Assembly: GCF_000374165.1 (NCBI RefSeq)
Contig: NZ_KB893735.1
Coordinates: forward strand, 558-58,534
DNA length: 57,977 nucleotides
Reading direction: 5' to 3'
From: Parafrankia elaeagni
GTDB taxonomy: Bacteria; Actinomycetota; Actinomycetes; Frankiales; Frankiaceae
Part shown: piece by piece, positions 1 to 57,977 of the stretch
Layout of the letters: the number at the start of each line of letters is the position of its first letter
Position numbering within the stretch: position 1 is the first letter of the stretch
The notes under the pieces: model-generated
What the model saw: only the letters and a program-made list of their open reading frames with translations
The model's database searches: none
What the model was told of the DNA's origin: nothing
Position numbers and translations under genes: made by a program

Positions 1-2088
1 ATCTCCATCGGGACCGCCGCGGGGAACTGGGCGACCCTCACCGACACCCACGGCGACCTGACAGCAGCCTTCCCGACCAGCGGCGCCGCCCTGACCGACA
101 GCCGTTCCTACGACCCGTTCGGGGAACCCCTTGTCACCGGCAGCACCGCGATCCGGGTCGGCTACCAGGGCTCCTGGACCGACCCCACCACCGGGAAAGT
201 CTCCGCCCAGGCTCGCTGGTACACCCCCGGCACCGGTGGTTTCGCCTCCCGCGACCCCGCAGACCTCCCCTTCACCGGCTCCGCCAGCACCAACCGTTAT
301 CTCTACGCCAACGCAAACCCCCTCGCATACAACGACCTGTCCGGTTACGGACCGATTGGCTGGGTCAAAGGCAAGGCCAAAGCAGCGGCCAACACCGTCA
401 AGGACGGCGCGGTCTGGCTGAAAGACAACATCCTGCCTGGGGACAGAAACGGTGGAACAGCCACCATTGAACCGGAGCCGCTTCCGCGGTCGGTCCCCAC
501 GTACAGCGGCAACGTCAAGTCCCCTGACATGAGTTACCTGCCCGCTCCGTCCTACGCGCCGGATCGACCGACCTACAACCCTCGGGCGTACGGCCCGCCG
601 ATTGTCGGGGGGAGTGGCCCGGCCCGCCCAGCGGGTCCGACCGCCGCACCCGTACCGTCACCCACCGCCGCCCCGGTCACCGCTCCGAGCCGGTCGGTGA
701 GCACCGTCCGGCCGGTCCCCGCCCCCGTGGTCTCCCCCTACGTGGTGAACCGACCGACAAGCACCACCCCGACTGGCGCGTTCCCGATCGCCGCGCCTGT
801 CACCGGACCAGCCCCGGGCCCCGCCGCGGGCCCGACCGGCGGAGTCCCCCAAACCCGCTACGTCGCCGCACCCGCCTACACCGCACCCCAGGCGACCACC
901 CCCGCACCCGCCCCGGCCAGCCCGCCTGCCCGCAGCTACGTCGCCGCACCCGCCGGAGTCTCGTCCGCCGGCGCAGGCGGAGCCCCCCTCGCCACCGCCT
1001 ACACCGCCGTCCGACCCGTCACCGCCCTCACCCGACCCACCCCGAAACCCGCCCGCGCCGCCGCGCCGGAGAAGCGCTGCAGCTGGCGCGACCTGAAATG
1101 CTCACTCGGCGGCGCCCTGTCCTGGGCCAACGACCACAAAGTCGACATCGCCCTGACCGTCGCCTCCTTCATCCCACCCGCAGCCCCCGCAGCGGTCGCC
1201 GCCCGCGCCGCTATGATCACCTACCGGGGGACGCGAGCCGTCACCACCGCCACCCGCGCAGTCCGCCCCCTCACCACAGCCCTCCGACCCGCCGCCACCA
1301 CCGAACGCGCCGCCGGCCAAACCAGCCGCGCACTACGCAACTGCGTCAGCAACAGCTTCGACGGCGACACCCCCGTCCTCCTCGCCGACGGCACCACCAC
1401 ACCCATCGCCGACATCAGAATCGGCGACCGCGTCCTCGCCACCAACCCCGACACCGGACAGACCGAACCCCACACCGTCACCGCCCTGATCATCGGAACC
1501 GGCGACAAAGACCTCGTCGATATCACCGTCGACACCCCCACCGGCCCCGCCACCCTCACCGCCACCGCCGGCCACCCCTTCTGGGACACCACCGATCACG
1601 AATGGGTCGACGCCGAAGACCTCACCACCTCCGACACACTCCGCACCCCCGACGGACACCAAGTCCCCATCGCGAGCACCCACGACTATCACCAGCACGA
1701 CACCGTCTACAACCTCACCATCGACACCCTCCACACCTACTATGTACTCGCAGGACACAGCCCGGTACTCGTCCACAACACGCCACCTAGCCCATGCTCG
1801 CTGATAAGTGCAGCCGATGCTCCTATCATCAACAGTAAGACCATCTTCACTGCGCGAGAAAGATCTTTTCGGGTTGATATCGAGAACCAGAATCCGGGTC
1901 ATCCAGGGGCTGCAATTCATCTTCAGTTCATGGGTCGTGGTAGCGATGCGAAAAAGTACTACTTCAATCCAAGTAGTAGAAATTGGATGACCGAGAATAG
2001 TGAAATACTCTCGTCGCGGATTGCGCGCCAGGTTCCGGACAGTGTGATTAGAAAAGCATTCCGATATCTCGGGCTGGATGGGCCGTGA
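1..2088 (+). CDS. RHS-repeat polymorphic toxin, C-terminal part with Hint domain and toxin tip (5' end outside window)
   Basis: The reading frame is open from base 1, so this is the C-terminal ~695 residues of a larger secreted or surface RHS protein. The first ~110 residues carry the RHS core signature (YDPFGE, then ARWYTPGTGGFASRDPAD, ending NPLAYNDLSGYG). A long Pro/Ala/Thr-rich linker follows (about bases 530-1060). Bases ~1360-1780 encode a Hint (intein-like) module: CVSNSFDGDTPVLLADG at its start, TAGHPFWDTTDHEWVDAEDL in the middle and VLVHN at its end, expected to release the tip by self-cleavage. The last ~100 residues form the toxin tip (FRVDIENQNPG, IHLQF), recalling the nuclease tip signature of WapA/Rhs proteins; that assignment is tentative. 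Base composition turns much more AT-rich from about base 1800, as expected for an exchanged toxin cassette. The stop overlaps the next start (GTGA). Confidence 0.88.
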   Translation: MSIGTAAGNWATLTDTHGDLTAAFPTSGAALTDSRSYDPFGEPLVTGSTAIRVGYQGSWTDPTTGKVSAQARWYTPGTGGFASRDPADLPFTGSASTNRYLYANANPLAYNDLSGYGPIGWVKGKAKAAANTVKDGAVWLKDNILPGDRNGGTATIEPEPLPRSVPTYSGNVKSPDMSYLPAPSYAPDRPTYNPRAYGPPIVGGSGPARPAGPTAAPVPSPTAAPVTAPSRSVSTVRPVPAPVVSPYVVNRPTSTTPTGAFPIAAPVTGPAPGPAAGPTGGVPQTRYVAAPAYTAPQATTPAPAPASPPARSYVAAPAGVSSAGAGGAPLATAYTAVRPVTALTRPTPKPARAAAPEKRCSWRDLKCSLGGALSWANDHKVDIALTVASFIPPAAPAAVAARAAMITYRGTRAVTTATRAVRPLTTALRPAATTERAAGQTSRALRNCVSNSFDGDTPVLLADGTTTPIADIRIGDRVLATNPDTGQTEPHTVTALIIGTGDKDLVDITVDTPTGPATLTATAGHPFWDTTDHEWVDAEDLTTSDTLRTPDGHQVPIASTHDYHQHDTVYNLTIDTLHTYYVLAGHSPVLVHNTPPSPCSLISAADAPIINSKTIFTARERSFRVDIENQNPGHPGAAIHLQFMGRGSDAKKYYFNPSSRNWMTENSEILSSRIARQVPDSVIRKAFRYLGLDGP

Positions 2089-2627
2089 AGACGAATCTCT
2101 TGATGGAACCTCTGTGGCCTGCTGGCAGACCTGCCGAGGTCGACCTTCTTCCCGCCGAGCTTCGCGACCTCCTGGATGGTGGTTGGATGCGTGGACCGGT
2201 AAACTCTCTGCTCCTCCGATCCGCATTTGGATCTGGATGGTCCTCAAGCTGGAATGCAGAGGATGTGGCATTGCATGAGTATGAGGTGAACGACGTCTGG
2301 ATCCCGCCGGATAACATTCCGCGGGCACGAGACGTATTTCTCCCCGCGATGGTAGGGCGAGCTCGCGATTTCACTTTCCATGCGATGCGGCTGGCGGAGG
2401 ATGTCCAGGGTGTAGATCGGCTGGTAGCTATTATTTCTGTGGGAATTGATTCGGATTATTTGACGCATGGTACGACGGTAAAATTTTTTACTCGCCGAGG
2501 CCGCCACCTAAGCTTCTATGACGACCTCGATCGTTATCGAACGGAGGCCATCGCTCTTGTCGAGAAAGGCGGCATACTTTCTGAATGCAAAGGATCTTCG
2601 GTCTTTATGTCGCAGGAGCCTCGGTGA
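2085..2627 (+). CDS. Probable immunity protein for the RHS toxin tip
   Basis: A 180-residue protein starting at a GTG that overlaps the toxin stop codon by four bases; an ATG at 2103 is an alternative start. I do not recognise the family. It has no signal peptide or membrane segment, so it should be cytosolic, and it is rich in acidic and aromatic residues. Its AT content matches the preceding toxin tip and not the rest of the window. Position directly behind the toxin tip, translational coupling and matching composition are the classic features of a cognate immunity gene; the role is inferred from these, not from homology. Confidence 0.65.
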   Translation: MKTNLLMEPLWPAGRPAEVDLLPAELRDLLDGGWMRGPVNSLLLRSAFGSGWSSSWNAEDVALHEYEVNDVWIPPDNIPRARDVFLPAMVGRARDFTFHAMRLAEDVQGVDRLVAIISVGIDSDYLTHGTTVKFFTRRGRHLSFYDDLDRYRTEAIALVEKGGILSECKGSSVFMSQEPR

Positions 2628-2759
2628 TCAACTCTCCTCCTGATGTTGGCAGATAGGGCAGCGCAGCCGCCTGGCTCGATATATCTACCCAAACAAATTT
2701 GCTTCGACCGACTTGAGATCGTAACCGGTCGGGTCTCGTAGATCGTCTAACTGGTCAGG

Positions 2760-3512
2760 TGTAAATTTGATCTTGGATTAGCTGGTTGTGGATCGTGGTG
2801 GTGTCGGTGACGGTCGGGCGGGATCTGGCCGGTGATGGCTGGGTGGGGGATCGGGAGGTCGAGCCGAAGGCGCGGTGGCGGTCGTTCACGGCGGTGTGCA
2901 AGCTGCGGATCCTGACCGAGTACGAGGCGGCCGGTGACGCCATGGCCAGCCCGGCGGCCCGGGAACCGGGCCCTTGGTGACCCGGGTGCGGTGACGGACG
3001 GTTGTGAATGTGGGCTCGATCGGGTTCGTGGTCCGTAGATGCACCCAGTGTTCGGCGGGGTAGTCGTAGAACGCGAGCAGGATGTCCAGATCGTCGCTGA
3101 TCTTCGCGACGGCTTTGGGGAACTTCGCCCCGTAGGCGGCGGCGTAGGGCTTGTCCTCGGCGTTGTAGACCTCCGCGAGGTGCTTCTTCGCCCCGGGGTG
3201 CGCCGACTTCGGCAACGCGGCCAGGACGTTCGCGGTCTGCTGGACCCAGCAGCGCTGTTGCGCCGCGGCGGGGAAGACCTCGCGTAGCGCGGCCCAGAAC
3301 CCCTGCGCGCCGTCCCCGACCGCCAGCACCGGCGCGGACATGCCCCGCCGCGCACAGTCACGTAGCAGGTCCGCCCACGACCCGGTCAACTCCCGGTAGC
3401 CATCGGTCAGCGCGACGAGTTCCTTACGGCCATCCGCGCGCATGCCGATCAGGACGAGCAGGCACAGATTTTCCTCCTCCAGGCGAATGTTGACGTGGAT
3501 TCCGTCGGCTGG
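2760..3512 (-). pseudogene. IS256-family (mutator-type) transposase remnant, 5'-truncated and frameshifted
   Basis: Reading leftward, the frame begins in the catalytic core at ADGIHVN, continues through RADGRKELVALTDGYRE, VGDGAQGFW (second acidic position) and TTNPIEPTF (catalytic Glu region), then TVRHRTRVTKG. These are hallmarks of IS256-family DDE transposases. Everything upstream of the first catalytic Asp is missing, a short stretch after NAEDK appears deleted, and after TKG the frame is lost: a C-terminal-like piece with AVNDRHR lies in another frame near 2880. The element is therefore non-functional. It abuts a GNAT-like gene on the other strand whose 5' end is gone, so the insertion or a later deletion removed both ends. 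Confidence 0.85.
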
Positions 3513-4275
3513 TTCCGCGGCGGACGATGCCACTGGCCCCGATGAACGCGAGGGCATAGCGGTCGCTCGACGGGAGCGGTTCGCGCGCTACGCGTGGTTC
3601 GTGCTGTACGACCTGGAAGTCGACGCGGACCGGCTCGCCGCGGCCGCGCGTGTTGTCCACGCCAGGATGGCGGCCGACCGGTCGAGATGGGGCACGGCCG
3701 GCGAACTGGTCGACACCGCGATCGACAGCCTGCGCGCAGTCGGAGCCGACCTCGACTCCACCGCCCGTGAGCGGCTTCGCGCCGAGCTCACCACCGAGAA
3801 CAGCTGGAACCCGGAGCCCTACAGACAGGGGCCATGGCACCGCTTCAGCCGGCCGCGGCGCGTCCTGCGCCGCTTTGATCCGCGGTACTGGACGCGGCGG
3901 CTCCATGCCCGAGCTGCTGTCCGGATGGTGCGCCGCACCGCCGCCGGGAACTACCAGCGGATCGCGATGATGCTCGGCGACACGCAGATCGGTCGACTCG
4001 ACTACATGATCTGTATCGACTGCCGGGTCGGCTTTGTCGGCAAGATCTCGATCGATCCCGAGATGCAGGGCCGAGGGCTGGGTACTCGCGCACTCCATCT
4101 CGCCCGCCGTGAAGCGTCCGACCTGCGGTGGTGCACCAGCGGCCAGTACATGACTGCCAGGACCTTCTGGAGCTCTCTCGGTCGCCGCACCGGCCACGGC
4201 TACCGGCCCGCCGATGATGACCTTGGCCCCTGTATCCACATGGGTCTGTCCCGAGGAACTGGGCGACGACGGTAG
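3513..4275 (+). pseudogene. GNAT-type N-acetyltransferase-like gene, 5' end lost next to IS256 relic
   Basis: About 250 residues remain open. Near residue 215 of this piece is ISIDPEMQGRGLGTRALHLA, the acetyl-CoA-binding motif A of GNAT enzymes (Q-x-x-G-x-G/A pattern), followed by a C-terminal strand and helix region. The upstream part (LYDLEVDADRLAAAARVVHARM) does not match a domain I know. The open frame runs back to 3442, but its first ~25 codons are antisense to the IS256 relic, so the native start has been lost; the first in-frame ATG that is clearly genic is at 3667. Substrate unknown. It could still be expressed from a start within the relic, but I treat it as a broken gene. Confidence 0.55.
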
Positions 4276-4614
4276 TTCCGCCACCAATCTGACGCGGCGC
4301 GTTCCGAGTCCTGTCGCTCACGTCTGTGGAGGCGTCGGCATGCGCGCTTCCCGAAGGTCATCTTGAGGTGCTGTGGGAGCGGTGCTGCGCTTCCGCGGAC
4401 TGTGACTCCTGCACTTCCTCATCGAACGGCAAGCCGTCCGGGAGGAGGGCTCCGCTGCGCGGCGACGGGCGTGCGGCGGAGCCTGGGCCCTGGGTTGCTC
4501 GCCCGAAGGTGCCTGTGGATATCGCCTTGACAGGCGCGGATGAATGAGCGATGTTCGGCGTATCCCCATGCAAACGAAGCTAAATGCACGTAAGCATGAT
4601 CTCTGGGGGTAGAC
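4276..4614 (+). promoter_or_regulatory. Intergenic region with possible promoter for the Tad-like cluster
   Basis: No convincing gene lies in these ~340 bases. A perfect TTGACA hexamer is at 4527-4532 with a weak -10-like GATGTT 17 bases later (4550-4555). A purine-rich CTGGGGGT at 4603-4610 is a plausible ribosome-binding site for the GTG start at 4615. Directions and spacing suit transcription into the lipoprotein and Tad genes. The -10 is poor, so the call is tentative. Confidence 0.3.
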
Positions 4615-5355
4615 GTGACCCAAAATCCTCCTCCGAACGCCTCTTCGCGATCGAACCCCGCGCGCTGCCGCATGGCCAGGTGGCGTCGGGTGCGGCATCT
4701 GGGCGCGGGCCTGTCCGGCCGAGGCCGAGTGCCCCTGATGACGGCAGCTCGGGCCGGAAGCCTCGGCCTGTGCCTGACGGCGTCTCTCCTCGCGACCGCT
4801 GCGGGATGCGGAGAGGATGGCCCACGCCCCCTGGAGAATTCGGGCGGCGACAGAGCCCGCGTGCGGACCTCGACCTCCCCGCCGAACGCGTATGCGATCG
4901 CGGAGCGGGACGTCCGTGCGGCGGTCGAGCGGTATGACCAGGCGTTTCTGGCGGCGGTCGCGGCGCCTGAGGACCCGGACAAGACCGAGCGACTGCTCTC
5001 CCTGTACGTCGCCGGAGCACCCGAGCGGGACGGGATGGAGGAGCTTCTCCAGACTTTCCTCGAGCGCGGATGGGCGGCCCGCCAGGGGGCGCTCGGATAT
5101 CAGACGGTGGAAAGCGTCGAGGTGGAGGAGCTGCCGCCCGCCGGCCGCGCGACGTCGGTGACGTGCACCTTCGACGACGCGGTCGTTTATGACGCGGTGA
5201 ACCGTGCGCCGGACGGCGGCGAGATGGTCGTGAGCGGCGGCGGCGACACTGCCCGCACCGCCTGGACCTGGGTCTTCCAGCAGGGGGCCTGGCGGATTTC
5301 CGAGGCGAGAACCTTCGAGACGTGGACGGGTGAGAACCGGTGCCCGCCGCAATGA
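4615..5355 (+). CDS. Putative lipoprotein at head of Tad-like cluster
   Basis: A 246-residue protein from GTG 4615, or ~205 residues from ATG 4738, which lies directly before a signal peptide. The sequence LLATAAGC at about residues 57-64 fits a lipobox, so the mature protein would be a lipid-anchored cell-surface protein beginning at that Cys. The remaining ~180 residues are soluble, with an acidic N-terminal helix region and a C-terminal alpha+beta part ending in TWVFQQGAWRISEARTFETW, resembling small NTF2-like or SnoaL-like accessory folds of mobile-element lipoproteins; that resemblance is weak. The stop overlaps the next start (ATGA), so it is the first gene of the long operon that contains the Tad genes. 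Confidence 0.7.
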   Translation: MTQNPPPNASSRSNPARCRMARWRRVRHLGAGLSGRGRVPLMTAARAGSLGLCLTASLLATAAGCGEDGPRPLENSGGDRARVRTSTSPPNAYAIAERDVRAAVERYDQAFLAAVAAPEDPDKTERLLSLYVAGAPERDGMEELLQTFLERGWAARQGALGYQTVESVEVEELPPAGRATSVTCTFDDAVVYDAVNRAPDGGEMVVSGGGDTARTAWTWVFQQGAWRISEARTFETWTGENRCPPQ

Positions 5356-6221
5356 GGCGCCGCGTCGGCGTGGCGGCCTGTGCGGCTGCCTCCGCCTGGC
5401 TGCTCGTCGGAGCGGTTCCGGCCTGGTCCAGCACCGGCCGCGGCACTGAGAGACACACTGAGGCCACGGGGACGTCCGATCCCGCACTCGGGCGTATCGA
5501 GGCGATGGCCGGCACCACAGCCGTGCCGGACACAGACGGGGGCGCCGGTACCGAAGTACCGGACTCGTGCGAGTGGTTTCCGGCGGACCTCTACCTCTAC
5601 CTGGAAGCGGAAACGAGTCCGACCGAACGGACGGCACCCGACGGGACGCGGGAGGTCCTGTACGCGCGGGTGTGCGATCCCGCCGAGGTCACCTATCACT
5701 GGGTGCGCGATGACGCGGGCCCCACGCAGGCGGTGGCGATGGCCATGGCGGTCACGCGGGAGAGGATCCCCGCCCCCGAGGCGGTGTTCGTTCCCGATCT
5801 CGACGGGGGAGCGACTGCTTTCGTCAGGGCCCCGATCCGCTTCGGTATCAGCAACGGTGGCCCCGTGACGGCGAGCGCGTCCGTTCCGGGCGTGACGGCA
5901 ACGGTCACCGCCACACCGTGGCGGCTGGAGTTCGTCCCCGGCGACGGTTCGCCGCCGACGGGCTGCGACGCCTCCGTCGCGAGCCAGGCCACCGCGAGCC
6001 AGCCCACCGCCGGCCAGCCCGCCGCTGCCTGCGCGTACACCTACCGGGATTCCTCGACGGTCGCTCCGAACGGCCAGTTCTGGCCGGCACGTCTGCGCGT
6101 CGAGTGGTCGGTGCGGTGGTCAGCGACGACGGGGGCCGGCGGCGTCCTCCCCACGGTCACGACGACAGCGGACCACGCGGTGCCGGTCCGGGAGATCCAG
6201 GCGCTTGAGCACGCGGACTGA
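5352..6221 (+). CDS. Secreted protein of unknown function in Tad-like cluster
   Basis: A ~289-residue protein from the ATG at 5352, which overlaps the previous stop; a GTG at 5340 would add four residues. The N-terminus (MRRRVGVAACAAASAWLLVGAVPAWS) is a typical Sec signal peptide with a cleavage site near residue 27. The mature part contains paired Cys (DSCEW, RVCDP, TGCDAS, AACAY) that could form disulfides outside the cell, and an internal repeated Gln-Ala/Thr stretch (ASQATASQPTAGQPAA). I do not recognise the domain; the pattern of strands ending in LRVEWSVRWSATTGAGG suggests a beta-sandwich. Similar two-gene starts (lipoprotein plus secreted protein) in front of Tad genes would fit a surface or channel component. 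Confidence 0.65.
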   Translation: MRRRVGVAACAAASAWLLVGAVPAWSSTGRGTERHTEATGTSDPALGRIEAMAGTTAVPDTDGGAGTEVPDSCEWFPADLYLYLEAETSPTERTAPDGTREVLYARVCDPAEVTYHWVRDDAGPTQAVAMAMAVTRERIPAPEAVFVPDLDGGATAFVRAPIRFGISNGGPVTASASVPGVTATVTATPWRLEFVPGDGSPPTGCDASVASQATASQPTAGQPAAACAYTYRDSSTVAPNGQFWPARLRVEWSVRWSATTGAGGVLPTVTTTADHAVPVREIQALEHAD

Positions 6222-6289
6222 CCTGGTTCCGCCTCCCCGGTGATCGCCCTCACCGGGGAGGCGAACCGCGACGAAACGGATGATGCGTG

Positions 6290-6976
6290 ATGACGACAAC
6301 GGTCGCTGCCCCCGGCCCTTTCACCCCTACCGGGGCGAGTCCGTCGCAACAGCGACGCCTCCGCTCACGCCGCGGCATGGCTGTGGCGGCCTTGCTGGTC
6401 CTGATCGGCGCCGGCACCGGCGTCTGGGCCGTCACCTGGTCGGGTGACGAGGTGGATGCAGTGGTGCTGATCCGGCCGATCAACCGCGGGGAGCTGATCG
6501 AGACCGGGGATCTGGCTGTCGCCCGGGTATCGGCCGGTGGGACGGCAGTGCGGCTGGCGTCGCCGACTACTGCCAGGGAGGCCCTCGTCGGCCGGCAGGC
6601 GTTGCTGGATCTGCCGGCGGGGACACTGGTCACCCCCGAGATGGCCGGTTCGGCGCTGCCACCGGCGGGCGAGGCCCGGGTCGGCCTGCGCCTGGCTCCT
6701 GAGGCCCTGCCATCCACGCAGGTCCAGGCAGGTGACTGGGTGCGGGTCGTGCTTCCCGACGAGTTCTCCGGCGAGCCGGCAGTGATCGCGGATGCGGTGC
6801 AGGTCGCCGCGGTGGCACCGGCGGACGGCAGCGGCAGCGGAACCGGGGGTGGCACACCAGACGCGGGCGGCGACACGGTGGTGCACCTGGACGCGCCCGA
6901 GGAGGTCGCCGCGTGGATCGCCTCGGCGGCCGCGCGGTCCCCGCAGGAGCTGCGGCTGCTGGGGGTGCGGCGATGA
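6290..6976 (+). CDS. SAF-domain protein, CpaB/RcpC-like pilus assembly component
   Basis: A 228-residue protein with a short cytosolic N-terminus, one membrane segment (MAVAALLVLIGAGTGVWAV, about residues 29-47), and an extracytoplasmic SAF domain (VLIRPINRGELIETGDLAVARVS through PAGTLVTPEMAGSALP, about residues 60-130). CpaB/RcpC proteins have this single-TM plus SAF layout and stabilise the channel of Tad secretion systems at the outer face. The C-terminal ~80 residues hold a small beta domain interrupted by a Gly/Ser-rich loop. GTG 6287 lies directly before the ATG at 6290. The stop overlaps the next gene (ATGA), which supports the ATG at 6973 as that gene's start. Confidence 0.75.
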   Translation: MTTTVAAPGPFTPTGASPSQQRRLRSRRGMAVAALLVLIGAGTGVWAVTWSGDEVDAVVLIRPINRGELIETGDLAVARVSAGGTAVRLASPTTAREALVGRQALLDLPAGTLVTPEMAGSALPPAGEARVGLRLAPEALPSTQVQAGDWVRVVLPDEFSGEPAVIADAVQVAAVAPADGSGSGTGGGTPDAGGDTVVHLDAPEEVAAWIASAAARSPQELRLLGVRR

Positions 6977-7746
6977 CGGGCTGCTGGGCGGTGGCGACAG
7001 CGGGGCCGGGTTCGGCCGGCGCGACCACCCTGGCCCTGACCCTGGCGTTCGCGGCGAACGGTGTTGCGATCGAGGCGAATCCCGATGGCGGGGTGCTCGC
7101 CGCACGGCTCGGACTGTCATTGGGCACCTCGGCGCCGGGCCTGGACAGCCTGGTGGCCGAGCTGGGAACGATAGACGGGCCCGCCTCCGTCCTGGAGCAC
7201 GCCCAGTGGGGCGCGAATCACCTGCCCGTGATCGCCTGCGCGTCCACGGAGGAAACCGCGGGCGGCGCGGTGCGCAGTCTGGCCTCCCTGATGCCCGCGC
7301 TGCGGCTGTGCGCTGTGGAGCTGTTCGTCGCCGTGGACGTCGGCCGGTTCCGCGCGGAGATGTCACGTTCGCTGGTGAGCGGATGCGACGGCCTGGTGCT
7401 TGTCACCTCGGCGGCGGCGGAGAGCCTGGCGTGCGCGTTGGTGCGTCTGCCAGTCCTGGTGGCGACGGTGCCGCGACTGGTCCTGGCCGTGCGTGGCCGC
7501 GGACCGTATCCGCTGCGGGAGATCACCCAGGTAGCCCGGCAGCGGGCGGGCGCGGAGGTTCCGGTTGTGGCGGTACCGGACGATCCGCGGGGAGCCACGA
7601 GGCTGATCCGGCGGGGCACGGGCCGCCGCCCGCCACCGCTGCTGCAGTCGGCCTGGGAACTGATCGATGTGTTCACCGTCCTCGGTGCCTCGGCGGGTGC
7701 GAGCGGCTCTGCGGCCGTCGCCGCCGCGTGGGGAGCGCCGACATGA
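6973..7746 (+). CDS. TadZ/CpaE-like MinD-family protein with degenerate P-loop
   Basis: A 257-residue protein. It opens with a strand and then GPGSAGATTLALTLA where ParA/MinD/TadZ proteins have the deviant Walker A (GGxGKT), so the P-loop is recognisable but both signature lysines are absent. The following IEANPDGGVLAARLGL matches the switch region (VEADPDGG...) of actinobacterial ParA/MinD-like proteins. TadZ acts as a polar localisation hub for the Tad machine, and many TadZ proteins are atypical ATPases. The open frame extends upstream to 6913, but the ATG at 6973 overlaps the previous stop and begins exactly at the first strand. Its own stop overlaps the TadA start (ATGA). Confidence 0.7.
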   Translation: MTGCWAVATAGPGSAGATTLALTLAFAANGVAIEANPDGGVLAARLGLSLGTSAPGLDSLVAELGTIDGPASVLEHAQWGANHLPVIACASTEETAGGAVRSLASLMPALRLCAVELFVAVDVGRFRAEMSRSLVSGCDGLVLVTSAAAESLACALVRLPVLVATVPRLVLAVRGRGPYPLREITQVARQRAGAEVPVVAVPDDPRGATRLIRRGTGRRPPPLLQSAWELIDVFTVLGASAGASGSAAVAAAWGAPT

Positions 7747-9101
7747 ACCGGGCACCAGGCGCGGGGGAGCCCGCCGCGGACGAGGTGACCGCCGCGGCGG
7801 TCGCGGACAACCTCCGGGGCTGGCTGCTGGCCAGCCTCGCCGCCACCGGAAGTTCCGGCGCGGAACGGCAGACCCATGCGAAGGAGCTCATCGATCGCGG
7901 GGTGCGCGAGGAGCAGGTCCGCCGCACCCGCAACGGTCAGACCATCCTGGACGCGGCAACGGAGCGCGCGGTGCGGACCCGGCTGCGCCAGGACCTCTCG
8001 CCACTGGGGCCGATGACCGCGGTCCTGACCTCGCCGCAGTGGTCGGATGTCGAGGTCAACGGCGCGGTGACCATGATCTGCACGGAGCGGTCCGGCGGGT
8101 CTCGTCACCGGTTCGCCAGCCCCTTCCGCGCCGAGGACGAGGCGTTCGCCTGGGCGGCGGCGCAGGCCGCGACCCAGGGCCGCCGCTTCGACGAGGCGAA
8201 CCCGTCGGTGCGTGTGCGACTGCCGGGCGGGGCACGGCTGCACGCGATCGCCCATGTCACCGGCCGGGTGCACCTGTCCTGCCGACTGTTCACCCCGGCA
8301 CTGACCACGGTGGACGGGCTGCGGGCGGTGGGTATGTTCGGCCCGGACGTCGCCGGCGTGCTCGCCGCGACTGCCCGGATGACCGACCCGTTCGGCCTGA
8401 TCATCTCCGGGGCGACCACCGCGGGGAAGACGACGCTGCTGCGCGCGGTGGTCAACGCCCATCCCGACCGGATCGTCCTGGACCGGGTGGTCACCGTCGA
8501 GGACGAAGCGGAGCTGTTCCTCGACGAGAGCCGCTTCGCGAACCTGGTCGCCTTCGAGGCCCGTGAACCGAACCTGGACGGCAGGGGCGCCTATTCGGTG
8601 GAGCGTTTCCTCTCCGCCGATCTGCGACGGCTCACCCCGGACCGGGTCGCGCTGGGGGAGCTCAAGCCCGATGGCGGCGTGATGCCGCTGCTGCTGGCCC
8701 TCGGCCAGGGTGTCGCCGGCGGTGTCGCGACGACGATCCACGCCCCGTCCGCCGCCGACGTCATCTCCCGCATCCGCACCTATGCGGCGTTCGGCTCCCG
8801 GCGGGTCGCGGACAGCGTCGTGCTGGACACCATCGCCGCGACCGTCGACCTGGTGGTGCAGGTCGCCCGGATCGACACCCGACGCGTCGTCACCTCGCTG
8901 CTCGAGATCGCGGGCCGGGGCGAGCGCGGGCTGCTGGCCGGGCAGCTGTGGGGGTGGAACCCGGACGCAGGCCGGGCGACGCGGACCCGGGTGGAGGCGT
9001 CGGACCGGTTGGCCGCGAAGTTGACCGCGGCCGGTCTGGACCCGAACGTCCTCACCCGCGACCGGGCGTTCCCCACGGCGGCTGGACGGGAGCAACGATG
9101 A
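7743..9101 (+). CDS. tadA: TadA/CpaF-type secretion ATPase
   Basis: A 452-residue cytosolic hexameric ATPase that powers Tad/Flp pilus assembly or related secretion. The family N-terminal domain (about residues 40-210) includes LGPMTAVLTSPQWSDVEVNG, the usual 'gap in the map' region of TadA. The Walker A motif SGATTAGKTT lies at about residues 222-231 with the catalytic Lys at 229. It is followed by VTVEDEAEL (Asp box), RVALGELKPDGG in place of the usual Walker B RxxxGExRGxE, and VATTIHAPSAADVISR for the His box. The start overlaps the previous stop and the end overlaps tadB. The frame is open to 6792 upstream, but that part is a shadow of tadZ. The substitutions in Walker B (Leu-Lys-Pro for Val-Arg-Gly) are unusual. 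Confidence 0.9.
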   Translation: MNRAPGAGEPAADEVTAAAVADNLRGWLLASLAATGSSGAERQTHAKELIDRGVREEQVRRTRNGQTILDAATERAVRTRLRQDLSPLGPMTAVLTSPQWSDVEVNGAVTMICTERSGGSRHRFASPFRAEDEAFAWAAAQAATQGRRFDEANPSVRVRLPGGARLHAIAHVTGRVHLSCRLFTPALTTVDGLRAVGMFGPDVAGVLAATARMTDPFGLIISGATTAGKTTLLRAVVNAHPDRIVLDRVVTVEDEAELFLDESRFANLVAFEAREPNLDGRGAYSVERFLSADLRRLTPDRVALGELKPDGGVMPLLLALGQGVAGGVATTIHAPSAADVISRIRTYAAFGSRRVADSVVLDTIAATVDLVVQVARIDTRRVVTSLLEIAGRGERGLLAGQLWGWNPDAGRATRTRVEASDRLAAKLTAAGLDPNVLTRDRAFPTAAGREQR

Positions 9102-10045
9102 TCGCGGGTCGGGACGCGACGGTGCTGCCGCTGGTCGGTGCGCTCGGCGGCGCGGCGGCCGGGCTGGGCGTCTGGCTGTTCGTGGCTGCCGCCCGTGGAG
9201 CGGTTCAACTGCCGGGCCGGCGGTCGACCTGGCCCGGCCGGCTGGGTCAGGGACAGGGCCAGGATCAGGGACTCGCCCGGCGGATTCCGACCCGCTGGCT
9301 GTGCACGGTGGCGGCCGGCGCACTGCTGGTCGCCGCGGTCACGCGGATGCCGGCCCTCGGGCTGATCATCGCCCTGCTCGGCTACGTGGTGCTGGAGAAC
9401 CACAGCGGTCCGTCGGCGCCACAGGTAAGCCGGCTGGGAGAGGCGGTTGCCACCTGGGCTGAGCAGGTCCGTGACGGCCTGCAGGCCGGGCAGCACCTGC
9501 GCGCCGCGATCGTCGCGTCCACAGAGCATCCCCCGGCCGAGCTCGCCGGCCCGCTGCGACGCCTCGCCGCCCGGCTCGACGTCATGCGGCTGCCTGACGC
9601 CCTGTGGGCCCTGCGCGGGGAGGTGCCCCACCCGGCCCTCGGCCCGATGATCGTCGCGCTCGACGTCGCCTACCGCCGTGGCGCCGGAGACCTCCCGGCG
9701 CTGATGACCTCGCAGGTGGCTGCCACCCGCCAGTCCGTCGCGCTGCTGCGTGACCAGCATGCCCTGCGGGCCCGGCACCGCCGGGCGATGACGCTGCTGC
9801 TTGCCCTGTTCACCGCAGCGATCAGCGTGCTGCTGGTGACCTGGCCGGTTTTCCTGGAGCCCTACCGCGACCTGCCAGGTCAGCTTGCCCTCGCCGTGAT
9901 CGGCGTGGGAGTGGTCCTCTCCGTACGCTCCTTGGCCGCAATGTCCCGGCCTCCGCTCACCCCGGACTTCTTCCCCGCCCCCGCTGCCGCCGCCGACTCC
10001 GCGTCCGACCCCGCGTCCTCATCCGCATCAGATCGTGCGTCCTGA
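9098..10045 (+). CDS. tadB: TadB-like inner-membrane platform protein (T2SF domain)
   Basis: A 315-residue polytopic membrane protein. TM segments are seen at the N-terminus (VGALGGAAAGLGVWLFVAAA), at about residues 75-105 (TVAAGALLVAAVT plus GLIIALLGYVVLE) and at the C-terminal half (AMTLLLALFTAAISVLLVTWPVF and LALAVIGVGVVLSV). Between them a cytosolic helical bundle (LGEAVATWAEQVRDGLQAGQ, LAARLDVMRLPDALWAL, RRGAGDLPALM) is the type II secretion F domain typical of TadB. TadB and TadC form the membrane platform driven by TadA. The start ATG overlaps the tadA stop. The C-terminus is a low-complexity Ala/Ser/Asp tail. Confidence 0.85.
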   Translation: MIAGRDATVLPLVGALGGAAAGLGVWLFVAAARGAVQLPGRRSTWPGRLGQGQGQDQGLARRIPTRWLCTVAAGALLVAAVTRMPALGLIIALLGYVVLENHSGPSAPQVSRLGEAVATWAEQVRDGLQAGQHLRAAIVASTEHPPAELAGPLRRLAARLDVMRLPDALWALRGEVPHPALGPMIVALDVAYRRGAGDLPALMTSQVAATRQSVALLRDQHALRARHRRAMTLLLALFTAAISVLLVTWPVFLEPYRDLPGQLALAVIGVGVVLSVRSLAAMSRPPLTPDFFPAPAAAADSASDPASSSASDRAS

Positions 10046-10929
10046 TGATCCGGACGGTGGTGGCGGCACTCGCCGGGGCGATCGTCGGGTATGGCCTGTT
10101 GACGGCCGGTCGGGCAGTATCGGCGCGCCGTCCGGAGCTGGTCGACGACCTCGCGGTCCTGTTCGCCGACGAGGCCGCCTCCGGCCCGTCGACGCTGGCC
10201 CGGTGGGCGGGTCGGACCATCCAGCTCGTGCGCGCCCGGGGCTGGGACCGGCTGCTGCGCGCGGACGACGTCGTGATCGCCGGCCGAACCGTGGACGCGC
10301 ACACGGTCTCGCGGATCGGCTACCTGCTCGCCGCCACCGGTACGGTCACGCTTCTGATGCTGCCGGGCGCGATGGCCCGGCTGGTGCCCCCGGCAGCAAT
10401 GCCGCTGCTGCTGCTTGCCGCGGGCATGACCGGCGTTCACCTCGCGGATCGGCCGGTGGTGCGGCTCGCCGCCGCGCGCCGCACGGACGCCGCCCTGGCG
10501 GTGGCCGCCTACACCGACCTGGTCCGCATCCTCGTCGTGGGAGGCCTGCCGTTGCACGCGGCGCTGACCGCCGCCGCGGACACCGGCACAGGATGGACCT
10601 TCGAGCTGCTGAGGCGCAGCCTCGACGACGCCCGACTACGCGGCCTACCCCCGGATGCCGTGCTGGCAGACCTCGCCGCCGGCCTGCCGATCCCCGCCTT
10701 CGCGGACCTGGCCCGCACGATCGCCACGGCCCTGCGCGGAGCGTCCCCCGTCCTGGCGCTCGAGGCCCGGGCCGCCGCGATCCGCGCCGAGGAGAGCGCC
10801 CATGTTCGCGGGACAGAAGCCGCCGCCGACGCGCAGATGGAACTGCCCGCCACCGCGGTGGCGATCGCCTTCGTGGCGTTCCTGACCTACCCGCTCCTCG
10901 TGATGATCAACAGTGGTGCCGGTTTCTGA
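10045..10929 (+). CDS. tadC: TadC-like inner-membrane platform protein (T2SF domain)
   Basis: A 294-residue membrane protein paired with TadB. It has an N-terminal TM segment (VVAALAGAIVGYGLLTAG), a central hairpin (GYLLAATGTVTLLMLPGAMA and MPLLLLAAGMTGVHLA), a T2SF helical domain (VAAYTDLVRILVVGGLPLHAALTAAA through MELPATAVA) and a final TM (AIAFVAFLTYPLLVMI). The conserved placement of charged helices followed by a C-terminal TM is typical of TadC. The start shares a base with the tadB stop (TGATG). A ~30-base spacer with a good GGGAGAGA site separates it from the next small gene. Confidence 0.82.
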   Translation: MIRTVVAALAGAIVGYGLLTAGRAVSARRPELVDDLAVLFADEAASGPSTLARWAGRTIQLVRARGWDRLLRADDVVIAGRTVDAHTVSRIGYLLAATGTVTLLMLPGAMARLVPPAAMPLLLLAAGMTGVHLADRPVVRLAAARRTDAALAVAAYTDLVRILVVGGLPLHAALTAAADTGTGWTFELLRRSLDDARLRGLPPDAVLADLAAGLPIPAFADLARTIATALRGASPVLALEARAAAIRAEESAHVRGTEAAADAQMELPATAVAIAFVAFLTYPLLVMINSGAGF

Positions 10930-10958
10930 GCCGGTCCGAGCTCCGGGAGAGAGACGCC

Positions 10959-11204
10959 ATGATCCGCCGTCTGAGCACCCATCTTCTGATCCTGCTGTCG
11001 TACGTCATGGCGTTTCTGCCCGACGCCGAGCGGCGTCACCGCGCACCCCACGACGACCGCGACCGCGGCGATGCCCTGCCCACCGCTGTCATCGCCGTTG
11101 GTCTGGTCGCCATCGCCCTCGTTGTGATCGCGATCCTGCGGGACCGTGCCACCGAGATCGCCCGCAACGTCTGCACGTCCACCGACCCGGCCGAATGCCG
11201 GTAA
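10959..11204 (+). CDS. Small single-TM protein, pilin-like (Flp-like candidate)
   Basis: An 81-residue protein preceded by a strong purine-rich site (GGGAGAGA, 10945-10952). After a ~37-residue basic and acidic leader comes DRGDALPTAVIAVGLVAIALVVIAIL, the arrangement of a class III (type IV-like) prepilin leader with a Gly before the mature hydrophobic helix. A short C-terminus has two Cys (VCTSTDPAEC). Its position directly after tadC, where Flp pilins often lie, supports a major or minor pilin role, but the usual Glu five residues after the Gly is absent and no prepilin peptidase is in the window. Alternative: a small membrane accessory protein. Confidence 0.55.
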   Translation: MIRRLSTHLLILLSYVMAFLPDAERRHRAPHDDRDRGDALPTAVIAVGLVAIALVVIAILRDRATEIARNVCTSTDPAECR

Positions 11205-11210
11205 CAGACC

Positions 11211-11684
11211 ATGCCAGCAAGAACCACAGCGAGAACCACAGCGAACACCCCCTGCGGCCGACAAGCCGCCGGGGTGGAGCAGGACCCCGCTGAAGACACG
11301 CACGCGGGAACCGGCCGCGACGACCCCGTGGACGGCGGGCACGTCGTCGCACTCGCCGCCATCGTCGGCGCTGTCCTGGTCCTCCTCGCGCTTCTTCTCG
11401 CGCTCGGGGTCCGCTGGCTTGCCGCCGAAGCCGCGACCGCGGGCAGCCAGCGAGCGCTGGAGATCGCACAGGCACCCGGCGGCACCGACGGCGACGCGCA
11501 GGCAGCCGCCCGCGGCCTCACGACCTCGGTGAGCCTGATCACCGACGTCGACGTGACCATTGCCCGCGTCGGCGACCTGGTGACGGTCACGGTGACCGCG
11601 CACGACCGGCTCGGCGGCGCCGTCAGCCGTTCCTCCACCGGACCGCTGATCCGCTTCGTCCCTCAGACGCGGGCGGTCCCATGA
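11211..11684 (+). CDS. TadE/TadG-like minor pilin or pseudopilin
   Basis: A 157-residue protein with a ~45-residue charged leader, one TM helix (VVALAAIVGAVLVLLALLLALGV) directly preceded by DGG, and a ~90-residue extracellular part with beta strands (DVDVTIARVGDLVTVTVTAHD). This is the architecture of TadE/TadG-like proteins that are processed like prepilins and form minor subunits. It starts six bases after the previous gene and overlaps the following start (ATGA). Sequence identity to TadE is lower than for the next gene. Confidence 0.6.
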   Translation: MPARTTARTTANTPCGRQAAGVEQDPAEDTHAGTGRDDPVDGGHVVALAAIVGAVLVLLALLLALGVRWLAAEAATAGSQRALEIAQAPGGTDGDAQAAARGLTTSVSLITDVDVTIARVGDLVTVTVTAHDRLGGAVSRSSTGPLIRFVPQTRAVP

Positions 11685-12121
11685 TCCGACGGCCGGCCGA
11701 GGCCCGCTTCCGCCGCGGACTTCGGCGTCGAGCGGAGCAGGACCGAGGCTCGTTCGCCGTCGAGTTCGCCGCCGGCTTCGGCATCGTCATCGCCGCGCTC
11801 CTGCTCATGGCCATCGCCTACCAGACCAGCCAGAGCGGCGCCGTCGTGACCAGCGCCGCCAGGGAAGCGGCCCGCGCCGCCTCCCTCACCGCCACCACGA
11901 ACGACGCCCGTCACGCCGCCGAGCACCTCGTCCGCACACGGTTCGCCGACACCGGGACCTGCGCGCAGGTGACGGTGAAGACGACGACGTCCCGGTTCCG
12001 CGCGGCGGGCACCGTGCTGGTCACCGTCACCTGCCGCACGAACGGCCTGATGGGCTGGCAGCGCACCTTGCGAGCCACCGGCGAGGCGACCATCGACCGC
12101 TACCGCGGAGGCCTCCCGTGA
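11681..12121 (+). CDS. TadE-like minor pilin
   Basis: A 146-residue protein with the clearest TadE signature of the cluster: DRGSFAVEFAAGFGIVIAALLL, with Gly, then Ser-Phe-Ala-Val-Glu, placing the Glu at position +5 of the mature helix as in pilins. The rest is TSAAREAARAAS (typical TadE post-TM helix) followed by a beta-rich domain with two Cys (TGTCAQVTV and VTVTCRT) likely to be disulfide-bonded outside. Start and stop overlap both neighbours, so translation is coupled through the whole pilin set. Confidence 0.8.
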   Translation: MIRRPAEARFRRGLRRRAEQDRGSFAVEFAAGFGIVIAALLLMAIAYQTSQSGAVVTSAAREAARAASLTATTNDARHAAEHLVRTRFADTGTCAQVTVKTTTSRFRAAGTVLVTVTCRTNGLMGWQRTLRATGEATIDRYRGGLP

Positions 12122-12594
12122 CGCCCATGACGCCCGTGGCGCCCGTGACCCGACCGGGCCGGGCTGCGCCAGCGGGCGTCGGACGCCGTGCGCGTTCCGC
12201 GGCGGACGAGGGCTCGATCAGCCTGTTTCTCATCCTGGTGCTGTTCGGAGCCGGCCTGCTGTTCGCCGCGCTGCTCAGCGACCAGGCCCGCGTGCTGTAC
12301 GCCAACGGGCAGGCATTCGACCTCGCCGGAAGCGCGGCCCGTGTAGGCGCGCAGCAGCTCGACGCCGCTGCACTCGCCGACGGGACGATCCAGGTCGATG
12401 CCCAGGCCGCGACATCCGCGGTGGAGGCCTACCTGGCCGCACACGACATCCACGACACCGAGGTGACGGTCACCGGGGCAACGGTGACCGTCACGGTGAC
12501 CCAGCACGTCGGCTTCCGGCTTCCCCTGGTCCCGGGAGCGTCCGGTGCGGACGTCACCCAGACGCGATCCGCGACTGCCACCGCTGGGCCCTGA
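12118..12594 (+). CDS. TadE/TadG-like pseudopilin
   Basis: A 158-residue protein starting at a GTG that overlaps the previous stop. A basic leader ends in ADEGSISLFLILVLFGAGLLFAALL, again Gly followed by a hydrophobic helix, then a helical segment (LAGSAARVGAQQLDAAALADG) and a beta-rich C-terminus (TEVTVTGATVTVTVTQHVGF). The family usually called 'pilus assembly protein TadG/Rv3660c-like' in actinobacteria has this form. The final gene of the pilin set; a 25-base gap precedes the LysM-BTAD gene. Confidence 0.68.
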   Translation: MTPMTPVAPVTRPGRAAPAGVGRRARSAADEGSISLFLILVLFGAGLLFAALLSDQARVLYANGQAFDLAGSAARVGAQQLDAAALADGTIQVDAQAATSAVEAYLAAHDIHDTEVTVTGATVTVTVTQHVGFRLPLVPGASGADVTQTRSATATAGP

Positions 12595-12619
12595 CACAGG
12601 ATCGTGAGGTTGGAACGCG

Positions 12620-15600
12620 ATGCCAGAGCACCGAGCCGCTGGTCGCAGCACCAGCCGTCCGCCAGGGCCGGCCGGCCGTAGCCTCGCAACGGACCGCGAC
12701 TTCGGGAGTGACCTCGGCATGACGGCTGCCCGTCGTCCGTCGCTCGCACCCGTCCACTCGAGAGCCCGTGCCGTGGTCGGCGCCGCACTCGCCCTGGCCG
12801 CGCTCGCGGCGTTCGTGATGATCCCGCTGGCGCTGTGGGCCTGGCGGGGAATGCCCCTGCCCAGCACCTGGGAACCAGCCAGGTGGATGACCCTCGCCCG
12901 CCGCGGCTACCTGCACCCAGACGTGCTGCCCAACGTGCTTGCGGCCCTGATCTGGGCCATGTGGGCGCAGGTCGCCCTCGCGCTGCTCCGCGAGAGTGCG
13001 GCCAGACTGGGACGCGGCGCGTCCGCCACCCGCACGACGCTGCTGCCCAGCGTGATCCAGCACCTCGCGGGCAGCTGGATCGCCTCCCTGTCGATCCTGC
13101 TCAGCCTCGCGGCCGGCCGCACCGCCGTGGTCGCCACGTCCCTCGACATCCACCTGGCCGACTCTGCTGGGGGAGTCACACAGACCGTGGCCGCGCCCGC
13201 CGCTGTTCCTCCCGACGGATCGGAAGCCGGCCTCGCGGGCCCGGCGACCCGGCCGGTCACCGATGGAACAGGCCCGGCAGGCACTGTCGATCGCAGGCAT
13301 GTCGTGGCACCCGGCGAAAACCTGTGGATCATCGTCGACGACGAATATCCCGATCTGGAGCCGGCTGACCTTCCGGCCGCCGTCGCAGGGGTCTTCGAGA
13401 CCAACCGCGGCGTCACCGACCCTCACGGCCGCGTCCTACGTGATCCCAAGCTGATCAATCCGGGTATGGAGCTGCGACTGCCCGCTTTCACCGCCGGGCA
13501 TCACCCCGGCGCGATTGACCAGAACGATCGGAACGATCAGACCGACGGGAGTGACCGGGCCGACGGGATGCCGCGGGACGTAGCACCCACGCCGTCAGAA
13601 CCACCGCCTTCGCCCGCTCCACCGCAGCCGGCTGCAGAGACACCGGGCCAGGACGCGCGCGACTCGTCGACATCCTCTCCGGGATCAACGTCCTTCCAGG
13701 AACGTGGCGTCGCCCCAGCCCCGCACCCGTCCCCAGCACCAACACCGTCGACGGATCCCGGCGAGCAGAGCGGCATCCCCACCCCGGCAACCGTCACTCC
13801 GGCCATCCCGCAACCGTCACCAGCGGGACCGGCCGCTCACCACGGCCATCCCGCCGCCTCTCCCGAGGCCGAAGCAGAGGAGAAGGGCGAGGGCGAACCA
13901 GCAGTCTCACCCGTCACCTGGATCGGCGGCGCCGGACTCCTCGCCACCACCATCGTCGGCCTGTGGGCCGCGCGACGGCGCCGCCGCGACAACACCGTCA
14001 CCCCGTCCCAGCACATCCCTGCCCCGGACCAGGTCACGGCCGATCTGCACGCAGCGCTGCTCGACGCGGACGATCCCGATCTCCTCGATCGCCTGGACGC
14101 CGCGCTTCACAGCATCGGCGCCGCTCACGACGGCCAACCCGACGGGCCGAGCCCGCAGATCCTGCTCGTCCACCCCGATCAGAGCATCGAAGTATTCCTC
14201 CATCCCGACGGCGCTCACACCCTGCCGCCACCGTGGGAACCCGGACCCGACCCTCGGCTCTGGAATCTCCCCGCGACCGAGACCCCCGCCTCGGATCCGG
14301 CGTACGCGCCGATCTGCCCGGCGCTCATCCAGCTCGGCACCACGCCCACCGGCGCGGCTGTGTTCGCTGATCTTGAAGCCCTCGGCTCCCTCGGCATCGA
14401 CACCAGCCCCGTCGACTCCGATCAGCTGGCCGACCTCGGCCGGGCCATCCTCGCGGCGATCGTCGCCTCACCCTGGGCCGGCCTCACGACGGTGCGCACC
14501 GTCGGGCTCAACCCGCACGCCTTCACCGGAGAGGAACGCGTCCAGGCGACGGACGACGTCGTCGAGCTGACGGAGCAGGCCCGCTCCGATGCCGCAGCTC
14601 TCGACGCTGCCCTACGACAGGGCGGTTACCGCAGCACGCTCAACGCGCGGATCGCGGAGCCAGGTGAGGAGTTCGACCCGACCATCGCACTCCTTACCTC
14701 CCTCCCGGACACGGACGTCACCCGCGCCGCGGTGGTCGATCTTGCCGCCGCTGCAGGCAGCGGCCGGCGCGGCCTGGCCGTCGTCCTGCCGGCCGAACCC
14801 GGCATCCCCACCTCGTGGACACTGCGCCCGAATCCCGATCACGCTAGCGGCGGACTGTGGCGGCTTGATCCCCTCGGGGTGACCCTCATCCCGACCGGGC
14901 TCACCGACACCGATCATGCCGCGCTCGGAGCACTCATCGTGGACGCGGAAACGCCGCCCGTCGACCTGCCGCCGGACCCGCCAGCCGAGACACCTGAGCC
15001 GTTCGTCCCGCCGCCCTGGGAGGTCATGGTGCGCCTGCTCGGACCTGTCGACGTCACGTCCCGCGACGGCCGCACCGCACCACAGGACGAGACCCGCGAA
15101 CGGACCAACGAGGTCCTCGCCTGGCTGGTCACCCACCGGCACGGCACCCGCATCGACCTCGAGTCCGCGCTCTGGCCACGCGGCGCCACACCCAAGACGC
15201 TGGCGAACGCGCTGAGCCGGGTTCGGCGCCTGCTCGCCAACCTCGTCGGTCCGGAGGCGCAGGACTGGCTTCCCCGCTTTGACCGCACCACCCTCACCCT
15301 CGATCGTCGCGTGGTCTCTGACCTGGAGATTCTCCAAGCTCTCCTCCGCCACGCCATGGATCAACGTGACCACCGCGAGACGGCTATCACTACGCTGCAT
15401 GAAGCACTTGACCTGATCCGCGGCGTGCCCGCCGGCTACCCGTGGCTCGACGCCCAGATGGGCTCGATCCTGACCACCACGCCGGTCAACGCCGCGATCC
15501 TGCTCGCCGAACACCAGCTCGCCACTGGCGACGTCAGCGGCGTGCTGGCCACGACCGCCCGCGGCCTGGAACTTCTTCCAGCCCACACCACCTTGTTCGC

Positions 15601-15772
15601 GCTGCGGATGCGCGCGCATGCCGCCGCTGGCGACACCGCAGCGGTCAAAGCAGAATACCGCTCCTACCTGCGCGCCGAGAAAGCCGAACCGCTCTGGGAC
15701 GGCGACACAGACCGCGAACTCGAGGCCCTTCACCACAACCTCACCCACCGCGGCCAAGTCGCGTCGGCTTAG
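12620..15772 (+). CDS. Membrane-anchored LysM protein with C-terminal BTAD regulatory domain
   Basis: A 1050-residue multidomain protein; M34 (12719) is an equally good start. The N-terminus has three TM segments (about 50-72, 108-125, 152-172). A LysM-type peptidoglycan-binding domain (VVAPGENLWIIVDDEYPDL to INPGMELRLPAF, about residues 230-290) follows. Next is a ~140-residue Pro-rich region, a fourth TM (WIGGAGLLATTIVGLWAARRRRR, about 432-455), and then ~600 cytosolic residues ending in a BTAD region (about 797-1050) with an OmpR-like winged helix (NEVLAWLVTHRHGTRIDLESALWPRG) and TPR-like helices. LysM plus BTAD proteins are commonly found beside actinobacterial Tad clusters. The layout suggests that wall contact outside could be relayed to a regulator inside; whether it binds DNA while membrane-bound is unknown. 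Confidence 0.8.
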   Translation: MPEHRAAGRSTSRPPGPAGRSLATDRDFGSDLGMTAARRPSLAPVHSRARAVVGAALALAALAAFVMIPLALWAWRGMPLPSTWEPARWMTLARRGYLHPDVLPNVLAALIWAMWAQVALALLRESAARLGRGASATRTTLLPSVIQHLAGSWIASLSILLSLAAGRTAVVATSLDIHLADSAGGVTQTVAAPAAVPPDGSEAGLAGPATRPVTDGTGPAGTVDRRHVVAPGENLWIIVDDEYPDLEPADLPAAVAGVFETNRGVTDPHGRVLRDPKLINPGMELRLPAFTAGHHPGAIDQNDRNDQTDGSDRADGMPRDVAPTPSEPPPSPAPPQPAAETPGQDARDSSTSSPGSTSFQERGVAPAPHPSPAPTPSTDPGEQSGIPTPATVTPAIPQPSPAGPAAHHGHPAASPEAEAEEKGEGEPAVSPVTWIGGAGLLATTIVGLWAARRRRRDNTVTPSQHIPAPDQVTADLHAALLDADDPDLLDRLDAALHSIGAAHDGQPDGPSPQILLVHPDQSIEVFLHPDGAHTLPPPWEPGPDPRLWNLPATETPASDPAYAPICPALIQLGTTPTGAAVFADLEALGSLGIDTSPVDSDQLADLGRAILAAIVASPWAGLTTVRTVGLNPHAFTGEERVQATDDVVELTEQARSDAAALDAALRQGGYRSTLNARIAEPGEEFDPTIALLTSLPDTDVTRAAVVDLAAAAGSGRRGLAVVLPAEPGIPTSWTLRPNPDHASGGLWRLDPLGVTLIPTGLTDTDHAALGALIVDAETPPVDLPPDPPAETPEPFVPPPWEVMVRLLGPVDVTSRDGRTAPQDETRERTNEVLAWLVTHRHGTRIDLESALWPRGATPKTLANALSRVRRLLANLVGPEAQDWLPRFDRTTLTLDRRVVSDLEILQALLRHAMDQRDHRETAITTLHEALDLIRGVPAGYPWLDAQMGSILTTTPVNAAILLAEHQLATGDVSGVLATTARGLELLPAHTTLFALRMRAHAAAGDTAAVKAEYRSYLRAEKAEPLWDGDTDRELEALHHNLTHRGQVASA

Positions 15773-15896
15773 ATCTGGACTGTTTCAAGATCGGGTGGCC
15801 GGCCCTCCGGCTCGATCCACCTGTGCGGCCTGGGTGTAGGTGGCGGGTGTGGAAGATCGATGAAGGCGGTGTTCTGTGGTGAGTGGCACTGGGTGT

Positions 15897-17603
15897 CTAC
15901 ATGCCCAGACCGGGCTCCGGCGATTCGGGTACTTCTTCTGCTTGGTGTTCAGGGCTGCTGAGGTCGGGATCTGTTGCGATGCTGTCTTTGGTCTCAGGGG
16001 TGGATCCCGATCTGGCGGCGGATGCGTCGATTATTTCGTCGGGGAAATGTCGGGCGGCGAGAGCTGCTAGGGTGACGAGTGATTCGTCGTCACCGAGGTG
16101 TAGATCGGGGGCCGGGATGAGGAGCTCGATAAGCTTTTCTCTGGGGTAGGTGAGTGCTGTTTCAAAAGGCTGATTAGGTGCGATGAGGAGCTCGTGGCGC
16201 GGGTCGAAAACGCGGACGTAGTCGTCCTCGATCACGATCCGGGGCGGGGTGGTGGTTGGTGGAATTCCGTAGTTCGGCAAGGCCGGGAGATCAGGAGAGT
16301 CGGGGTCGAGGATCGGGTCGAGCGAGGGCCATTCCTGCGCGGGCAGGGCCGGCTGTGGGCCGGTGGGTCCGTCGGTGACGAAGGTGGCTTCGCGCAGGGT
16401 GATAAGAAGCTCGCCGTGCTCCAGAGGAATGCCGGCTTCGGTGCGGGCGTCCAGGAGCGCCTGCACGGTGGGCCACGCGGTGCCCGCGAGCGGCTCGACG
16501 GCGGCGGCGGGGATGCGGACGAGGTCGGGTGAGTTGCCGTCGGGTTGGACGTCGTAGGTGGGCGGGCTGTCGGGTTTGAGGATGGCGCGCAGGACGGTTC
16601 CGGTGGCGAATCTGGGGTCGTCGATGGTGCGGACCTTCGCGCCGTAGGCGAGGATGTCCGGGGCCTGGGTGCCGGTGAGGCCGGCGTCGGGCGAGCTGAG
16701 GGTTGGTTGAACGTGCTGGGCGGGGGCGAGGAGTCGCCTGTCGAGGAGCCTGCCCATGGGGTGGCCGGGTAGGCGGGCGACATCCGGGCGCCAGCCGTAG
16801 CGCAGGGAGCCGTCGTCGGCGACGACGGTATCGGTGATGATTCCGCTGGCGGGGGTGGCACCCGCCAGGCCCCGGACCTTGACGCGGCTCCCGATCGGGT
16901 AGGGCGCGGCCGGTGGAGTGAGCAGGGACTGTAACTCGTCGCTGCGGTGGGTGAGGAATTCTCGTTGCGAGGCGGTGAGCGTTCGGCGTTTCGCTCCGGC
17001 GAGTACGTGGTCGGCTATACGCCGCAGCGTGCCGTCCCCCTGCAGGTCGGATCCGAGGGGCGCGGGCAACGTGTTGGCGGCGAAGATGACGCGCTCGTCG
17101 TGCCAGATGCGGTAGGCGACTCGCAGGGCGGGGTTTTCCCGGTTGTTGAAAGCGAGTGTGCTGTCCACGACGTCGATGCGGTATGGCCCGTTCTCCCAGA
17201 CACGTATGGGGGGATCCAGGCTCAGGAGCGACCCGTAGGTGGTGAGTCCTGAGAGCTGAGGGAGGACGACGATGCTGGCCCGCCAGGGCTGGTAGTCGGC
17301 AGTGCGAATCCATGACGAGGGTGCTGAGACCGCCGGCCTTGCGGCCGGAGTCACTGGCATTTCCTGTAGCGTCTTCTGGACGTCGGTGGGCAGTGCGAAT
17401 CCGAGCCGTTCCTCGATGCCCCACAGCGTGGAATCGGTCCGGTAGACGGAGGCCGCCTCCTTCGAGGTTCCGTTTCGGAGAACCAGCTCCGCGGTAATCA
17501 GGTCGGTGCGGCGGGCAGAGCGGATGAACATCCATGCCCCGGCAGGTACTTCGATGCCGACAGCGGAGTTCGGGTGGTCAGAGTTGCCACCATTGGTCGC
17601 CAT
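15897..17603 (-). CDS. Conserved-type protein of unknown function with tandem SH3/KOW-like segments
   Basis: The ATG at 17603 gives 568 residues; the frame stays open to 17690, but the extra residues look non-genic. It is the only gene of this cluster on the minus strand and is convergent with the LysM-BTAD gene. No signal peptide or TM is visible. Two similar segments, YPIGSRVKVRGLAGATPASG (near residue 235) and LAYGAKVRTIDDPRFATGTV (near 317), look like tandem SH3/KOW-type small barrels that recognise other proteins or nucleic acid. The C-terminal ~65 residues (LITALTYP-like helix, then VTLAALAARHFPDEI) match the end of the protein encoded at 21009-22157, so the two share a domain. Function unknown. 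Confidence 0.6.
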   Translation of the reverse strand: MATNGGNSDHPNSAVGIEVPAGAWMFIRSARRTDLITAELVLRNGTSKEAASVYRTDSTLWGIEERLGFALPTDVQKTLQEMPVTPAARPAVSAPSSWIRTADYQPWRASIVVLPQLSGLTTYGSLLSLDPPIRVWENGPYRIDVVDSTLAFNNRENPALRVAYRIWHDERVIFAANTLPAPLGSDLQGDGTLRRIADHVLAGAKRRTLTASQREFLTHRSDELQSLLTPPAAPYPIGSRVKVRGLAGATPASGIITDTVVADDGSLRYGWRPDVARLPGHPMGRLLDRRLLAPAQHVQPTLSSPDAGLTGTQAPDILAYGAKVRTIDDPRFATGTVLRAILKPDSPPTYDVQPDGNSPDLVRIPAAAVEPLAGTAWPTVQALLDARTEAGIPLEHGELLITLREATFVTDGPTGPQPALPAQEWPSLDPILDPDSPDLPALPNYGIPPTTTPPRIVIEDDYVRVFDPRHELLIAPNQPFETALTYPREKLIELLIPAPDLHLGDDESLVTLAALAARHFPDEIIDASAARSGSTPETKDSIATDPDLSSPEHQAEEVPESPEPGLGM

Positions 17604-17938
17604 ACTGATCGTGGGTTCTTTCTGCTGCAGGCAGGGCGGCACATCGACGGTCTGGCCGCCCTGCGGAGCCTGGTCGGAGACGGAGCTCAACGGCGTTCAC
17701 CGACGGCTGCCGGCGCATCGCTGTCGCCGGGAGGCGATGGCGGCTCGATGCGGCTGCACCGGCGGTGAAGCCGCTGGGTTGGTGGTCGTGCACGCAGCAG
17801 GGAGTGCGGGTGGCCCGCCGCGGCGGAAGCAGCCGGGATCTGGAAATCGCCGGAGCTGGGAGCACAGTTCGTGCGGGGCCGGGAACGTTCGTGGGGCGGG
17901 ACGTTGTGATGTGACGTCGGCGGGGAACGTGCGCCGGA
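17604..17938. other. Divergent intergenic region
   Basis: These 335 bases separate the minus-strand gene from the sigma-like gene and must hold both promoters. The open frames across it are Arg/Ala/Gly-rich in every direction and look non-coding. I see no clear -35/-10 pair, terminator hairpin or repeat. Confidence 0.4.
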
Positions 17939-18895
17939 ATGACGCGGGGATCGCCGTGGCGAGTCTGCGCGGTCATGACGAACAGGACCTTCACCGGCAG
18001 CAGTCCCAGTCCCAGTCCAAGTCTCGGCATCCGGCACCGGTCTCCGTCACCGTGCCTGACGCGGTGGTGGCGTGACTGGACCGCATGGGCGGACAGCCAG
18101 GACGCAATGAACGCGGTCAGCCGGTGGCGGGAGCTCTCGCCGTTGATGGCCGGGTTCGCCGGGGCCGAGGAGGTGGTCGACGGCTGCGGCAGGGACCGGA
18201 CCGTCCCGGACACGGCGGCGAACAGTCGGCTGCTGTTCCTGCTGCGCCGGGCGGGTGAGGGCGACCAGGCCGCTGCCCGGGTCGCGGTGGCCCGAGCGGT
18301 TCCGGCGCTGGTCACCAAGGCGGCGGCGCACAGCCGGAGCGGAGGCCGCGGCTTCGACGCGATCTTCGACGATCTGCTGGCGGCGGCCTGGATCGTCGTG
18401 GCGACCTACCCCGTGGTCCGCCGCCCCGAGAAGACCTGGATCAACATCGTTCTCGACACCGAACGGGCGGTCTTCGGTCGACGGCGGCTGGTCGACCGGA
18501 TGACGGTGCTCGTCCCGCCGCCGCTGCTCGCCGAGCATCTGGCGGCCCGCCGGGCAGCGGTCATGGACGGTGCCGCTCGTGCCGGTGATCCACTGCTGGA
18601 GCTGGTGGAGCTGCTGGCCACGGGCCGACGCCGCGGGCTGTCGGACGCCGCGCTGCGCATCCTGATCGAATTCGGTGTCGACGGTCTGAGCTCGCAGCAG
18701 GTGGCCGCCCGCGACGGGGTGACAGACCGCGCGGTGCGACTGCGTCGCCAGCGGGCTGTCGCGGAACTGGCCGTCCTGCTCGATCTCCGTGGCAGCGCCG
18801 AGGGCTCAACGTCTCGGCCGCCGAGTACCGGCAAGGACGCCTGCACGCGGAGCGCGTCCGGTCGACGGCCTCGACCGGATGGACGAGCAGCATGA
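17939..18895 (+). CDS. Sigma-factor-like regulator with C-terminal helix-turn-helix
   Basis: Up to 318 residues; the start at 17939 is uncertain and M13 (17975) is an alternative, because the first ~40 residues are low-complexity. The core from WTAWADSQDAMNAVSRWREL onwards is alpha-helical: ANSRLLFLLRRAGEGDQAAARVAVARAVPAL, then FDAIFDDLLAAAWIVVATYPVVRRPEKTWINI resembles sigma region 2 of divergent extracytoplasmic-type factors. GLSSQQVAARDGVTDRAVRLRRQRAVAEL near the C-terminus is a sigma region 4-type HTH. Proteins of this kind are found with VirD4-like genes on actinobacterial mobile elements. Its stop overlaps the VirD4-like start (ATGA). It probably controls this cluster; whether it is a true sigma factor or a transcription regulator is open. 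Confidence 0.6.
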   Translation: MTRGSPWRVCAVMTNRTFTGSSPSPSPSLGIRHRSPSPCLTRWWRDWTAWADSQDAMNAVSRWRELSPLMAGFAGAEEVVDGCGRDRTVPDTAANSRLLFLLRRAGEGDQAAARVAVARAVPALVTKAAAHSRSGGRGFDAIFDDLLAAAWIVVATYPVVRRPEKTWINIVLDTERAVFGRRRLVDRMTVLVPPPLLAEHLAARRAAVMDGAARAGDPLLELVELLATGRRRGLSDAALRILIEFGVDGLSSQQVAARDGVTDRAVRLRRQRAVAELAVLLDLRGSAEGSTSRPPSTGKDACTRSASGRRPRPDGRAA

Positions 18896-21012
18896 CGATG
18901 GAGCGAGGCCGGTTCGGGGTCGTCTCCGGGGTGGATGCGGAGATCGTGGCCGTCGCCGCAGTGGCTCTGGCCGCGCTGTCTGCGGGCGCGATCTGGGCCG
19001 GGGCGCAGCTGGCCGCGCTGCTCTTCGGGACCCACCGCCCGCTGAAGGTGGGCCCGGGCGACGGGCTGGCAGCGCTGCCCCTGCTCGCGGTCGATCCGGC
19101 CCGTCCGGCCCGCGCCTGGCCATCGCACGCCGCGGGAGGGCTGCCGGGGCCGGTGGGGTACTGGGCGGCGACCGCGGTGCCGCTGGTAGCGGCGGCTCTG
19201 CTGTTCGGGATGGTCGCCTGGCTGGTTGTCGGCGACGGGGTGGGGGTGGCCCGGCGGCGCCGGCTCGGCATCGACCCGGAAGCACGGTTCGCCCGTCCGA
19301 TTGATCTGGCACCGCTGTGGGTGGGGGCCGCTCGGCGCGGCCGAATGATCCTGGGGCGCGTCGGCGGGCCTCGTGGACGGCTCGTCGCGACCGAGGACAG
19401 CCACAGTCCGCTGGATCCCACGGTGCCCCGATGGCGGGTGAGGCGAGCGGCGCGTCGCCGAGGTCCGCGCGGCAGCGTGATCGTCCTCGGCCCGTCCCAG
19501 TGCGGTAAGACCGCCGCGCTGGCGATCCCCGCCATCCTCGAATGGGATGGTCCGCTGATCGCGCTGAGCGTGAAGAACGACCTGCTCGGCGCGACGATCG
19601 CTCGGCGCCGTCAGGTCGGTGACGTCGCCGTGTTCGACCCGGCGGGCGCCACCGGCGAGGTCGGCGCTTCCTGGTCCCCGCTCGGGGCGGCCCGCACACT
19701 GGCCGGGGCACGGCGCGCGGCCCGCTCGATCGCGAACGCCACCTCGTGGACGTCGGCATCGTCGGGTGACATGAGCTTCTGGACCGCGGCGGCCGAGGAC
19801 CTGCTCGGCCAGCTGTTCTGGACCGCGGCCGCCGTCGATCTGGGCATGGACACCGTCGTCGGCTGGGTGGTGTCCATGGACAGGAACACCGTCAGCACCC
19901 TGCTGACCCCGCTGGCCTCCCACCGCAACCAGACCCTGGCCGCCGACGGCGCCCAGGTCCTCGCCGGGTTCGACGGGATCTGGGCCAACGACCGCCGGCA
20001 GATCTCCTCCACCTACCTGGTCGCCCGCCAGATGATCCAACCCTGGCAGGAACCGCGGATCGCCGCCTCCGCCATGCCGTCCCACCTCGACCTCAACTGG
20101 CTGCTCGACACCGGCCCCGACGGGCAGACAGCGAACACCCTGTATCTGAGCGCGGATCTCGACGACGCCGAACGCCTCGCCCCCGTCCTCGGCGGCCTGC
20201 TCGACGACCTGATGCGTCAGGCCTACACCCGCGTCGGCCACACCGGCGCCCCACTCGACCCGCCGCTGCTGGTCGTCGTCGACGAGGCCGGCAACTGGCC
20301 GATGCGCAACCTGCCCGGACGGATCTCCACCTGCGCCGGGATCGGCATCCAACTGATGCTGATCTACCAGAGCAAGGCACAGATCGACGCCGCCTACGGC
20401 CCGAAAGCCGATGTCATCATCTCCAACGCGGTCACCAAGGTGTTCTTCGCTGGCCTGTCCGACCGCTCCACCCTCGAGTACGCCGCCGGCCTCCTCGGCC
20501 AGGAACACATCGTGCAGACCTCCACCTCCGCCGACAGCACCGGCCTGATCGATCCCGGTGGGCGGCACGGGGTCTCACACAGCCCGACCCGGGTGGAGCT
20601 GCTGCCCTCCGCGCTCCTGCGGCAGGTCGCCCCCGGCCAGGCCCTGCTCATCCACAACACCCTTCCGCCCGCCCACCTGTTCGGCCGCTACTGGTATCTG
20701 GACGAGGACCTGCACGCCCTCGCCACCGGCTGGCGGACCTCCCACCGTGACCTTGCCCGCCAGGCCACCCGCCGCCGAATCAGCCCGGATGACGGCCCCA
20801 CCCAGCGGGGATCCCCGACCGCTCGGGGACACGCAGCGCCGGAGCTTCCGAGCGACGACCAGGACGGCGGCCCGTCGGGGGAACAACCGTGGGAAGCCTT
20901 CCGGGACCTGCCGAGGTCTCCCGTCAGGCCGCCTCGGCTATTCCACCGGCTTCGTGATCCGCGCGGGGGAGCGCTCGGGAGACGGCCCAAGACTCCACGG
21001 CGGCACTGGTGA
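18892..21012 (+). CDS. VirD4/TraG-type coupling ATPase
   Basis: A 706-residue membrane-anchored ATPase of the type IV coupling protein superfamily, which recruits DNA or protein substrates to a secretion channel. Two N-terminal TM segments (VAVAAVALAALSAGAIWAG, about 17-36; WAATAVPLVAAALLFGMVAWLVV, about 88-110) anchor it. The Walker A motif GPSQCGKTAALAIPAI has its Lys at 206 and the Walker B motif LLVVVDEAGNWP has its Asp at 464. ALSVKNDL, SWSPLGAARTLAGA and the C-terminal LIYQSKAQID also match TraG/VirD4 proteins. The ~100-residue tail is disordered. It starts on the sigma-like gene's stop and its own stop overlaps the next gene. Its presence beside a Tad cluster without VirB genes suggests a hybrid secretion machine or a conjugation remnant. 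Confidence 0.85.
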   Translation: MTMERGRFGVVSGVDAEIVAVAAVALAALSAGAIWAGAQLAALLFGTHRPLKVGPGDGLAALPLLAVDPARPARAWPSHAAGGLPGPVGYWAATAVPLVAAALLFGMVAWLVVGDGVGVARRRRLGIDPEARFARPIDLAPLWVGAARRGRMILGRVGGPRGRLVATEDSHSPLDPTVPRWRVRRAARRRGPRGSVIVLGPSQCGKTAALAIPAILEWDGPLIALSVKNDLLGATIARRRQVGDVAVFDPAGATGEVGASWSPLGAARTLAGARRAARSIANATSWTSASSGDMSFWTAAAEDLLGQLFWTAAAVDLGMDTVVGWVVSMDRNTVSTLLTPLASHRNQTLAADGAQVLAGFDGIWANDRRQISSTYLVARQMIQPWQEPRIAASAMPSHLDLNWLLDTGPDGQTANTLYLSADLDDAERLAPVLGGLLDDLMRQAYTRVGHTGAPLDPPLLVVVDEAGNWPMRNLPGRISTCAGIGIQLMLIYQSKAQIDAAYGPKADVIISNAVTKVFFAGLSDRSTLEYAAGLLGQEHIVQTSTSADSTGLIDPGGRHGVSHSPTRVELLPSALLRQVAPGQALLIHNTLPPAHLFGRYWYLDEDLHALATGWRTSHRDLARQATRRRISPDDGPTQRGSPTARGHAAPELPSDDQDGGPSGEQPWEAFRDLPRSPVRPPRLFHRLRDPRGGALGRRPKTPRRHW

Positions 21013-22157
21013 CGCTGGCCTCGCCGACCGCGCCGGACAACACCCCGTTCCACTCCTTCCGGGTGGCCGGCGGATCGGTCGTTCTCGATCTGCCCTTCCG
21101 CCCGCCGCCCGGCTGGAGCGTGCGCGCCGCGACCCTCTGGCCGGACTCCCGCTCCGCCCATGGCTGGGGAGCCGACCACTGGGCAGCCGGACCCGGGGGG
21201 CGCGGATTCGTCCCCGGCCTCACCGACGTCGGTGACGTCCTCCAGTTCGCCGCAGAATCCCCGACCCCGCAGCGTGAACTGACGGCGAACGTCTGGGCGC
21301 CCCCGGAATCACGGGACGCCCCGCAGGCCCGCACGGTCCACTCCTGGTTCGGCTACCTCCACGGCATCACCCGGACCTCACTGATCGTCCGCGGGCCCTA
21401 CCAGACACCCGAAGCCGCGTACTACGCGGCGCAACGCGCCCTCCAGATCGACCTCGCCCGCACCGAGGCCGCCCACGAACCGACACGCCCGGCAGAACCG
21501 CTACACCCGGCCGCGCCACCCGTCGCCGTCAGCCTCGATTACCACGGCGACACCGCCACCGTCGGAGACCCCTACCACGGCTGGATCACCATCCCCAGCC
21601 GCGACCTCGCTAGCGCCCTCATGCTTCCCCACCACGAGCTCCTCCGCCACCTGCACCGCCACGTCCCCCACCTCAACGGACGGGAACCCCAGATCACCCT
21701 CGCCGCCCTGGCCGCCCGCCACCTCCCACACCAGCTCCCCGACCTCCTTGCTCAGCCGCGCGGGGGAGCGCCCTCCGAGCCCGACGCCTCGGCACCCGCC
21801 ACGCCCACGCCCACAGGACCAAGTGATGCCACTACAGACGGACAAGCCCCGCCGTCGGCAACAACCCGGAGCGCCGGCCCGTCGGATGAGCGCTACGACA
21901 TGGCGGAGGCAGCGGAAGCAGAGCCACCTGATCCACGTAGACCAGCAGGAACGTCACCTGATCAGGCCGATGCGCCACCGAACCATGACGCCGCCCTGGC
22001 GGCTGCTCGTTTATCTCCGAGGTCGCCGGGCGCCGATCCGGCCGCCGAGACTGCCGCCGGGGAGCCCGGCACCGGCGACGCTGCTGCCGATCTTGCTAGT
22101 ACCGGCTGGACCCCACCCGATGCGATGCCTCCCGATTCGGGACTAGAAGTGCCGTGA
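21009..22157 (+). CDS. Protein of unknown function, partner of the VirD4-like ATPase
   Basis: A 382-residue protein starting at a GTG that overlaps the previous stop. I do not recognise the N-terminal half (FHSFRVAGGSVVLDLPFRPP, HSWFGYLHGITRTSLIVRGPYQTPEAAYYAAQRAL). Residues ~185-250 (DPYHGWITIPSRDLASAL, then ITLAALAARHLPHQLPDLL) match the C-terminal domain of the minus-strand protein at 15897-17603. The last ~130 residues are low-complexity, Pro/Ala/Asp-rich and probably disordered. No signal peptide or TM is seen, so it is cytosolic; the tight overlap suggests it acts with the coupling ATPase, perhaps as an adaptor. Confidence 0.6.
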   Translation: MTLASPTAPDNTPFHSFRVAGGSVVLDLPFRPPPGWSVRAATLWPDSRSAHGWGADHWAAGPGGRGFVPGLTDVGDVLQFAAESPTPQRELTANVWAPPESRDAPQARTVHSWFGYLHGITRTSLIVRGPYQTPEAAYYAAQRALQIDLARTEAAHEPTRPAEPLHPAAPPVAVSLDYHGDTATVGDPYHGWITIPSRDLASALMLPHHELLRHLHRHVPHLNGREPQITLAALAARHLPHQLPDLLAQPRGGAPSEPDASAPATPTPTGPSDATTDGQAPPSATTRSAGPSDERYDMAEAAEAEPPDPRRPAGTSPDQADAPPNHDAALAAARLSPRSPGADPAAETAAGEPGTGDAAADLASTGWTPPDAMPPDSGLEVP

Positions 22158-22460
22158 AGCGCATCGCTGAATGCCGCCTTCATGATCATAGTTGACATCA
22201 GGCTTCTGATGCCCACTGTGAGGCCACGTCGCCGATCGACGCCGGTCTCCTCTCCCTTGACTGGTCTCACGTAGCCGAACGTTCAACATCATATTCATGG
22301 CGCTACGATCTCTGCTTGGCCCACTTGAGTGCTATCGCGCTGATGTGGTGCTGAGGGCGGTCGAAGCCTGACTGGTGGTTGAACGCTTGGAACGCAAGAA
22401 CTGAGCGACCGGACGCGAGAGGACGCTGCCGGTGGCGGGCCTGCGGGGGGTGGGACGTCG
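22158..22460 (+). promoter_or_regulatory. Intergenic region with possible promoter of the defence locus
   Basis: About 300 bases with no gene. TACGAT at 22304-22309 is a good actinobacterial -10, with TTCAAC (22282-22287) as a weak -35 at 16-base spacing. A perfect TTGACA lies at 22192-22197 without a good -10 partner. The AT-rich stretch near 22280-22300 stands out in this GC-rich window. This is the only sizeable gap before the 32-kb co-directional locus, so the main promoter should be here. A leader of ~150 bases would result; I see no riboswitch-like structure. Confidence 0.35.
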
Positions 22461-23621
22461 ATGGTGAGCGGTGCGCCTGAGCTGATCGGTCGTTACGTCG
22501 TGGATCGGGAGCTCGGCTCCGGCGGCATGGGCGAAGTGTTCCTCGCCTACTCGCCGGCTGGTGATCCCGTGGCGGTGAAGCTGATCCGTAGTGATCGGTT
22601 GGACCCGGTCGCGCGCGACCGGTTCGAGAAGGAAGCACAGATCGCCAGGACGATCGTCGGGACGAACCGGGTGGCACGGTTTCTGGACGCCGATCCGTAC
22701 GCCGCCCGGCCCTGGATCGCGATGGAGTACATACCGGGCAGCACCCTGGCCGCCGAGGTCGATGCTCACGGGCCGCTGTCGGTGCCGCTCGTGGCGAGTC
22801 TGGCCGCGCTGCTCGCCGAAGGGCTGGAAGCTGTCCACACGGCCGGCCTGCTGCACCGGGACCTCAAACCGCAGAACGTCATCCTGGGTGAGTACGGCCC
22901 GGTGCTGATCGATTTTGGTCTCGGGGCCTTCCTGGACTCGGCGAAGGGCAGCCTCTCGCACACCGGCATGGTCATCGGCACGGTGCGTTCCATGCCTCCC
23001 GAGCAGGCCACAGGCAATCCCAAAGTCACTCCGGCCGCGGACGTCTACGGGCTGGGGGCGGTCCTGCTCTATGCGGCCACGGGACATAGTCCGTACGACG
23101 GCGTTCGGTGGGAGGCCATCGCCAGTCAGGTCGCCGACCCCAACCACCTTCCCGACCTTGGCGGCCTGCCGGCAGAGCTGGTGCCGTTGGTTTCGTCGAT
23201 GCTCGCCTACGAGCCTGAGGTCAGGCCTGCGCTGAGCGCTGTCATGACCCAGAGCACAGGACTGCTGACCGAGGCTGGTATCTCGCCGGTGGAGGCCCGC
23301 TATGCCCTGATCGATCGGACGAGGGAAGACCGGTCGGCAGCGCACGTACCGGCCGCGCGTAGAGATCTTCTGGTGCGTGTCGCAGAAAAAGTTGATCTCT
23401 CGGAGACGGATGCACGTCTGCGTAGTCCGCTTGACCACCCACCGCAGGAACGCGAACCGGAAACGAAGGCCCTGCCGGAGACAAGATCCGGTCGGGAACA
23501 GCCCGGAGACGTCGACTCTGGACCTGCTCCCCCTGGCGGAGACGGCGGGAAGAAGCTACCTGCGTCGCGGCGAGTGGCCGAGGAGCTGCGAGAGCAGTAC
23601 GCCATGCGGCTTGAGCTGTAG
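22461..23621 (+). CDS. PknB-type Ser/Thr protein kinase, cytosolic
   Basis: A 386-residue protein with a complete eukaryotic-like kinase domain at residues ~9-265: glycine loop LGSGGMGEV (18-26), ATP-binding Lys40 in VAVKLI, catalytic HRDLKPQN with Asp134, metal-binding DFG Asp151, and activation segment ending SMPPEQATG. The ~120-residue tail is charged and has no TM, unlike PknB sensor kinases, so it is cytosolic. It phosphorylates Ser/Thr on unknown substrates. It lies 38 bases before the SNF2 helicase gene on the same strand, with nothing else likely to be its target nearby, so it is the best candidate for the first gene of the defence locus. Kinases occur in several phage-defence systems; a role in triggering this one is inferred. 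Confidence 0.9.
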   Translation: MVSGAPELIGRYVVDRELGSGGMGEVFLAYSPAGDPVAVKLIRSDRLDPVARDRFEKEAQIARTIVGTNRVARFLDADPYAARPWIAMEYIPGSTLAAEVDAHGPLSVPLVASLAALLAEGLEAVHTAGLLHRDLKPQNVILGEYGPVLIDFGLGAFLDSAKGSLSHTGMVIGTVRSMPPEQATGNPKVTPAADVYGLGAVLLYAATGHSPYDGVRWEAIASQVADPNHLPDLGGLPAELVPLVSSMLAYEPEVRPALSAVMTQSTGLLTEAGISPVEARYALIDRTREDRSAAHVPAARRDLLVRVAEKVDLSETDARLRSPLDHPPQEREPETKALPETRSGREQPGDVDSGPAPPGGDGGKKLPASRRVAEELREQYAMRLEL

Positions 23622-23659
23622 TCGAGCTGTCGCTCGACATCTGCAGGCAGCACAGGAGA

Positions 23660-26600
23660 ATGGCAGGCTGCGTTCGAGACGAGGTGGGCGGGGGCTTGAC
23701 CAGAGTGACGGAGACGCGGGACAGCGAAGCGGGTCCCTGCGGCTTTGATACGGAGGATCACGCGGACACTCCGGGACGGGCGGGCAGGTTCGCACCAGGG
23801 GCTCAGGTCCGGGTCCGGGACGAGCAGTGGCTTGTCCGCAAGGTGAGCGTGACCCGGCACGACGGCTGGATGCTCGACGTCACCGGGGTCTCGCCGTTCG
23901 TCCGGGGGACCGACGCCGTCTTCTACGAGGAACTCGACGACATCGAGGTTCTCGACCCGCGGCGGACCCGGCTCGTCGTCGACGACTCCCCGAATCACCG
24001 CCGTGCTCGCCTCCACCTGGAGGCGACGATCCACAAGACGGCCCTGCCCCAGACCGAGTACGGGCTCGCGATCGCCGACACCTTCCTGATGGATCGGCAG
24101 GCCCATCAGCTGCGGCCCGCCGCGCTGGCACTGTCGATGCGCAACCCGCAGCCGCGGATCCTGATCGGCGACGTGGTCGGCCTGGGCAAGACCCTGGAGA
24201 TCGGCATTCTGCTCGCCGAGCTCATCCGCCGCGGGCGGGGTGAGCGGATCCTGGTCGTAACGCCGGCACACGTGCTGGAACAGTTTCAGCGCGAGCTGTG
24301 GACACGGTTCTCGATCCCGCTGGTCCGGCTGGACTCCACCGGGATCCAGCGGATGCAGCAGGAGATCCCCGCCGGCCGAAACCCCTTCGCCTACTTCAAG
24401 CGCGCCGTCATCTCCGTGGACACGCTCAAGAGCGACGTCTACGTGCATCACCTCGGTAGCACCGACTGGGACGCGGTCGTCATCGACGAGTGCCACAACC
24501 TGGTCAACCGCGGCACCAAGAACAACGACCTGGCCCGCCTGCTCGCTGACCGTACCGATGCGCTGATCCTCGCCTCGGCGACCCCGCACAACGGCAACGC
24601 CCATTCCTTCGCGGAGTTGATCAGACTTCTGGACGAGGCCGCGATCGCCGACCCGTCGAAGTACGAGGTGGCCGATCTGGAGCACCTCTACATCCGGCAG
24701 ACGAAGACGTCCCCGGAGGTGCGGGACTCGCTCAAGGGCTCCTGGCCGGACAGAGGACCGTCCCTGCCGATCCTGGCCGTGGCGACGGAACGGGAACGGG
24801 CGGTGCTGGAGGAACTCGCTACCCGCTGGATCCCCGGTGAGGTGAGCGCTCGATCCGCCAGTGACCATCAGCTCTTCCCCTACACGCTTTTCAAGTCGTT
24901 CCTGTCGTCCCACCGGGCGCTGCAGGAAACGATCGCGACGCGCCTGCGCACCCTGGAACAGCCGTCGACCACGGGCCGCACCTCGTCCCGGCAGGTTGAC
25001 CGTGAGGCATCCCGGCAGGCCGAACGCGCTGCTCTGCTCGACCTGCGAGGGCTGGCCGCCGACATCGACGACGGCGACTCGGCGAAGCTGACGGCACTGC
25101 TCGACGTGCTGCGGGAACTGTCGGTGGGCCCCCGCTCCGACACCCGAGTCGTGATCTTTTCCGAGCGGATCCCGACGCTCACCTGGCTGGCCCAGGTGGT
25201 GCCGGCCCGACTGGGTTTTCCCGCGACAGCGAAGAAGGACCAGAACAGGCCGTGGTCCGTCTACGGCGGGGCGGTGCAGGTGATGCACCGCGAGGCGACC
25301 AGCGACGACGATCAGCAGAAGATCGTCGAGAGGTTCGGGTTGCGCGACGACCCGGTGCGCCTGCTGTTCACCGGTGACGTGGCCTCCGAAGGGGTCAACC
25401 TACACCAGCAGTGCCACCAGCTCGTTCACTACGACCTGCCCTGGTCGCTGATCCGAATCGCACAGCGCAACGGTCGGATCGACCGCTACAACCAGCAGCA
25501 CCCGCCGGAGTTCCGGGCGCTGCTGCTCACCAGCGACGTCGTCTGGCGCACCGACGAGGAGACCGGAGAGCCCCTCCCGTTCGATGATCGTCTTGTCGGC
25601 GCCAAGCTGCTGCGGCGCGAGGAGCAGGCCCACCGGATCGAGGGCTCCGTCGAGGCTGCCACCGGTATCTACCGGGAGAAGGAGGAAGAGGACCGGCTCA
25701 CCCGGGATCTGATCGCCGGCCGCACCGTCGATCAGTCGATCGCCGCGTCGCGCCAGGACGCCCCCGACTTCATGGCCGGGCTGATGGGCAACGTCGGCGC
25801 CGACCCGGGAATCGCCCCGGTGTCCGTTGCCACCGTCCCGACCCTGTTCGCGTCCACCGCGGCGTACTTCGAGGAGGCCCTGCGCCAGATCTGCCCGACG
25901 AGCCCCGAGAACGACCTGGCCGTGCGCTGGGAGGACGACGGCACCATCGCCTTCGAACCACCCACCGACCTGCAGTACCGGCTGCGCGCACTGCCACGTT
26001 CCTACCTGAGCGAGCAGGGGATCATACCAGGCCGGACGGAACCCGGCCGGCTGCGGATCACCTTCTCCAAACCACTGGGCAAGAAGCGGCTCGCCGCTGC
26101 ATTGACGTCGTCGGCGACGCAGTGGCCCACCGTCAGCTACGTGTCGCCCATCCACCCGGTGCTCGACTGGGTGACGGACAAGGTCCTGGCTTCCCTCCGC
26201 TACGACGAGGCCTTCGTCCTCGCCTACCAGCCCGATCTCACCGAGGCCGGTAAACGCGACGGGTACCGGTCCGAGGACCTCGCCGGCCCGGCTTTCCTGG
26301 TCCAGGGCATCTACTCCAACGCCCTCGGCCGGCCGACCATCGTGGAGTGGATGGCCATCCTCGGCCTGCCTGGCGCCGGTCGGGTGGTTCCGATGAACGC
26401 CGACTTCCTGACGGTCTTCGGGGTCGGCCCGCAGATGCCCGGCCGCCGGGCCACCGCGCAGGAGCTGGACGATCTGCAGGGCCTCGTCCCGCAGGCGGTC
26501 AGGCACGCCCAGCGACACCTTGAGCTGCGCGCCGACGAGTACGCCGAACGTATCGACAGGGTCCTCGCCCCCTACCAGCGGCGCGTCCAGCGATGGTCGC

Positions 26601-26770
26601 AGGAGGCCCTGTTCGCCTCCACCGACCGGACGGAGACCGTACGCAGGCGGGAGGACCTCGTCGCCTCACTGCGTAGCTCCGGGGCACCGATGATGCGCCT
26701 GCTGGCGGTACTCACCCCCCAGAGCCCCGCCGCCGTCGCAACCGACGACACCACGGCGGTGGGGCGGTGA
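23660..26770 (+). CDS. drmD: SNF2-type helicase, DrmD-like (class 1 DISARM component)
   Basis: Up to 1036 residues; GTG 23705 is a good alternative start because the AGGAG next to ATG 23660 is too close. An N-terminal SH3-like module (APGAQVRVRDEQWLVRKVSV) precedes a RapA/SNF2 superfamily 2 helicase. Motifs are GDVVGLGKTLE (Lys ~177), VIDECHN (DECH, Asp ~276), LASATPHNG (motif III), LFTGDVASEGVNLHQQ (motif V) and IAQRNGRIDRYNQ (motif VI, Gln ~602). The length, domain order and the following giant methyltransferase match DrmD of class 1 DISARM, where the helicase cooperates with the methylase in restriction of phage DNA. The stop overlaps the methyltransferase start. Identification as DrmD is by architecture and context, so an alternative SNF2 restriction helicase is possible. 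Confidence 0.78.
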   Translation: MAGCVRDEVGGGLTRVTETRDSEAGPCGFDTEDHADTPGRAGRFAPGAQVRVRDEQWLVRKVSVTRHDGWMLDVTGVSPFVRGTDAVFYEELDDIEVLDPRRTRLVVDDSPNHRRARLHLEATIHKTALPQTEYGLAIADTFLMDRQAHQLRPAALALSMRNPQPRILIGDVVGLGKTLEIGILLAELIRRGRGERILVVTPAHVLEQFQRELWTRFSIPLVRLDSTGIQRMQQEIPAGRNPFAYFKRAVISVDTLKSDVYVHHLGSTDWDAVVIDECHNLVNRGTKNNDLARLLADRTDALILASATPHNGNAHSFAELIRLLDEAAIADPSKYEVADLEHLYIRQTKTSPEVRDSLKGSWPDRGPSLPILAVATERERAVLEELATRWIPGEVSARSASDHQLFPYTLFKSFLSSHRALQETIATRLRTLEQPSTTGRTSSRQVDREASRQAERAALLDLRGLAADIDDGDSAKLTALLDVLRELSVGPRSDTRVVIFSERIPTLTWLAQVVPARLGFPATAKKDQNRPWSVYGGAVQVMHREATSDDDQQKIVERFGLRDDPVRLLFTGDVASEGVNLHQQCHQLVHYDLPWSLIRIAQRNGRIDRYNQQHPPEFRALLLTSDVVWRTDEETGEPLPFDDRLVGAKLLRREEQAHRIEGSVEAATGIYREKEEEDRLTRDLIAGRTVDQSIAASRQDAPDFMAGLMGNVGADPGIAPVSVATVPTLFASTAAYFEEALRQICPTSPENDLAVRWEDDGTIAFEPPTDLQYRLRALPRSYLSEQGIIPGRTEPGRLRITFSKPLGKKRLAAALTSSATQWPTVSYVSPIHPVLDWVTDKVLASLRYDEAFVLAYQPDLTEAGKRDGYRSEDLAGPAFLVQGIYSNALGRPTIVEWMAILGLPGAGRVVPMNADFLTVFGVGPQMPGRRATAQELDDLQGLVPQAVRHAQRHLELRADEYAERIDRVLAPYQRRVQRWSQEALFASTDRTETVRRREDLVASLRSSGAPMMRLLAVLTPQSPAAVATDDTTAVGR

Positions 26771-29700
26771 GCCTCGACTTCGACTCGCTCACCAACCGCG
26801 GTGAGTACCTGGCCGCGCACTACTTCGCCGAGCAGCTCGACCAGGACCTCAAGAAGGGCTTCTTCGAATCCTGGACCCGCCGCGAAGGTGACGAGCACGA
26901 CCCGAGACGGACCCCGCGCCAGCTGCTTCGCGAGCTGCGGGGTGACTACCTGTCGGAATCGTTCCGCCGGTTCTTCGCCGCGGCCGCGCTGCAGGACGCC
27001 GAAGCAGTCGCTGCCGGCGACGAAATCGGCTCCCAGCTGCGCACCTACAGCAACCCACTGTGGACGGATCGGATCAGGTCCTGGCACCGGAAGGTCCTCG
27101 GAGCGCTCGGCTTCGCCCCCGGCCCGGACCGGGACCGCCTGACGGTGCACCGCGCCGGGCGTGAGCACGAGGTGAGCGTCGCCTGGCACGGGGACGGCAT
27201 CGTCGCACTGGACTGCGGATGGGCGGCAGCCCCCGACACCGCGCTGGATGCCGACGGCCCCGCACGGCTGCTGCACCCGCTGCGGGTCAGCGCGGGCGAG
27301 TTCTACCCGGCCGGCCCGGCGCTGGCCACCTGGCTGTTCCAGAGCAGGCTCGGCGGACCGGACGGCGCGTACCCACGGTTCGTGCTCCTGCTGTGCGGCG
27401 GCGTGCTCGTGCTCGCGGACCGCCGGTCCTGGGCCGAAGGCCGCTTCCTCGCGGCGAACCTCGACGTCGCCCTCGAACGCAACGACCAGCGCCAGCTCGG
27501 CGAACTGGCCCTCATCGCCGCCCTGTTCAGCCGGGAGATGCTGACCCGCGCCGAGGACGGCGAAGACCCGCCGATCGACCTGCTGCTGAAGGCTTCCACG
27601 GAAAACGCCGTCGGGGTCTCCTCCGAACTGCGTGCGGGCCTGCGCCGCTCTGTCGAGATCATCGCCAACGAGGTGCTGGCCCGCCTCGACGCTGCCGGGG
27701 TCGAACCCCGCCAGGTCGAGAACCCCCGCATCCCGTTCGCCCGCGAGCTCACCCGGGAGACGCTGCGCTACCTCTACCGGATCCTGTTCCTCCTCTACGC
27801 CGAGGCACGTCCCGAGCTGGGCATCCTGCCCGCCGACGACGGCAGCTACGAGGCCGGCTACTCGGTGGCCCGGCTGCGCGACCTCGTCGAGCGTGACGAG
27901 CAGCTGCCCGAGGAGGAGAGCCGCAACGGCTTCCATCTCTTCGCCTCCCTGGACCTGCTCTTCGACAAGGTCAACAACGGTCACCGCCGGTACGGGACGG
28001 AACCCGGCGACGATCTCCCCGGAGACGATGCCCAGACCCGGGCGCACAAGGCGAAGGAGCGCAGCGAGGACCGCGGTCTGCGGTTCGAACCACTGCGCAG
28101 CGAGCTGTTCGAACCGGCTGCCATCCGCCTGATCGGCCGTTCGCTGCCCGACCCCCGGTATGCCGAGGACGACCCGTCGCGGCGACTCGACCTGCGGCTG
28201 CGTAACGTCGCCCTGCACGAGGTGCTGCGGCTGCTGACCATGAAGAAGGCGTCCCGCCGGGGTGACCGCGGTGGCTTCATCTCCTACCGCAACCTCGGCA
28301 TCAACCAGCTCGGCGCCGTGTACGAGGGCCTGATGTCCTACACCGGCATCATCGCCACCGAGGAGCTGTGCGAGGTCGCCAAGGGCGGCGACCCGGAGAA
28401 GGGGTCGTGGCTGATCCCCGCGAAGCGGCAGACCGAGTACCCGCCGGAGACCCTCGTCCACTACGACGAGCACGACATGCGCCGAGGCCGGCGCGGGCCG
28501 AAGCGCTACCAGCCCGGCGAGTTCGTCTACCGCCTGTCCGGGCGGTACCGGGAGACGACCGCCTCCTACTACACTCCCGAATCCCTGACCAGGGGCACCG
28601 TCGAGCTGGCCCTCAAACACCGGCTTGACCAGGAACGCAGCGCCGACGACAAGGTGATCGAGACGCCTGCCGCGGAGCTGCTCCGGTACCGGATCTGCGA
28701 GCCGGCGCTCGGGTCAGGAGCATTCCTCAACGAGGCGATCAACCAGGTCGCCGAGGAGTACCTGCGGCGCCGCCAGAAGGAGCTCGGGGTCAGCATCCCG
28801 GCAGCCGACCTGCTGACCGAGAAGCAGAAGATCAAGGCTTACATAGCCCTGCACAACGCCTACGGCGTGGACCTGAACGAGACCGGCGTCGAGCTCGCCG
28901 AGGTCTCCCTGTGGCTCAACACGATGCACCCGGGTATGCAGGCGCCGTGGTTCGGGCTGCACCTGCGCCGCGGGAACTCCCTGATCGGTGCCCGCCGCGC
29001 CGTCTACGCCGAGGCCGACATCGACTCGGCGAAGAAGGAGTGGCTTCGGGCGAAGGACACCCTGACCCCGACAACGCTGCCGTTCCGGCACGGCGAGCAG
29101 CACCAGCCCCTGCCGAAGGGCGCCGTGCACCATTTCCTGCTGCCGACCCCGGGCTGGGCGGCGGTCACCGGATCGTCGGAGGCCAAGAAGCTCGCCAAAC
29201 CGGAGGTGGAGCGGCTCGCCGCCTGGCGGAAAGGCGTTCTGCGGCGCCCGGCGAAGAACCAGCCCGCCCGGCTCCGTGACGCCGCCCGGCGCGCCGAGTT
29301 CCTGTGGTCGCTGGTCATCCGGCGGATGGAGATCTCCGAGGACGCGATCGCCCGCCGCATCGACGTGTGGGGGGACGACCCGAAGGACCCCGCGTACAAG
29401 TTCCTGCGTCGGCCCGCGCACGCCGTTCCCAAGGAGAAGGTCTTCGAGGACCTCTTCAACGCCGTCGACACCCCGTACTGGCGACTGAAGACCATCATGG
29501 ACGCCTGGTGCGCCCTGTGGTTCTGGCCGGCGGCCCAGGCCGGGCAGCTGGACGGCACCGCCCCGGCCTACGCGGAACGTCCCACCGCGAGCAGCGCCGC
29601 CGATCTCTCCAACCTGCTCGGTGGAGCCCTTCTGGTCGACGAGGACCTTCTGAGGGCCGCACGACTGCTTCCCTCCGCACCGGACGACCGCTACACCGCG

Positions 29701-32181
29701 GAGACCCTCGACCTGTTCGATGTGACGACGGAACCCGCGCCCACCCCGGATCTAACCGGCGACAGCACGGGCAGGGCGAAGCGGAAGCATCTGGGGCTGG
29801 CGCCGGACAAGAAGCCGACGGTTCCGACCCGGCGGCCCGTCATCGCGCTGAAGGACCTCGACGACTGGCTGGACTTCCTGGAAGCGATGCTTGGAACGAG
29901 CGACGTACCCGCCGGAACCCTCATCGAGAGGTTCACCACCCTCGACGCGCTCAAGGAGTTCGAGAAGCAGCTGCCCGGCTTCATGAATATGGACAGCTCC
30001 GACCCGGAACAGCGCTTTCCCTGGCTGCACACCGTCCGCGACATCGCGGTCGAGCAGGGCTTCCTGCACTGGGAGCTGGAGTTCGCCCTTGTCTTCGCCC
30101 GCGGCGGCTTCGACCTGCAGATGGGCAACCCGCCCTGGGTACGGCCCCGCTGGGACGAGGATGCCGTCCTCGCCGAGTACGAGCCCTGGTTCAAGCTGGA
30201 GCAGAAGGCCTCAACCGCCGACAAGACCCGGCGGCGCGATGCTCTCCTCGCGGAAGCAGAGCCGTCCGCGTACGCTCTCGCGGAGCAGACGAGTATCGGT
30301 GCCCAGGTCGCGCTGTTCGGCTCACCGCAGATGTACCCGCTGCTGGTCGGCACACAGCCCGACCTGTACCGGGCGTTCATGTCCCAGGTGTGGGCCCATG
30401 CGTCGGGCGCGGGCACCATCGGTATGGTCCATCCCGACACGCACTTCACCGGGGAGAGCGAGGGGCCTATCCGGGCGGCGGCCTACCGAAGGCTGCGTGT
30501 CCATGGAGACTTCGTGAACGCCGGCCAGCGCTTCTTCCCTGAACCAGTCGGCCACACCGCCCACTTCGGCGTGCACGTCTACGGCGCCCCCCAGGAGATC
30601 GACTTCGACCATCTCTCCTGGCTGGTCTCGGTGGACGCACTGCGGCATTCGGCAGCCGACGACGGCTCGGGCGAGATACCGGGAATCCGGTACCAGAACA
30701 AGAAGTTCGACGAGCGCCCGCACCGGAGCAGGGTCGTCCGCGTCACCCCCGCCCTGCTGGCGACGTGGCAGCGCCTGCTCGGCGAGCAGGACAAGCCGGT
30801 GGAAGAGGCCCGCCTGCTGTTCCCCGTCAGCACCGCGGAGGCAACGGCGATCGAGGCTCTCGCGCAGTATCCGACGCGGCTGGCCACCCTCTCGCCGGCA
30901 ATCACACGTGGATTCGACGAGGCTGGGGTGAAGGACGGAAACCTCATCGACTACAACCGCCCGGACCCGGCGACTGATCGTGAATATCAGCCCGACAGGT
31001 GGCGGAAGGTGGTCCTGAAAGGGATCCAGCTCGGGGTCGCGACTCCCGTGTTCAAGCGCCACGACGCCAACAGCAACGATCCCTACGGGATCAATCTGGT
31101 CGACCTGCCGCCGGACTTCGTGCCGGACACCCAGTACGTGCCGGTGGAGGGCTGGAGCGGGGTGTATCGGGTCGCGCAGGAGCGCTGGGTCGACCAGCGG
31201 GCGCTGGCCCGGTTGCGCTCGAACGAACGAGCGGCTGTCCGTGCGCGGGGGGTGGTGGCCCTACGCCGGGCTATACCGGAGGCGGTGGTGGATCCGACCG
31301 AGGTCGACGCGCTGCTGGTAAGTGCGGCGCGGCGCCGGTACACGACCTTCTACCGGCTCGCCTGGCGCAGGCAGGTCGCGCCCAACACCGAGCGGGCCCT
31401 GTACGCGGCGCTTATCCCACCCGGCCCAGCGCATGTAGATGCCGTGCACAGCTTCACCCTGTCGGACACCGCTCTGCTTGCGTTGATATCGGGCTTCTGG
31501 GCATCCCTGCCGCTTGATTACTTCCTGCGGGCCACTGGTCGAGGTGATCTCAGGGTTGCAGGAGCGAAAGCGATGCCGAGTCCGATGCCGGACCACCCGC
31601 TTGCCCGTCCTCTGCTGCTTCGGACGCTGCGACTGAACTGTCTCACCCAGGCCTACCGGCGGTTGTGGGCGGAGGTGTATGACCCCGCCTGGGCGGAGTC
31701 GGAGCGGTGGGCCGTCGACTGGCCGGGGCTGCAGCCGCTGCATGACGTCACGCCGGAGTGGCGGGCGGAGACTCCGCTGCGCTCCGAGCGGGCGCGGCGC
31801 TCGGCGCTGGTCGAGATCGACGCACTGGTGGCGGTCTGGCTTGGGATGGACGCCGACGCTCTGATCGCCGCCTATCGCGGGCGGTTCCCCGTGCTGCAGA
31901 AGTACGAGGCGGTCACCTGGTTCGACGCGGACGGCTGGAAGCTGGCCGGTAACGCCCGCACGTTCGGCCAGCGGCAGTCGAAGGTGAGCTGGGCACAGCT
32001 CGAGGCGTTCCAGGCCAACCCCGGCGCTGTGCCGCCGCCCGACGGTTACACCGCACCGTTCTACAAGGCCGAGCGGGAGGCCGAGATGCGCGCGGCCCAC
32101 GCTGTCTTCCAAGAGCGTCTCAACGCTGCCGTCGCCCGAGGGGAGTGGGACCCGGCCACCCAGGAGGTGCCGCACCGGTGA
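26767..32181 (+). CDS. drmMI: Giant Eco57I-type DNA methyltransferase, DrmMI-like
   Basis: A 1804-residue protein starting at a GTG overlapping the previous stop. The SAM-binding motif I is EPALGSGAFLNEAIN (about 645-660) and the catalytic motif IV is GNPPWVRP (N at ~1121), the NPPY/W type of adenine-N6 methylases of the Eco57I/PglX superfamily. The ~470 residues between them contain RYRETTASYYTPESLT before motif I and helical segments. A long target-recognition-like part lies after NPPW. Around 100-600 there is an N-terminal helical domain including LLYAEARPELGILP, as in many large restriction-modification methylases. Its role is expected to be marking host DNA so that the system's helicase and nuclease attack unmodified DNA. 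It is longer than I recall for standard DrmMI (~1200-1400 residues). Confidence 0.82.
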   Translation: MSLDFDSLTNRGEYLAAHYFAEQLDQDLKKGFFESWTRREGDEHDPRRTPRQLLRELRGDYLSESFRRFFAAAALQDAEAVAAGDEIGSQLRTYSNPLWTDRIRSWHRKVLGALGFAPGPDRDRLTVHRAGREHEVSVAWHGDGIVALDCGWAAAPDTALDADGPARLLHPLRVSAGEFYPAGPALATWLFQSRLGGPDGAYPRFVLLLCGGVLVLADRRSWAEGRFLAANLDVALERNDQRQLGELALIAALFSREMLTRAEDGEDPPIDLLLKASTENAVGVSSELRAGLRRSVEIIANEVLARLDAAGVEPRQVENPRIPFARELTRETLRYLYRILFLLYAEARPELGILPADDGSYEAGYSVARLRDLVERDEQLPEEESRNGFHLFASLDLLFDKVNNGHRRYGTEPGDDLPGDDAQTRAHKAKERSEDRGLRFEPLRSELFEPAAIRLIGRSLPDPRYAEDDPSRRLDLRLRNVALHEVLRLLTMKKASRRGDRGGFISYRNLGINQLGAVYEGLMSYTGIIATEELCEVAKGGDPEKGSWLIPAKRQTEYPPETLVHYDEHDMRRGRRGPKRYQPGEFVYRLSGRYRETTASYYTPESLTRGTVELALKHRLDQERSADDKVIETPAAELLRYRICEPALGSGAFLNEAINQVAEEYLRRRQKELGVSIPAADLLTEKQKIKAYIALHNAYGVDLNETGVELAEVSLWLNTMHPGMQAPWFGLHLRRGNSLIGARRAVYAEADIDSAKKEWLRAKDTLTPTTLPFRHGEQHQPLPKGAVHHFLLPTPGWAAVTGSSEAKKLAKPEVERLAAWRKGVLRRPAKNQPARLRDAARRAEFLWSLVIRRMEISEDAIARRIDVWGDDPKDPAYKFLRRPAHAVPKEKVFEDLFNAVDTPYWRLKTIMDAWCALWFWPAAQAGQLDGTAPAYAERPTASSAADLSNLLGGALLVDEDLLRAARLLPSAPDDRYTAETLDLFDVTTEPAPTPDLTGDSTGRAKRKHLGLAPDKKPTVPTRRPVIALKDLDDWLDFLEAMLGTSDVPAGTLIERFTTLDALKEFEKQLPGFMNMDSSDPEQRFPWLHTVRDIAVEQGFLHWELEFALVFARGGFDLQMGNPPWVRPRWDEDAVLAEYEPWFKLEQKASTADKTRRRDALLAEAEPSAYALAEQTSIGAQVALFGSPQMYPLLVGTQPDLYRAFMSQVWAHASGAGTIGMVHPDTHFTGESEGPIRAAAYRRLRVHGDFVNAGQRFFPEPVGHTAHFGVHVYGAPQEIDFDHLSWLVSVDALRHSAADDGSGEIPGIRYQNKKFDERPHRSRVVRVTPALLATWQRLLGEQDKPVEEARLLFPVSTAEATAIEALAQYPTRLATLSPAITRGFDEAGVKDGNLIDYNRPDPATDREYQPDRWRKVVLKGIQLGVATPVFKRHDANSNDPYGINLVDLPPDFVPDTQYVPVEGWSGVYRVAQERWVDQRALARLRSNERAAVRARGVVALRRAIPEAVVDPTEVDALLVSAARRRYTTFYRLAWRRQVAPNTERALYAALIPPGPAHVDAVHSFTLSDTALLALISGFWASLPLDYFLRATGRGDLRVAGAKAMPSPMPDHPLARPLLLRTLRLNCLTQAYRRLWAEVYDPAWAESERWAVDWPGLQPLHDVTPEWRAETPLRSERARRSALVEIDALVAVWLGMDADALIAAYRGRFPVLQKYEAVTWFDADGWKLAGNARTFGQRQSKVSWAQLEAFQANPGAVPPPDGYTAPFYKAEREAEMRAAHAVFQERLNAAVARGEWDPATQEVPHR

Positions 32182-35100
32182 GGCCGACACTGGAGGCGCG
32201 TGGGCTCAAGGAGAGCCTGCTGCAGTACCTGTCGACGACCTACGCCCTCACCGACGAGGGGGCGCGCGAGTCGCTGCACCGGTTCCTCGGTGACGAGACG
32301 TCCGGCATGTTCCGCGGCCCGTTCCTGAGGATCAGGACGCCGTTCACCGTTGCCGGCCCGGGCTGGCGTGACCTGCTGGGCTGGACCCGCGCCGACGGCT
32401 GGACCCCGTACACCCACCAGGCCCAGGCGTTCGCCCGGCTGAGTTCCGCCGGTGGCCGCATCCCCCGGCCGACGCTGATCACCACCGGCACGGGTTCGGG
32501 TAAGACCGAGGCGTTCCTGTACCCGGTGCTGGACCACTGCGTGCGGGAACGGGCCGCGGGGCGCCGCGGGGTCAAGGCGATCTTCCTGTACCCGATGAAC
32601 GCGCTGGCCACCGACCAGGCGGAGCGGATCAACACGCTGCTCGCCGAGCACCTGCCGACCAGCGGTGTCCGGGCCGGGCTGTACATCGGCGACCGGGCGG
32701 TCACCCACTACGAGCGGGTCCACACCCGCCGCGAGGACATGCGGCTGCTCCCGCCCGACATTCTGATCACCAACTACAAGATGCTCGACCTGCTGTTGCT
32801 GCGCGCCGCCGACATGCCGCTGTGGGCGGGGGCGGACATCCGCTATGTGGTGGTGGACGAGTTCCACACCTACGACGGGGCGCAGGGCACCGATGTGGCG
32901 ATGCTGCTGCGCCGACTGGCCGCCGCGGTGGGGGCGGCGCGGCCGGGCGCGCCGCTGGGCGCGATCTGCCCGGTCGCCACGTCGGCGACCCTCGGTTCGG
33001 GTACCGGCCCCGCCGGGACGCGCAGCCTGCTGGAAGTCGCCTCGCAGGTCTTCGGTACCACATTCGACGCGGATTCGGTGATCGCGGAGAGTCGTCAGAC
33101 GGTCGAGGAGTTCATCCCCGTCAGTGACTTCGACCGGTACTTGCCGATGCCGCTGCCCGAACAGCTCGCCGCCCTGCCCGACCCCGCGAGCGGGGAGGAG
33201 GCGCTCACCGACCTCGTCGAGGCGGTGACCGGGGCGCGAGACCTGGATCCGTTCCAGCTCGGCGAGAGACTGCGGCGGCACATGCTGACCGCGGCGGTCA
33301 TGCGGTCCCTGGACGGCGGGGTGCACACCGGCCCCGAGGTCCTGGACATGATGTGGCGGATCGGTGCCCAGTCCTGGGTGCAGACGATCACGCGGCAGCC
33401 GGAGGTCGCGGCCGTGGCCCTGGCCCGGTTCGTGGCGTTGCTGTCGACCGCCCGCGATCCCGGCTCGACCGCCGAACGGCCGCGTCCCTTCGTGCACGTC
33501 GAGGTGCACCAGTGGGCCCGGTCGGTGTCCCGGCTGGTACGCGGCGTGCTGCCGTGGCCGAAGGCGGAGTTCCGCTGGGACAGCGCCGGCGTCGTCGACT
33601 CCCACAGCGGGAGCCCGACCCGGACCGCGCCGGTGACGGTGGCGACGTCCGGGCAGTCGGCGAACCTGTTCCTGCCCGCCGTGTACTGCCGGGAGTGCGG
33701 GCGGTCGGGCTGGGCGGTGTTCTCCCCGGAGAGCGACGACCACGCGTTGCACTTCGACACCCACAAGATCCGCCGGGCCTCCACCAGCCAGGAGAAGATC
33801 CGGGTCCGGAACCTGATCACGGCCACCGACCGGGAGGCACGGGAAGGGTCCGGCACCGCGCCGCTGGCCGTGGCCCGCGCCGGGGGGAAGAAGAGCGCTC
33901 TGACCACCGGCGGCGGCGGGACGCTGATGGTGCTGGACGGTACCGACTACCGGCTGCGGCTGCCCGACCCGGTGAAGGACTACGACCCGACGAGCGGTGA
34001 GCCCACCCTGGCGGCCCGCAACTCGGCGTTCGTCCTGGTCACCATCGGGGAGACGGCGAACACCGCGGCACGTGAGGACTGGTGCCCGGCCTGCGGGGAA
34101 CGCAACGCGATCCGCTACCTGGGGACCGGCGCGGCAGCGCTCGCCGCGGCCTCGATCACCCACCTGTTCACCGGTGGGGAACTCGACGAGGACATCGGTG
34201 AGGACAAGACGCTGATGTTCAACGACTCGGTGCAGGACGCCGCGCACCGGGCCGGGTTCGTCGCCAGCCGCTCCTACACCTTCTCCCTGCGCGCCCTGCT
34301 CAAGAAGCATCTGAGCGAGGACCGGCCGACCGCGCTCAACGACCTGATCGCGGACGTGGTCGCCGAGACCACCGACCCGAAGACGCTCCGCGCCGTGGTC
34401 AGCACCGACCTGCACGACTTCCCCGGCGTCAGCCGGCTGCTGTCCGGCCAGGGCCGTGGCGGTGACCTGCGGACATGGCGGCTGATCGGCGAGCGGCTCG
34501 CGTTCGAGTCGCTGATGGAGTTCGGCTTTCGGTCCCGTAACGGACGGACCCTGGAACTGACCCGTACCGCGGCCGCCCAGATCCGCATCGCCGACCCGGC
34601 GGCAGCGGCGGCCCTCGTCCGGTCGGTGCATCTGGAACCCGTGCGGGGCGGGCTACCGCCTGTCGAACAGGACGACGCGCGCTACCTGGCCTTCCTGCGG
34701 GTCCTGGTGGAACGGCTGCGGACCCGCGGCGCGATCAGACATCGGTGGCTGGCGGGATACCTGCACGAGGCGGGCACCAACCGCTACCGCATCTGGGGCG
34801 GCCGGCCGGCGGGTATGCGGGCGTTCCCGAAGGGGGTGGCCGCGCCGGTGTTCCTGCTCGGCCGGCCGAAGGCCGGCAGCGAGTTCGACGCCGCGACCGG
34901 CCGGTTGAGCTGGTACGAGCGCTGGGCGCAGCGCTGCCTCGAACTGCCCCGCGAGCAGATCCCCGACTTCTGGAGCCGCCTGCTGCCAGAGCTCGTCTCC
35001 GCCGGGCTGCTGTCGGTCGGAGTTCCCGCCGACAGTTCCGCGCGGATCTACGGGCTGCACCCGGGTGCCGTCGACATCCAGCTGCTCGGCGACGACGAGG

Positions 35101-38100
35101 TGAACAGCGCGTTCGTCCGCTGCCCGGTGTGCTTCTGGGAACAGACGGTGCACCCCGCGACACTCGGGCAGTGGCATGGGCAGCCCTGCCCGTCCTACCG
35201 CTGCCGCACCGGCCGGCTCGTCGCCGGCGACCAGCCCGCGGAGCTCGGGATCCACCATCGGGACCGGGACTACCGGGCGGACTACTACCGGCACCTGTAC
35301 CGCCGGGCCGGCACCTACCAGGTGATCACCGCCGAGCACACCGGCCTGCTCAGCCGCCCCCAGAGAGAACGCGTCGAGGCGGCGTTCAAACGCGGCGACG
35401 GGTTCAGGGACCCCAACGTGCTGTCCTGCACCCCGACCCTGGAGATGGGCATCGACATCGGTGACCTCTCCGCCGTCGTGCTGGCTGCGCTGCCGCGACG
35501 CCCGGCCAACTACGCGCAGCAGATCGGCCGCGCCGGGCGGCGCACCGGCAACGCGTTCCTGCTGACCATCCCCGAGCGCAGCCGGCGGGACCTGTACTTC
35601 CTCGACCAGCCCCGCGACATGATCGACGGTCTGATCGTGCCGCCCGGTTGCTACCTGTCCGCCATCGAGATCCTGCGCCGCCAGTACCTGGCGCATCTGC
35701 TCGACCTGGCCGCCGGTGGGCGGCTGCCCCGCCCTGATGGTGCTCCGCTGCCGGCCCTGCCATTGGCCGCGCCCGCACTGTTCGGCCCGTCCGGCTACCT
35801 CGCGGACCTGGTGGCCGCCGCGCTCGCCCAGGGGGAGCAGCTCGTCGAAGGGTTCCTCGCGCTGTTCCCGACCGGGGTGAGTACCCAGGCGCAGAGCGAG
35901 CTGTGGACCTACGCCACCCGGGGGCTGCGCAGCGCCGTCGAGGAAGCCGAGCGGGAGTGGCGGCGTACCGAGGAGATGCTGCGCGGCCGCCTGCGGATGA
36001 TCGGTGAGGCGCAGCAGGAGCTGCACGACTCCGACCCCGCCCAGGCGCGGCAGAAGGACGAGCTCGACGCCGAACGCCGGGCTGTCGGCAAGATCCTCCA
36101 TGAGCGCGGGATGACCCCTGCGCAGAACGCCCTGTGCGATCTGGGGCTGCTGCCGAACTACGCCCTGATCGACACCGTGACCACGCTCAACGCCTCGCTG
36201 TACTGGTCGGAGGGCAAGGATCCGAAGACCGGGCGGGAGCGGTTCATCTCACGGCCATGCTCCTACGACCGGCCCCGCCGCTACGCACTGTCCGAACTCG
36301 CTCCCGGCAACACCTTCTACGCCAACGGCTACCGGCACCAGATCACCGGCATGGAGGTCGGCACCCAGGCTCGCCCCCGCTGGCAGACCTGGCGGTTCTG
36401 CCAGGACTGCGGCTATGTCCGCACCGAGAACGCCGCCGCCGACCGCTCACCGTGCCCGCGCTGCCACAGCGCCCGCATCGCCGACGACGGCTCCTGCCTG
36501 CACCAGGTGGTCGAACCGGCTGTCGTCACCGCCCGTGACAAGCGGGAGGACGCCCGGATCAGCGACGACAAGGACGACCGGGAGCACCGCTACTACACCG
36601 TCATCGACGCGGTCGACATCCCGACCGAGGCCATAGAGCCGGACACCTCCTGGCGGCACACCACCGGAACCTTCGGCGTCGACTACTGCCGCACCGCGGT
36701 CATCCGACGGATCAACCTCGGCCCGGCACGCTTCGACAAACACCCTGAGGACGATCTCGCCGGCCAGCCCGTCCGGCTGAGCCCCTTCCACGTCTGCACC
36801 AGCTGCGGGGCGGCCACCGCCGACGGCAAACCGGTCTTCGACCACGACACCGACGCGCTGGACTCCTCGGCCGCCCGCAACCCCAAGGTCAAACACCACC
36901 AGCCCTGGTGCCCACTACGCCGCGGCCGTCGGCCCGAGTCCGTACTCCAGCAGCCGGTCCTGCTGGCCCACCAGCTGCGCACCGAAGCACTGCGGGTGCT
37001 GCTGCCCGCCGCGACCGTCCTGGTCGACGAACGGATCCACTCGTTCCGGGCCGCGCTGCGCCTGGGCGTGGACGCCCACTTCGGGGGAGACCCGCAGCAT
37101 CTGGACACGACCCTGGCTGCGATGCGGGACACGGCGACCGGGGAACGGCGCCACTTCCTCGTCCTGTTCGACCGCCTCCCCGGTGGCACCGGCTACCTGC
37201 ATCGGCTCACCGACTCCGACGCGTTCGGCGCCACGCTGGTCGAGGCCCGCCGCATCCTGCTGGCCTGCCCCTGCCAGGACGAGGGCCGACGGGCCTGCCA
37301 TCGCTGCCTGCACCGCTACACCGACGAACGCTTCCAGGACATCGTCTCCCGCCGCGAAGCCCTGGAGATCCTCGCCGATCTGCTCGGTCCTGTGGACGAA
37401 CTCGGCGCCCCGCTCGTCGACGGCGACGGCAACCCCGTCAGCCACTGGAAGACCGAGAAGCTTGCGCACACCGGACTGGTCGGCCTTGACCGCCAGGTCG
37501 AATCCGACCTGGAAGCGCGGTTCCTGGCCGCACTGCGCGAGTGGGTCTCCGTCGAGGACGACGCCACCCTCGACGAGGACGGGCGGGCCAGCGGCTACCT
37601 GCGTTTCGTCGACCCGGCCGGGGTCATCAACTGGCGGCTGACCGCCCAGCAGGACCTGAACTACACCCGCACCGACTTCACCTTCCGCCGGGTCGGCGGC
37701 CCCGACCAGACCGTCACGGTCTTCCTCGACGGCTACCGGTACCACGCCACCCGTCGGCACAACCGGATCGCCGACGACGCCGCCAAACGCACCCGGCTAC
37801 GGGCCGACGGCCACGCCGTCTTCCAGATCACCTGGGACGACCTGGACCTCTTCGAGAAGCGCGCCACCCGCGCCGAACCGGTGTGGCCGCCCTACCAGGG
37901 CATCGCCCAACAGCAGGCGAAGAGCGTCTACGAACAGCTCGGCGGGCAGCGCGCGCACCTGGCCGACGCGGTCTTCGTCAACCCGATCGACACTCTGCTG
38001 GCCTACCTGCGCCGCCCCGACCCGGCTGTCTGGGCCCGAAGGACGGCCGCCGTCACCTCGGGGCTGATGGCCTCGTCCACCCCGATTGCCCGGGGCGTCA

Positions 38101-38972
38101 CCTCCGCGCAGGCCCTGACCACACTGCAGGCCGAACTCGCCTCCCACAGCCCCGGTAGCGCCACGCCGGCACCACCCCCCGCTGGCGGCGCGGTGGGCGG
38201 TGGCCCGGTGCACCTGCTGCGCGGCACCGACCTGCACGGCTTGGTGGTCGTCTTCGCCCTCGACTCGTCCCACGGAACCGCCGCGCAGGACGTGCGGTGG
38301 AGCGCGGTGACGATCCTGAACGACTCCGCGGACGCCCTCGAAACCGACCCGCACCGGCTGCGCTGGCGTGCCTGGCTGTACTGGTCGAACCTGCTGCAGT
38401 TCCTCCCGCACGCCGGCGGCGACGGCCTGCAACTCGCCGGCAGCCAGGCCGTCACCTACCCGGTGGAGACCCTCGCCGTCTGCAGCGGCGCTGCTGGAAC
38501 CCGCCGGCCCGTCGCCCAGCCCGCACCGGTACCCGGCAGGGAAACACCGGAAGCGGACAGAACCGCGGCTGCCGGGCGGCGTGACCCCGGCTGGGACGAG
38601 GACATCCTGCCGATCCTCGACGAGGACGAACCCGACTCACCCCTGACCAGACTGGCGCACCAGCTTGCCGACCAGGGCAGGCTCGCCCCCGTCTTCGGCT
38701 ACGAACTCGGCGAGCGACGCTGGCAGGTCGACTTCGCGTGGACCGTCCCGAAGATCGCCGTTGTCGCCGACACTGCCGACGATCAGCATTCCACCGCCGC
38801 CGACGACGGTGATGGCGATGAGGGTGGTGGCGGATCGGGGGAGGAGGCGCGCAGACGAGACGCCGCCTACGCCCAGGCAGGTTGGACGACACGCACCGCG
38901 GCACAGTGGCTCGACCAGCTCGACGCCCTGCTGCGCGTGCTCCCCGAAGCGGAAGGTAACGCCACCCGATGA
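32178..38972 (+). CDS. Giant DEAD/DEAH helicase with DUF1998 and C-terminal nuclease-like domain
   Basis: A 2264-residue protein; the GTG at 32178 overlaps the methylase stop, so the upstream open stretch is shadow. Helicase motifs: TGTGSGKTEAFLY (Lys109), VVVDEFHTYDG (DEFH, Asp227), TSATLG, ETLEMGIDIGD-like PTLEMGIDIGDLS, and QQIGRAGRR (Gln1115). Several Cys pairs follow (YCRECG, CPACGERN, CPVCFW, CQDCGYVRT/CPRCHS, CTSCGA) and then CPCQDEGRRACHRCLHRYTD (from 1697), the DUF1998 signature. Residues ~1790-1890 (YTRTDFTF, VFLDGYRYH, DDAAKRTRLRADGHAVFQITWDDL) resemble a PD-(D/E)XK/Vsr-like endonuclease. A further ~350-residue C-terminal region is unrecognised. Known DISARM has separate drmA, drmB and drmC; this one chain may replace all three. 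DruE of Druantia is another possible relative. Confidence 0.82.
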   Translation: MRPTLEARGLKESLLQYLSTTYALTDEGARESLHRFLGDETSGMFRGPFLRIRTPFTVAGPGWRDLLGWTRADGWTPYTHQAQAFARLSSAGGRIPRPTLITTGTGSGKTEAFLYPVLDHCVRERAAGRRGVKAIFLYPMNALATDQAERINTLLAEHLPTSGVRAGLYIGDRAVTHYERVHTRREDMRLLPPDILITNYKMLDLLLLRAADMPLWAGADIRYVVVDEFHTYDGAQGTDVAMLLRRLAAAVGAARPGAPLGAICPVATSATLGSGTGPAGTRSLLEVASQVFGTTFDADSVIAESRQTVEEFIPVSDFDRYLPMPLPEQLAALPDPASGEEALTDLVEAVTGARDLDPFQLGERLRRHMLTAAVMRSLDGGVHTGPEVLDMMWRIGAQSWVQTITRQPEVAAVALARFVALLSTARDPGSTAERPRPFVHVEVHQWARSVSRLVRGVLPWPKAEFRWDSAGVVDSHSGSPTRTAPVTVATSGQSANLFLPAVYCRECGRSGWAVFSPESDDHALHFDTHKIRRASTSQEKIRVRNLITATDREAREGSGTAPLAVARAGGKKSALTTGGGGTLMVLDGTDYRLRLPDPVKDYDPTSGEPTLAARNSAFVLVTIGETANTAAREDWCPACGERNAIRYLGTGAAALAAASITHLFTGGELDEDIGEDKTLMFNDSVQDAAHRAGFVASRSYTFSLRALLKKHLSEDRPTALNDLIADVVAETTDPKTLRAVVSTDLHDFPGVSRLLSGQGRGGDLRTWRLIGERLAFESLMEFGFRSRNGRTLELTRTAAAQIRIADPAAAAALVRSVHLEPVRGGLPPVEQDDARYLAFLRVLVERLRTRGAIRHRWLAGYLHEAGTNRYRIWGGRPAGMRAFPKGVAAPVFLLGRPKAGSEFDAATGRLSWYERWAQRCLELPREQIPDFWSRLLPELVSAGLLSVGVPADSSARIYGLHPGAVDIQLLGDDEVNSAFVRCPVCFWEQTVHPATLGQWHGQPCPSYRCRTGRLVAGDQPAELGIHHRDRDYRADYYRHLYRRAGTYQVITAEHTGLLSRPQRERVEAAFKRGDGFRDPNVLSCTPTLEMGIDIGDLSAVVLAALPRRPANYAQQIGRAGRRTGNAFLLTIPERSRRDLYFLDQPRDMIDGLIVPPGCYLSAIEILRRQYLAHLLDLAAGGRLPRPDGAPLPALPLAAPALFGPSGYLADLVAAALAQGEQLVEGFLALFPTGVSTQAQSELWTYATRGLRSAVEEAEREWRRTEEMLRGRLRMIGEAQQELHDSDPAQARQKDELDAERRAVGKILHERGMTPAQNALCDLGLLPNYALIDTVTTLNASLYWSEGKDPKTGRERFISRPCSYDRPRRYALSELAPGNTFYANGYRHQITGMEVGTQARPRWQTWRFCQDCGYVRTENAAADRSPCPRCHSARIADDGSCLHQVVEPAVVTARDKREDARISDDKDDREHRYYTVIDAVDIPTEAIEPDTSWRHTTGTFGVDYCRTAVIRRINLGPARFDKHPEDDLAGQPVRLSPFHVCTSCGAATADGKPVFDHDTDALDSSAARNPKVKHHQPWCPLRRGRRPESVLQQPVLLAHQLRTEALRVLLPAATVLVDERIHSFRAALRLGVDAHFGGDPQHLDTTLAAMRDTATGERRHFLVLFDRLPGGTGYLHRLTDSDAFGATLVEARRILLACPCQDEGRRACHRCLHRYTDERFQDIVSRREALEILADLLGPVDELGAPLVDGDGNPVSHWKTEKLAHTGLVGLDRQVESDLEARFLAALREWVSVEDDATLDEDGRASGYLRFVDPAGVINWRLTAQQDLNYTRTDFTFRRVGGPDQTVTVFLDGYRYHATRRHNRIADDAAKRTRLRADGHAVFQITWDDLDLFEKRATRAEPVWPPYQGIAQQQAKSVYEQLGGQRAHLADAVFVNPIDTLLAYLRRPDPAVWARRTAAVTSGLMASSTPIARGVTSAQALTTLQAELASHSPGSATPAPPPAGGAVGGGPVHLLRGTDLHGLVVVFALDSSHGTAAQDVRWSAVTILNDSADALETDPHRLRWRAWLYWSNLLQFLPHAGGDGLQLAGSQAVTYPVETLAVCSGAAGTRRPVAQPAPVPGRETPEADRTAAAGRRDPGWDEDILPILDEDEPDSPLTRLAHQLADQGRLAPVFGYELGERRWQVDFAWTVPKIAVVADTADDQHSTAADDGDGDEGGGGSGEEARRRDAAYAQAGWTTRTAAQWLDQLDALLRVLPEAEGNATR

Positions 38973-41317
38973 CCGTGCAGCTGAGCCTCTACCGCAAGGC
39001 CGAGCAGGAGCTGTACCGGCTCGACCGCTCCGTGAAGGCCAAGTTCTACGACTTCTGCCACATGTTCCGAAGCAACCCGGACCATCCCGGACTCGACCTC
39101 AAACCGCTCAGGGGCGACCGCCGGATCTACCGGGCGAAAATCGACCAGTCCTACCGGGCGCTGCTGGCCAAGGCCGGCGTCGACGAACACGGCCAGGAGA
39201 ACTGGCTCGTCGTCGCCGTGCGCCACCGTAAGCACGTCTACGAAGAACTGTCCGTCGCGATCAACCGGGTCACCGGCGAGATCGAGTTCGTCGACCTCGC
39301 GGTCGTCTCGGTCAGCGTGCTCCGACGGGCGGGCATCACCCTGACCCCGACCGAAACCGATACAGGCAACGACGAGCTGACCACCGAGCCGCAGCCGCAG
39401 CCGCAGCCGGGGCCGGGACCCACGCCGAAACCCGAGGTCGACCTCGGGCACACCGGCGACCAGCCTGCCCCGCCCCCACCGTTGCTGGCCGATGTCACCG
39501 CCGAGGAGCTGCGAGCCCTCGGCGTCGCTGAACAGCTCATCAACCTTGCGCTGGCCGTCACCGACAGCGTCGAACTGGACCAAATCCTCGTCGGGGCACC
39601 GCTGCTCTCCACCGACGTCCTCACCGGGCTGGCCGCCGGCATGAGCATCGACGACGTCCGCAAGGAGATCACTGCCCCTGTCCAGGTCAATCTCGACGAC
39701 CAGGAAGCCGACGATCTAGGGACAGCCCTGGCCCGGACCACCGTCACCACCGTCGACGACGCGCTCCGAGGCGTGATCGAAGAGGGGGACTTCCGCGCGT
39801 GGAAGGTCTTCCTGCACCCCGCCCAGGTCAAGATCGTCAGCCGTCGCTTCACCGGCCCCGCTCGGGTCTCCGGTGGCCCGGGAACCGGCAAGACCATCGT
39901 CGCCCTGCACAGGGTCAAACACCTCGTCGAGCAGCTCGACCCCGGCCAGACCAAGCCGATCCTGCTGACCACGTTCACCAAGAACCTCACCACGGACCTG
40001 CGCGCCCGGCTGGCCTCGCTGCTGGAACCCGAGCAGCTGGCCCGGGTGGACATCACCCACATCGACCAGCTCGCCGCCCGCGTCCTCAGCGAGAACGCCG
40101 GCCCGGGCGCCGGGAAACAGCGCATCTACGACACTGCGGCGCTCGGCCTGCTACGCCAGTTCCTCACTGAAATCGATGACCGCCGCTGGGATCCCGAGTT
40201 CCTGCTGGAGGAATGGGACCAGGTCGTACTCGGCCAGTCCCTGGCCACCCGCAAGGACTACTTCGCCGCCCGCCGTGCCGGACGCGGCCGATCCCTGACC
40301 CGGCCCGAGCGCAACGAGATCTGGAAGCTGCTGGAACAGCTCACCGCCCGCTTGGACAAGGACGGCCTGGAGACCTGGGGGCAGGCCGCTGAGCGCGCGG
40401 CCCGCTTCGAGATTGAACGAGCAGCCCAGGTGGTGGCCCGCAGCCAGCCGGGAGGCGACGATCCGGCTCACCGCGACGACAGCTCCGGCACCCGCTACCT
40501 ACGCCACCGCTATCGGCACATCGTCGTAGACGAAGGCCAAGACCTGCGCGCCGCACACTGGAAGATGCTGCGTGCCATGGCCGCGCCCAGCCCCAACGAC
40601 CTCTTCATCGCCGCGGACACCCATCAGCGCATCTATGACCACCAGGTCACCCTCGGCACCGTCGGGATCAATATCCGCGGTGGCCGCTCATCGCGACTGA
40701 CGCTCAGCTACCGCACCACCAGGGAGATCCTCGGTCAGGCTATCGGCATGATCGATCCTGGCAAGGTCAGCTATGACGATCTTGACGATGGTGTCGACAC
40801 CCTTGATGGTTACCGTTCCGTCCTACGGGGCCGGCGCCCCGAGCTCGTCGCCTGCGAGTCCTGGGAGGACGAGCTCACCCAGCTTGCACTGGTCATTCGG
40901 AAGTGGCGCGAGGAGATCTCTACTGGCAGCAACGGCACCCGGCATGCCCCCCGCGGCACCATGGCCGTCTGCGTCGCGGACCGTGACATGGTCATCCACG
41001 TCATCAACCACCTGACCGGCAACCAGATCACCTGCGCCGAACTCACCAAGGACGGTCCTCGCGGCGACGGCGACGTACACGTCGGCACCATGCACCGTTT
41101 CAAAGGCCTCGAGTACCAGAAGCTGGCGATCGTCGGCGCCCGCGACGGCGTCATCCCCCGCACCGCGGCGATCGAGCGCTTCCGCGAGGACGACCCTCAG
41201 CGCTACGCTCGAGAGGAGCGTAAAGCGCGGTCTCTGCTGTTCGTCGCCGCCACCCGCGCCCGCGACACCCTCCGCATCACCTGGCACGGAAATCCCAGCC
41301 CGTATCTACAGTTCTAG
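38969..41317 (+). CDS. ParE/RelE-like domain fused to UvrD-type helicase
   Basis: A 782-residue protein. Residues ~1-95 (LYRKAEQELYRLDRSVKAKFYDF, LDLKPLRGDRRIYRAKIDQSYRALL, VAVRHRKHVYEEL) read as a ParE/RelE-superfamily toxin-like fold; the catalytic state is unknown. A Gln/Pro linker (PQPQPQPGPGPTPK, ~137-152) and helical region lead to a UvrD/Rep superfamily 1 helicase: GGPGTGKTIVAL (Lys308), VVDEGQDLRAAHW (Asp521), SYRTTREIL, VGTMHRFKGLEYQK and LLFVAATRARDTL. It translocates on single-stranded DNA and could unwind or displace phage DNA. The start overlaps the previous stop (ATGA). The ParE-like part may tether the helicase to a target or be a toxin held in check by fusion. No matching antitoxin gene is visible. 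Confidence 0.82.
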   Translation: MTVQLSLYRKAEQELYRLDRSVKAKFYDFCHMFRSNPDHPGLDLKPLRGDRRIYRAKIDQSYRALLAKAGVDEHGQENWLVVAVRHRKHVYEELSVAINRVTGEIEFVDLAVVSVSVLRRAGITLTPTETDTGNDELTTEPQPQPQPGPGPTPKPEVDLGHTGDQPAPPPPLLADVTAEELRALGVAEQLINLALAVTDSVELDQILVGAPLLSTDVLTGLAAGMSIDDVRKEITAPVQVNLDDQEADDLGTALARTTVTTVDDALRGVIEEGDFRAWKVFLHPAQVKIVSRRFTGPARVSGGPGTGKTIVALHRVKHLVEQLDPGQTKPILLTTFTKNLTTDLRARLASLLEPEQLARVDITHIDQLAARVLSENAGPGAGKQRIYDTAALGLLRQFLTEIDDRRWDPEFLLEEWDQVVLGQSLATRKDYFAARRAGRGRSLTRPERNEIWKLLEQLTARLDKDGLETWGQAAERAARFEIERAAQVVARSQPGGDDPAHRDDSSGTRYLRHRYRHIVVDEGQDLRAAHWKMLRAMAAPSPNDLFIAADTHQRIYDHQVTLGTVGINIRGGRSSRLTLSYRTTREILGQAIGMIDPGKVSYDDLDDGVDTLDGYRSVLRGRRPELVACESWEDELTQLALVIRKWREEISTGSNGTRHAPRGTMAVCVADRDMVIHVINHLTGNQITCAELTKDGPRGDGDVHVGTMHRFKGLEYQKLAIVGARDGVIPRTAAIERFREDDPQRYAREERKARSLLFVAATRARDTLRITWHGNPSPYLQF

Positions 41318-41396
41318 CGGGCCCCGGAATCCTTATCTGTGTGATGTATGGCCGGCCTTGCCGGCGGATTTTGTGAGGAAAGGGGTCGGGCTTCAG

Positions 41397-43484
41397 GTGA
41401 TGGATTCTGCCCACTACCTCGAATGGCAGATCGTCCTCGAGGAGACATTTTTTAACCTGGACTGGGCCGGCCAGCCGGTGATCCTTTATGTCGACGACGA
41501 CGAGGCGGTGGCGATCCAGAATGAATGGGGTCTGGAGACATCGCTGATCGAGGCGGTTCGGCAGGTAGTTCGTCTAAATTCCGCGAAACCGTACTGGGTC
41601 GTCGAGGAACTGATACGCGCTCACGGGCGGCAGGACGCTGCCCCGCCCGTCCTGCCGTTGCTTGCCTGTGCGGTTATCGCCGCGACACGGATGGCGAATG
41701 ACGGCGTCCGCCGCGCGACCAACTATCATTACCACTTCTCGACGATGCTGGCCGGGCAGGCAGGGATCCTGACATCGGCCCACTACGAAGTACTGGTCGG
41801 CATGTGGGAAGCACTGGCCGAGTGGCAGCTTAGCTGGGGGACCTCCCGTGGTCTGTGCACGATCCCGATGCGCGGCTACCTACCGGTCAACCAGTCGAGG
41901 ATCGGCTACGCCCTGTCTCAGGCGGTGTTGCGCGACTCCGACCGGCAGTTGCTACCTCGGCTTTTTGAGACCTTGCGTCAGCGGGGCAATGGAGCCTGGC
42001 CCCAGCCGGGCTCGGTTGTCGCCAGCGCCGCGCTCCTATGGGACCAGTACGACCGGTTCTCCCGGGACTTCCGCCTGGCCGTCGAAGACGAGGCGACTCG
42101 TCCCGTCGTCGAGCGGCTCTTGGACCAGTTCGCGAGCACCTGGGACGGGTCTCCAGCCCTGGATCGGAACGGCGTTCCTACGGCAGACCTCACAGTCCGG
42201 TTCGAGAACCGGGAACTGACATGGCTCGTCCGTGTGCCGCGCCAGGACGCGGACCGATACGATCTCCCGGACGGTGTTCGGCTGCATCGCATCGCGAACA
42301 CCGAGTATTACGAGGTGCGTGGACTGCCCGCGCCCGACGGCGGATCACTGCGCACCGACATATGTCTTGTCGGGGAGACACTCGCCCTGCGCCGGCCACC
42401 ATCGCCGCTGGTCCTTCTCACCGAGAACGAGGCACTCGACTGCCTGAGCAGCGTGGATCGTATTGCTCCCAACAGCGACTACATGATCTTGGCTGCACCC
42501 GAGGCGGCGCGTGATGTAGAGGCGGTCTTGAACAGAGCGGCGGCGCCGGGACGAGCCAAAGCAGCAGGACGTCTCGCCTGGGTGCCTGCGGGGTGGACTC
42601 TCCATCACGGGGTGCGCTTCGACGACGCGATGACCTTGCGGCAGGCGATCCGCGGAGTGCGAGGGCATCTGTTAGCTGCAGCGCCGGCTCCGCGGTTCCG
42701 ATCGACCTTGGAAGGTGGTCTGCGGCTGGCGCCGGAGCTCGGCAGACATCTCTACCTCGTCGGTGGTGAGCCGGAGCTGGTCGTCGCGGACCGGCGGCCT
42801 TCCGACGGCGCCCGTGAGACGGAGGTCGAGATCCTCCTGGACAGGGCCCGCCTGGTCCTGGCGCCTGCCGATGATGGATGGGTTGCTCCGGTCCCCCTAC
42901 ACGACCGTGGCCTGCCAACCGGGCGTCATGTCGTCACTGTCGAGGATGCCGAGCTGATGTTCGACACGGCCGAAGGCGCTCCCGATGTGGTCGAACCCGC
43001 AAACGTCGTCGGCTTCCCGGCCGCGAATGGCTACCCGATGGTCGTCGCCGCCGGGAAACCCGTGCTGCGAGGCGCCGTGCTGACCGAGGTCCAGGGATCT
43101 ACCGCACGGCAAGCCGACGGGTCCCCAGACATTGCGCTGTGTCGTCGCGGCGCGCAGGAGACCCGCTTCGTCTCCGCCGATGGCCGCGTCTGGCAGATAG
43201 GCGAGCCGGCCGTCCCGGCCTGGTGGTCCCGGCTGGGCCCGTCGTCATCCGTGCCGACATGGTTCGAGGTGACGGTTCCCGTTGGCGGTGGCTGGATTCT
43301 GCAGCTGCGGGAAGATGTGTGGCGAGCCGAACCTGTTCAGCCGGCCGAACCCGAGGTCCCGGCCCCCAGCGGTAAGCGGATCTGGGTGCAGACGGTTCTC
43401 GGCGCGGCCGACGGCTCCAAGGACCCCCGATGGCAGTCCTACGTGCGGCTAGCCGAGGCGTTGGACGGGGAGACGACGAAATGA
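41397..43484 (+). CDS. Unrecognised ~695-residue protein of the defence locus
   Basis: GTG 41397 or ATG 41400 gives ~695 residues; a GAGGAAAGGGG stretch (41375-41385) is a plausible ribosome-binding site. The frame is open to 41358. I do not recognise a family, TM or signal peptide. The N-terminal ~250 residues are alpha-helical (SLIEAVRQVVRLNSAKPYWVVEELIRAHG, VLPLLACAVIAATRMA) with a conserved-looking SRIGYALSQAVLRDSDRQLLPRLFETLR helix. The C-terminal half is beta-rich with short repeats (PVPLHDRGLPTGRHVVTVEDAELMF), suggesting stacked small barrels. It follows an 80-base gap after the UvrD gene, the largest gap inside the locus, and its stop overlaps the next start. It may begin a second transcriptional block. 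It could be a sensor or a scaffold for the following helicase. Confidence 0.6.
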   Translation: MMDSAHYLEWQIVLEETFFNLDWAGQPVILYVDDDEAVAIQNEWGLETSLIEAVRQVVRLNSAKPYWVVEELIRAHGRQDAAPPVLPLLACAVIAATRMANDGVRRATNYHYHFSTMLAGQAGILTSAHYEVLVGMWEALAEWQLSWGTSRGLCTIPMRGYLPVNQSRIGYALSQAVLRDSDRQLLPRLFETLRQRGNGAWPQPGSVVASAALLWDQYDRFSRDFRLAVEDEATRPVVERLLDQFASTWDGSPALDRNGVPTADLTVRFENRELTWLVRVPRQDADRYDLPDGVRLHRIANTEYYEVRGLPAPDGGSLRTDICLVGETLALRRPPSPLVLLTENEALDCLSSVDRIAPNSDYMILAAPEAARDVEAVLNRAAAPGRAKAAGRLAWVPAGWTLHHGVRFDDAMTLRQAIRGVRGHLLAAAPAPRFRSTLEGGLRLAPELGRHLYLVGGEPELVVADRRPSDGARETEVEILLDRARLVLAPADDGWVAPVPLHDRGLPTGRHVVTVEDAELMFDTAEGAPDVVEPANVVGFPAANGYPMVVAAGKPVLRGAVLTEVQGSTARQADGSPDIALCRRGAQETRFVSADGRVWQIGEPAVPAWWSRLGPSSSVPTWFEVTVPVGGGWILQLREDVWRAEPVQPAEPEVPAPSGKRIWVQTVLGAADGSKDPRWQSYVRLAEALDGETTK

Positions 43485-44449
43485 CCAGGGGGATACCTGC
43501 GCTGGCAATCGGCGACCTGTTGCTGCGGTGGGTGAGCGAGCTCGGGTCCGGACGGCTGCGCGACCTGCGCACTTCGGTGAGGAGCGTGGCACTCGGCCGC
43601 GGCATCGATTGCGCACCCGGCGCCGAATCCCGGTGGGTGCGGGATCTCGCTGCGCTCGGTTATCTTGACGTCGACTGGCATCGAGACTGGTGGTCGGTCG
43701 CGCCCTCCGTGCTGACCCGGCTGCCGCATTCGGACGGCCTAGCCGTCGTCGTCGGGCGGCGAACAGCCTCCTTCGACCGGGCCCTGATCGACGCGGAGTC
43801 GTGGGCAACCCTGATCCGGGTGGCCAATCCGGCCACGCCCGGCGACATTCCGGTACCGGACACCATTCTGCTGCGTTACGAAGACCCGGCCTGCCTTCCC
43901 GACGACGCCCGCTGGCTGGATTGTGCGTTCACGCCGTGTGCCGCGCTCCAGCTGGCAGAGCTGCTACCGGAGATTGAAGAAGGTCCCCTCGCGGCGCCGC
44001 CGGCACCGGATAACGCCTTCACAGTCCAGCGTTTCTCGCTCGCCGATGGCCGCTACGAACCCACAGCTCTCTATGCTGCTGACGGCCTCTATCGCTGGCG
44101 CGGCGCCGACTGGAGCCTACTCATCCAGGTTCGCCGCGGCGATGCCTGGCGGACGGTCGAGCACGAGGTCGGGGTGTACCTGGAGCTCGCAGGCCGGATC
44201 TCCGTACTGCGCTGGGCCGCGGAACCCGGAGCCGGTCGCTCGCTGACCGGCTCTCTGACCTGTGACCGCGCCGCGCCGTTGCCACCGCTGCACTCGCGGG
44301 CAGCCGTCCTCTGTAGCGGGCTGCGGCCGAGGGCCGATCGCACCGCGCGGACGGTTTCGTATGACAATGTGCCGCTGCAGGTCGCTGAACGGATCGCGAC
44401 GTCCTTGCGGCAGCGCCTCTCCGACATGTCGAGAAAGGATCATGGATGA
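43481..44449 (+). CDS. Unrecognised protein with N-terminal winged-helix-like region
   Basis: A 322-residue protein whose ATG overlaps the preceding stop; the open frame to 43430 is shadow. Residues ~20-70 (GSGRLRDLRTSVRSVALGRGI, AESRWVRDLAALGYLDVDWHRDWWSVAP) read as a winged-helix fold with a beta-hairpin wing, plausibly for nucleic-acid or protein contact. The rest is alpha+beta with a long C-terminal helix pair (LQVAERIATSLRQRLSDM). I cannot assign a family. It is followed at once (ATGA) by the second DUF1998 helicase, so it is probably a subunit or specificity factor of that helicase. No catalytic motif is visible. Confidence 0.55.
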   Translation: MTRGIPALAIGDLLLRWVSELGSGRLRDLRTSVRSVALGRGIDCAPGAESRWVRDLAALGYLDVDWHRDWWSVAPSVLTRLPHSDGLAVVVGRRTASFDRALIDAESWATLIRVANPATPGDIPVPDTILLRYEDPACLPDDARWLDCAFTPCAALQLAELLPEIEEGPLAAPPAPDNAFTVQRFSLADGRYEPTALYAADGLYRWRGADWSLLIQVRRGDAWRTVEHEVGVYLELAGRISVLRWAAEPGAGRSLTGSLTCDRAAPLPPLHSRAAVLCSGLRPRADRTARTVSYDNVPLQVAERIATSLRQRLSDMSRKDHG

Positions 44450-47400
44450 CCGGCCAGGAGCAGCGGCCAGGCGGCGCACCGGCACGGGACGTGGTCGGTT
44501 CTTTCAACGCCCTGCGCGAGACCTATCTGCGGTACTACGAGACGCCGTTCGCCCTGGACGACGCATCGGTCACTGCCGAACGGCGGTCGTTGCTCGACGA
44601 GGACGGTGGCGCCTGGCGTGAACCGCTCCTGGAGCTGCGCCCGCAGTACGCCTTGTACGACCACCCTCTCCCGGAGTCGTTCAGGGTCGCTGGAGCCCAT
44701 CCCGAGGCGGCGGACTTCGCGCGCTTTGCACTGCCTGACGACGTGGACACCCTGTATCGGCACCAGCACGACGCGCTGGTCGCCGCCTGCCGGGATGGGC
44801 GCGACGTCGTTGTCACGGCGGGCACCGGCTCCGGCAAGACCGAGACGTTCCTGCTTCCCGTCCTCGCGGACCTCGTTGCGGAGTCAGCGAGCTGGGGTGG
44901 GCGCGGCGCACGGCAGTCGGCCTGGTGGGCTAGCGGACCTGATTCCGCCTACAGGCCGAGCCGACAGGGCGAGACCGGTCATCGGCCGGCAATGCGTGCG
45001 CTCATTCTGTACCCAACGAACGCGCTCGCCGACGATCAGCTCGTACGGCTACGGCAAGCGCTCGACAGCGATCCGGCCCGCGACTGGCTGGACCGCCACC
45101 GGGCCGGCCACCGCTTCTATTTCGGCCGGTACACCGGCGCGACCCCCGTCCCGGGCCAGCCCACGTCAAAGCCGGCCACGGACCGACTACGTGGCTACCT
45201 GAGCGAGCTCGCGGACCGCCAAGACCGTCTTCGTGAGGCGCATGCCTTCATCGCGCGGGTCGGTGGTGCGGAGATGCACGCCCGCTGGGACATGCAGCAC
45301 GCCGCGCCAGACGTCCTGGTCACCAACTATTCGATGCTCAACATCATGCTCCTGCGTCGGCAGGAGGCCGAGATCTTCGAGTCGACCCGGCGCTGGCTTG
45401 CCACCACCCCGGGCGCACGGTTCACCCTGATCCTCGACGAGTTGCACATGTACCGTGGCACGGCGGGGACCGAGGTCGCCTACCTGCTGCGCAAGCTGCG
45501 TCACCGGCTGGGCCTCGACGAGGCGCCGGAGAAGCTACGGGTACTGGCCGCCTCCGCCTCGTTGAAGGCCGGGCGTGACGACGACTTCGTCGAGGCCTTC
45601 TTCGCACTGCCCCGCGGGCGGCACCTGGTCGTGCCTGGTGATCTTGTCCTGCCGAGTCCACTGCCGGATGCCGGACAGGAAGACGCCGACCTGTCGGCCC
45701 ATGTGGCGAGCCTCGAGGCGGCGGTGGATGGGGAGCTCGATCCGTCGGAAGCCTTCGCGCTGCTCGCCGGCACCGCCGCGGCGGACGCGCTCGCACGGAC
45801 ATTGGCACCGGCCGGAGAGCCGACGGCCATCGCGTTGACGAGCGCGGCGGATCGGCTGTTTCCTGGTGTGACAGACGCCGGTCGTCGGGCGGTTGCGCTC
45901 CACGGGCTGCTGCGTGCCCTCGGCATCGCGCATGCTTCGGGCCTACCCAAGATCCGGGCGCACATGTTCTTCCGGAACATCGACGGCTTCTGGGCCTGCT
46001 CGGATCCCGACTGCCCTGATGTGCCCGTCGAGCATTCGCCACGCCGACGGGTGGGCCGGCTGTTTCGCCAGCCGACGCCGCGGTGCAGTTGCGGGGCGCG
46101 GGTTCTCGAGATGCTGTTCTGCCAGAACTGCGGAGACTTGTTCCTGGGCGGTTTCGCCGTACCCGCGAAGCTGGGGAAGAAGCTGTTCCGCGACTTTCTG
46201 CACACTGACTTCCCCGACTTCGACCAGCTGCCCGACGAGGGGTCCGCGACACCGAACGCTGGCAACTACGTTGTCTACTGGCCTCGACCTGAGGCCGTGA
46301 CCAGGCTCGACACCACCGAGTGGACAGGATCGCTGGCGAACAAAGGCGCGACTGTCCACTTCCAGTTCCGGCGGAGCAGCTATCAGCCCGCGACAGGGCG
46401 TCTCGCCAACGTCGAGCAGGACTTCACCGGCTGGTCCTTCCATGCGGTCCCCCTCCATTCGAAGGATGGCCGGCCAGTCGCAGCGCTGCAGGACCTCCAT
46501 GCCTTTCCGACCCGTTGCCCCGCCTGCGCGGCAGACTGGGAGACCCGTCGCAAGCGCAACGTGCGCACAGGGTCGTTCGAACCGATCGGCATCGATGATC
46601 CGGCCCGGCTGCGGACCGCGCCGATCCGTCGGATGCGCACCGGCTTTGAGAAGATCAACCAGGTGATCACGACAGAGGCGCTTGGTCATCTTCCCGCGGA
46701 CCAACGCAAGATCATCGCTTTTTCGGACAGCCGCGACGACGCCTCCGAACTCGCGAGCGGTCTCGCTCTGCGCCACTACCAAGACCTCCTTCGCCTCCGA
46801 GCAAACGAGACCGTCGTCGCACAGGGCGACCCCTACGGAGACCTGCAGCTGGTCAAGGCCCACTACCGCGGAGATCCGGTGGACCGTGACCAGGTTCGTG
46901 CGGCCCTGCGGCGGCTGACCGAACGGCACCCCCACGAGGTCACGATGCTCAAGGCGATCCTTACCAACGACATCGATGCCGAACCCGATCGGCTGCCCCA
47001 GATCGAGGACGTACTCGGTCGGCTGCCGTCTTTGACGGATCTGCGGTTCGACCTGCGTGGACTACTGCTCGGCGCCGACGGCCCAGCGACCAACCCAGGC
47101 GGCCCAGCCGCGTCCCTGCAAGAACGGGATGGGGCGCGCTGGACCGCGTTGTTCGATTGGCAACAGGACCGGCGGCCGCGCGTCGGGCTCACGCAGCCGC
47201 AGAGGGAGTTCCTCGACCAGCTCGACGATCGGCTCGGTGAGGAGCTCATCGAAGGGCTTTTCGGCGCCACCGGCCGTGATTTCGAATCGCTGGGGCTCGG
47301 CTGGCTATGCCTGACGGGCGACCGGCAGCCTCTCGACCTTCCTGCGGACACGGACACGGCGATCGCACGCGCGAGTCTGCGGGTCCTTGGGCAGATGCGC

Positions 47401-49986
47401 CGCTTCACGGGGCAGCGAGCCGGTGCGGAGAAGCCGCCGGGCGCGCTGGGCCGGTACTGGAGGCAGGTCGCGCGAAGCCTTGATACCGATGCCGAGTCCA
47501 TCCAGACCCGGGTCCTCGGCATCTGGGGGGCGGTCGTCGTCCAGTACTGTGTCGATCCCGCCCAGGTAGCGCTGCGTCCCGGGGATGGTCGGGCCTGGGT
47601 CTGCCCGACGTGCCGACGGCCCCACCTACATCGTGGCGGTGGAGCGTGCACGCGCTGCCTGTCGCTCCTGCCCGACGAGGCCCGGCCGTTCGGCAGCACG
47701 GACGACGACTACTACGCCTGGAAGGCGCGGACCCGCACCGGTGACTTCCCGCTGCGCGCAGCCGAGCTCACCGGACAGACCGACCGAATCGACGCCCAGT
47801 CCCGGCAGGCTCGCTTCCAGGACGTCTTCCTCGGCGAGCAGGATGTGGACGTCGCTGACGGCATTGAGGTGCTGTCGGTGACGACGACCATGGAGGCCGG
47901 CGTTGACGTCGGCGCCCTGAACACCGTGATGCTCGCGAACATGCCGCCCACCCGGTTCAACTACCAGCAACGAGTGGGTCGGGCCGGCAGGCGCGCCAGC
48001 CCGACCGCGAGCGCCATCACCGTCTGCCGGGGCCGTAGCCATGATGAGCATTACTTCGCGCATCCCGATGAGATTACGAACGCGCCGACCCCACCGCCCT
48101 ACCTTGCGCTGAACATGCCCTCGATCTTCAAGCGGATCCTGCTTGGCGAGGTACTGCGGCAGGCGTTCGACGCGCTCGCCGCCCGATCTGCAGGCTCGGA
48201 CGACGAGCCGGACCTCACCCGAAACGTGCACGGAGAGTTCGGCCTGGCCGCCGAGTGGACCACGCACCGCGGCTTCGTGCGCCGCTGGGTCGACAGCCAC
48301 GGAGACAACATCGCGTCCGCGGCGCAGGCGCTGCTGGCCGGCACGCCCGAGCCGGTCGCCTCGATCAATCCGGACAGCTGCGTCCGGCAGCTGCTCGCAG
48401 ATATCGACGCCGAGGCCGCGACAGCAACAGGTCACGTCGACCTCAGCCAGCGGCTCGCCGAACGAGGCCTGCTGCCAATGTTCGGCTTCCCGACCCGTGT
48501 CCGGCTCCTCTACACGAAGCGCCCCACGAACAGCTTCCCGTGGCCGCCGGCGGGTGCAATCGACCGAGGGCTCGCGGTGGCGCTCAGCAAGTTTGCTCCC
48601 GGCACTGAGACCCTCCGCGACGGTCGCTGGTATCGGTCGGAAGGCATCGCGTCGTTCGCGCCGGGTGGTTTCCGGCCGAAGGCGGTCGACGAGCCGCTCG
48701 GCGTCGAGACCAAGGTCGCGATGTGCCGACTGTGCGCGCATATCCAGGTCCTGGACGATGCGCCCAAGCCGGAGACCTGCCCGGCCTGCGGCGCCTCCGA
48801 GCGGTACTACACGGCGTTTCCTGTCCGTGAGCCGCTCGGCTTCCGCGCCGATGCGCCTCGCGACTATGACGGCATCCGCGACGGGATCGGCGGCGCGACA
48901 AGCTCACGTACGGCGACCGACCTCGAACGGGACGCGCCCCGCGTAGCGCGGGCCGTCGACGACTGGCTCGTCGCGCACTGCGGCAGCGGCGACCGGTACA
49001 CTGTCAACCCGAACAGTGGCCGGCTGTTCCGATTTCGGCGCGACACGACGACCAACTGGGGCGGCTATGTGGTCGTCCGCGACCCATCTGCGCCTGCGGA
49101 CGTGGAGACGGCGCTGGGGGCGGTCGAACATACTGACATGATGTTCGTCGGTGCCCGCGCCGCGCTCGATCCCGAGCGTGGCCTCCGGTTCGACATGGCC
49201 CCCTATCAGCAGCTCGACGGCTTCCCGGAAAGTCATCATGGGCGTCGTGCAGCCTGGTACTCGCTGTCAGCGCTGTTGCGCCGCGCGGCCGCCCCATACC
49301 TTGACGTGCAGCCGGACGAGCTGAGCGCCGGCATCCACGGCTCGGCCTCGGCGCCCTCGCCGGTCTTCGCCTACCTGGCCGACACCTTGGAGAATGGCGC
49401 CGGATTCAGCACGCGTCTGGGTTCCGCCGACCACATCGACGACTTCCTCCGGGCCGTCGACCGATATGTCGCCGAACTCCGAGCGGACCACGCCGACACC
49501 TGCCGCGGTTCCTGCTACCGGTGTCTGCGGGACTACTCGAACATGCGGCTGCACCCGTTGTTCGACTGGAGGCTCGCCGCCGACCTCATCGGAAGCCTCC
49601 GGGGCGAAACGCCCGAGACTGACCTCGAGGTGCACGCTCGGCTGCTGGACAAGTGGGCGCAGGACCGGTCCGCCCTGCACATCGCGCTGCGGGACACACC
49701 GCATGGGCCGATCGCGGTCGCCGACGGCGACCTGTCGGAAGAGCCTGTCGTCATCGTCGTGAAGCACCCGCTCGAATCCGGCGGCGCGCTTACCGGATCG
49801 GCGTCCACCTCGGGGCTGGCCGGCTGGAATGGCCCCGTTCCGCTGACACCGCGGTTGGAGAAGCTGCGCGACTACGTCCGCACCACAGGGCTGGCCACGC
49901 GAGTCGCGTTCGTCGACGCGTTCAGGCTCGACCGGACGCCCGGCGCGGTCACGAGCGCGTTGGTCGAGTTCGCGGAGGACGAGTGA
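44446..49986 (+). CDS. Second DUF1998 helicase (DEAD/DEAH type), 1846 residues
   Basis: Superfamily 2 helicase motifs: TAGTGSGKTETFLL (Lys131), LILDELHMYRG (DELH, Asp331), SASLKAG in place of SAT, IIAFSDSRDDASELA at the start of the second RecA domain, TTTMEAGVDVGALN (motif V) and NYQQRVGRAGRRASP (motif VI, Gln ~1175). Cys clusters at ~517-566 (CSDPDCPD, CSCGARVLEMLFCQNCG) and CPACAADW fit zinc-binding inserts. CRLCAHIQ/CPACGASERYY and CRGSCYRCLRDYSNMRLHPL (from 1686) form the DUF1998 end. It is clearly a paralogous type to the 2264-residue helicase but lacks the C-terminal nuclease-like part and diverges in zinc spacing. Helicases of this kind (DruE, DpdJ, MrfA-related) process DNA in defence or repair. 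It is flanked by the unrecognised proteins and the Hsp70 triad. Confidence 0.82.
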   Translation: MTGQEQRPGGAPARDVVGSFNALRETYLRYYETPFALDDASVTAERRSLLDEDGGAWREPLLELRPQYALYDHPLPESFRVAGAHPEAADFARFALPDDVDTLYRHQHDALVAACRDGRDVVVTAGTGSGKTETFLLPVLADLVAESASWGGRGARQSAWWASGPDSAYRPSRQGETGHRPAMRALILYPTNALADDQLVRLRQALDSDPARDWLDRHRAGHRFYFGRYTGATPVPGQPTSKPATDRLRGYLSELADRQDRLREAHAFIARVGGAEMHARWDMQHAAPDVLVTNYSMLNIMLLRRQEAEIFESTRRWLATTPGARFTLILDELHMYRGTAGTEVAYLLRKLRHRLGLDEAPEKLRVLAASASLKAGRDDDFVEAFFALPRGRHLVVPGDLVLPSPLPDAGQEDADLSAHVASLEAAVDGELDPSEAFALLAGTAAADALARTLAPAGEPTAIALTSAADRLFPGVTDAGRRAVALHGLLRALGIAHASGLPKIRAHMFFRNIDGFWACSDPDCPDVPVEHSPRRRVGRLFRQPTPRCSCGARVLEMLFCQNCGDLFLGGFAVPAKLGKKLFRDFLHTDFPDFDQLPDEGSATPNAGNYVVYWPRPEAVTRLDTTEWTGSLANKGATVHFQFRRSSYQPATGRLANVEQDFTGWSFHAVPLHSKDGRPVAALQDLHAFPTRCPACAADWETRRKRNVRTGSFEPIGIDDPARLRTAPIRRMRTGFEKINQVITTEALGHLPADQRKIIAFSDSRDDASELASGLALRHYQDLLRLRANETVVAQGDPYGDLQLVKAHYRGDPVDRDQVRAALRRLTERHPHEVTMLKAILTNDIDAEPDRLPQIEDVLGRLPSLTDLRFDLRGLLLGADGPATNPGGPAASLQERDGARWTALFDWQQDRRPRVGLTQPQREFLDQLDDRLGEELIEGLFGATGRDFESLGLGWLCLTGDRQPLDLPADTDTAIARASLRVLGQMRRFTGQRAGAEKPPGALGRYWRQVARSLDTDAESIQTRVLGIWGAVVVQYCVDPAQVALRPGDGRAWVCPTCRRPHLHRGGGACTRCLSLLPDEARPFGSTDDDYYAWKARTRTGDFPLRAAELTGQTDRIDAQSRQARFQDVFLGEQDVDVADGIEVLSVTTTMEAGVDVGALNTVMLANMPPTRFNYQQRVGRAGRRASPTASAITVCRGRSHDEHYFAHPDEITNAPTPPPYLALNMPSIFKRILLGEVLRQAFDALAARSAGSDDEPDLTRNVHGEFGLAAEWTTHRGFVRRWVDSHGDNIASAAQALLAGTPEPVASINPDSCVRQLLADIDAEAATATGHVDLSQRLAERGLLPMFGFPTRVRLLYTKRPTNSFPWPPAGAIDRGLAVALSKFAPGTETLRDGRWYRSEGIASFAPGGFRPKAVDEPLGVETKVAMCRLCAHIQVLDDAPKPETCPACGASERYYTAFPVREPLGFRADAPRDYDGIRDGIGGATSSRTATDLERDAPRVARAVDDWLVAHCGSGDRYTVNPNSGRLFRFRRDTTTNWGGYVVVRDPSAPADVETALGAVEHTDMMFVGARAALDPERGLRFDMAPYQQLDGFPESHHGRRAAWYSLSALLRRAAAPYLDVQPDELSAGIHGSASAPSPVFAYLADTLENGAGFSTRLGSADHIDDFLRAVDRYVAELRADHADTCRGSCYRCLRDYSNMRLHPLFDWRLAADLIGSLRGETPETDLEVHARLLDKWAQDRSALHIALRDTPHGPIAVADGDLSEEPVVIVVKHPLESGGALTGSASTSGLAGWNGPVPLTPRLEKLRDYVRTTGLATRVAFVDAFRLDRTPGAVTSALVEFAEDE

Positions 49987-51698
49987 CCACCGGGCCTCTC
50001 GACTTTCACACAGAGCCAGCGCACGTGTCGAGCTCCCGCGAGGAGGCAATCCAACGCGAGCTACAACGTCGCCGTGCCCTCCAGGCGGGACGCAACCACC
50101 CACAGCCGCCTGCAGTACCTGCCGGCTTCACGTCACGGGCGGTCTGGGAGGCGGCATCGCATGCGGCGGACGCGCTGGCCGCCGCTGTCAGAGACGCGGA
50201 GTATCCCGCCGACGCGCTGGTTCATAGGCGCGCCGATGTTCCCGCCCACGAGTTGGCGCGCCTCGCCGTCGACGCAGCCAGTCCATTGCCACCGGTCACC
50301 GCGGTGCGACTCCTTCTAGACGCATTCCCCTCGATCCCCGGTCTGTTCCCGGAACTGGAGGCCTCGCGAGCAACCGAGCTCGTTGGAAGCGGGATCCCCA
50401 CCCTGGGGGACGACTCGGTACGTGACGACTTCTCCGACGGTGCCGTCCCCGGTTTGCGCGCGGCTGACACCGCCTGGCAATGTCATGTCAGCTACGAGCG
50501 GCTCCGCCGTCATCTACCGATCAGTCCAGCCGAGCAGCGCGCGCTCGCCACCTACCTCCCGGAACCGCTTGTCGACGATCTCATCGAGGCCCGGCGGCTC
50601 GGAGTCAAAGCAGTTCCGATGTACGGAACTCGCGCGCTCTATCTGCTGGCACGGCTCCGACCAGGCGACGTCGCGGACGACGATCTGACGGAACTCGGAT
50701 GGACCGACGAGCGGGCACGCCGTGACTTCTGGTACCGGGTCAGAAATGGCGACGTCACCGTTCTCGACCACCGACGTGGACTGGATCCCGAGCAGCTCAG
50801 CCTGCTTGACGACCTGGACCGGGTGAAGGCGACCCGCCGGGTCCCGTCCACTCTGACGAGTCAAACCTGGCTCTGGCGGATGCTTGAGCATCTGACACAG
50901 GGCCAAGCTCAGAGCCAGGCCGGCCAGGACCACGGATTTGGCTCCTGGATTAGCGTGCGGCGGCTGCTGCGTGTGCTCCGGGTCGCGCACCAGCAGGAAA
51001 TTCGTGGCAACACCATGAACGCGGTCAAGCTCTTCGAACAGGTACGTGCGCAGGCGGTGCAGAACATCGGCGTGCTATCGCCCGCTGGTTGGGAGGCCCG
51101 CAACATCGCCGCCTACCTGCTTGTGCGCAAGGACCGGAGCGGGCGATACGTCAAGGACGCGCTCGCGGAGATCAGCCCGGGACTCGACAGTCGACATCTA
51201 CCGGAAGATAAATTGCCGTCATCGACCCGCCGAAACTTGGACCACAATCGAGCGGTGCTGCGCACGCTCAACTCCGGTCTGGAGTCCGGGCATGTGCTCA
51301 ATCCCTTCCTGGTCCTCGGCGTGCCGGACCAGGCACCCACGGATGTCTGGCGAAGTGCCTGGCTCACACTGCGTCGTGATCTTGACGAAGACGGTGAAGC
51401 GTTGGCCAACGAGGCCAAGGACGCCGTTCAGGCCATGGAGCGCGGTCACGCAGCGCCTGGACCGTTCCTCGTCCCGCTGAACCAGCAGCGCTGGCAGGAA
51501 CCGTCGGCCGGCGCGATGCCCGCCCTCGGCGCGGCTCAGCCCATGCCACGCCGGAACCCGCCTGCGACCGCCGAGCAGAAAGCGTACGCCATGGATCAAG
51601 CCGCCAAAGGCCTCATCAACGCGGCCCGCCACCACACGGGGTTGCCGGTCCTCACTGGCATCAACGACGACCCAACGTCAGAGGGTGGCAATCAGTGA
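49983..51698 (+). CDS. Protein with a degenerate C-terminal J-like domain
   Basis: A 571-residue protein; GTG 49983 overlaps the helicase stop, and the open frame upstream to 49653 is shadow. The N-terminal ~430 residues are alpha-helical and unrecognised, with a HTH-like SYERLRRHLPISPAEQ and ISVRRLLRVLRVAHQQEIRG. Residues ~440-487 (NPFLVLGVPDQAPTDVWRS, AWLTLRRDLDED, then EALANEAKDAVQAM) follow the helix I-II-III pattern of DnaJ J-domains: NP-x-x-x-LGV, then AW-x-x-LRR, but the HPD that stimulates Hsp70 is replaced by LDED. With GrpE-like and Hsp70-like genes directly downstream, a J-like Hsp70 partner that binds without standard activation is my reading. This is inference from short motifs. 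The tail (PATAEQKAYAMDQAAKGLI) is disordered or helical. Confidence 0.55.
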   Translation: MTTGPLDFHTEPAHVSSSREEAIQRELQRRRALQAGRNHPQPPAVPAGFTSRAVWEAASHAADALAAAVRDAEYPADALVHRRADVPAHELARLAVDAASPLPPVTAVRLLLDAFPSIPGLFPELEASRATELVGSGIPTLGDDSVRDDFSDGAVPGLRAADTAWQCHVSYERLRRHLPISPAEQRALATYLPEPLVDDLIEARRLGVKAVPMYGTRALYLLARLRPGDVADDDLTELGWTDERARRDFWYRVRNGDVTVLDHRRGLDPEQLSLLDDLDRVKATRRVPSTLTSQTWLWRMLEHLTQGQAQSQAGQDHGFGSWISVRRLLRVLRVAHQQEIRGNTMNAVKLFEQVRAQAVQNIGVLSPAGWEARNIAAYLLVRKDRSGRYVKDALAEISPGLDSRHLPEDKLPSSTRRNLDHNRAVLRTLNSGLESGHVLNPFLVLGVPDQAPTDVWRSAWLTLRRDLDEDGEALANEAKDAVQAMERGHAAPGPFLVPLNQQRWQEPSAGAMPALGAAQPMPRRNPPATAEQKAYAMDQAAKGLINAARHHTGLPVLTGINDDPTSEGGNQ

Positions 51699-52465
51699 AC
51701 GGCGCATCCAAGGGAAATGCCCGGAACATGCCCAAGCAGGTGCGGCCGACCAAGGGGAAGCCGAAGTCCCCGGACAAGGGGCGCCCGGAGAACCATAAGA
51801 AGCGAGAACCGCAGATAGTCATCCGCTTCGGTGCCGGCCACCCTCGGTTCGAACCCGGAACCTTCGATGCCCGCGCGCTCCTCACCTCCGTACTAGCTGC
51901 GGTGGAGCCCCGGCTGGACGAAGGCCTGCGTGTGCTCACCGATGCCGCGCTTGAAGCGGGGGCGGACCGTGAAGATCTGGCGCGACTCGTCCAGACCGCG
52001 AGTCGTCAGATCGCCGACGCGGTGCGGTCCGGCGTGATCGACGGTATGCGGGTGCGAGACCGCCACCTGGCTCAGATGGTCGTCATCGACCGTGCCGCAG
52101 CGCACGCGGAAAACTTGACCAGACTCCAAACCCGTATCGAGCACGAGCTCGAGCGTGCCGGCCTGCGCCGGGTTTCGGACCCGGCGGACATAGCGCCGTT
52201 CAACCTCGTTGAAACCGCCACAGGCTCTTCTGCGGTGTCCAAGTCTGGACAAGAGTACGAAATCATCAGCCCCGCATATGTCGACACCGAGACTGGAAAG
52301 ACAGTCGAGCGAGGCTGGATCCGCCAGGTGCCCGAGGAAGCAGCACCCCCAGGTGGCAAGCAGCACGGCCGCTCCTCCCGCCCGCACCAGGCACCCCGTC
52401 GGGCGGGTGCCGACGAGCAGACGACTGCTGACGAAGCGGCAACGACAGGGCGGGAGACTCCGTGA
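51695..52465 (+). CDS. Candidate GrpE-like nucleotide exchange factor
   Basis: A 256-residue protein overlapping both neighbours by four bases. A basic, disordered N-terminus (MPKQVRPTKGKPKSPDKGRP) precedes long helices, one of them HLAQMVVIDRAAAHAENLTRL then LQTRIEHELERAGLRRV (about residues 125-165). A short beta domain follows (FNLVETATGSS, GQEYEIISPAYVDTETGKT, VERGWIRQVPEE), as in GrpE where a long coiled-coil dimerisation helix is followed by a beta-rich head ending in V-x-RPA-x-V. The C-terminal ~40 residues are low-complexity. Next to an Hsp70-like ATPase and a J-like protein, a GrpE-type exchange function is the natural reading, but no diagnostic residue proves it. Alternative: an unrelated coiled-coil adaptor. 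Confidence 0.45.
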   Translation: MNGASKGNARNMPKQVRPTKGKPKSPDKGRPENHKKREPQIVIRFGAGHPRFEPGTFDARALLTSVLAAVEPRLDEGLRVLTDAALEAGADREDLARLVQTASRQIADAVRSGVIDGMRVRDRHLAQMVVIDRAAAHAENLTRLQTRIEHELERAGLRRVSDPADIAPFNLVETATGSSAVSKSGQEYEIISPAYVDTETGKTVERGWIRQVPEEAAPPGGKQHGRSSRPHQAPRRAGADEQTTADEAATTGRETP

Positions 52466-54150
52466 CCTTCGGCATCGATTTTGGGACGAGTAACTCGGTC
52501 CTCGCCCGCTCCAACGGCCGGGACGTTGAGATCGTGCCGGTCGACAGCGGGCAGGTCCCCGCGCAGTGGCGTCAGCCTGAGTTCGAAGATCTGTTTCCCT
52601 CGGTGCTCGGGGTACGCCCGCTCCAGCGCACGCTGTGCTTCGGCTGGGCCGCGAAGACCGTCGGCAGCGAGCCGGTCGACGCTGTGAAGCGCATGCTGGG
52701 GACGAGAGCAGCGGGCAGCCAGCAGGTCGACGACGGAACGCCACAGCTGGAGGAGCACAACATCTGGCTCGGCGGTGAGCCGTTCCGCAGCACCGTTGCG
52801 GCAGCGTCGCTCTTCGCAGAGATGAAGCTGGCAGCGGACCGCAGCTTCCTCGATCTCGACCAGGCGGTCGTGACCGTGCCGGCGAACGCCACCGGCGGTG
52901 CCCGGTACCGCACCCGGGCCGCCGCCAGGCTGGCAGGGATCAAGGTCAAGGCGCTGCTGAACGAACCGACCGCTGCTGCCGTCTCCTACGTTCACGACAT
53001 TGCCGTCGAGGGCCGCCTGCTCATCTTTGACTGGGGTGGGGGCACTATCGACGTCACGGTCCTCGAGTACGACGGCAAGTTCTTCGAGGAACGGTCCTCA
53101 CGTGGCATCGCGGCCCTGGGCGGACTGGAGTTCGACGAAGCACTGGCACGGATCCTCATCACGAAGCTCGGACAGACCCCGGAGAATCTGTCGAAGGCGG
53201 AACGTGCGCGCTGGCGGCGTGAGGTCGAACTTACGAAGATCGCGCTTTCGCGGCCGGACGTCAGCGAGCTGCCCTTCGACCTGCCGGCACGCGGAGTCAG
53301 CCTGACGGTGGCACGCGCCGAGTACGTCGACGCCGTCATGCCGTTGATTACAAAGGCGATGGAGCCGCTGTACCAGTGCCTGGAAGACACCGGCATCGGT
53401 CCCGACAAGATCGATGCTGTCCTGATGATCGGCGGCACATCGCAGATCCCCGAGGCACGCGAGGCAGTGGGGAAGGTCCTCTCACCGGAGAGCATCGTCT
53501 CCGCAGAGTTGTGCCATCCGATGACGGCAGTGGCGCGAGGCGCGGCTATCTATGGGGCCGCACTCGACGATCCCGACCAGCATGGCCAGTTCGCTCTCGT
53601 GACAAGCTATGATCTTGGCACCGCCTTCGATGCTGGCCCTCGGAAGGGCTTCAAACCCGTCATCGGGCGCAACCGCACGCTGATCGCGCTCGGAGAGAAG
53701 CGTTTCGTGCCAAACCGGCCCTACGCGCATGCGCTCAACATCGAGATCGTCGAGGGCGAGGCGGGTTTCCCGGCAGACAGCGACCGTGCCTTCCCGTTGA
53801 GCAACCTGCAGGTAATGCTGCCCAGGCGGGAGGCCGATCCGGAAGCCAACGCGGTTATCGTGAAGTTCCGATACGACCACAGCGGGATCCTCAAGGTCAC
53901 AGTCGTCCACGAGAAGAGCGGCCGGGAACTGCTCTCGGACGAACTCGACTCTTTCGGCGAGGACGGCACCCCCCTGCGAACCGGCCTACGCGAAGAGCTG
54001 ATTCGGCTCCTCGGACACACGGACGTTCCTTTTTCCGAGGCTGGATCGGACGAGCCAGCGTTCGAGGTCAAGGTGCGCGTCTCAGGCGAAGTCACGCCTG
54101 CGTTGGACCCCGACCTCACTGTGAATGGTATCCCTCAACCGCGACTTTGA
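52462..54150 (+). CDS. Hsp70-like chaperone ATPase
   Basis: A 562-residue DnaK-family protein starting at a GTG that overlaps the previous stop. The actin-fold nucleotide-binding domain has phosphate-1 FGIDFGTSNSVL (from residue 3), the AGIKVKALLNEPTAAAVSY segment, phosphate-2 FDWGGGTIDVTVLE (Asp190; usual DLGGGTFD) and the adenosine motif MIGGTSQIPEAR (Gly324). Residues ~390-560 form a short beta-sandwich substrate-binding domain; the helical lid is much reduced compared with the ~610-640-residue DnaK, and the usual C-terminal EEVD-type tail is absent. It would bind and release partner proteins with ATP. Being the last gene of a block of helicase and accessory genes rather than next to a normal dnaK operon suggests a dedicated, substrate-specific chaperone. 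Confidence 0.85.
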   Translation: MTFGIDFGTSNSVLARSNGRDVEIVPVDSGQVPAQWRQPEFEDLFPSVLGVRPLQRTLCFGWAAKTVGSEPVDAVKRMLGTRAAGSQQVDDGTPQLEEHNIWLGGEPFRSTVAAASLFAEMKLAADRSFLDLDQAVVTVPANATGGARYRTRAAARLAGIKVKALLNEPTAAAVSYVHDIAVEGRLLIFDWGGGTIDVTVLEYDGKFFEERSSRGIAALGGLEFDEALARILITKLGQTPENLSKAERARWRREVELTKIALSRPDVSELPFDLPARGVSLTVARAEYVDAVMPLITKAMEPLYQCLEDTGIGPDKIDAVLMIGGTSQIPEAREAVGKVLSPESIVSAELCHPMTAVARGAAIYGAALDDPDQHGQFALVTSYDLGTAFDAGPRKGFKPVIGRNRTLIALGEKRFVPNRPYAHALNIEIVEGEAGFPADSDRAFPLSNLQVMLPRREADPEANAVIVKFRYDHSGILKVTVVHEKSGRELLSDELDSFGEDGTPLRTGLREELIRLLGHTDVPFSEAGSDEPAFEVKVRVSGEVTPALDPDLTVNGIPQPRL

Positions 54151-55148
54151 CCGCTCGCTGACAGCACGTCCTGAGACTTCAGCTGGGCGGAGGGTGGACG
54201 TGCCGGTCGTGGCGGCTCTCCCAGCCCGAACAAGATCCACCATCTGTCGGCGGAACTCCTACGTGTAAGGCGGTTTTGATCTCGGCACCTGCACTCCTCC
54301 CCGGGTTCATTATCCCAAAGAGCCCAGGCGTGAACAGGATCGGGTCAACTTCACCTGAGCCCTCACATTTTGACAGCTCTCCTCGCGGCCGATCGCGTCG
54401 AGCTTTCCGACTGTCTGGCCCCGAGGTTGTGCCTGCTAAGTATGTGCTCCGGCCTGCTCGGCGTGGTCGCGGTCGATCGTGGGCCTCTCGGTGTCGGCGC
54501 TGGTGGTCGCGTAAGAACGGCTGCCTCTGGTATCCGGTGCCGCGGGCAGCGCCCGCCTCCAGCGTCGCTTGGGATCTACCAGGCGCCGTGCTGTTGGCCG
54601 GCGGCCGTGACCGGGTGTGTTGGTGGCCCGTCGCCGCCGGGCAGGTGGTCTTCGACGTCGAACCCCGAGCCCGCACCCTGGAGATCAGGGGCGACCGGAG
54701 TTTCCTAGCCGTAATCGCGAACAACCTCTTGACCTTCACTCACGACGTCACCGCACCCGGGCAGCACTTATGCACGCAGCGTCGACGGCTCGCGGACCAC
54801 CGGTTCAATTGCGCAGTCCGCCGTCGTCGTGCTACACGACGCCGGAGTCGCAGCCGTCGCGAGAATCGGTGATTAGCCGCCGTAGAGGTATTGCTGACTC
54901 ACCTGGTCCCAGTTCGATCGATCTCCTGCCACCGCTACAGTAACTGGATTCAGCGGGGCTTCCGCGGGCCCAGATCATTGGTCCTCGACGAGGCGGCTCG
55001 CTTCGGGTGCTCGGACGCCTCGACGTGGTAGGTGGCGTGCCCGCCACGCGGGTCCTCCCCGCTGACGTCGATCATCCGCGGCACCGCGACGGAAATTCGA
55101 GCTCGTCACGCAACCGCGCCACGACAGGCGCCACGTCATCTGTGAACG
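54151..55148. other. ~1 kb region without a convincing gene
   Basis: Several Arg/Pro-rich open frames occur on both strands, none with good codon use or start. One plus-strand stretch near 54560-54740 (AVLLAGGRDRVCWWPVAAGQ, then RFLAVIANNLLTF-like) reads like a single WD40 or beta-propeller blade and could be a fragment of a lost gene. No RNA gene, clear terminator or repeat was identified. It separates the defence locus from the convergent minus-strand receptor gene and should hold a terminator for each. Confidence 0.4.
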
Positions 55149-57691
55149 TCAAGGTTGATCTTGGCTTCTGGCGCCGCCCCCGCATGCCTCCAGTCCAGCC
55201 GCCGCCACCAGGGTGTCTGGATGATCTTCACCTAACACTCGTCGACGACGGGCGAGAGTGTCCTCATACAGGGCGTGGGCGCCGGCAGCGTCTCCGAGCT
55301 CCGCCAGACACGCTGCCAGGCCAGCCGCTGAGATCAGTGTATCCGGATGATCTTCACCTAACACTCGTCGACGACGGGCGAGAGTGTCCTCATGCAGGGT
55401 CCGGGCCCCAGCCACATCCCCCAACGACCTCAGATCCTCGGCAAGGTTGTCCACTGTGCGAAATGTCTCGGGATGGTCGACACCGAGCACTCGCCGACGA
55501 CGTTCTAAAGTGTCTTCGTCTAGCCTTTGCGCGCCCGCTGCATCTCCCAACTTCCGTAGGTCCTCCGCGAGGTTATTCGCCGAATGCAGCGTGCTGGGAT
55601 GGTCGCCACCGAAAATTCGGCGGCGACGAGTGAAGGCGTCCTTGCTGAGGGCACGCGCACCTGCTATGTCTCCCATCCGCCGACGATAGATGGCAAGGTT
55701 GTTCGCCGAGCGCAGGGTGTCCGGATGGTCATCGCCGAGCACCCGTCGACGATGGGCAAGAGTCTCCTCGCTGAGCGCGCGCGCACCGGCGAAGTCTCCC
55801 GTCGCCCAAAGACATGCGCCGAGCCCGTTGGCCGACTGCAGGGTGTCCGGATGGTCGTCGCCGAGGATCCGTCGACGACGGGCGAGGGTATCCTCGTGCA
55901 GGGCGCGGGCGCCCGCTAGATCTCCCAACTGCCGCAGGTAGATAGCGAGATTATTCGCCACCCGCAAGGTGTCGGGGGCGTCCGCGCCCAACGTTTGTGC
56001 CCAGCATAGACGGGTCTGCTCGGCAAGATTTCGCCCTGCGGCCGATTGGCCCGACACATACTGGTAGCGGGTTGTCGCGAGCAGCAACTCGCGGAAAGGC
56101 TTCGGCTCGATTGCCGCGCCATCCTCCTGAGCGCTGAGAGTGTGGACGTGGGGGACAAGGGCGGCGTAGGACGGCCAGGAGCCCGGGTCGTCAGGGTCAC
56201 CGGGACTCGCCGACGCGACCAGGAGCTGAGCGGCCTGCCGGCTCGCCATTTGTTCCTCGGCGGAGAGCTGGGAGCGAACCAGCGCCTGAACGAGGCGATG
56301 CGCCTGCAGGGTCGTCCCGACGTGTCGGACCAGTCCCAGACGGGTGAGGTGCCGCACCGCGCCGGCTGTCGCCGCTGCGTCACCGAACTTCGCACCGAAG
56401 CGCTCCGGGAACCCGACCCGCATCGCCCGCTCGCGCCGGGGCGTGAGCGAAAGGGGCTCGGACGCACAAAAGGCGAGCTGGTTGAGCAGAGCGGCGGCGG
56501 AAGGACTTTCGGTATTCAGTCGGGCACGGTTGGCGGTCACTACCGCGACCAGGCCCGGATGGCGATCGAGGGTGCTGTCCGCCAGCCCTGCCTGCGCCGG
56601 CTGCGTCGCCAGCAACTCGAGATAATCGTCGACCTCGATACGGGTATCGGTGAGAAAACAACCGGCCTGCTCAACCGCCAGTGGCAGGTCCCCAACCGCG
56701 GCCGCGACCCGGTCGGCTTCCGCGTGGGTGAGGGTTGGAGACCGTCGCTGAAGCAGCGCGATCGATTCGTTGCGATCAAACTCGCCGACCTCTATTAGGT
56801 CCGCGAGGCGATGAAGGGTCGGACTGCGGCTTGTCAGGAGGAGGTTGCCGCCCTGGGGAGGACGCAGTTCCGCGATACTGGTCGGGTCGTCGACGTTGTC
56901 GTAGACAAGCAGCCAGTCTGACCGGTCGCGCAGTTCGGCCCACAGCCGGCGAAGGATGGTAGACGGCGGGCCGTCCACCGGCAACGCGAGTGCTCCGGCA
57001 AGATTGACTAATCCAGCCGTCGCCAAGGCTGGGTCGTCGGCATTGACCCACCAGACGATCCGGTACTCGCCAGGATGGCGGTGGGCATATTCAACGGCAA
57101 GCTGGGTCTTACCTACTCCGCCTATGCCCTGCAGCGGCGCCACCGCGACCGAACCGCCGCCATTTTCAGCGGTTTGGCGCAGCCTACTGTGCAGGATGTC
57201 GAGAAGACGGCTTCGGCCGGTAAAGAATGGGTTCCGTGGCGGCACGTTCCATATCGAGGTTGTTCTCCGGGGAAAGTGCTGGTCGCCGATTGGCACTATT
57301 TCGGTCGAACCGGGCAACTCAACCGTAGGTCTCCGGGGCGCGGACGGGGCGAGGACGCCGGCGAACAGCCGCCGCCGAGCCTCGTCCCGGTCAAGCCCGG
57401 CCAGTACTATTCGGACGAGTGGTGCGTATAATTCAGGAACCTTGCAGTCCTCGACAAGTATCGGCACGACGCGCCCGGACCGACCCTCCACCGCCGCGGT
57501 AAAGGCGGCGGTGTGCTCGACCTGGGTGTAGCGGCCGGCGAAGTAGGCGTCGGTGTAGATCGCCAGTACCCGGTCCGCGCGTTCCAGCGCGATGCGCATA
57601 GCGTCCACGAAGTTCGTGCCGGCTGCCCAGTCCCATACGTCCAGCTCGACGGTGTACCCGGCGTCAATCAACTGCCCGCCGATCCACTCTG
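55149..57691 (-). pseudogene. TIR / NB-ARC / TPR receptor-like protein, N-terminus cut by IS3 insertion
   Basis: Reading leftward, the open frame starts in the middle of a TIR domain (EWIGGQLIDAGYTVELDVWD, DRVLAIYTDAYFAG, RVVPILVEDCKVP). A linker and then NB-ARC-type ATPase follow (GIGGVGKTQLAVEYA P-loop, DWLLVYDNVDDP Walker B, LLLTSRSP sensor, GDLPLAVEQAG GLPL-like). Seven 42-residue TPR units fill the C-terminal third. About the first 20-30 residues of the TIR fold, including the first strand that carries the usual FxSY-type motif, are missing because an IS3 inverted repeat begins at 57692. These proteins sense a ligand through TPRs, oligomerise and use TIR for signalling or NAD+ depletion. 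In this copy the start is gone, so only an in-frame TTG at 57669-57671 could initiate. Confidence 0.8.
55190..56000 (-). repeat. 126-base tandem repeats encoding TPR units
   Basis: Seven consecutive repeat units of ~126 bases (42 residues each, pattern ARALxEDTLARRRRVLGDDHPDTLxSANNLA) lie in the TPR part of the TIR/NB-ARC gene. A 49-base stretch is identical at 55219-55267 and 55345-55393, exactly one unit apart, which indicates a recent duplication or gene conversion of a unit. Confidence 0.8.
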
Positions 57692-57716
57692 TGGTGTGCC
57701 CCGTTAATTCCGGACA
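57692..57716 (+). repeat. Terminal inverted repeat of the IS3-family element
   Basis: The stretch starting TGGTGTGCCCCGTTAATTC lies just outside the transposase stop codon, begins TG as IS3-family ends do, and marks the point where the TIR domain reading frame is broken. The other end of the element lies beyond the window, so the repeat cannot be paired here. Confidence 0.55.
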
Positions 57717-57733
57717 GGCGTTATTAAGCTGAT

Positions 57734-57976
57734 CTACGCAGCAGACTGTCTTTTCAAGTACTCATCGTGGACTTGCTGTGGGGTTCGGTAGTCGAGGGCC
57801 GAGTGGCGGCGTGTCGTATTGTAACGGAGTTCGATGTATCGGGCAATGTCGCGTCGGGCGTGTTCGCGGGTGGGGTAGACGGTGCGGTGAACACGTTCGT
57901 TTTTCAGGGTTGCGAAGAACGATTCGGCCATCGAGTTGTCGTAACAGATCCCGGTCCGGCCGACGGACTGGCGGAT
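57734..57976 (-). mobile_element. IS3-family transposase (OrfB integrase core), C-terminal end, partial
   Basis: The reading frame runs from the window edge: RQSVGRTGICYDNSMAESFF, ATLKNERVHR, ARRDIARYIELRYNTTRRHS, ALDYRTPQQVHDEYL. The Asn-Ser-Met-Ala-Glu segment carries the catalytic Glu of the DDE integrase core, and YNTTRRHSALDYRTP is the typical C-terminal motif of IS3-family OrfB. The protein ends in a normal stop at 57734, so this side looks intact; the rest and the left part of the element lie outside the window. Confidence 0.92.
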
Positions 57977-57977
57977 C

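Follow-up and report, generated by a model that had tools for sequence, protein, structure and literature searches.

Two predicted antiphage systems lie stacked head to tail, independent of each other, in Parafrankia elaeagni (RefSeq assembly GCF_000374165.1, contig NZ_KB893735.1), and a chaperone trio of J-like, GrpE-like and Hsp70 proteins appears integral to the second of them (probability about 0.7 for this reading as a whole). Judged by sequence, the upstream block (block A) is a Ser/Thr kinase plus ARMADA type II, a relative of DISARM but not DISARM, and the downstream block (block B) is Druantia type IV in a subtype equipped with chaperones, of which no earlier description was found. 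Here, we report the gene content of the locus, the separate histories of its blocks and the motifs lost from the trio.

Gene content of the locus

The window (the whole stretch of DNA analyzed, 57,977 nucleotides) carries eleven genes at 22461-54150 on a single strand, with a 4-base overlap at 8 of the 10 junctions, which confirms the gene list, the shared strand and the mostly 4-base overlaps described in a first-pass annotation. The features are as follows (position, strand, description).

22461-41317, +, block A: Ser/Thr kinase and ARMADA type II genes ArmA, ArmB, ArmC and ArmD
22461-23621, +, Ser/Thr protein kinase, 386 aa (Pfam Pkinase, 118 bits)
23660-26770, +, ArmA, SNF2/RapA-like helicase, 1036 aa (SNF2-rel_dom, Helicase_C)
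26767-32181, +, ArmB, giant Eco57I/PglX-type DNA methyltransferase, 1804 aa (Eco57I, 38.5 bits)
32178-38972, +, ArmC, helicase of the YprA family with an MrfA Zn-binding domain and a putative Vsr-like region at the C-terminus (DEAD, Helicase_C, MZB)
38969-41317, +, ArmD, UvrD helicase, 782 aa, N-terminus putatively RelE/ParE-like (UvrD-helicase, 89.6 bits at residues 283-558)
41318-41396, no strand, inter-block boundary, 79-base gap with terminator-like hairpin at 41351-41365
41397-54150, +, block B: Druantia type IV (DruF-DruL-DruE) and J-like, GrpE-like and Hsp70 genes
41397-43484, +, DruF4 (PADLOC DruF4, 344.6 bits)
43481-44449, +, DruL4 (PADLOC DruL4, 309.7 bits)
44446-49986, +, DruE4, YprA-family helicase, 1846 aa (PADLOC DruE4, 2103 bits over residues 14-1842)
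49983-51698, +, J-like co-chaperone, 571 aa (solenoid of helices with a J-like hairpin around residues 440-486; HPD absent)
51695-52465, +, GrpE-like protein, 256 aa (long helices followed by a beta domain)
52462-54150, +, Hsp70, 562 aa (Pfam HSP70, 183 bits, profile positions 2-490 of 599)

Block A resembles ARMADA type II as described in a 2025 preprint by Bell et al. (PMC12458937) in its four genes and in their order, ArmA-ArmB-ArmC-ArmD, which relatives share. Common to both are an SNF2/BrxHII-like helicase, a PglX-like methylase, a YprA-family/DUF1998-type helicase and a UvrD helicase, whose N-terminus is RelE-like in the preprint (PMC12458937) and putatively so in block A. ArmA (motifs GLGKT and DECH) is also matched, within its helicase part, by the PLD-helicase models of PADLOC and NCBIfam. 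ArmB scores 875.6 bits against the PADLOC type IIG model and has NPPW at residue 1121 and GSG at 649. ArmC, open from 32145 with a probable GTG start at 32178 that overlaps ArmB via GTGA, has the motifs GSGKT and DEFH; its C-terminus holds a conserved stretch of the type D-x-F...LDG/LEGxxxH...D..KR..L, recognized by eye and without a profile match, where ARMADA type II has a Vsr-type nuclease. ArmD matches GajB models (Walker A, GTGKT), and its N-terminal 280 residues, conserved across 5 aligned sequences and RelE/ParE-like by eye, gave as a profile against the PDB a weak match to a toxin-like chain (E 0.076).

ARMADA type II is reported to protect E. coli against phage, with all four genes needed and with the Walker A motifs of ArmA, ArmC and ArmD and the NPPW of ArmB essential (PMC12458937); every one of these motifs is present in block A. 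The system tested in E. coli consists of four genes (PMC12458937), whereas block A adds a Ser/Thr kinase before ArmA, and the word "kinase" is absent from the preprint's main text. The window's kinase has its catalytic motifs (VAVK, HRDLKPQN, DFG), and a kinase gene directly precedes ArmA in 9 of 11 actinomycete ARMADA loci, these being the loci where the ArmA start and the upstream gene were covered.

The SNF2 helicase and giant methylase had been annotated as the class 1 DISARM pair. That pair is common to DISARM class 1, which like block A also has a YprA-family helicase, but in gene set and gene order block A agrees with ARMADA type II. DISARM class 1 was ruled out for block A: ArmA reached 244 bits against the DrmD model, well below the cut-off of 610; DISARM has DrmA and DrmB as two genes, whereas helicase and Zn-binding domain share a single frame in block A (32178-38972); and a DrmC-type PLD domain was not found among the eleven genes (Pfam, E<=0.001).

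Block B holds all three genes by which the PADLOC paper (PMC8565338) defines Druantia type IV, DruE, DruF and DruL in a system lacking DruM and DruG; neither DruM nor DruG models occurred among the matches listed for the eleven genes (the best 25 for the kinase, ArmA, ArmC and ArmD). DruF4 is open from 41358 (probable start, GTG at 41397), and DruL4 is open from 43430, its ATG start at 43481 overlapping the DruF stop. What sets block B apart is three extra genes that overlap the 3' end and lie outside the type IV definition (PMC8565338); none of the three matched a PADLOC model. A literature search found no chaperone-bearing Druantia and no experimental test of Druantia type IV, PMC8565338 being the one paper retrieved that uses that phrase.

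Hsp70-like proteins are known from other conflict systems. CoCoNuT CnuD and Druantia II/"Type IV CoCoNuT" likewise place one in a large restriction-type superoperon, and the authors also describe degenerate Hsp70 features (PMC11090510). In CnuD-type proteins, however, the Walker-A-like motifs are degenerate (PMC11090510), whereas the window's Hsp70 keeps its ATP-binding motifs and has lost the J/arginine/linker circuit; the terms GrpE and DnaJ have 0 occurrences in the main text of PMC11090510, and no McrB GTPase was found in the eleven genes. GAP1-N2 GTPase conflict systems have an HSP70, GrpE and J-type trio in actinobacterial loci, as block B does (PMC7159879). The block B trio follows a YprA helicase, and no GTPase, tubulin or vWA genes were found among the eleven; the two are set apart here by the description in PMC7159879.

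Separate histories of the two blocks

The first-pass annotation proposed either one very large system or two systems stacked at the gap; the second alternative is the one upheld, by discordant divergences, separate occurrence and three relative arrangements. Blocks A and B have separate histories and reassort. Two Streptomyces genomes (G395 and G397) share ArmC at 97% identity (1,271 residues of G397 compared) but DruE at 64%, while among G397, G398 and G405 DruE is 91-93% identical but ArmC 37-45%. Likewise, the window and G132 share DruE at 90% and Hsp70 at 92%, but ArmC at 64%. In G132 a complete block B stands next to ARMADA, with ArmB present from residue 1041 only and neither kinase nor ArmA found within the 19 kb examined upstream. 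The closest ArmC relatives seen are on three Streptomyces plasmids, and the J-like protein matched no plasmid record.

A single operon whose blocks work only together is very improbable. It draws on the co-directional blocks and their 79-base gap, on ARMADA lying upstream and co-directional in G132, G395 and G397 as in the window, and on a synergy of ARMADA II with Druantia III reported in E. coli (PMC12458937). Besides the discordant ArmC and DruE divergences and the plasmid-borne ArmC relatives, what speaks against it is that in G133 and G398 the blocks are divergent with 6-8 kb between them, that ARMADA lies downstream of block B in G405, and that ArmC was not found at E<=1e-40 in 10 of 17 genomes with the block B type. 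Within the data examined, the blocks thus occur independently, which is one half of what the annotation had itself named as counting against a composite system.

The hairpin at 41351-41365 (6 G-C pairs, then GGATTTTGTG; pattern scan) has a fold z of -0.83, and the terminator-like signal is weak because 8 such sites were observed in 20 kb, where 5.9 would be expected. The blocks may have some functional link because ARMADA is commoner near trio-type Druantia (3 of 18 loci) than near other DruE loci (1 of 62; up to 10 kb of flank; Fisher p 0.034, a comparison internal to the DruE loci).

The chaperone trio

The J-like gene lies directly 3' of DruE in 22 of 22 loci of the clade that were seen. 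Among the best 80 of 307 DruE relatives, the trio was present in 18 loci, exactly those with DruE at least 59% identical to the window's, and in none of the remaining 62 (downstream coverage of at least 5 kb in 46 and at least 1.2 kb in 54). On a DruE tree of 88 proteins, the 22 trio rows stand on one side of a single branch (support 100), and the trio takes 1 change against 19.8 when shuffled. Pairwise identities track those of DruE (r = 0.995 for the J-like protein, 0.994 for Hsp70, 0.992 for DruF and 0.867 for the GrpE-like protein; 17 loci, 136 pairs, sequences mutually related). Among the loci seen, the trio thus has a single origin and is co-inherited with DruE.

The J-like protein (predicted structure, pLDDT 83) scores 33.7 against host DnaJ in profile-profile comparison, the shuffle maximum being 20.0, and the GrpE-like protein has the long helix and beta domain of the GrpE family fold. 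Hsp70 does not match the family profile in its lid region. In DnaK, R167 and D393 serve an arginine-linker contact that the J-protein HPD disrupts (PMC7289447). Compared with the canonical DnaK-DnaJ-GrpE set, HPD is missing in 22 of 22 trio loci, and so are the arginine (the R167 equivalent is A in 21 and S in 1) and the VLLLD linker; the ATP-binding motifs DFGTSNS and DWGGGTID are retained in all 22. The host's two Hsp70s encoded next to grpE both have the linker (2 of 2), and the single stretch that covers the arginine has it too. In all 22 trio Hsp70s the residue just before the lost arginine is K or R, which may compensate for it. The third network residue, D481, is S in the trio, which means little because the host Hsp70s also depart from D (N).

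Proposed function

If block A works like the system tested in E. coli, the ArmB methylase and the ArmA, ArmC and ArmD helicases would act jointly on incoming phage without killing the cell, probably gated by the kinase. In block B, DruE would be a DNA translocase, and the trio would constitute a dedicated Hsp70 module, most likely with the Druantia complex itself as client. Since the J-like protein lacks HPD and Hsp70 lacks the arginine-linker contact, the usual J-driven peptide-trapping cycle is presumably not run. Instead, Hsp70 may work as a slow ATP/ADP switch: the J-like solenoid would tether it, the GrpE-like protein would reset it, and it would keep the Druantia machine assembled but inactive until infection brings release. 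We put this hold-and-release switch forward tentatively, at somewhat under even odds; complex formation, client, off-state, trigger and defense activity are what we infer.

Other roles for the trio were weighed against this switch. An infection sensor, in which the Hsp70/J-like pair recognizes phage proteins (e.g., coat or replication proteins) and signals to DruE, is rather unlikely: phage sensing by bNACHT25 is reported to need host DnaJ (PMC12169576), and the J-like protein varies between loci (14 aligned relatives are 31-41% identical to the window's sequence, vs 58-68% for Hsp70), but the lost HPD/arginine circuit speaks against ordinary peptide trapping. Ordinary spare chaperones that help a very large DruE to fold would suit its 1846 aa and the chaperone families of the GrpE-like protein and Hsp70; the 62 other DruE loci, however, lack the trio, most of them with DruE matches spanning roughly 5.0-5.7 kb, and with the canonical co-chaperone circuitry lost in 22 of 22 we consider this role doubtful.

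Equally doubtful is a separate conflict module hitchhiking behind Druantia IV with an effector activity of its own. A related trio in G283 has no DruF, DruL or DruE within the 31 kb examined, so the trio is not always part of Druantia; its Hsp70 is fused at the C-terminus to an NYN RNase domain of Zc3h12a-like type (32.7 bits, cut-off 23), and HSP70, GrpE and DnaJ-fusion genes are described in GTPase-centered conflict systems (PMC7159879). Against such a module stand the one origin on the DruE tree with no reassortment seen, the 1- or 4-base overlap between the DruE end and the J-like start in all 19 loci measured, and the window's Hsp70, in which no additional effector domain was found. Returning to the switch, a fuller version is conceivable, though less likely than not: a Druantia subtype would have captured a complete Hsp70 machine and lost HPD together with the receiving arginine-linker site, so that a folding chaperone became a nucleotide switch that needs no HPD and, on infection, licenses a helicase complex to attack DNA, while the same rewired trio with an RNase-fused Hsp70 would be a separate defense module.

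The reassortment of the blocks means that two related YprA-helicase systems are repeatedly stacked without merging. Druantia type IV, named in 2021, gains a subtype that offers a clear handle for experiments. In the prevailing view, Hsp70 works through the HPD of the J-protein acting on a conserved arginine-linker site, and a trio that has lost both sides and is tied to one defense system would be a natural test of an alternative way of operating Hsp70.

The + strand carries eleven genes from 22461 to 54150, joined by 4-base ATGA/GTGA overlaps at 8 of 10 junctions given our proposed starts for ArmC (32178), DruF (41397) and DruL (43481), which bears out the co-directional, mostly overlapping arrangement described in the first-pass annotation. 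The other junctions are a 38-base gap 3' of the kinase gene and a 79-base gap (41318-41396) between two gene blocks. The draft genome totals 7.6 Mb, and the window covers almost all of one of its contigs (58.5 kb), with the following features.

529-3557, contig end: Pretoxin-HINT domain protein and Mutator-family transposase fragment
6792-22157, upstream of the locus: secretion/conjugation-like genes (T2SSE ATPase, T2SSF, TraG/TraD-type coupling protein), possibly a mobile element carrying the defence genes
22461-41317, + strand: block A, in order Ser/Thr kinase (22461-23621), SNF2 helicase (ArmA), giant Eco57I-type methylase (ArmB), YprA-family helicase with MrfA Zn-binding domain (ArmC) and UvrD helicase (ArmD)
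41397-54150, + strand: block B, with DruF, DruL and DruE and, 3' of DruE, the J-like, GrpE-like and Hsp70 genes (the trio)
55149-57671, - strand: TIR - weak AAA - TPR protein (TIR_2, 58.5 bits), adjoining both systems and likely another defence gene

The inter-block gap holds a terminator-like hairpin (41351-41365), a weak signal at 8 such sites per 20 kb versus 5.9 expected (pattern scan), and the gap folded no better than shuffled sequences (z -0.83).

The last four genes of block A are, in content and order, those of ARMADA type II as a preprint of September 2025 defines it (PMC12458937). Of 80 phages, 13 were blocked by one E. coli ARMADA type II cluster, which acted directly and without abortive infection; protection required all four genes, and activity was abolished by changes in the Walker A and NPPW motifs (PMC12458937), both of which are present in block A. 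The SNF2 helicase and giant methylase had earlier been taken for a DISARM pair, a reading rejected here on three grounds: the DrmD model scored 244 bits (cut-off, 610), the helicase and zinc-binding part form a single gene, and the PLD domain was absent by Pfam. The kinase is a frequent extra of ARMADA in actinomycetes, preceding ArmA in 9/11 loci where ArmA and the preceding gene were visible: the window, relatives' genomes G395, G398, G405, G133 and G401 (both loci), and plasmids L122 and L123 (stretches besides the window: L114, L115, L117, L019, L120, L121, L122 and L123). It was not seen in stretches L124 and L057; for L122-L124, kinase status was taken from record annotation. The ARMADA preprint does not use the word "kinase" in its main text (PMC12458937). 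On L124 (a Tsukamurella plasmid), a UvrD/helicase/DUF1998 cassette stands directly before ARMADA (L124:1-24194), and ArmC is annotated as two genes.

Block B matched the PADLOC Druantia type IV models (DruF, 344.6; DruL, 309.7; DruE, 2103 bits), and no PADLOC model matched a trio protein. According to the 2021 defining paper, type IV consists of DruE, DruF and DruL (168 instances; PMC8565338), to which block B adds the trio. Mentions of "Druantia type IV", "Druantia IV" or "DruE4" were found only in that paper. For Druantia together with Hsp70 and chaperones, the only literature found was the CoCoNuT paper (in two versions), which places Hsp70-like proteins in McrBC-type systems (PMC11090510); subscription papers fell mostly outside the scope of this search, and a description elsewhere is possible. 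No chaperone link to Streptomyces Druantia was found in the anti-phage literature. GTPase-centred conflict systems likewise contain proteins of these types, reported as HSP70, GrpE and DnaJ fusions (PMC7159879).

One Druantia clade carries the trio. Among the best 80 of 307 DruE relatives (alignment scan, one genome per species), it stood 3' of DruE in 18, exactly those whose DruE shares 59% identity or more with that of the window. It was found in 0/62 of the others (at most 48% identity), for which at least 5 kb of downstream DNA was seen in 46 and at least 1.2 kb in 54, and not all of which had recognisable DruF and DruL; it was also absent from the stretches examined around four plasmid-borne DruE relatives. 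With the window, G132, G133 and G348 added, the resulting 22 trio loci formed one side of a single branch (support, 100) in a quick IQ-TREE tree of 88 DruE proteins, requiring 1 change versus 19.8 with shuffled labels. Across the 18 loci, the three trio junctions were 1- or 4-base overlaps bar two exceptions, both at J/GrpE (one 6-base gap, one 11-base overlap). Pairwise identities tracked those of DruE (DruF, r 0.992; J-like, 0.995; GrpE-like, 0.867; Hsp70, 0.994; 17 loci, one having no DruF in the stretch examined), with r inflated by relatedness, and no gene exchange within block B was visible in them.

Blocks A and B have had separate histories, to judge by their discordant identities. G395 and G397 (both Streptomyces by record) share 97% in ArmC (1,271 residues of G397) and 64% in DruE; G397, G398 and G405 share 91-93% in DruE and 37-45% in ArmC; the window and G132 share 90% in DruE, 92% in Hsp70 and 64% in ArmC. 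G132 (L014-L015) carries a truncated ARMADA, with ArmB starting at residue 1041, beside a complete block B, and neither kinase nor ArmA was found in the 19 kb examined upstream. At E<=1e-40, ArmC was present in 7 and absent in 10 of the 17 trio genomes searched (of 18), and its arrangement varied.

Position of ARMADA relative to trio-type Druantia
G395, G397: upstream, co-directional
G405: downstream, co-directional, 2.3 kb off
G398: divergent, 7.6 kb off
G407: possibly divergent; kinase alone visible, at contig end
G401, G409: apparently on other contigs
G133 (outside the seven): divergent, 6.1 kb off

The discordant identities, the varied arrangements and the missing ArmC therefore argue that the blocks are two systems, often neighbours; of the alternatives offered in the first-pass annotation, one very large system or two stacked ones, the second stands, and in the genomes examined the blocks do occur independently. 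ArmA, B or C lay within the flanks (up to 10 kb) of 3/18 trio loci versus 1/62 others (Fisher p 0.034). The closest ArmC relatives seen (71%) were on Streptomyces plasmids, and the J-like protein of G397 found no match in any plasmid record. ArmD-like UvrD proteins lie beside two trio-less DruE loci (L062:2438-4126 and L103:15315-17486) with no other ARMADA genes in the flanks.

A related trio occurs outside Druantia. J-like proteins matched at E<=0.001 in 7 of 394 genomes of the class sample. Block B was present in four of these (G132, G133, G348 and the genome of the window itself); the others were G283 and the marginal G128 and G268, in which no other trio genes were found in the stretches examined. 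G283 has all three genes (L022:761-5090, contig G283:C9) and no Druantia gene in the 31 kb examined; an AIPR protein gene lies nearby on the opposite strand. Its J-like protein lacks HPD, and its Hsp70 lacks the VLLLD linker and the arginine equivalent to DnaK R167 (the position holds S, after a D). A Zc3h12a-like NYN RNase domain is fused to the C-terminus of this Hsp70 (32.7 bits, above the cut-off of 23).

In DnaK, R167 contacts D393 of the linker and also D481; the HPD aspartate is held to break both contacts and so to promote ATP hydrolysis (PMC7289447). HPD was found in 0/22 J-like proteins of the trio loci and the VLLLD linker in 0/22 Hsp70s; the R167 position holds A in 21/22 and S in 1/22, although a K or R one residue earlier in 22/22 calls for caution on the arginine loss. 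The ATP-binding motifs DFGTSNS and DWGGGTID are intact in 22/22. The host's two grpE-adjacent Hsp70s both keep the linker, and the one covering the position keeps the arginine; D481 is not conserved in them either, a caution on its contact with R167. Because both sides of one contact are lost, the sequences suggest that the trio Hsp70 works without the classical J stroke. It may instead act as a hold-and-release switch under nucleotide control, with the GrpE-like protein resetting it; its client would most likely be DruF/L/E, given that the trio is co-inherited with the Druantia genes. The related Druantia III reportedly acts late, DruH being its likely sensor and DruE a helicase-nuclease that works on ssDNA-containing replication intermediates (PMC13192584). 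DruH is not part of the type IV definition, so the trio could fill that place as the infection sensor of Druantia type IV.
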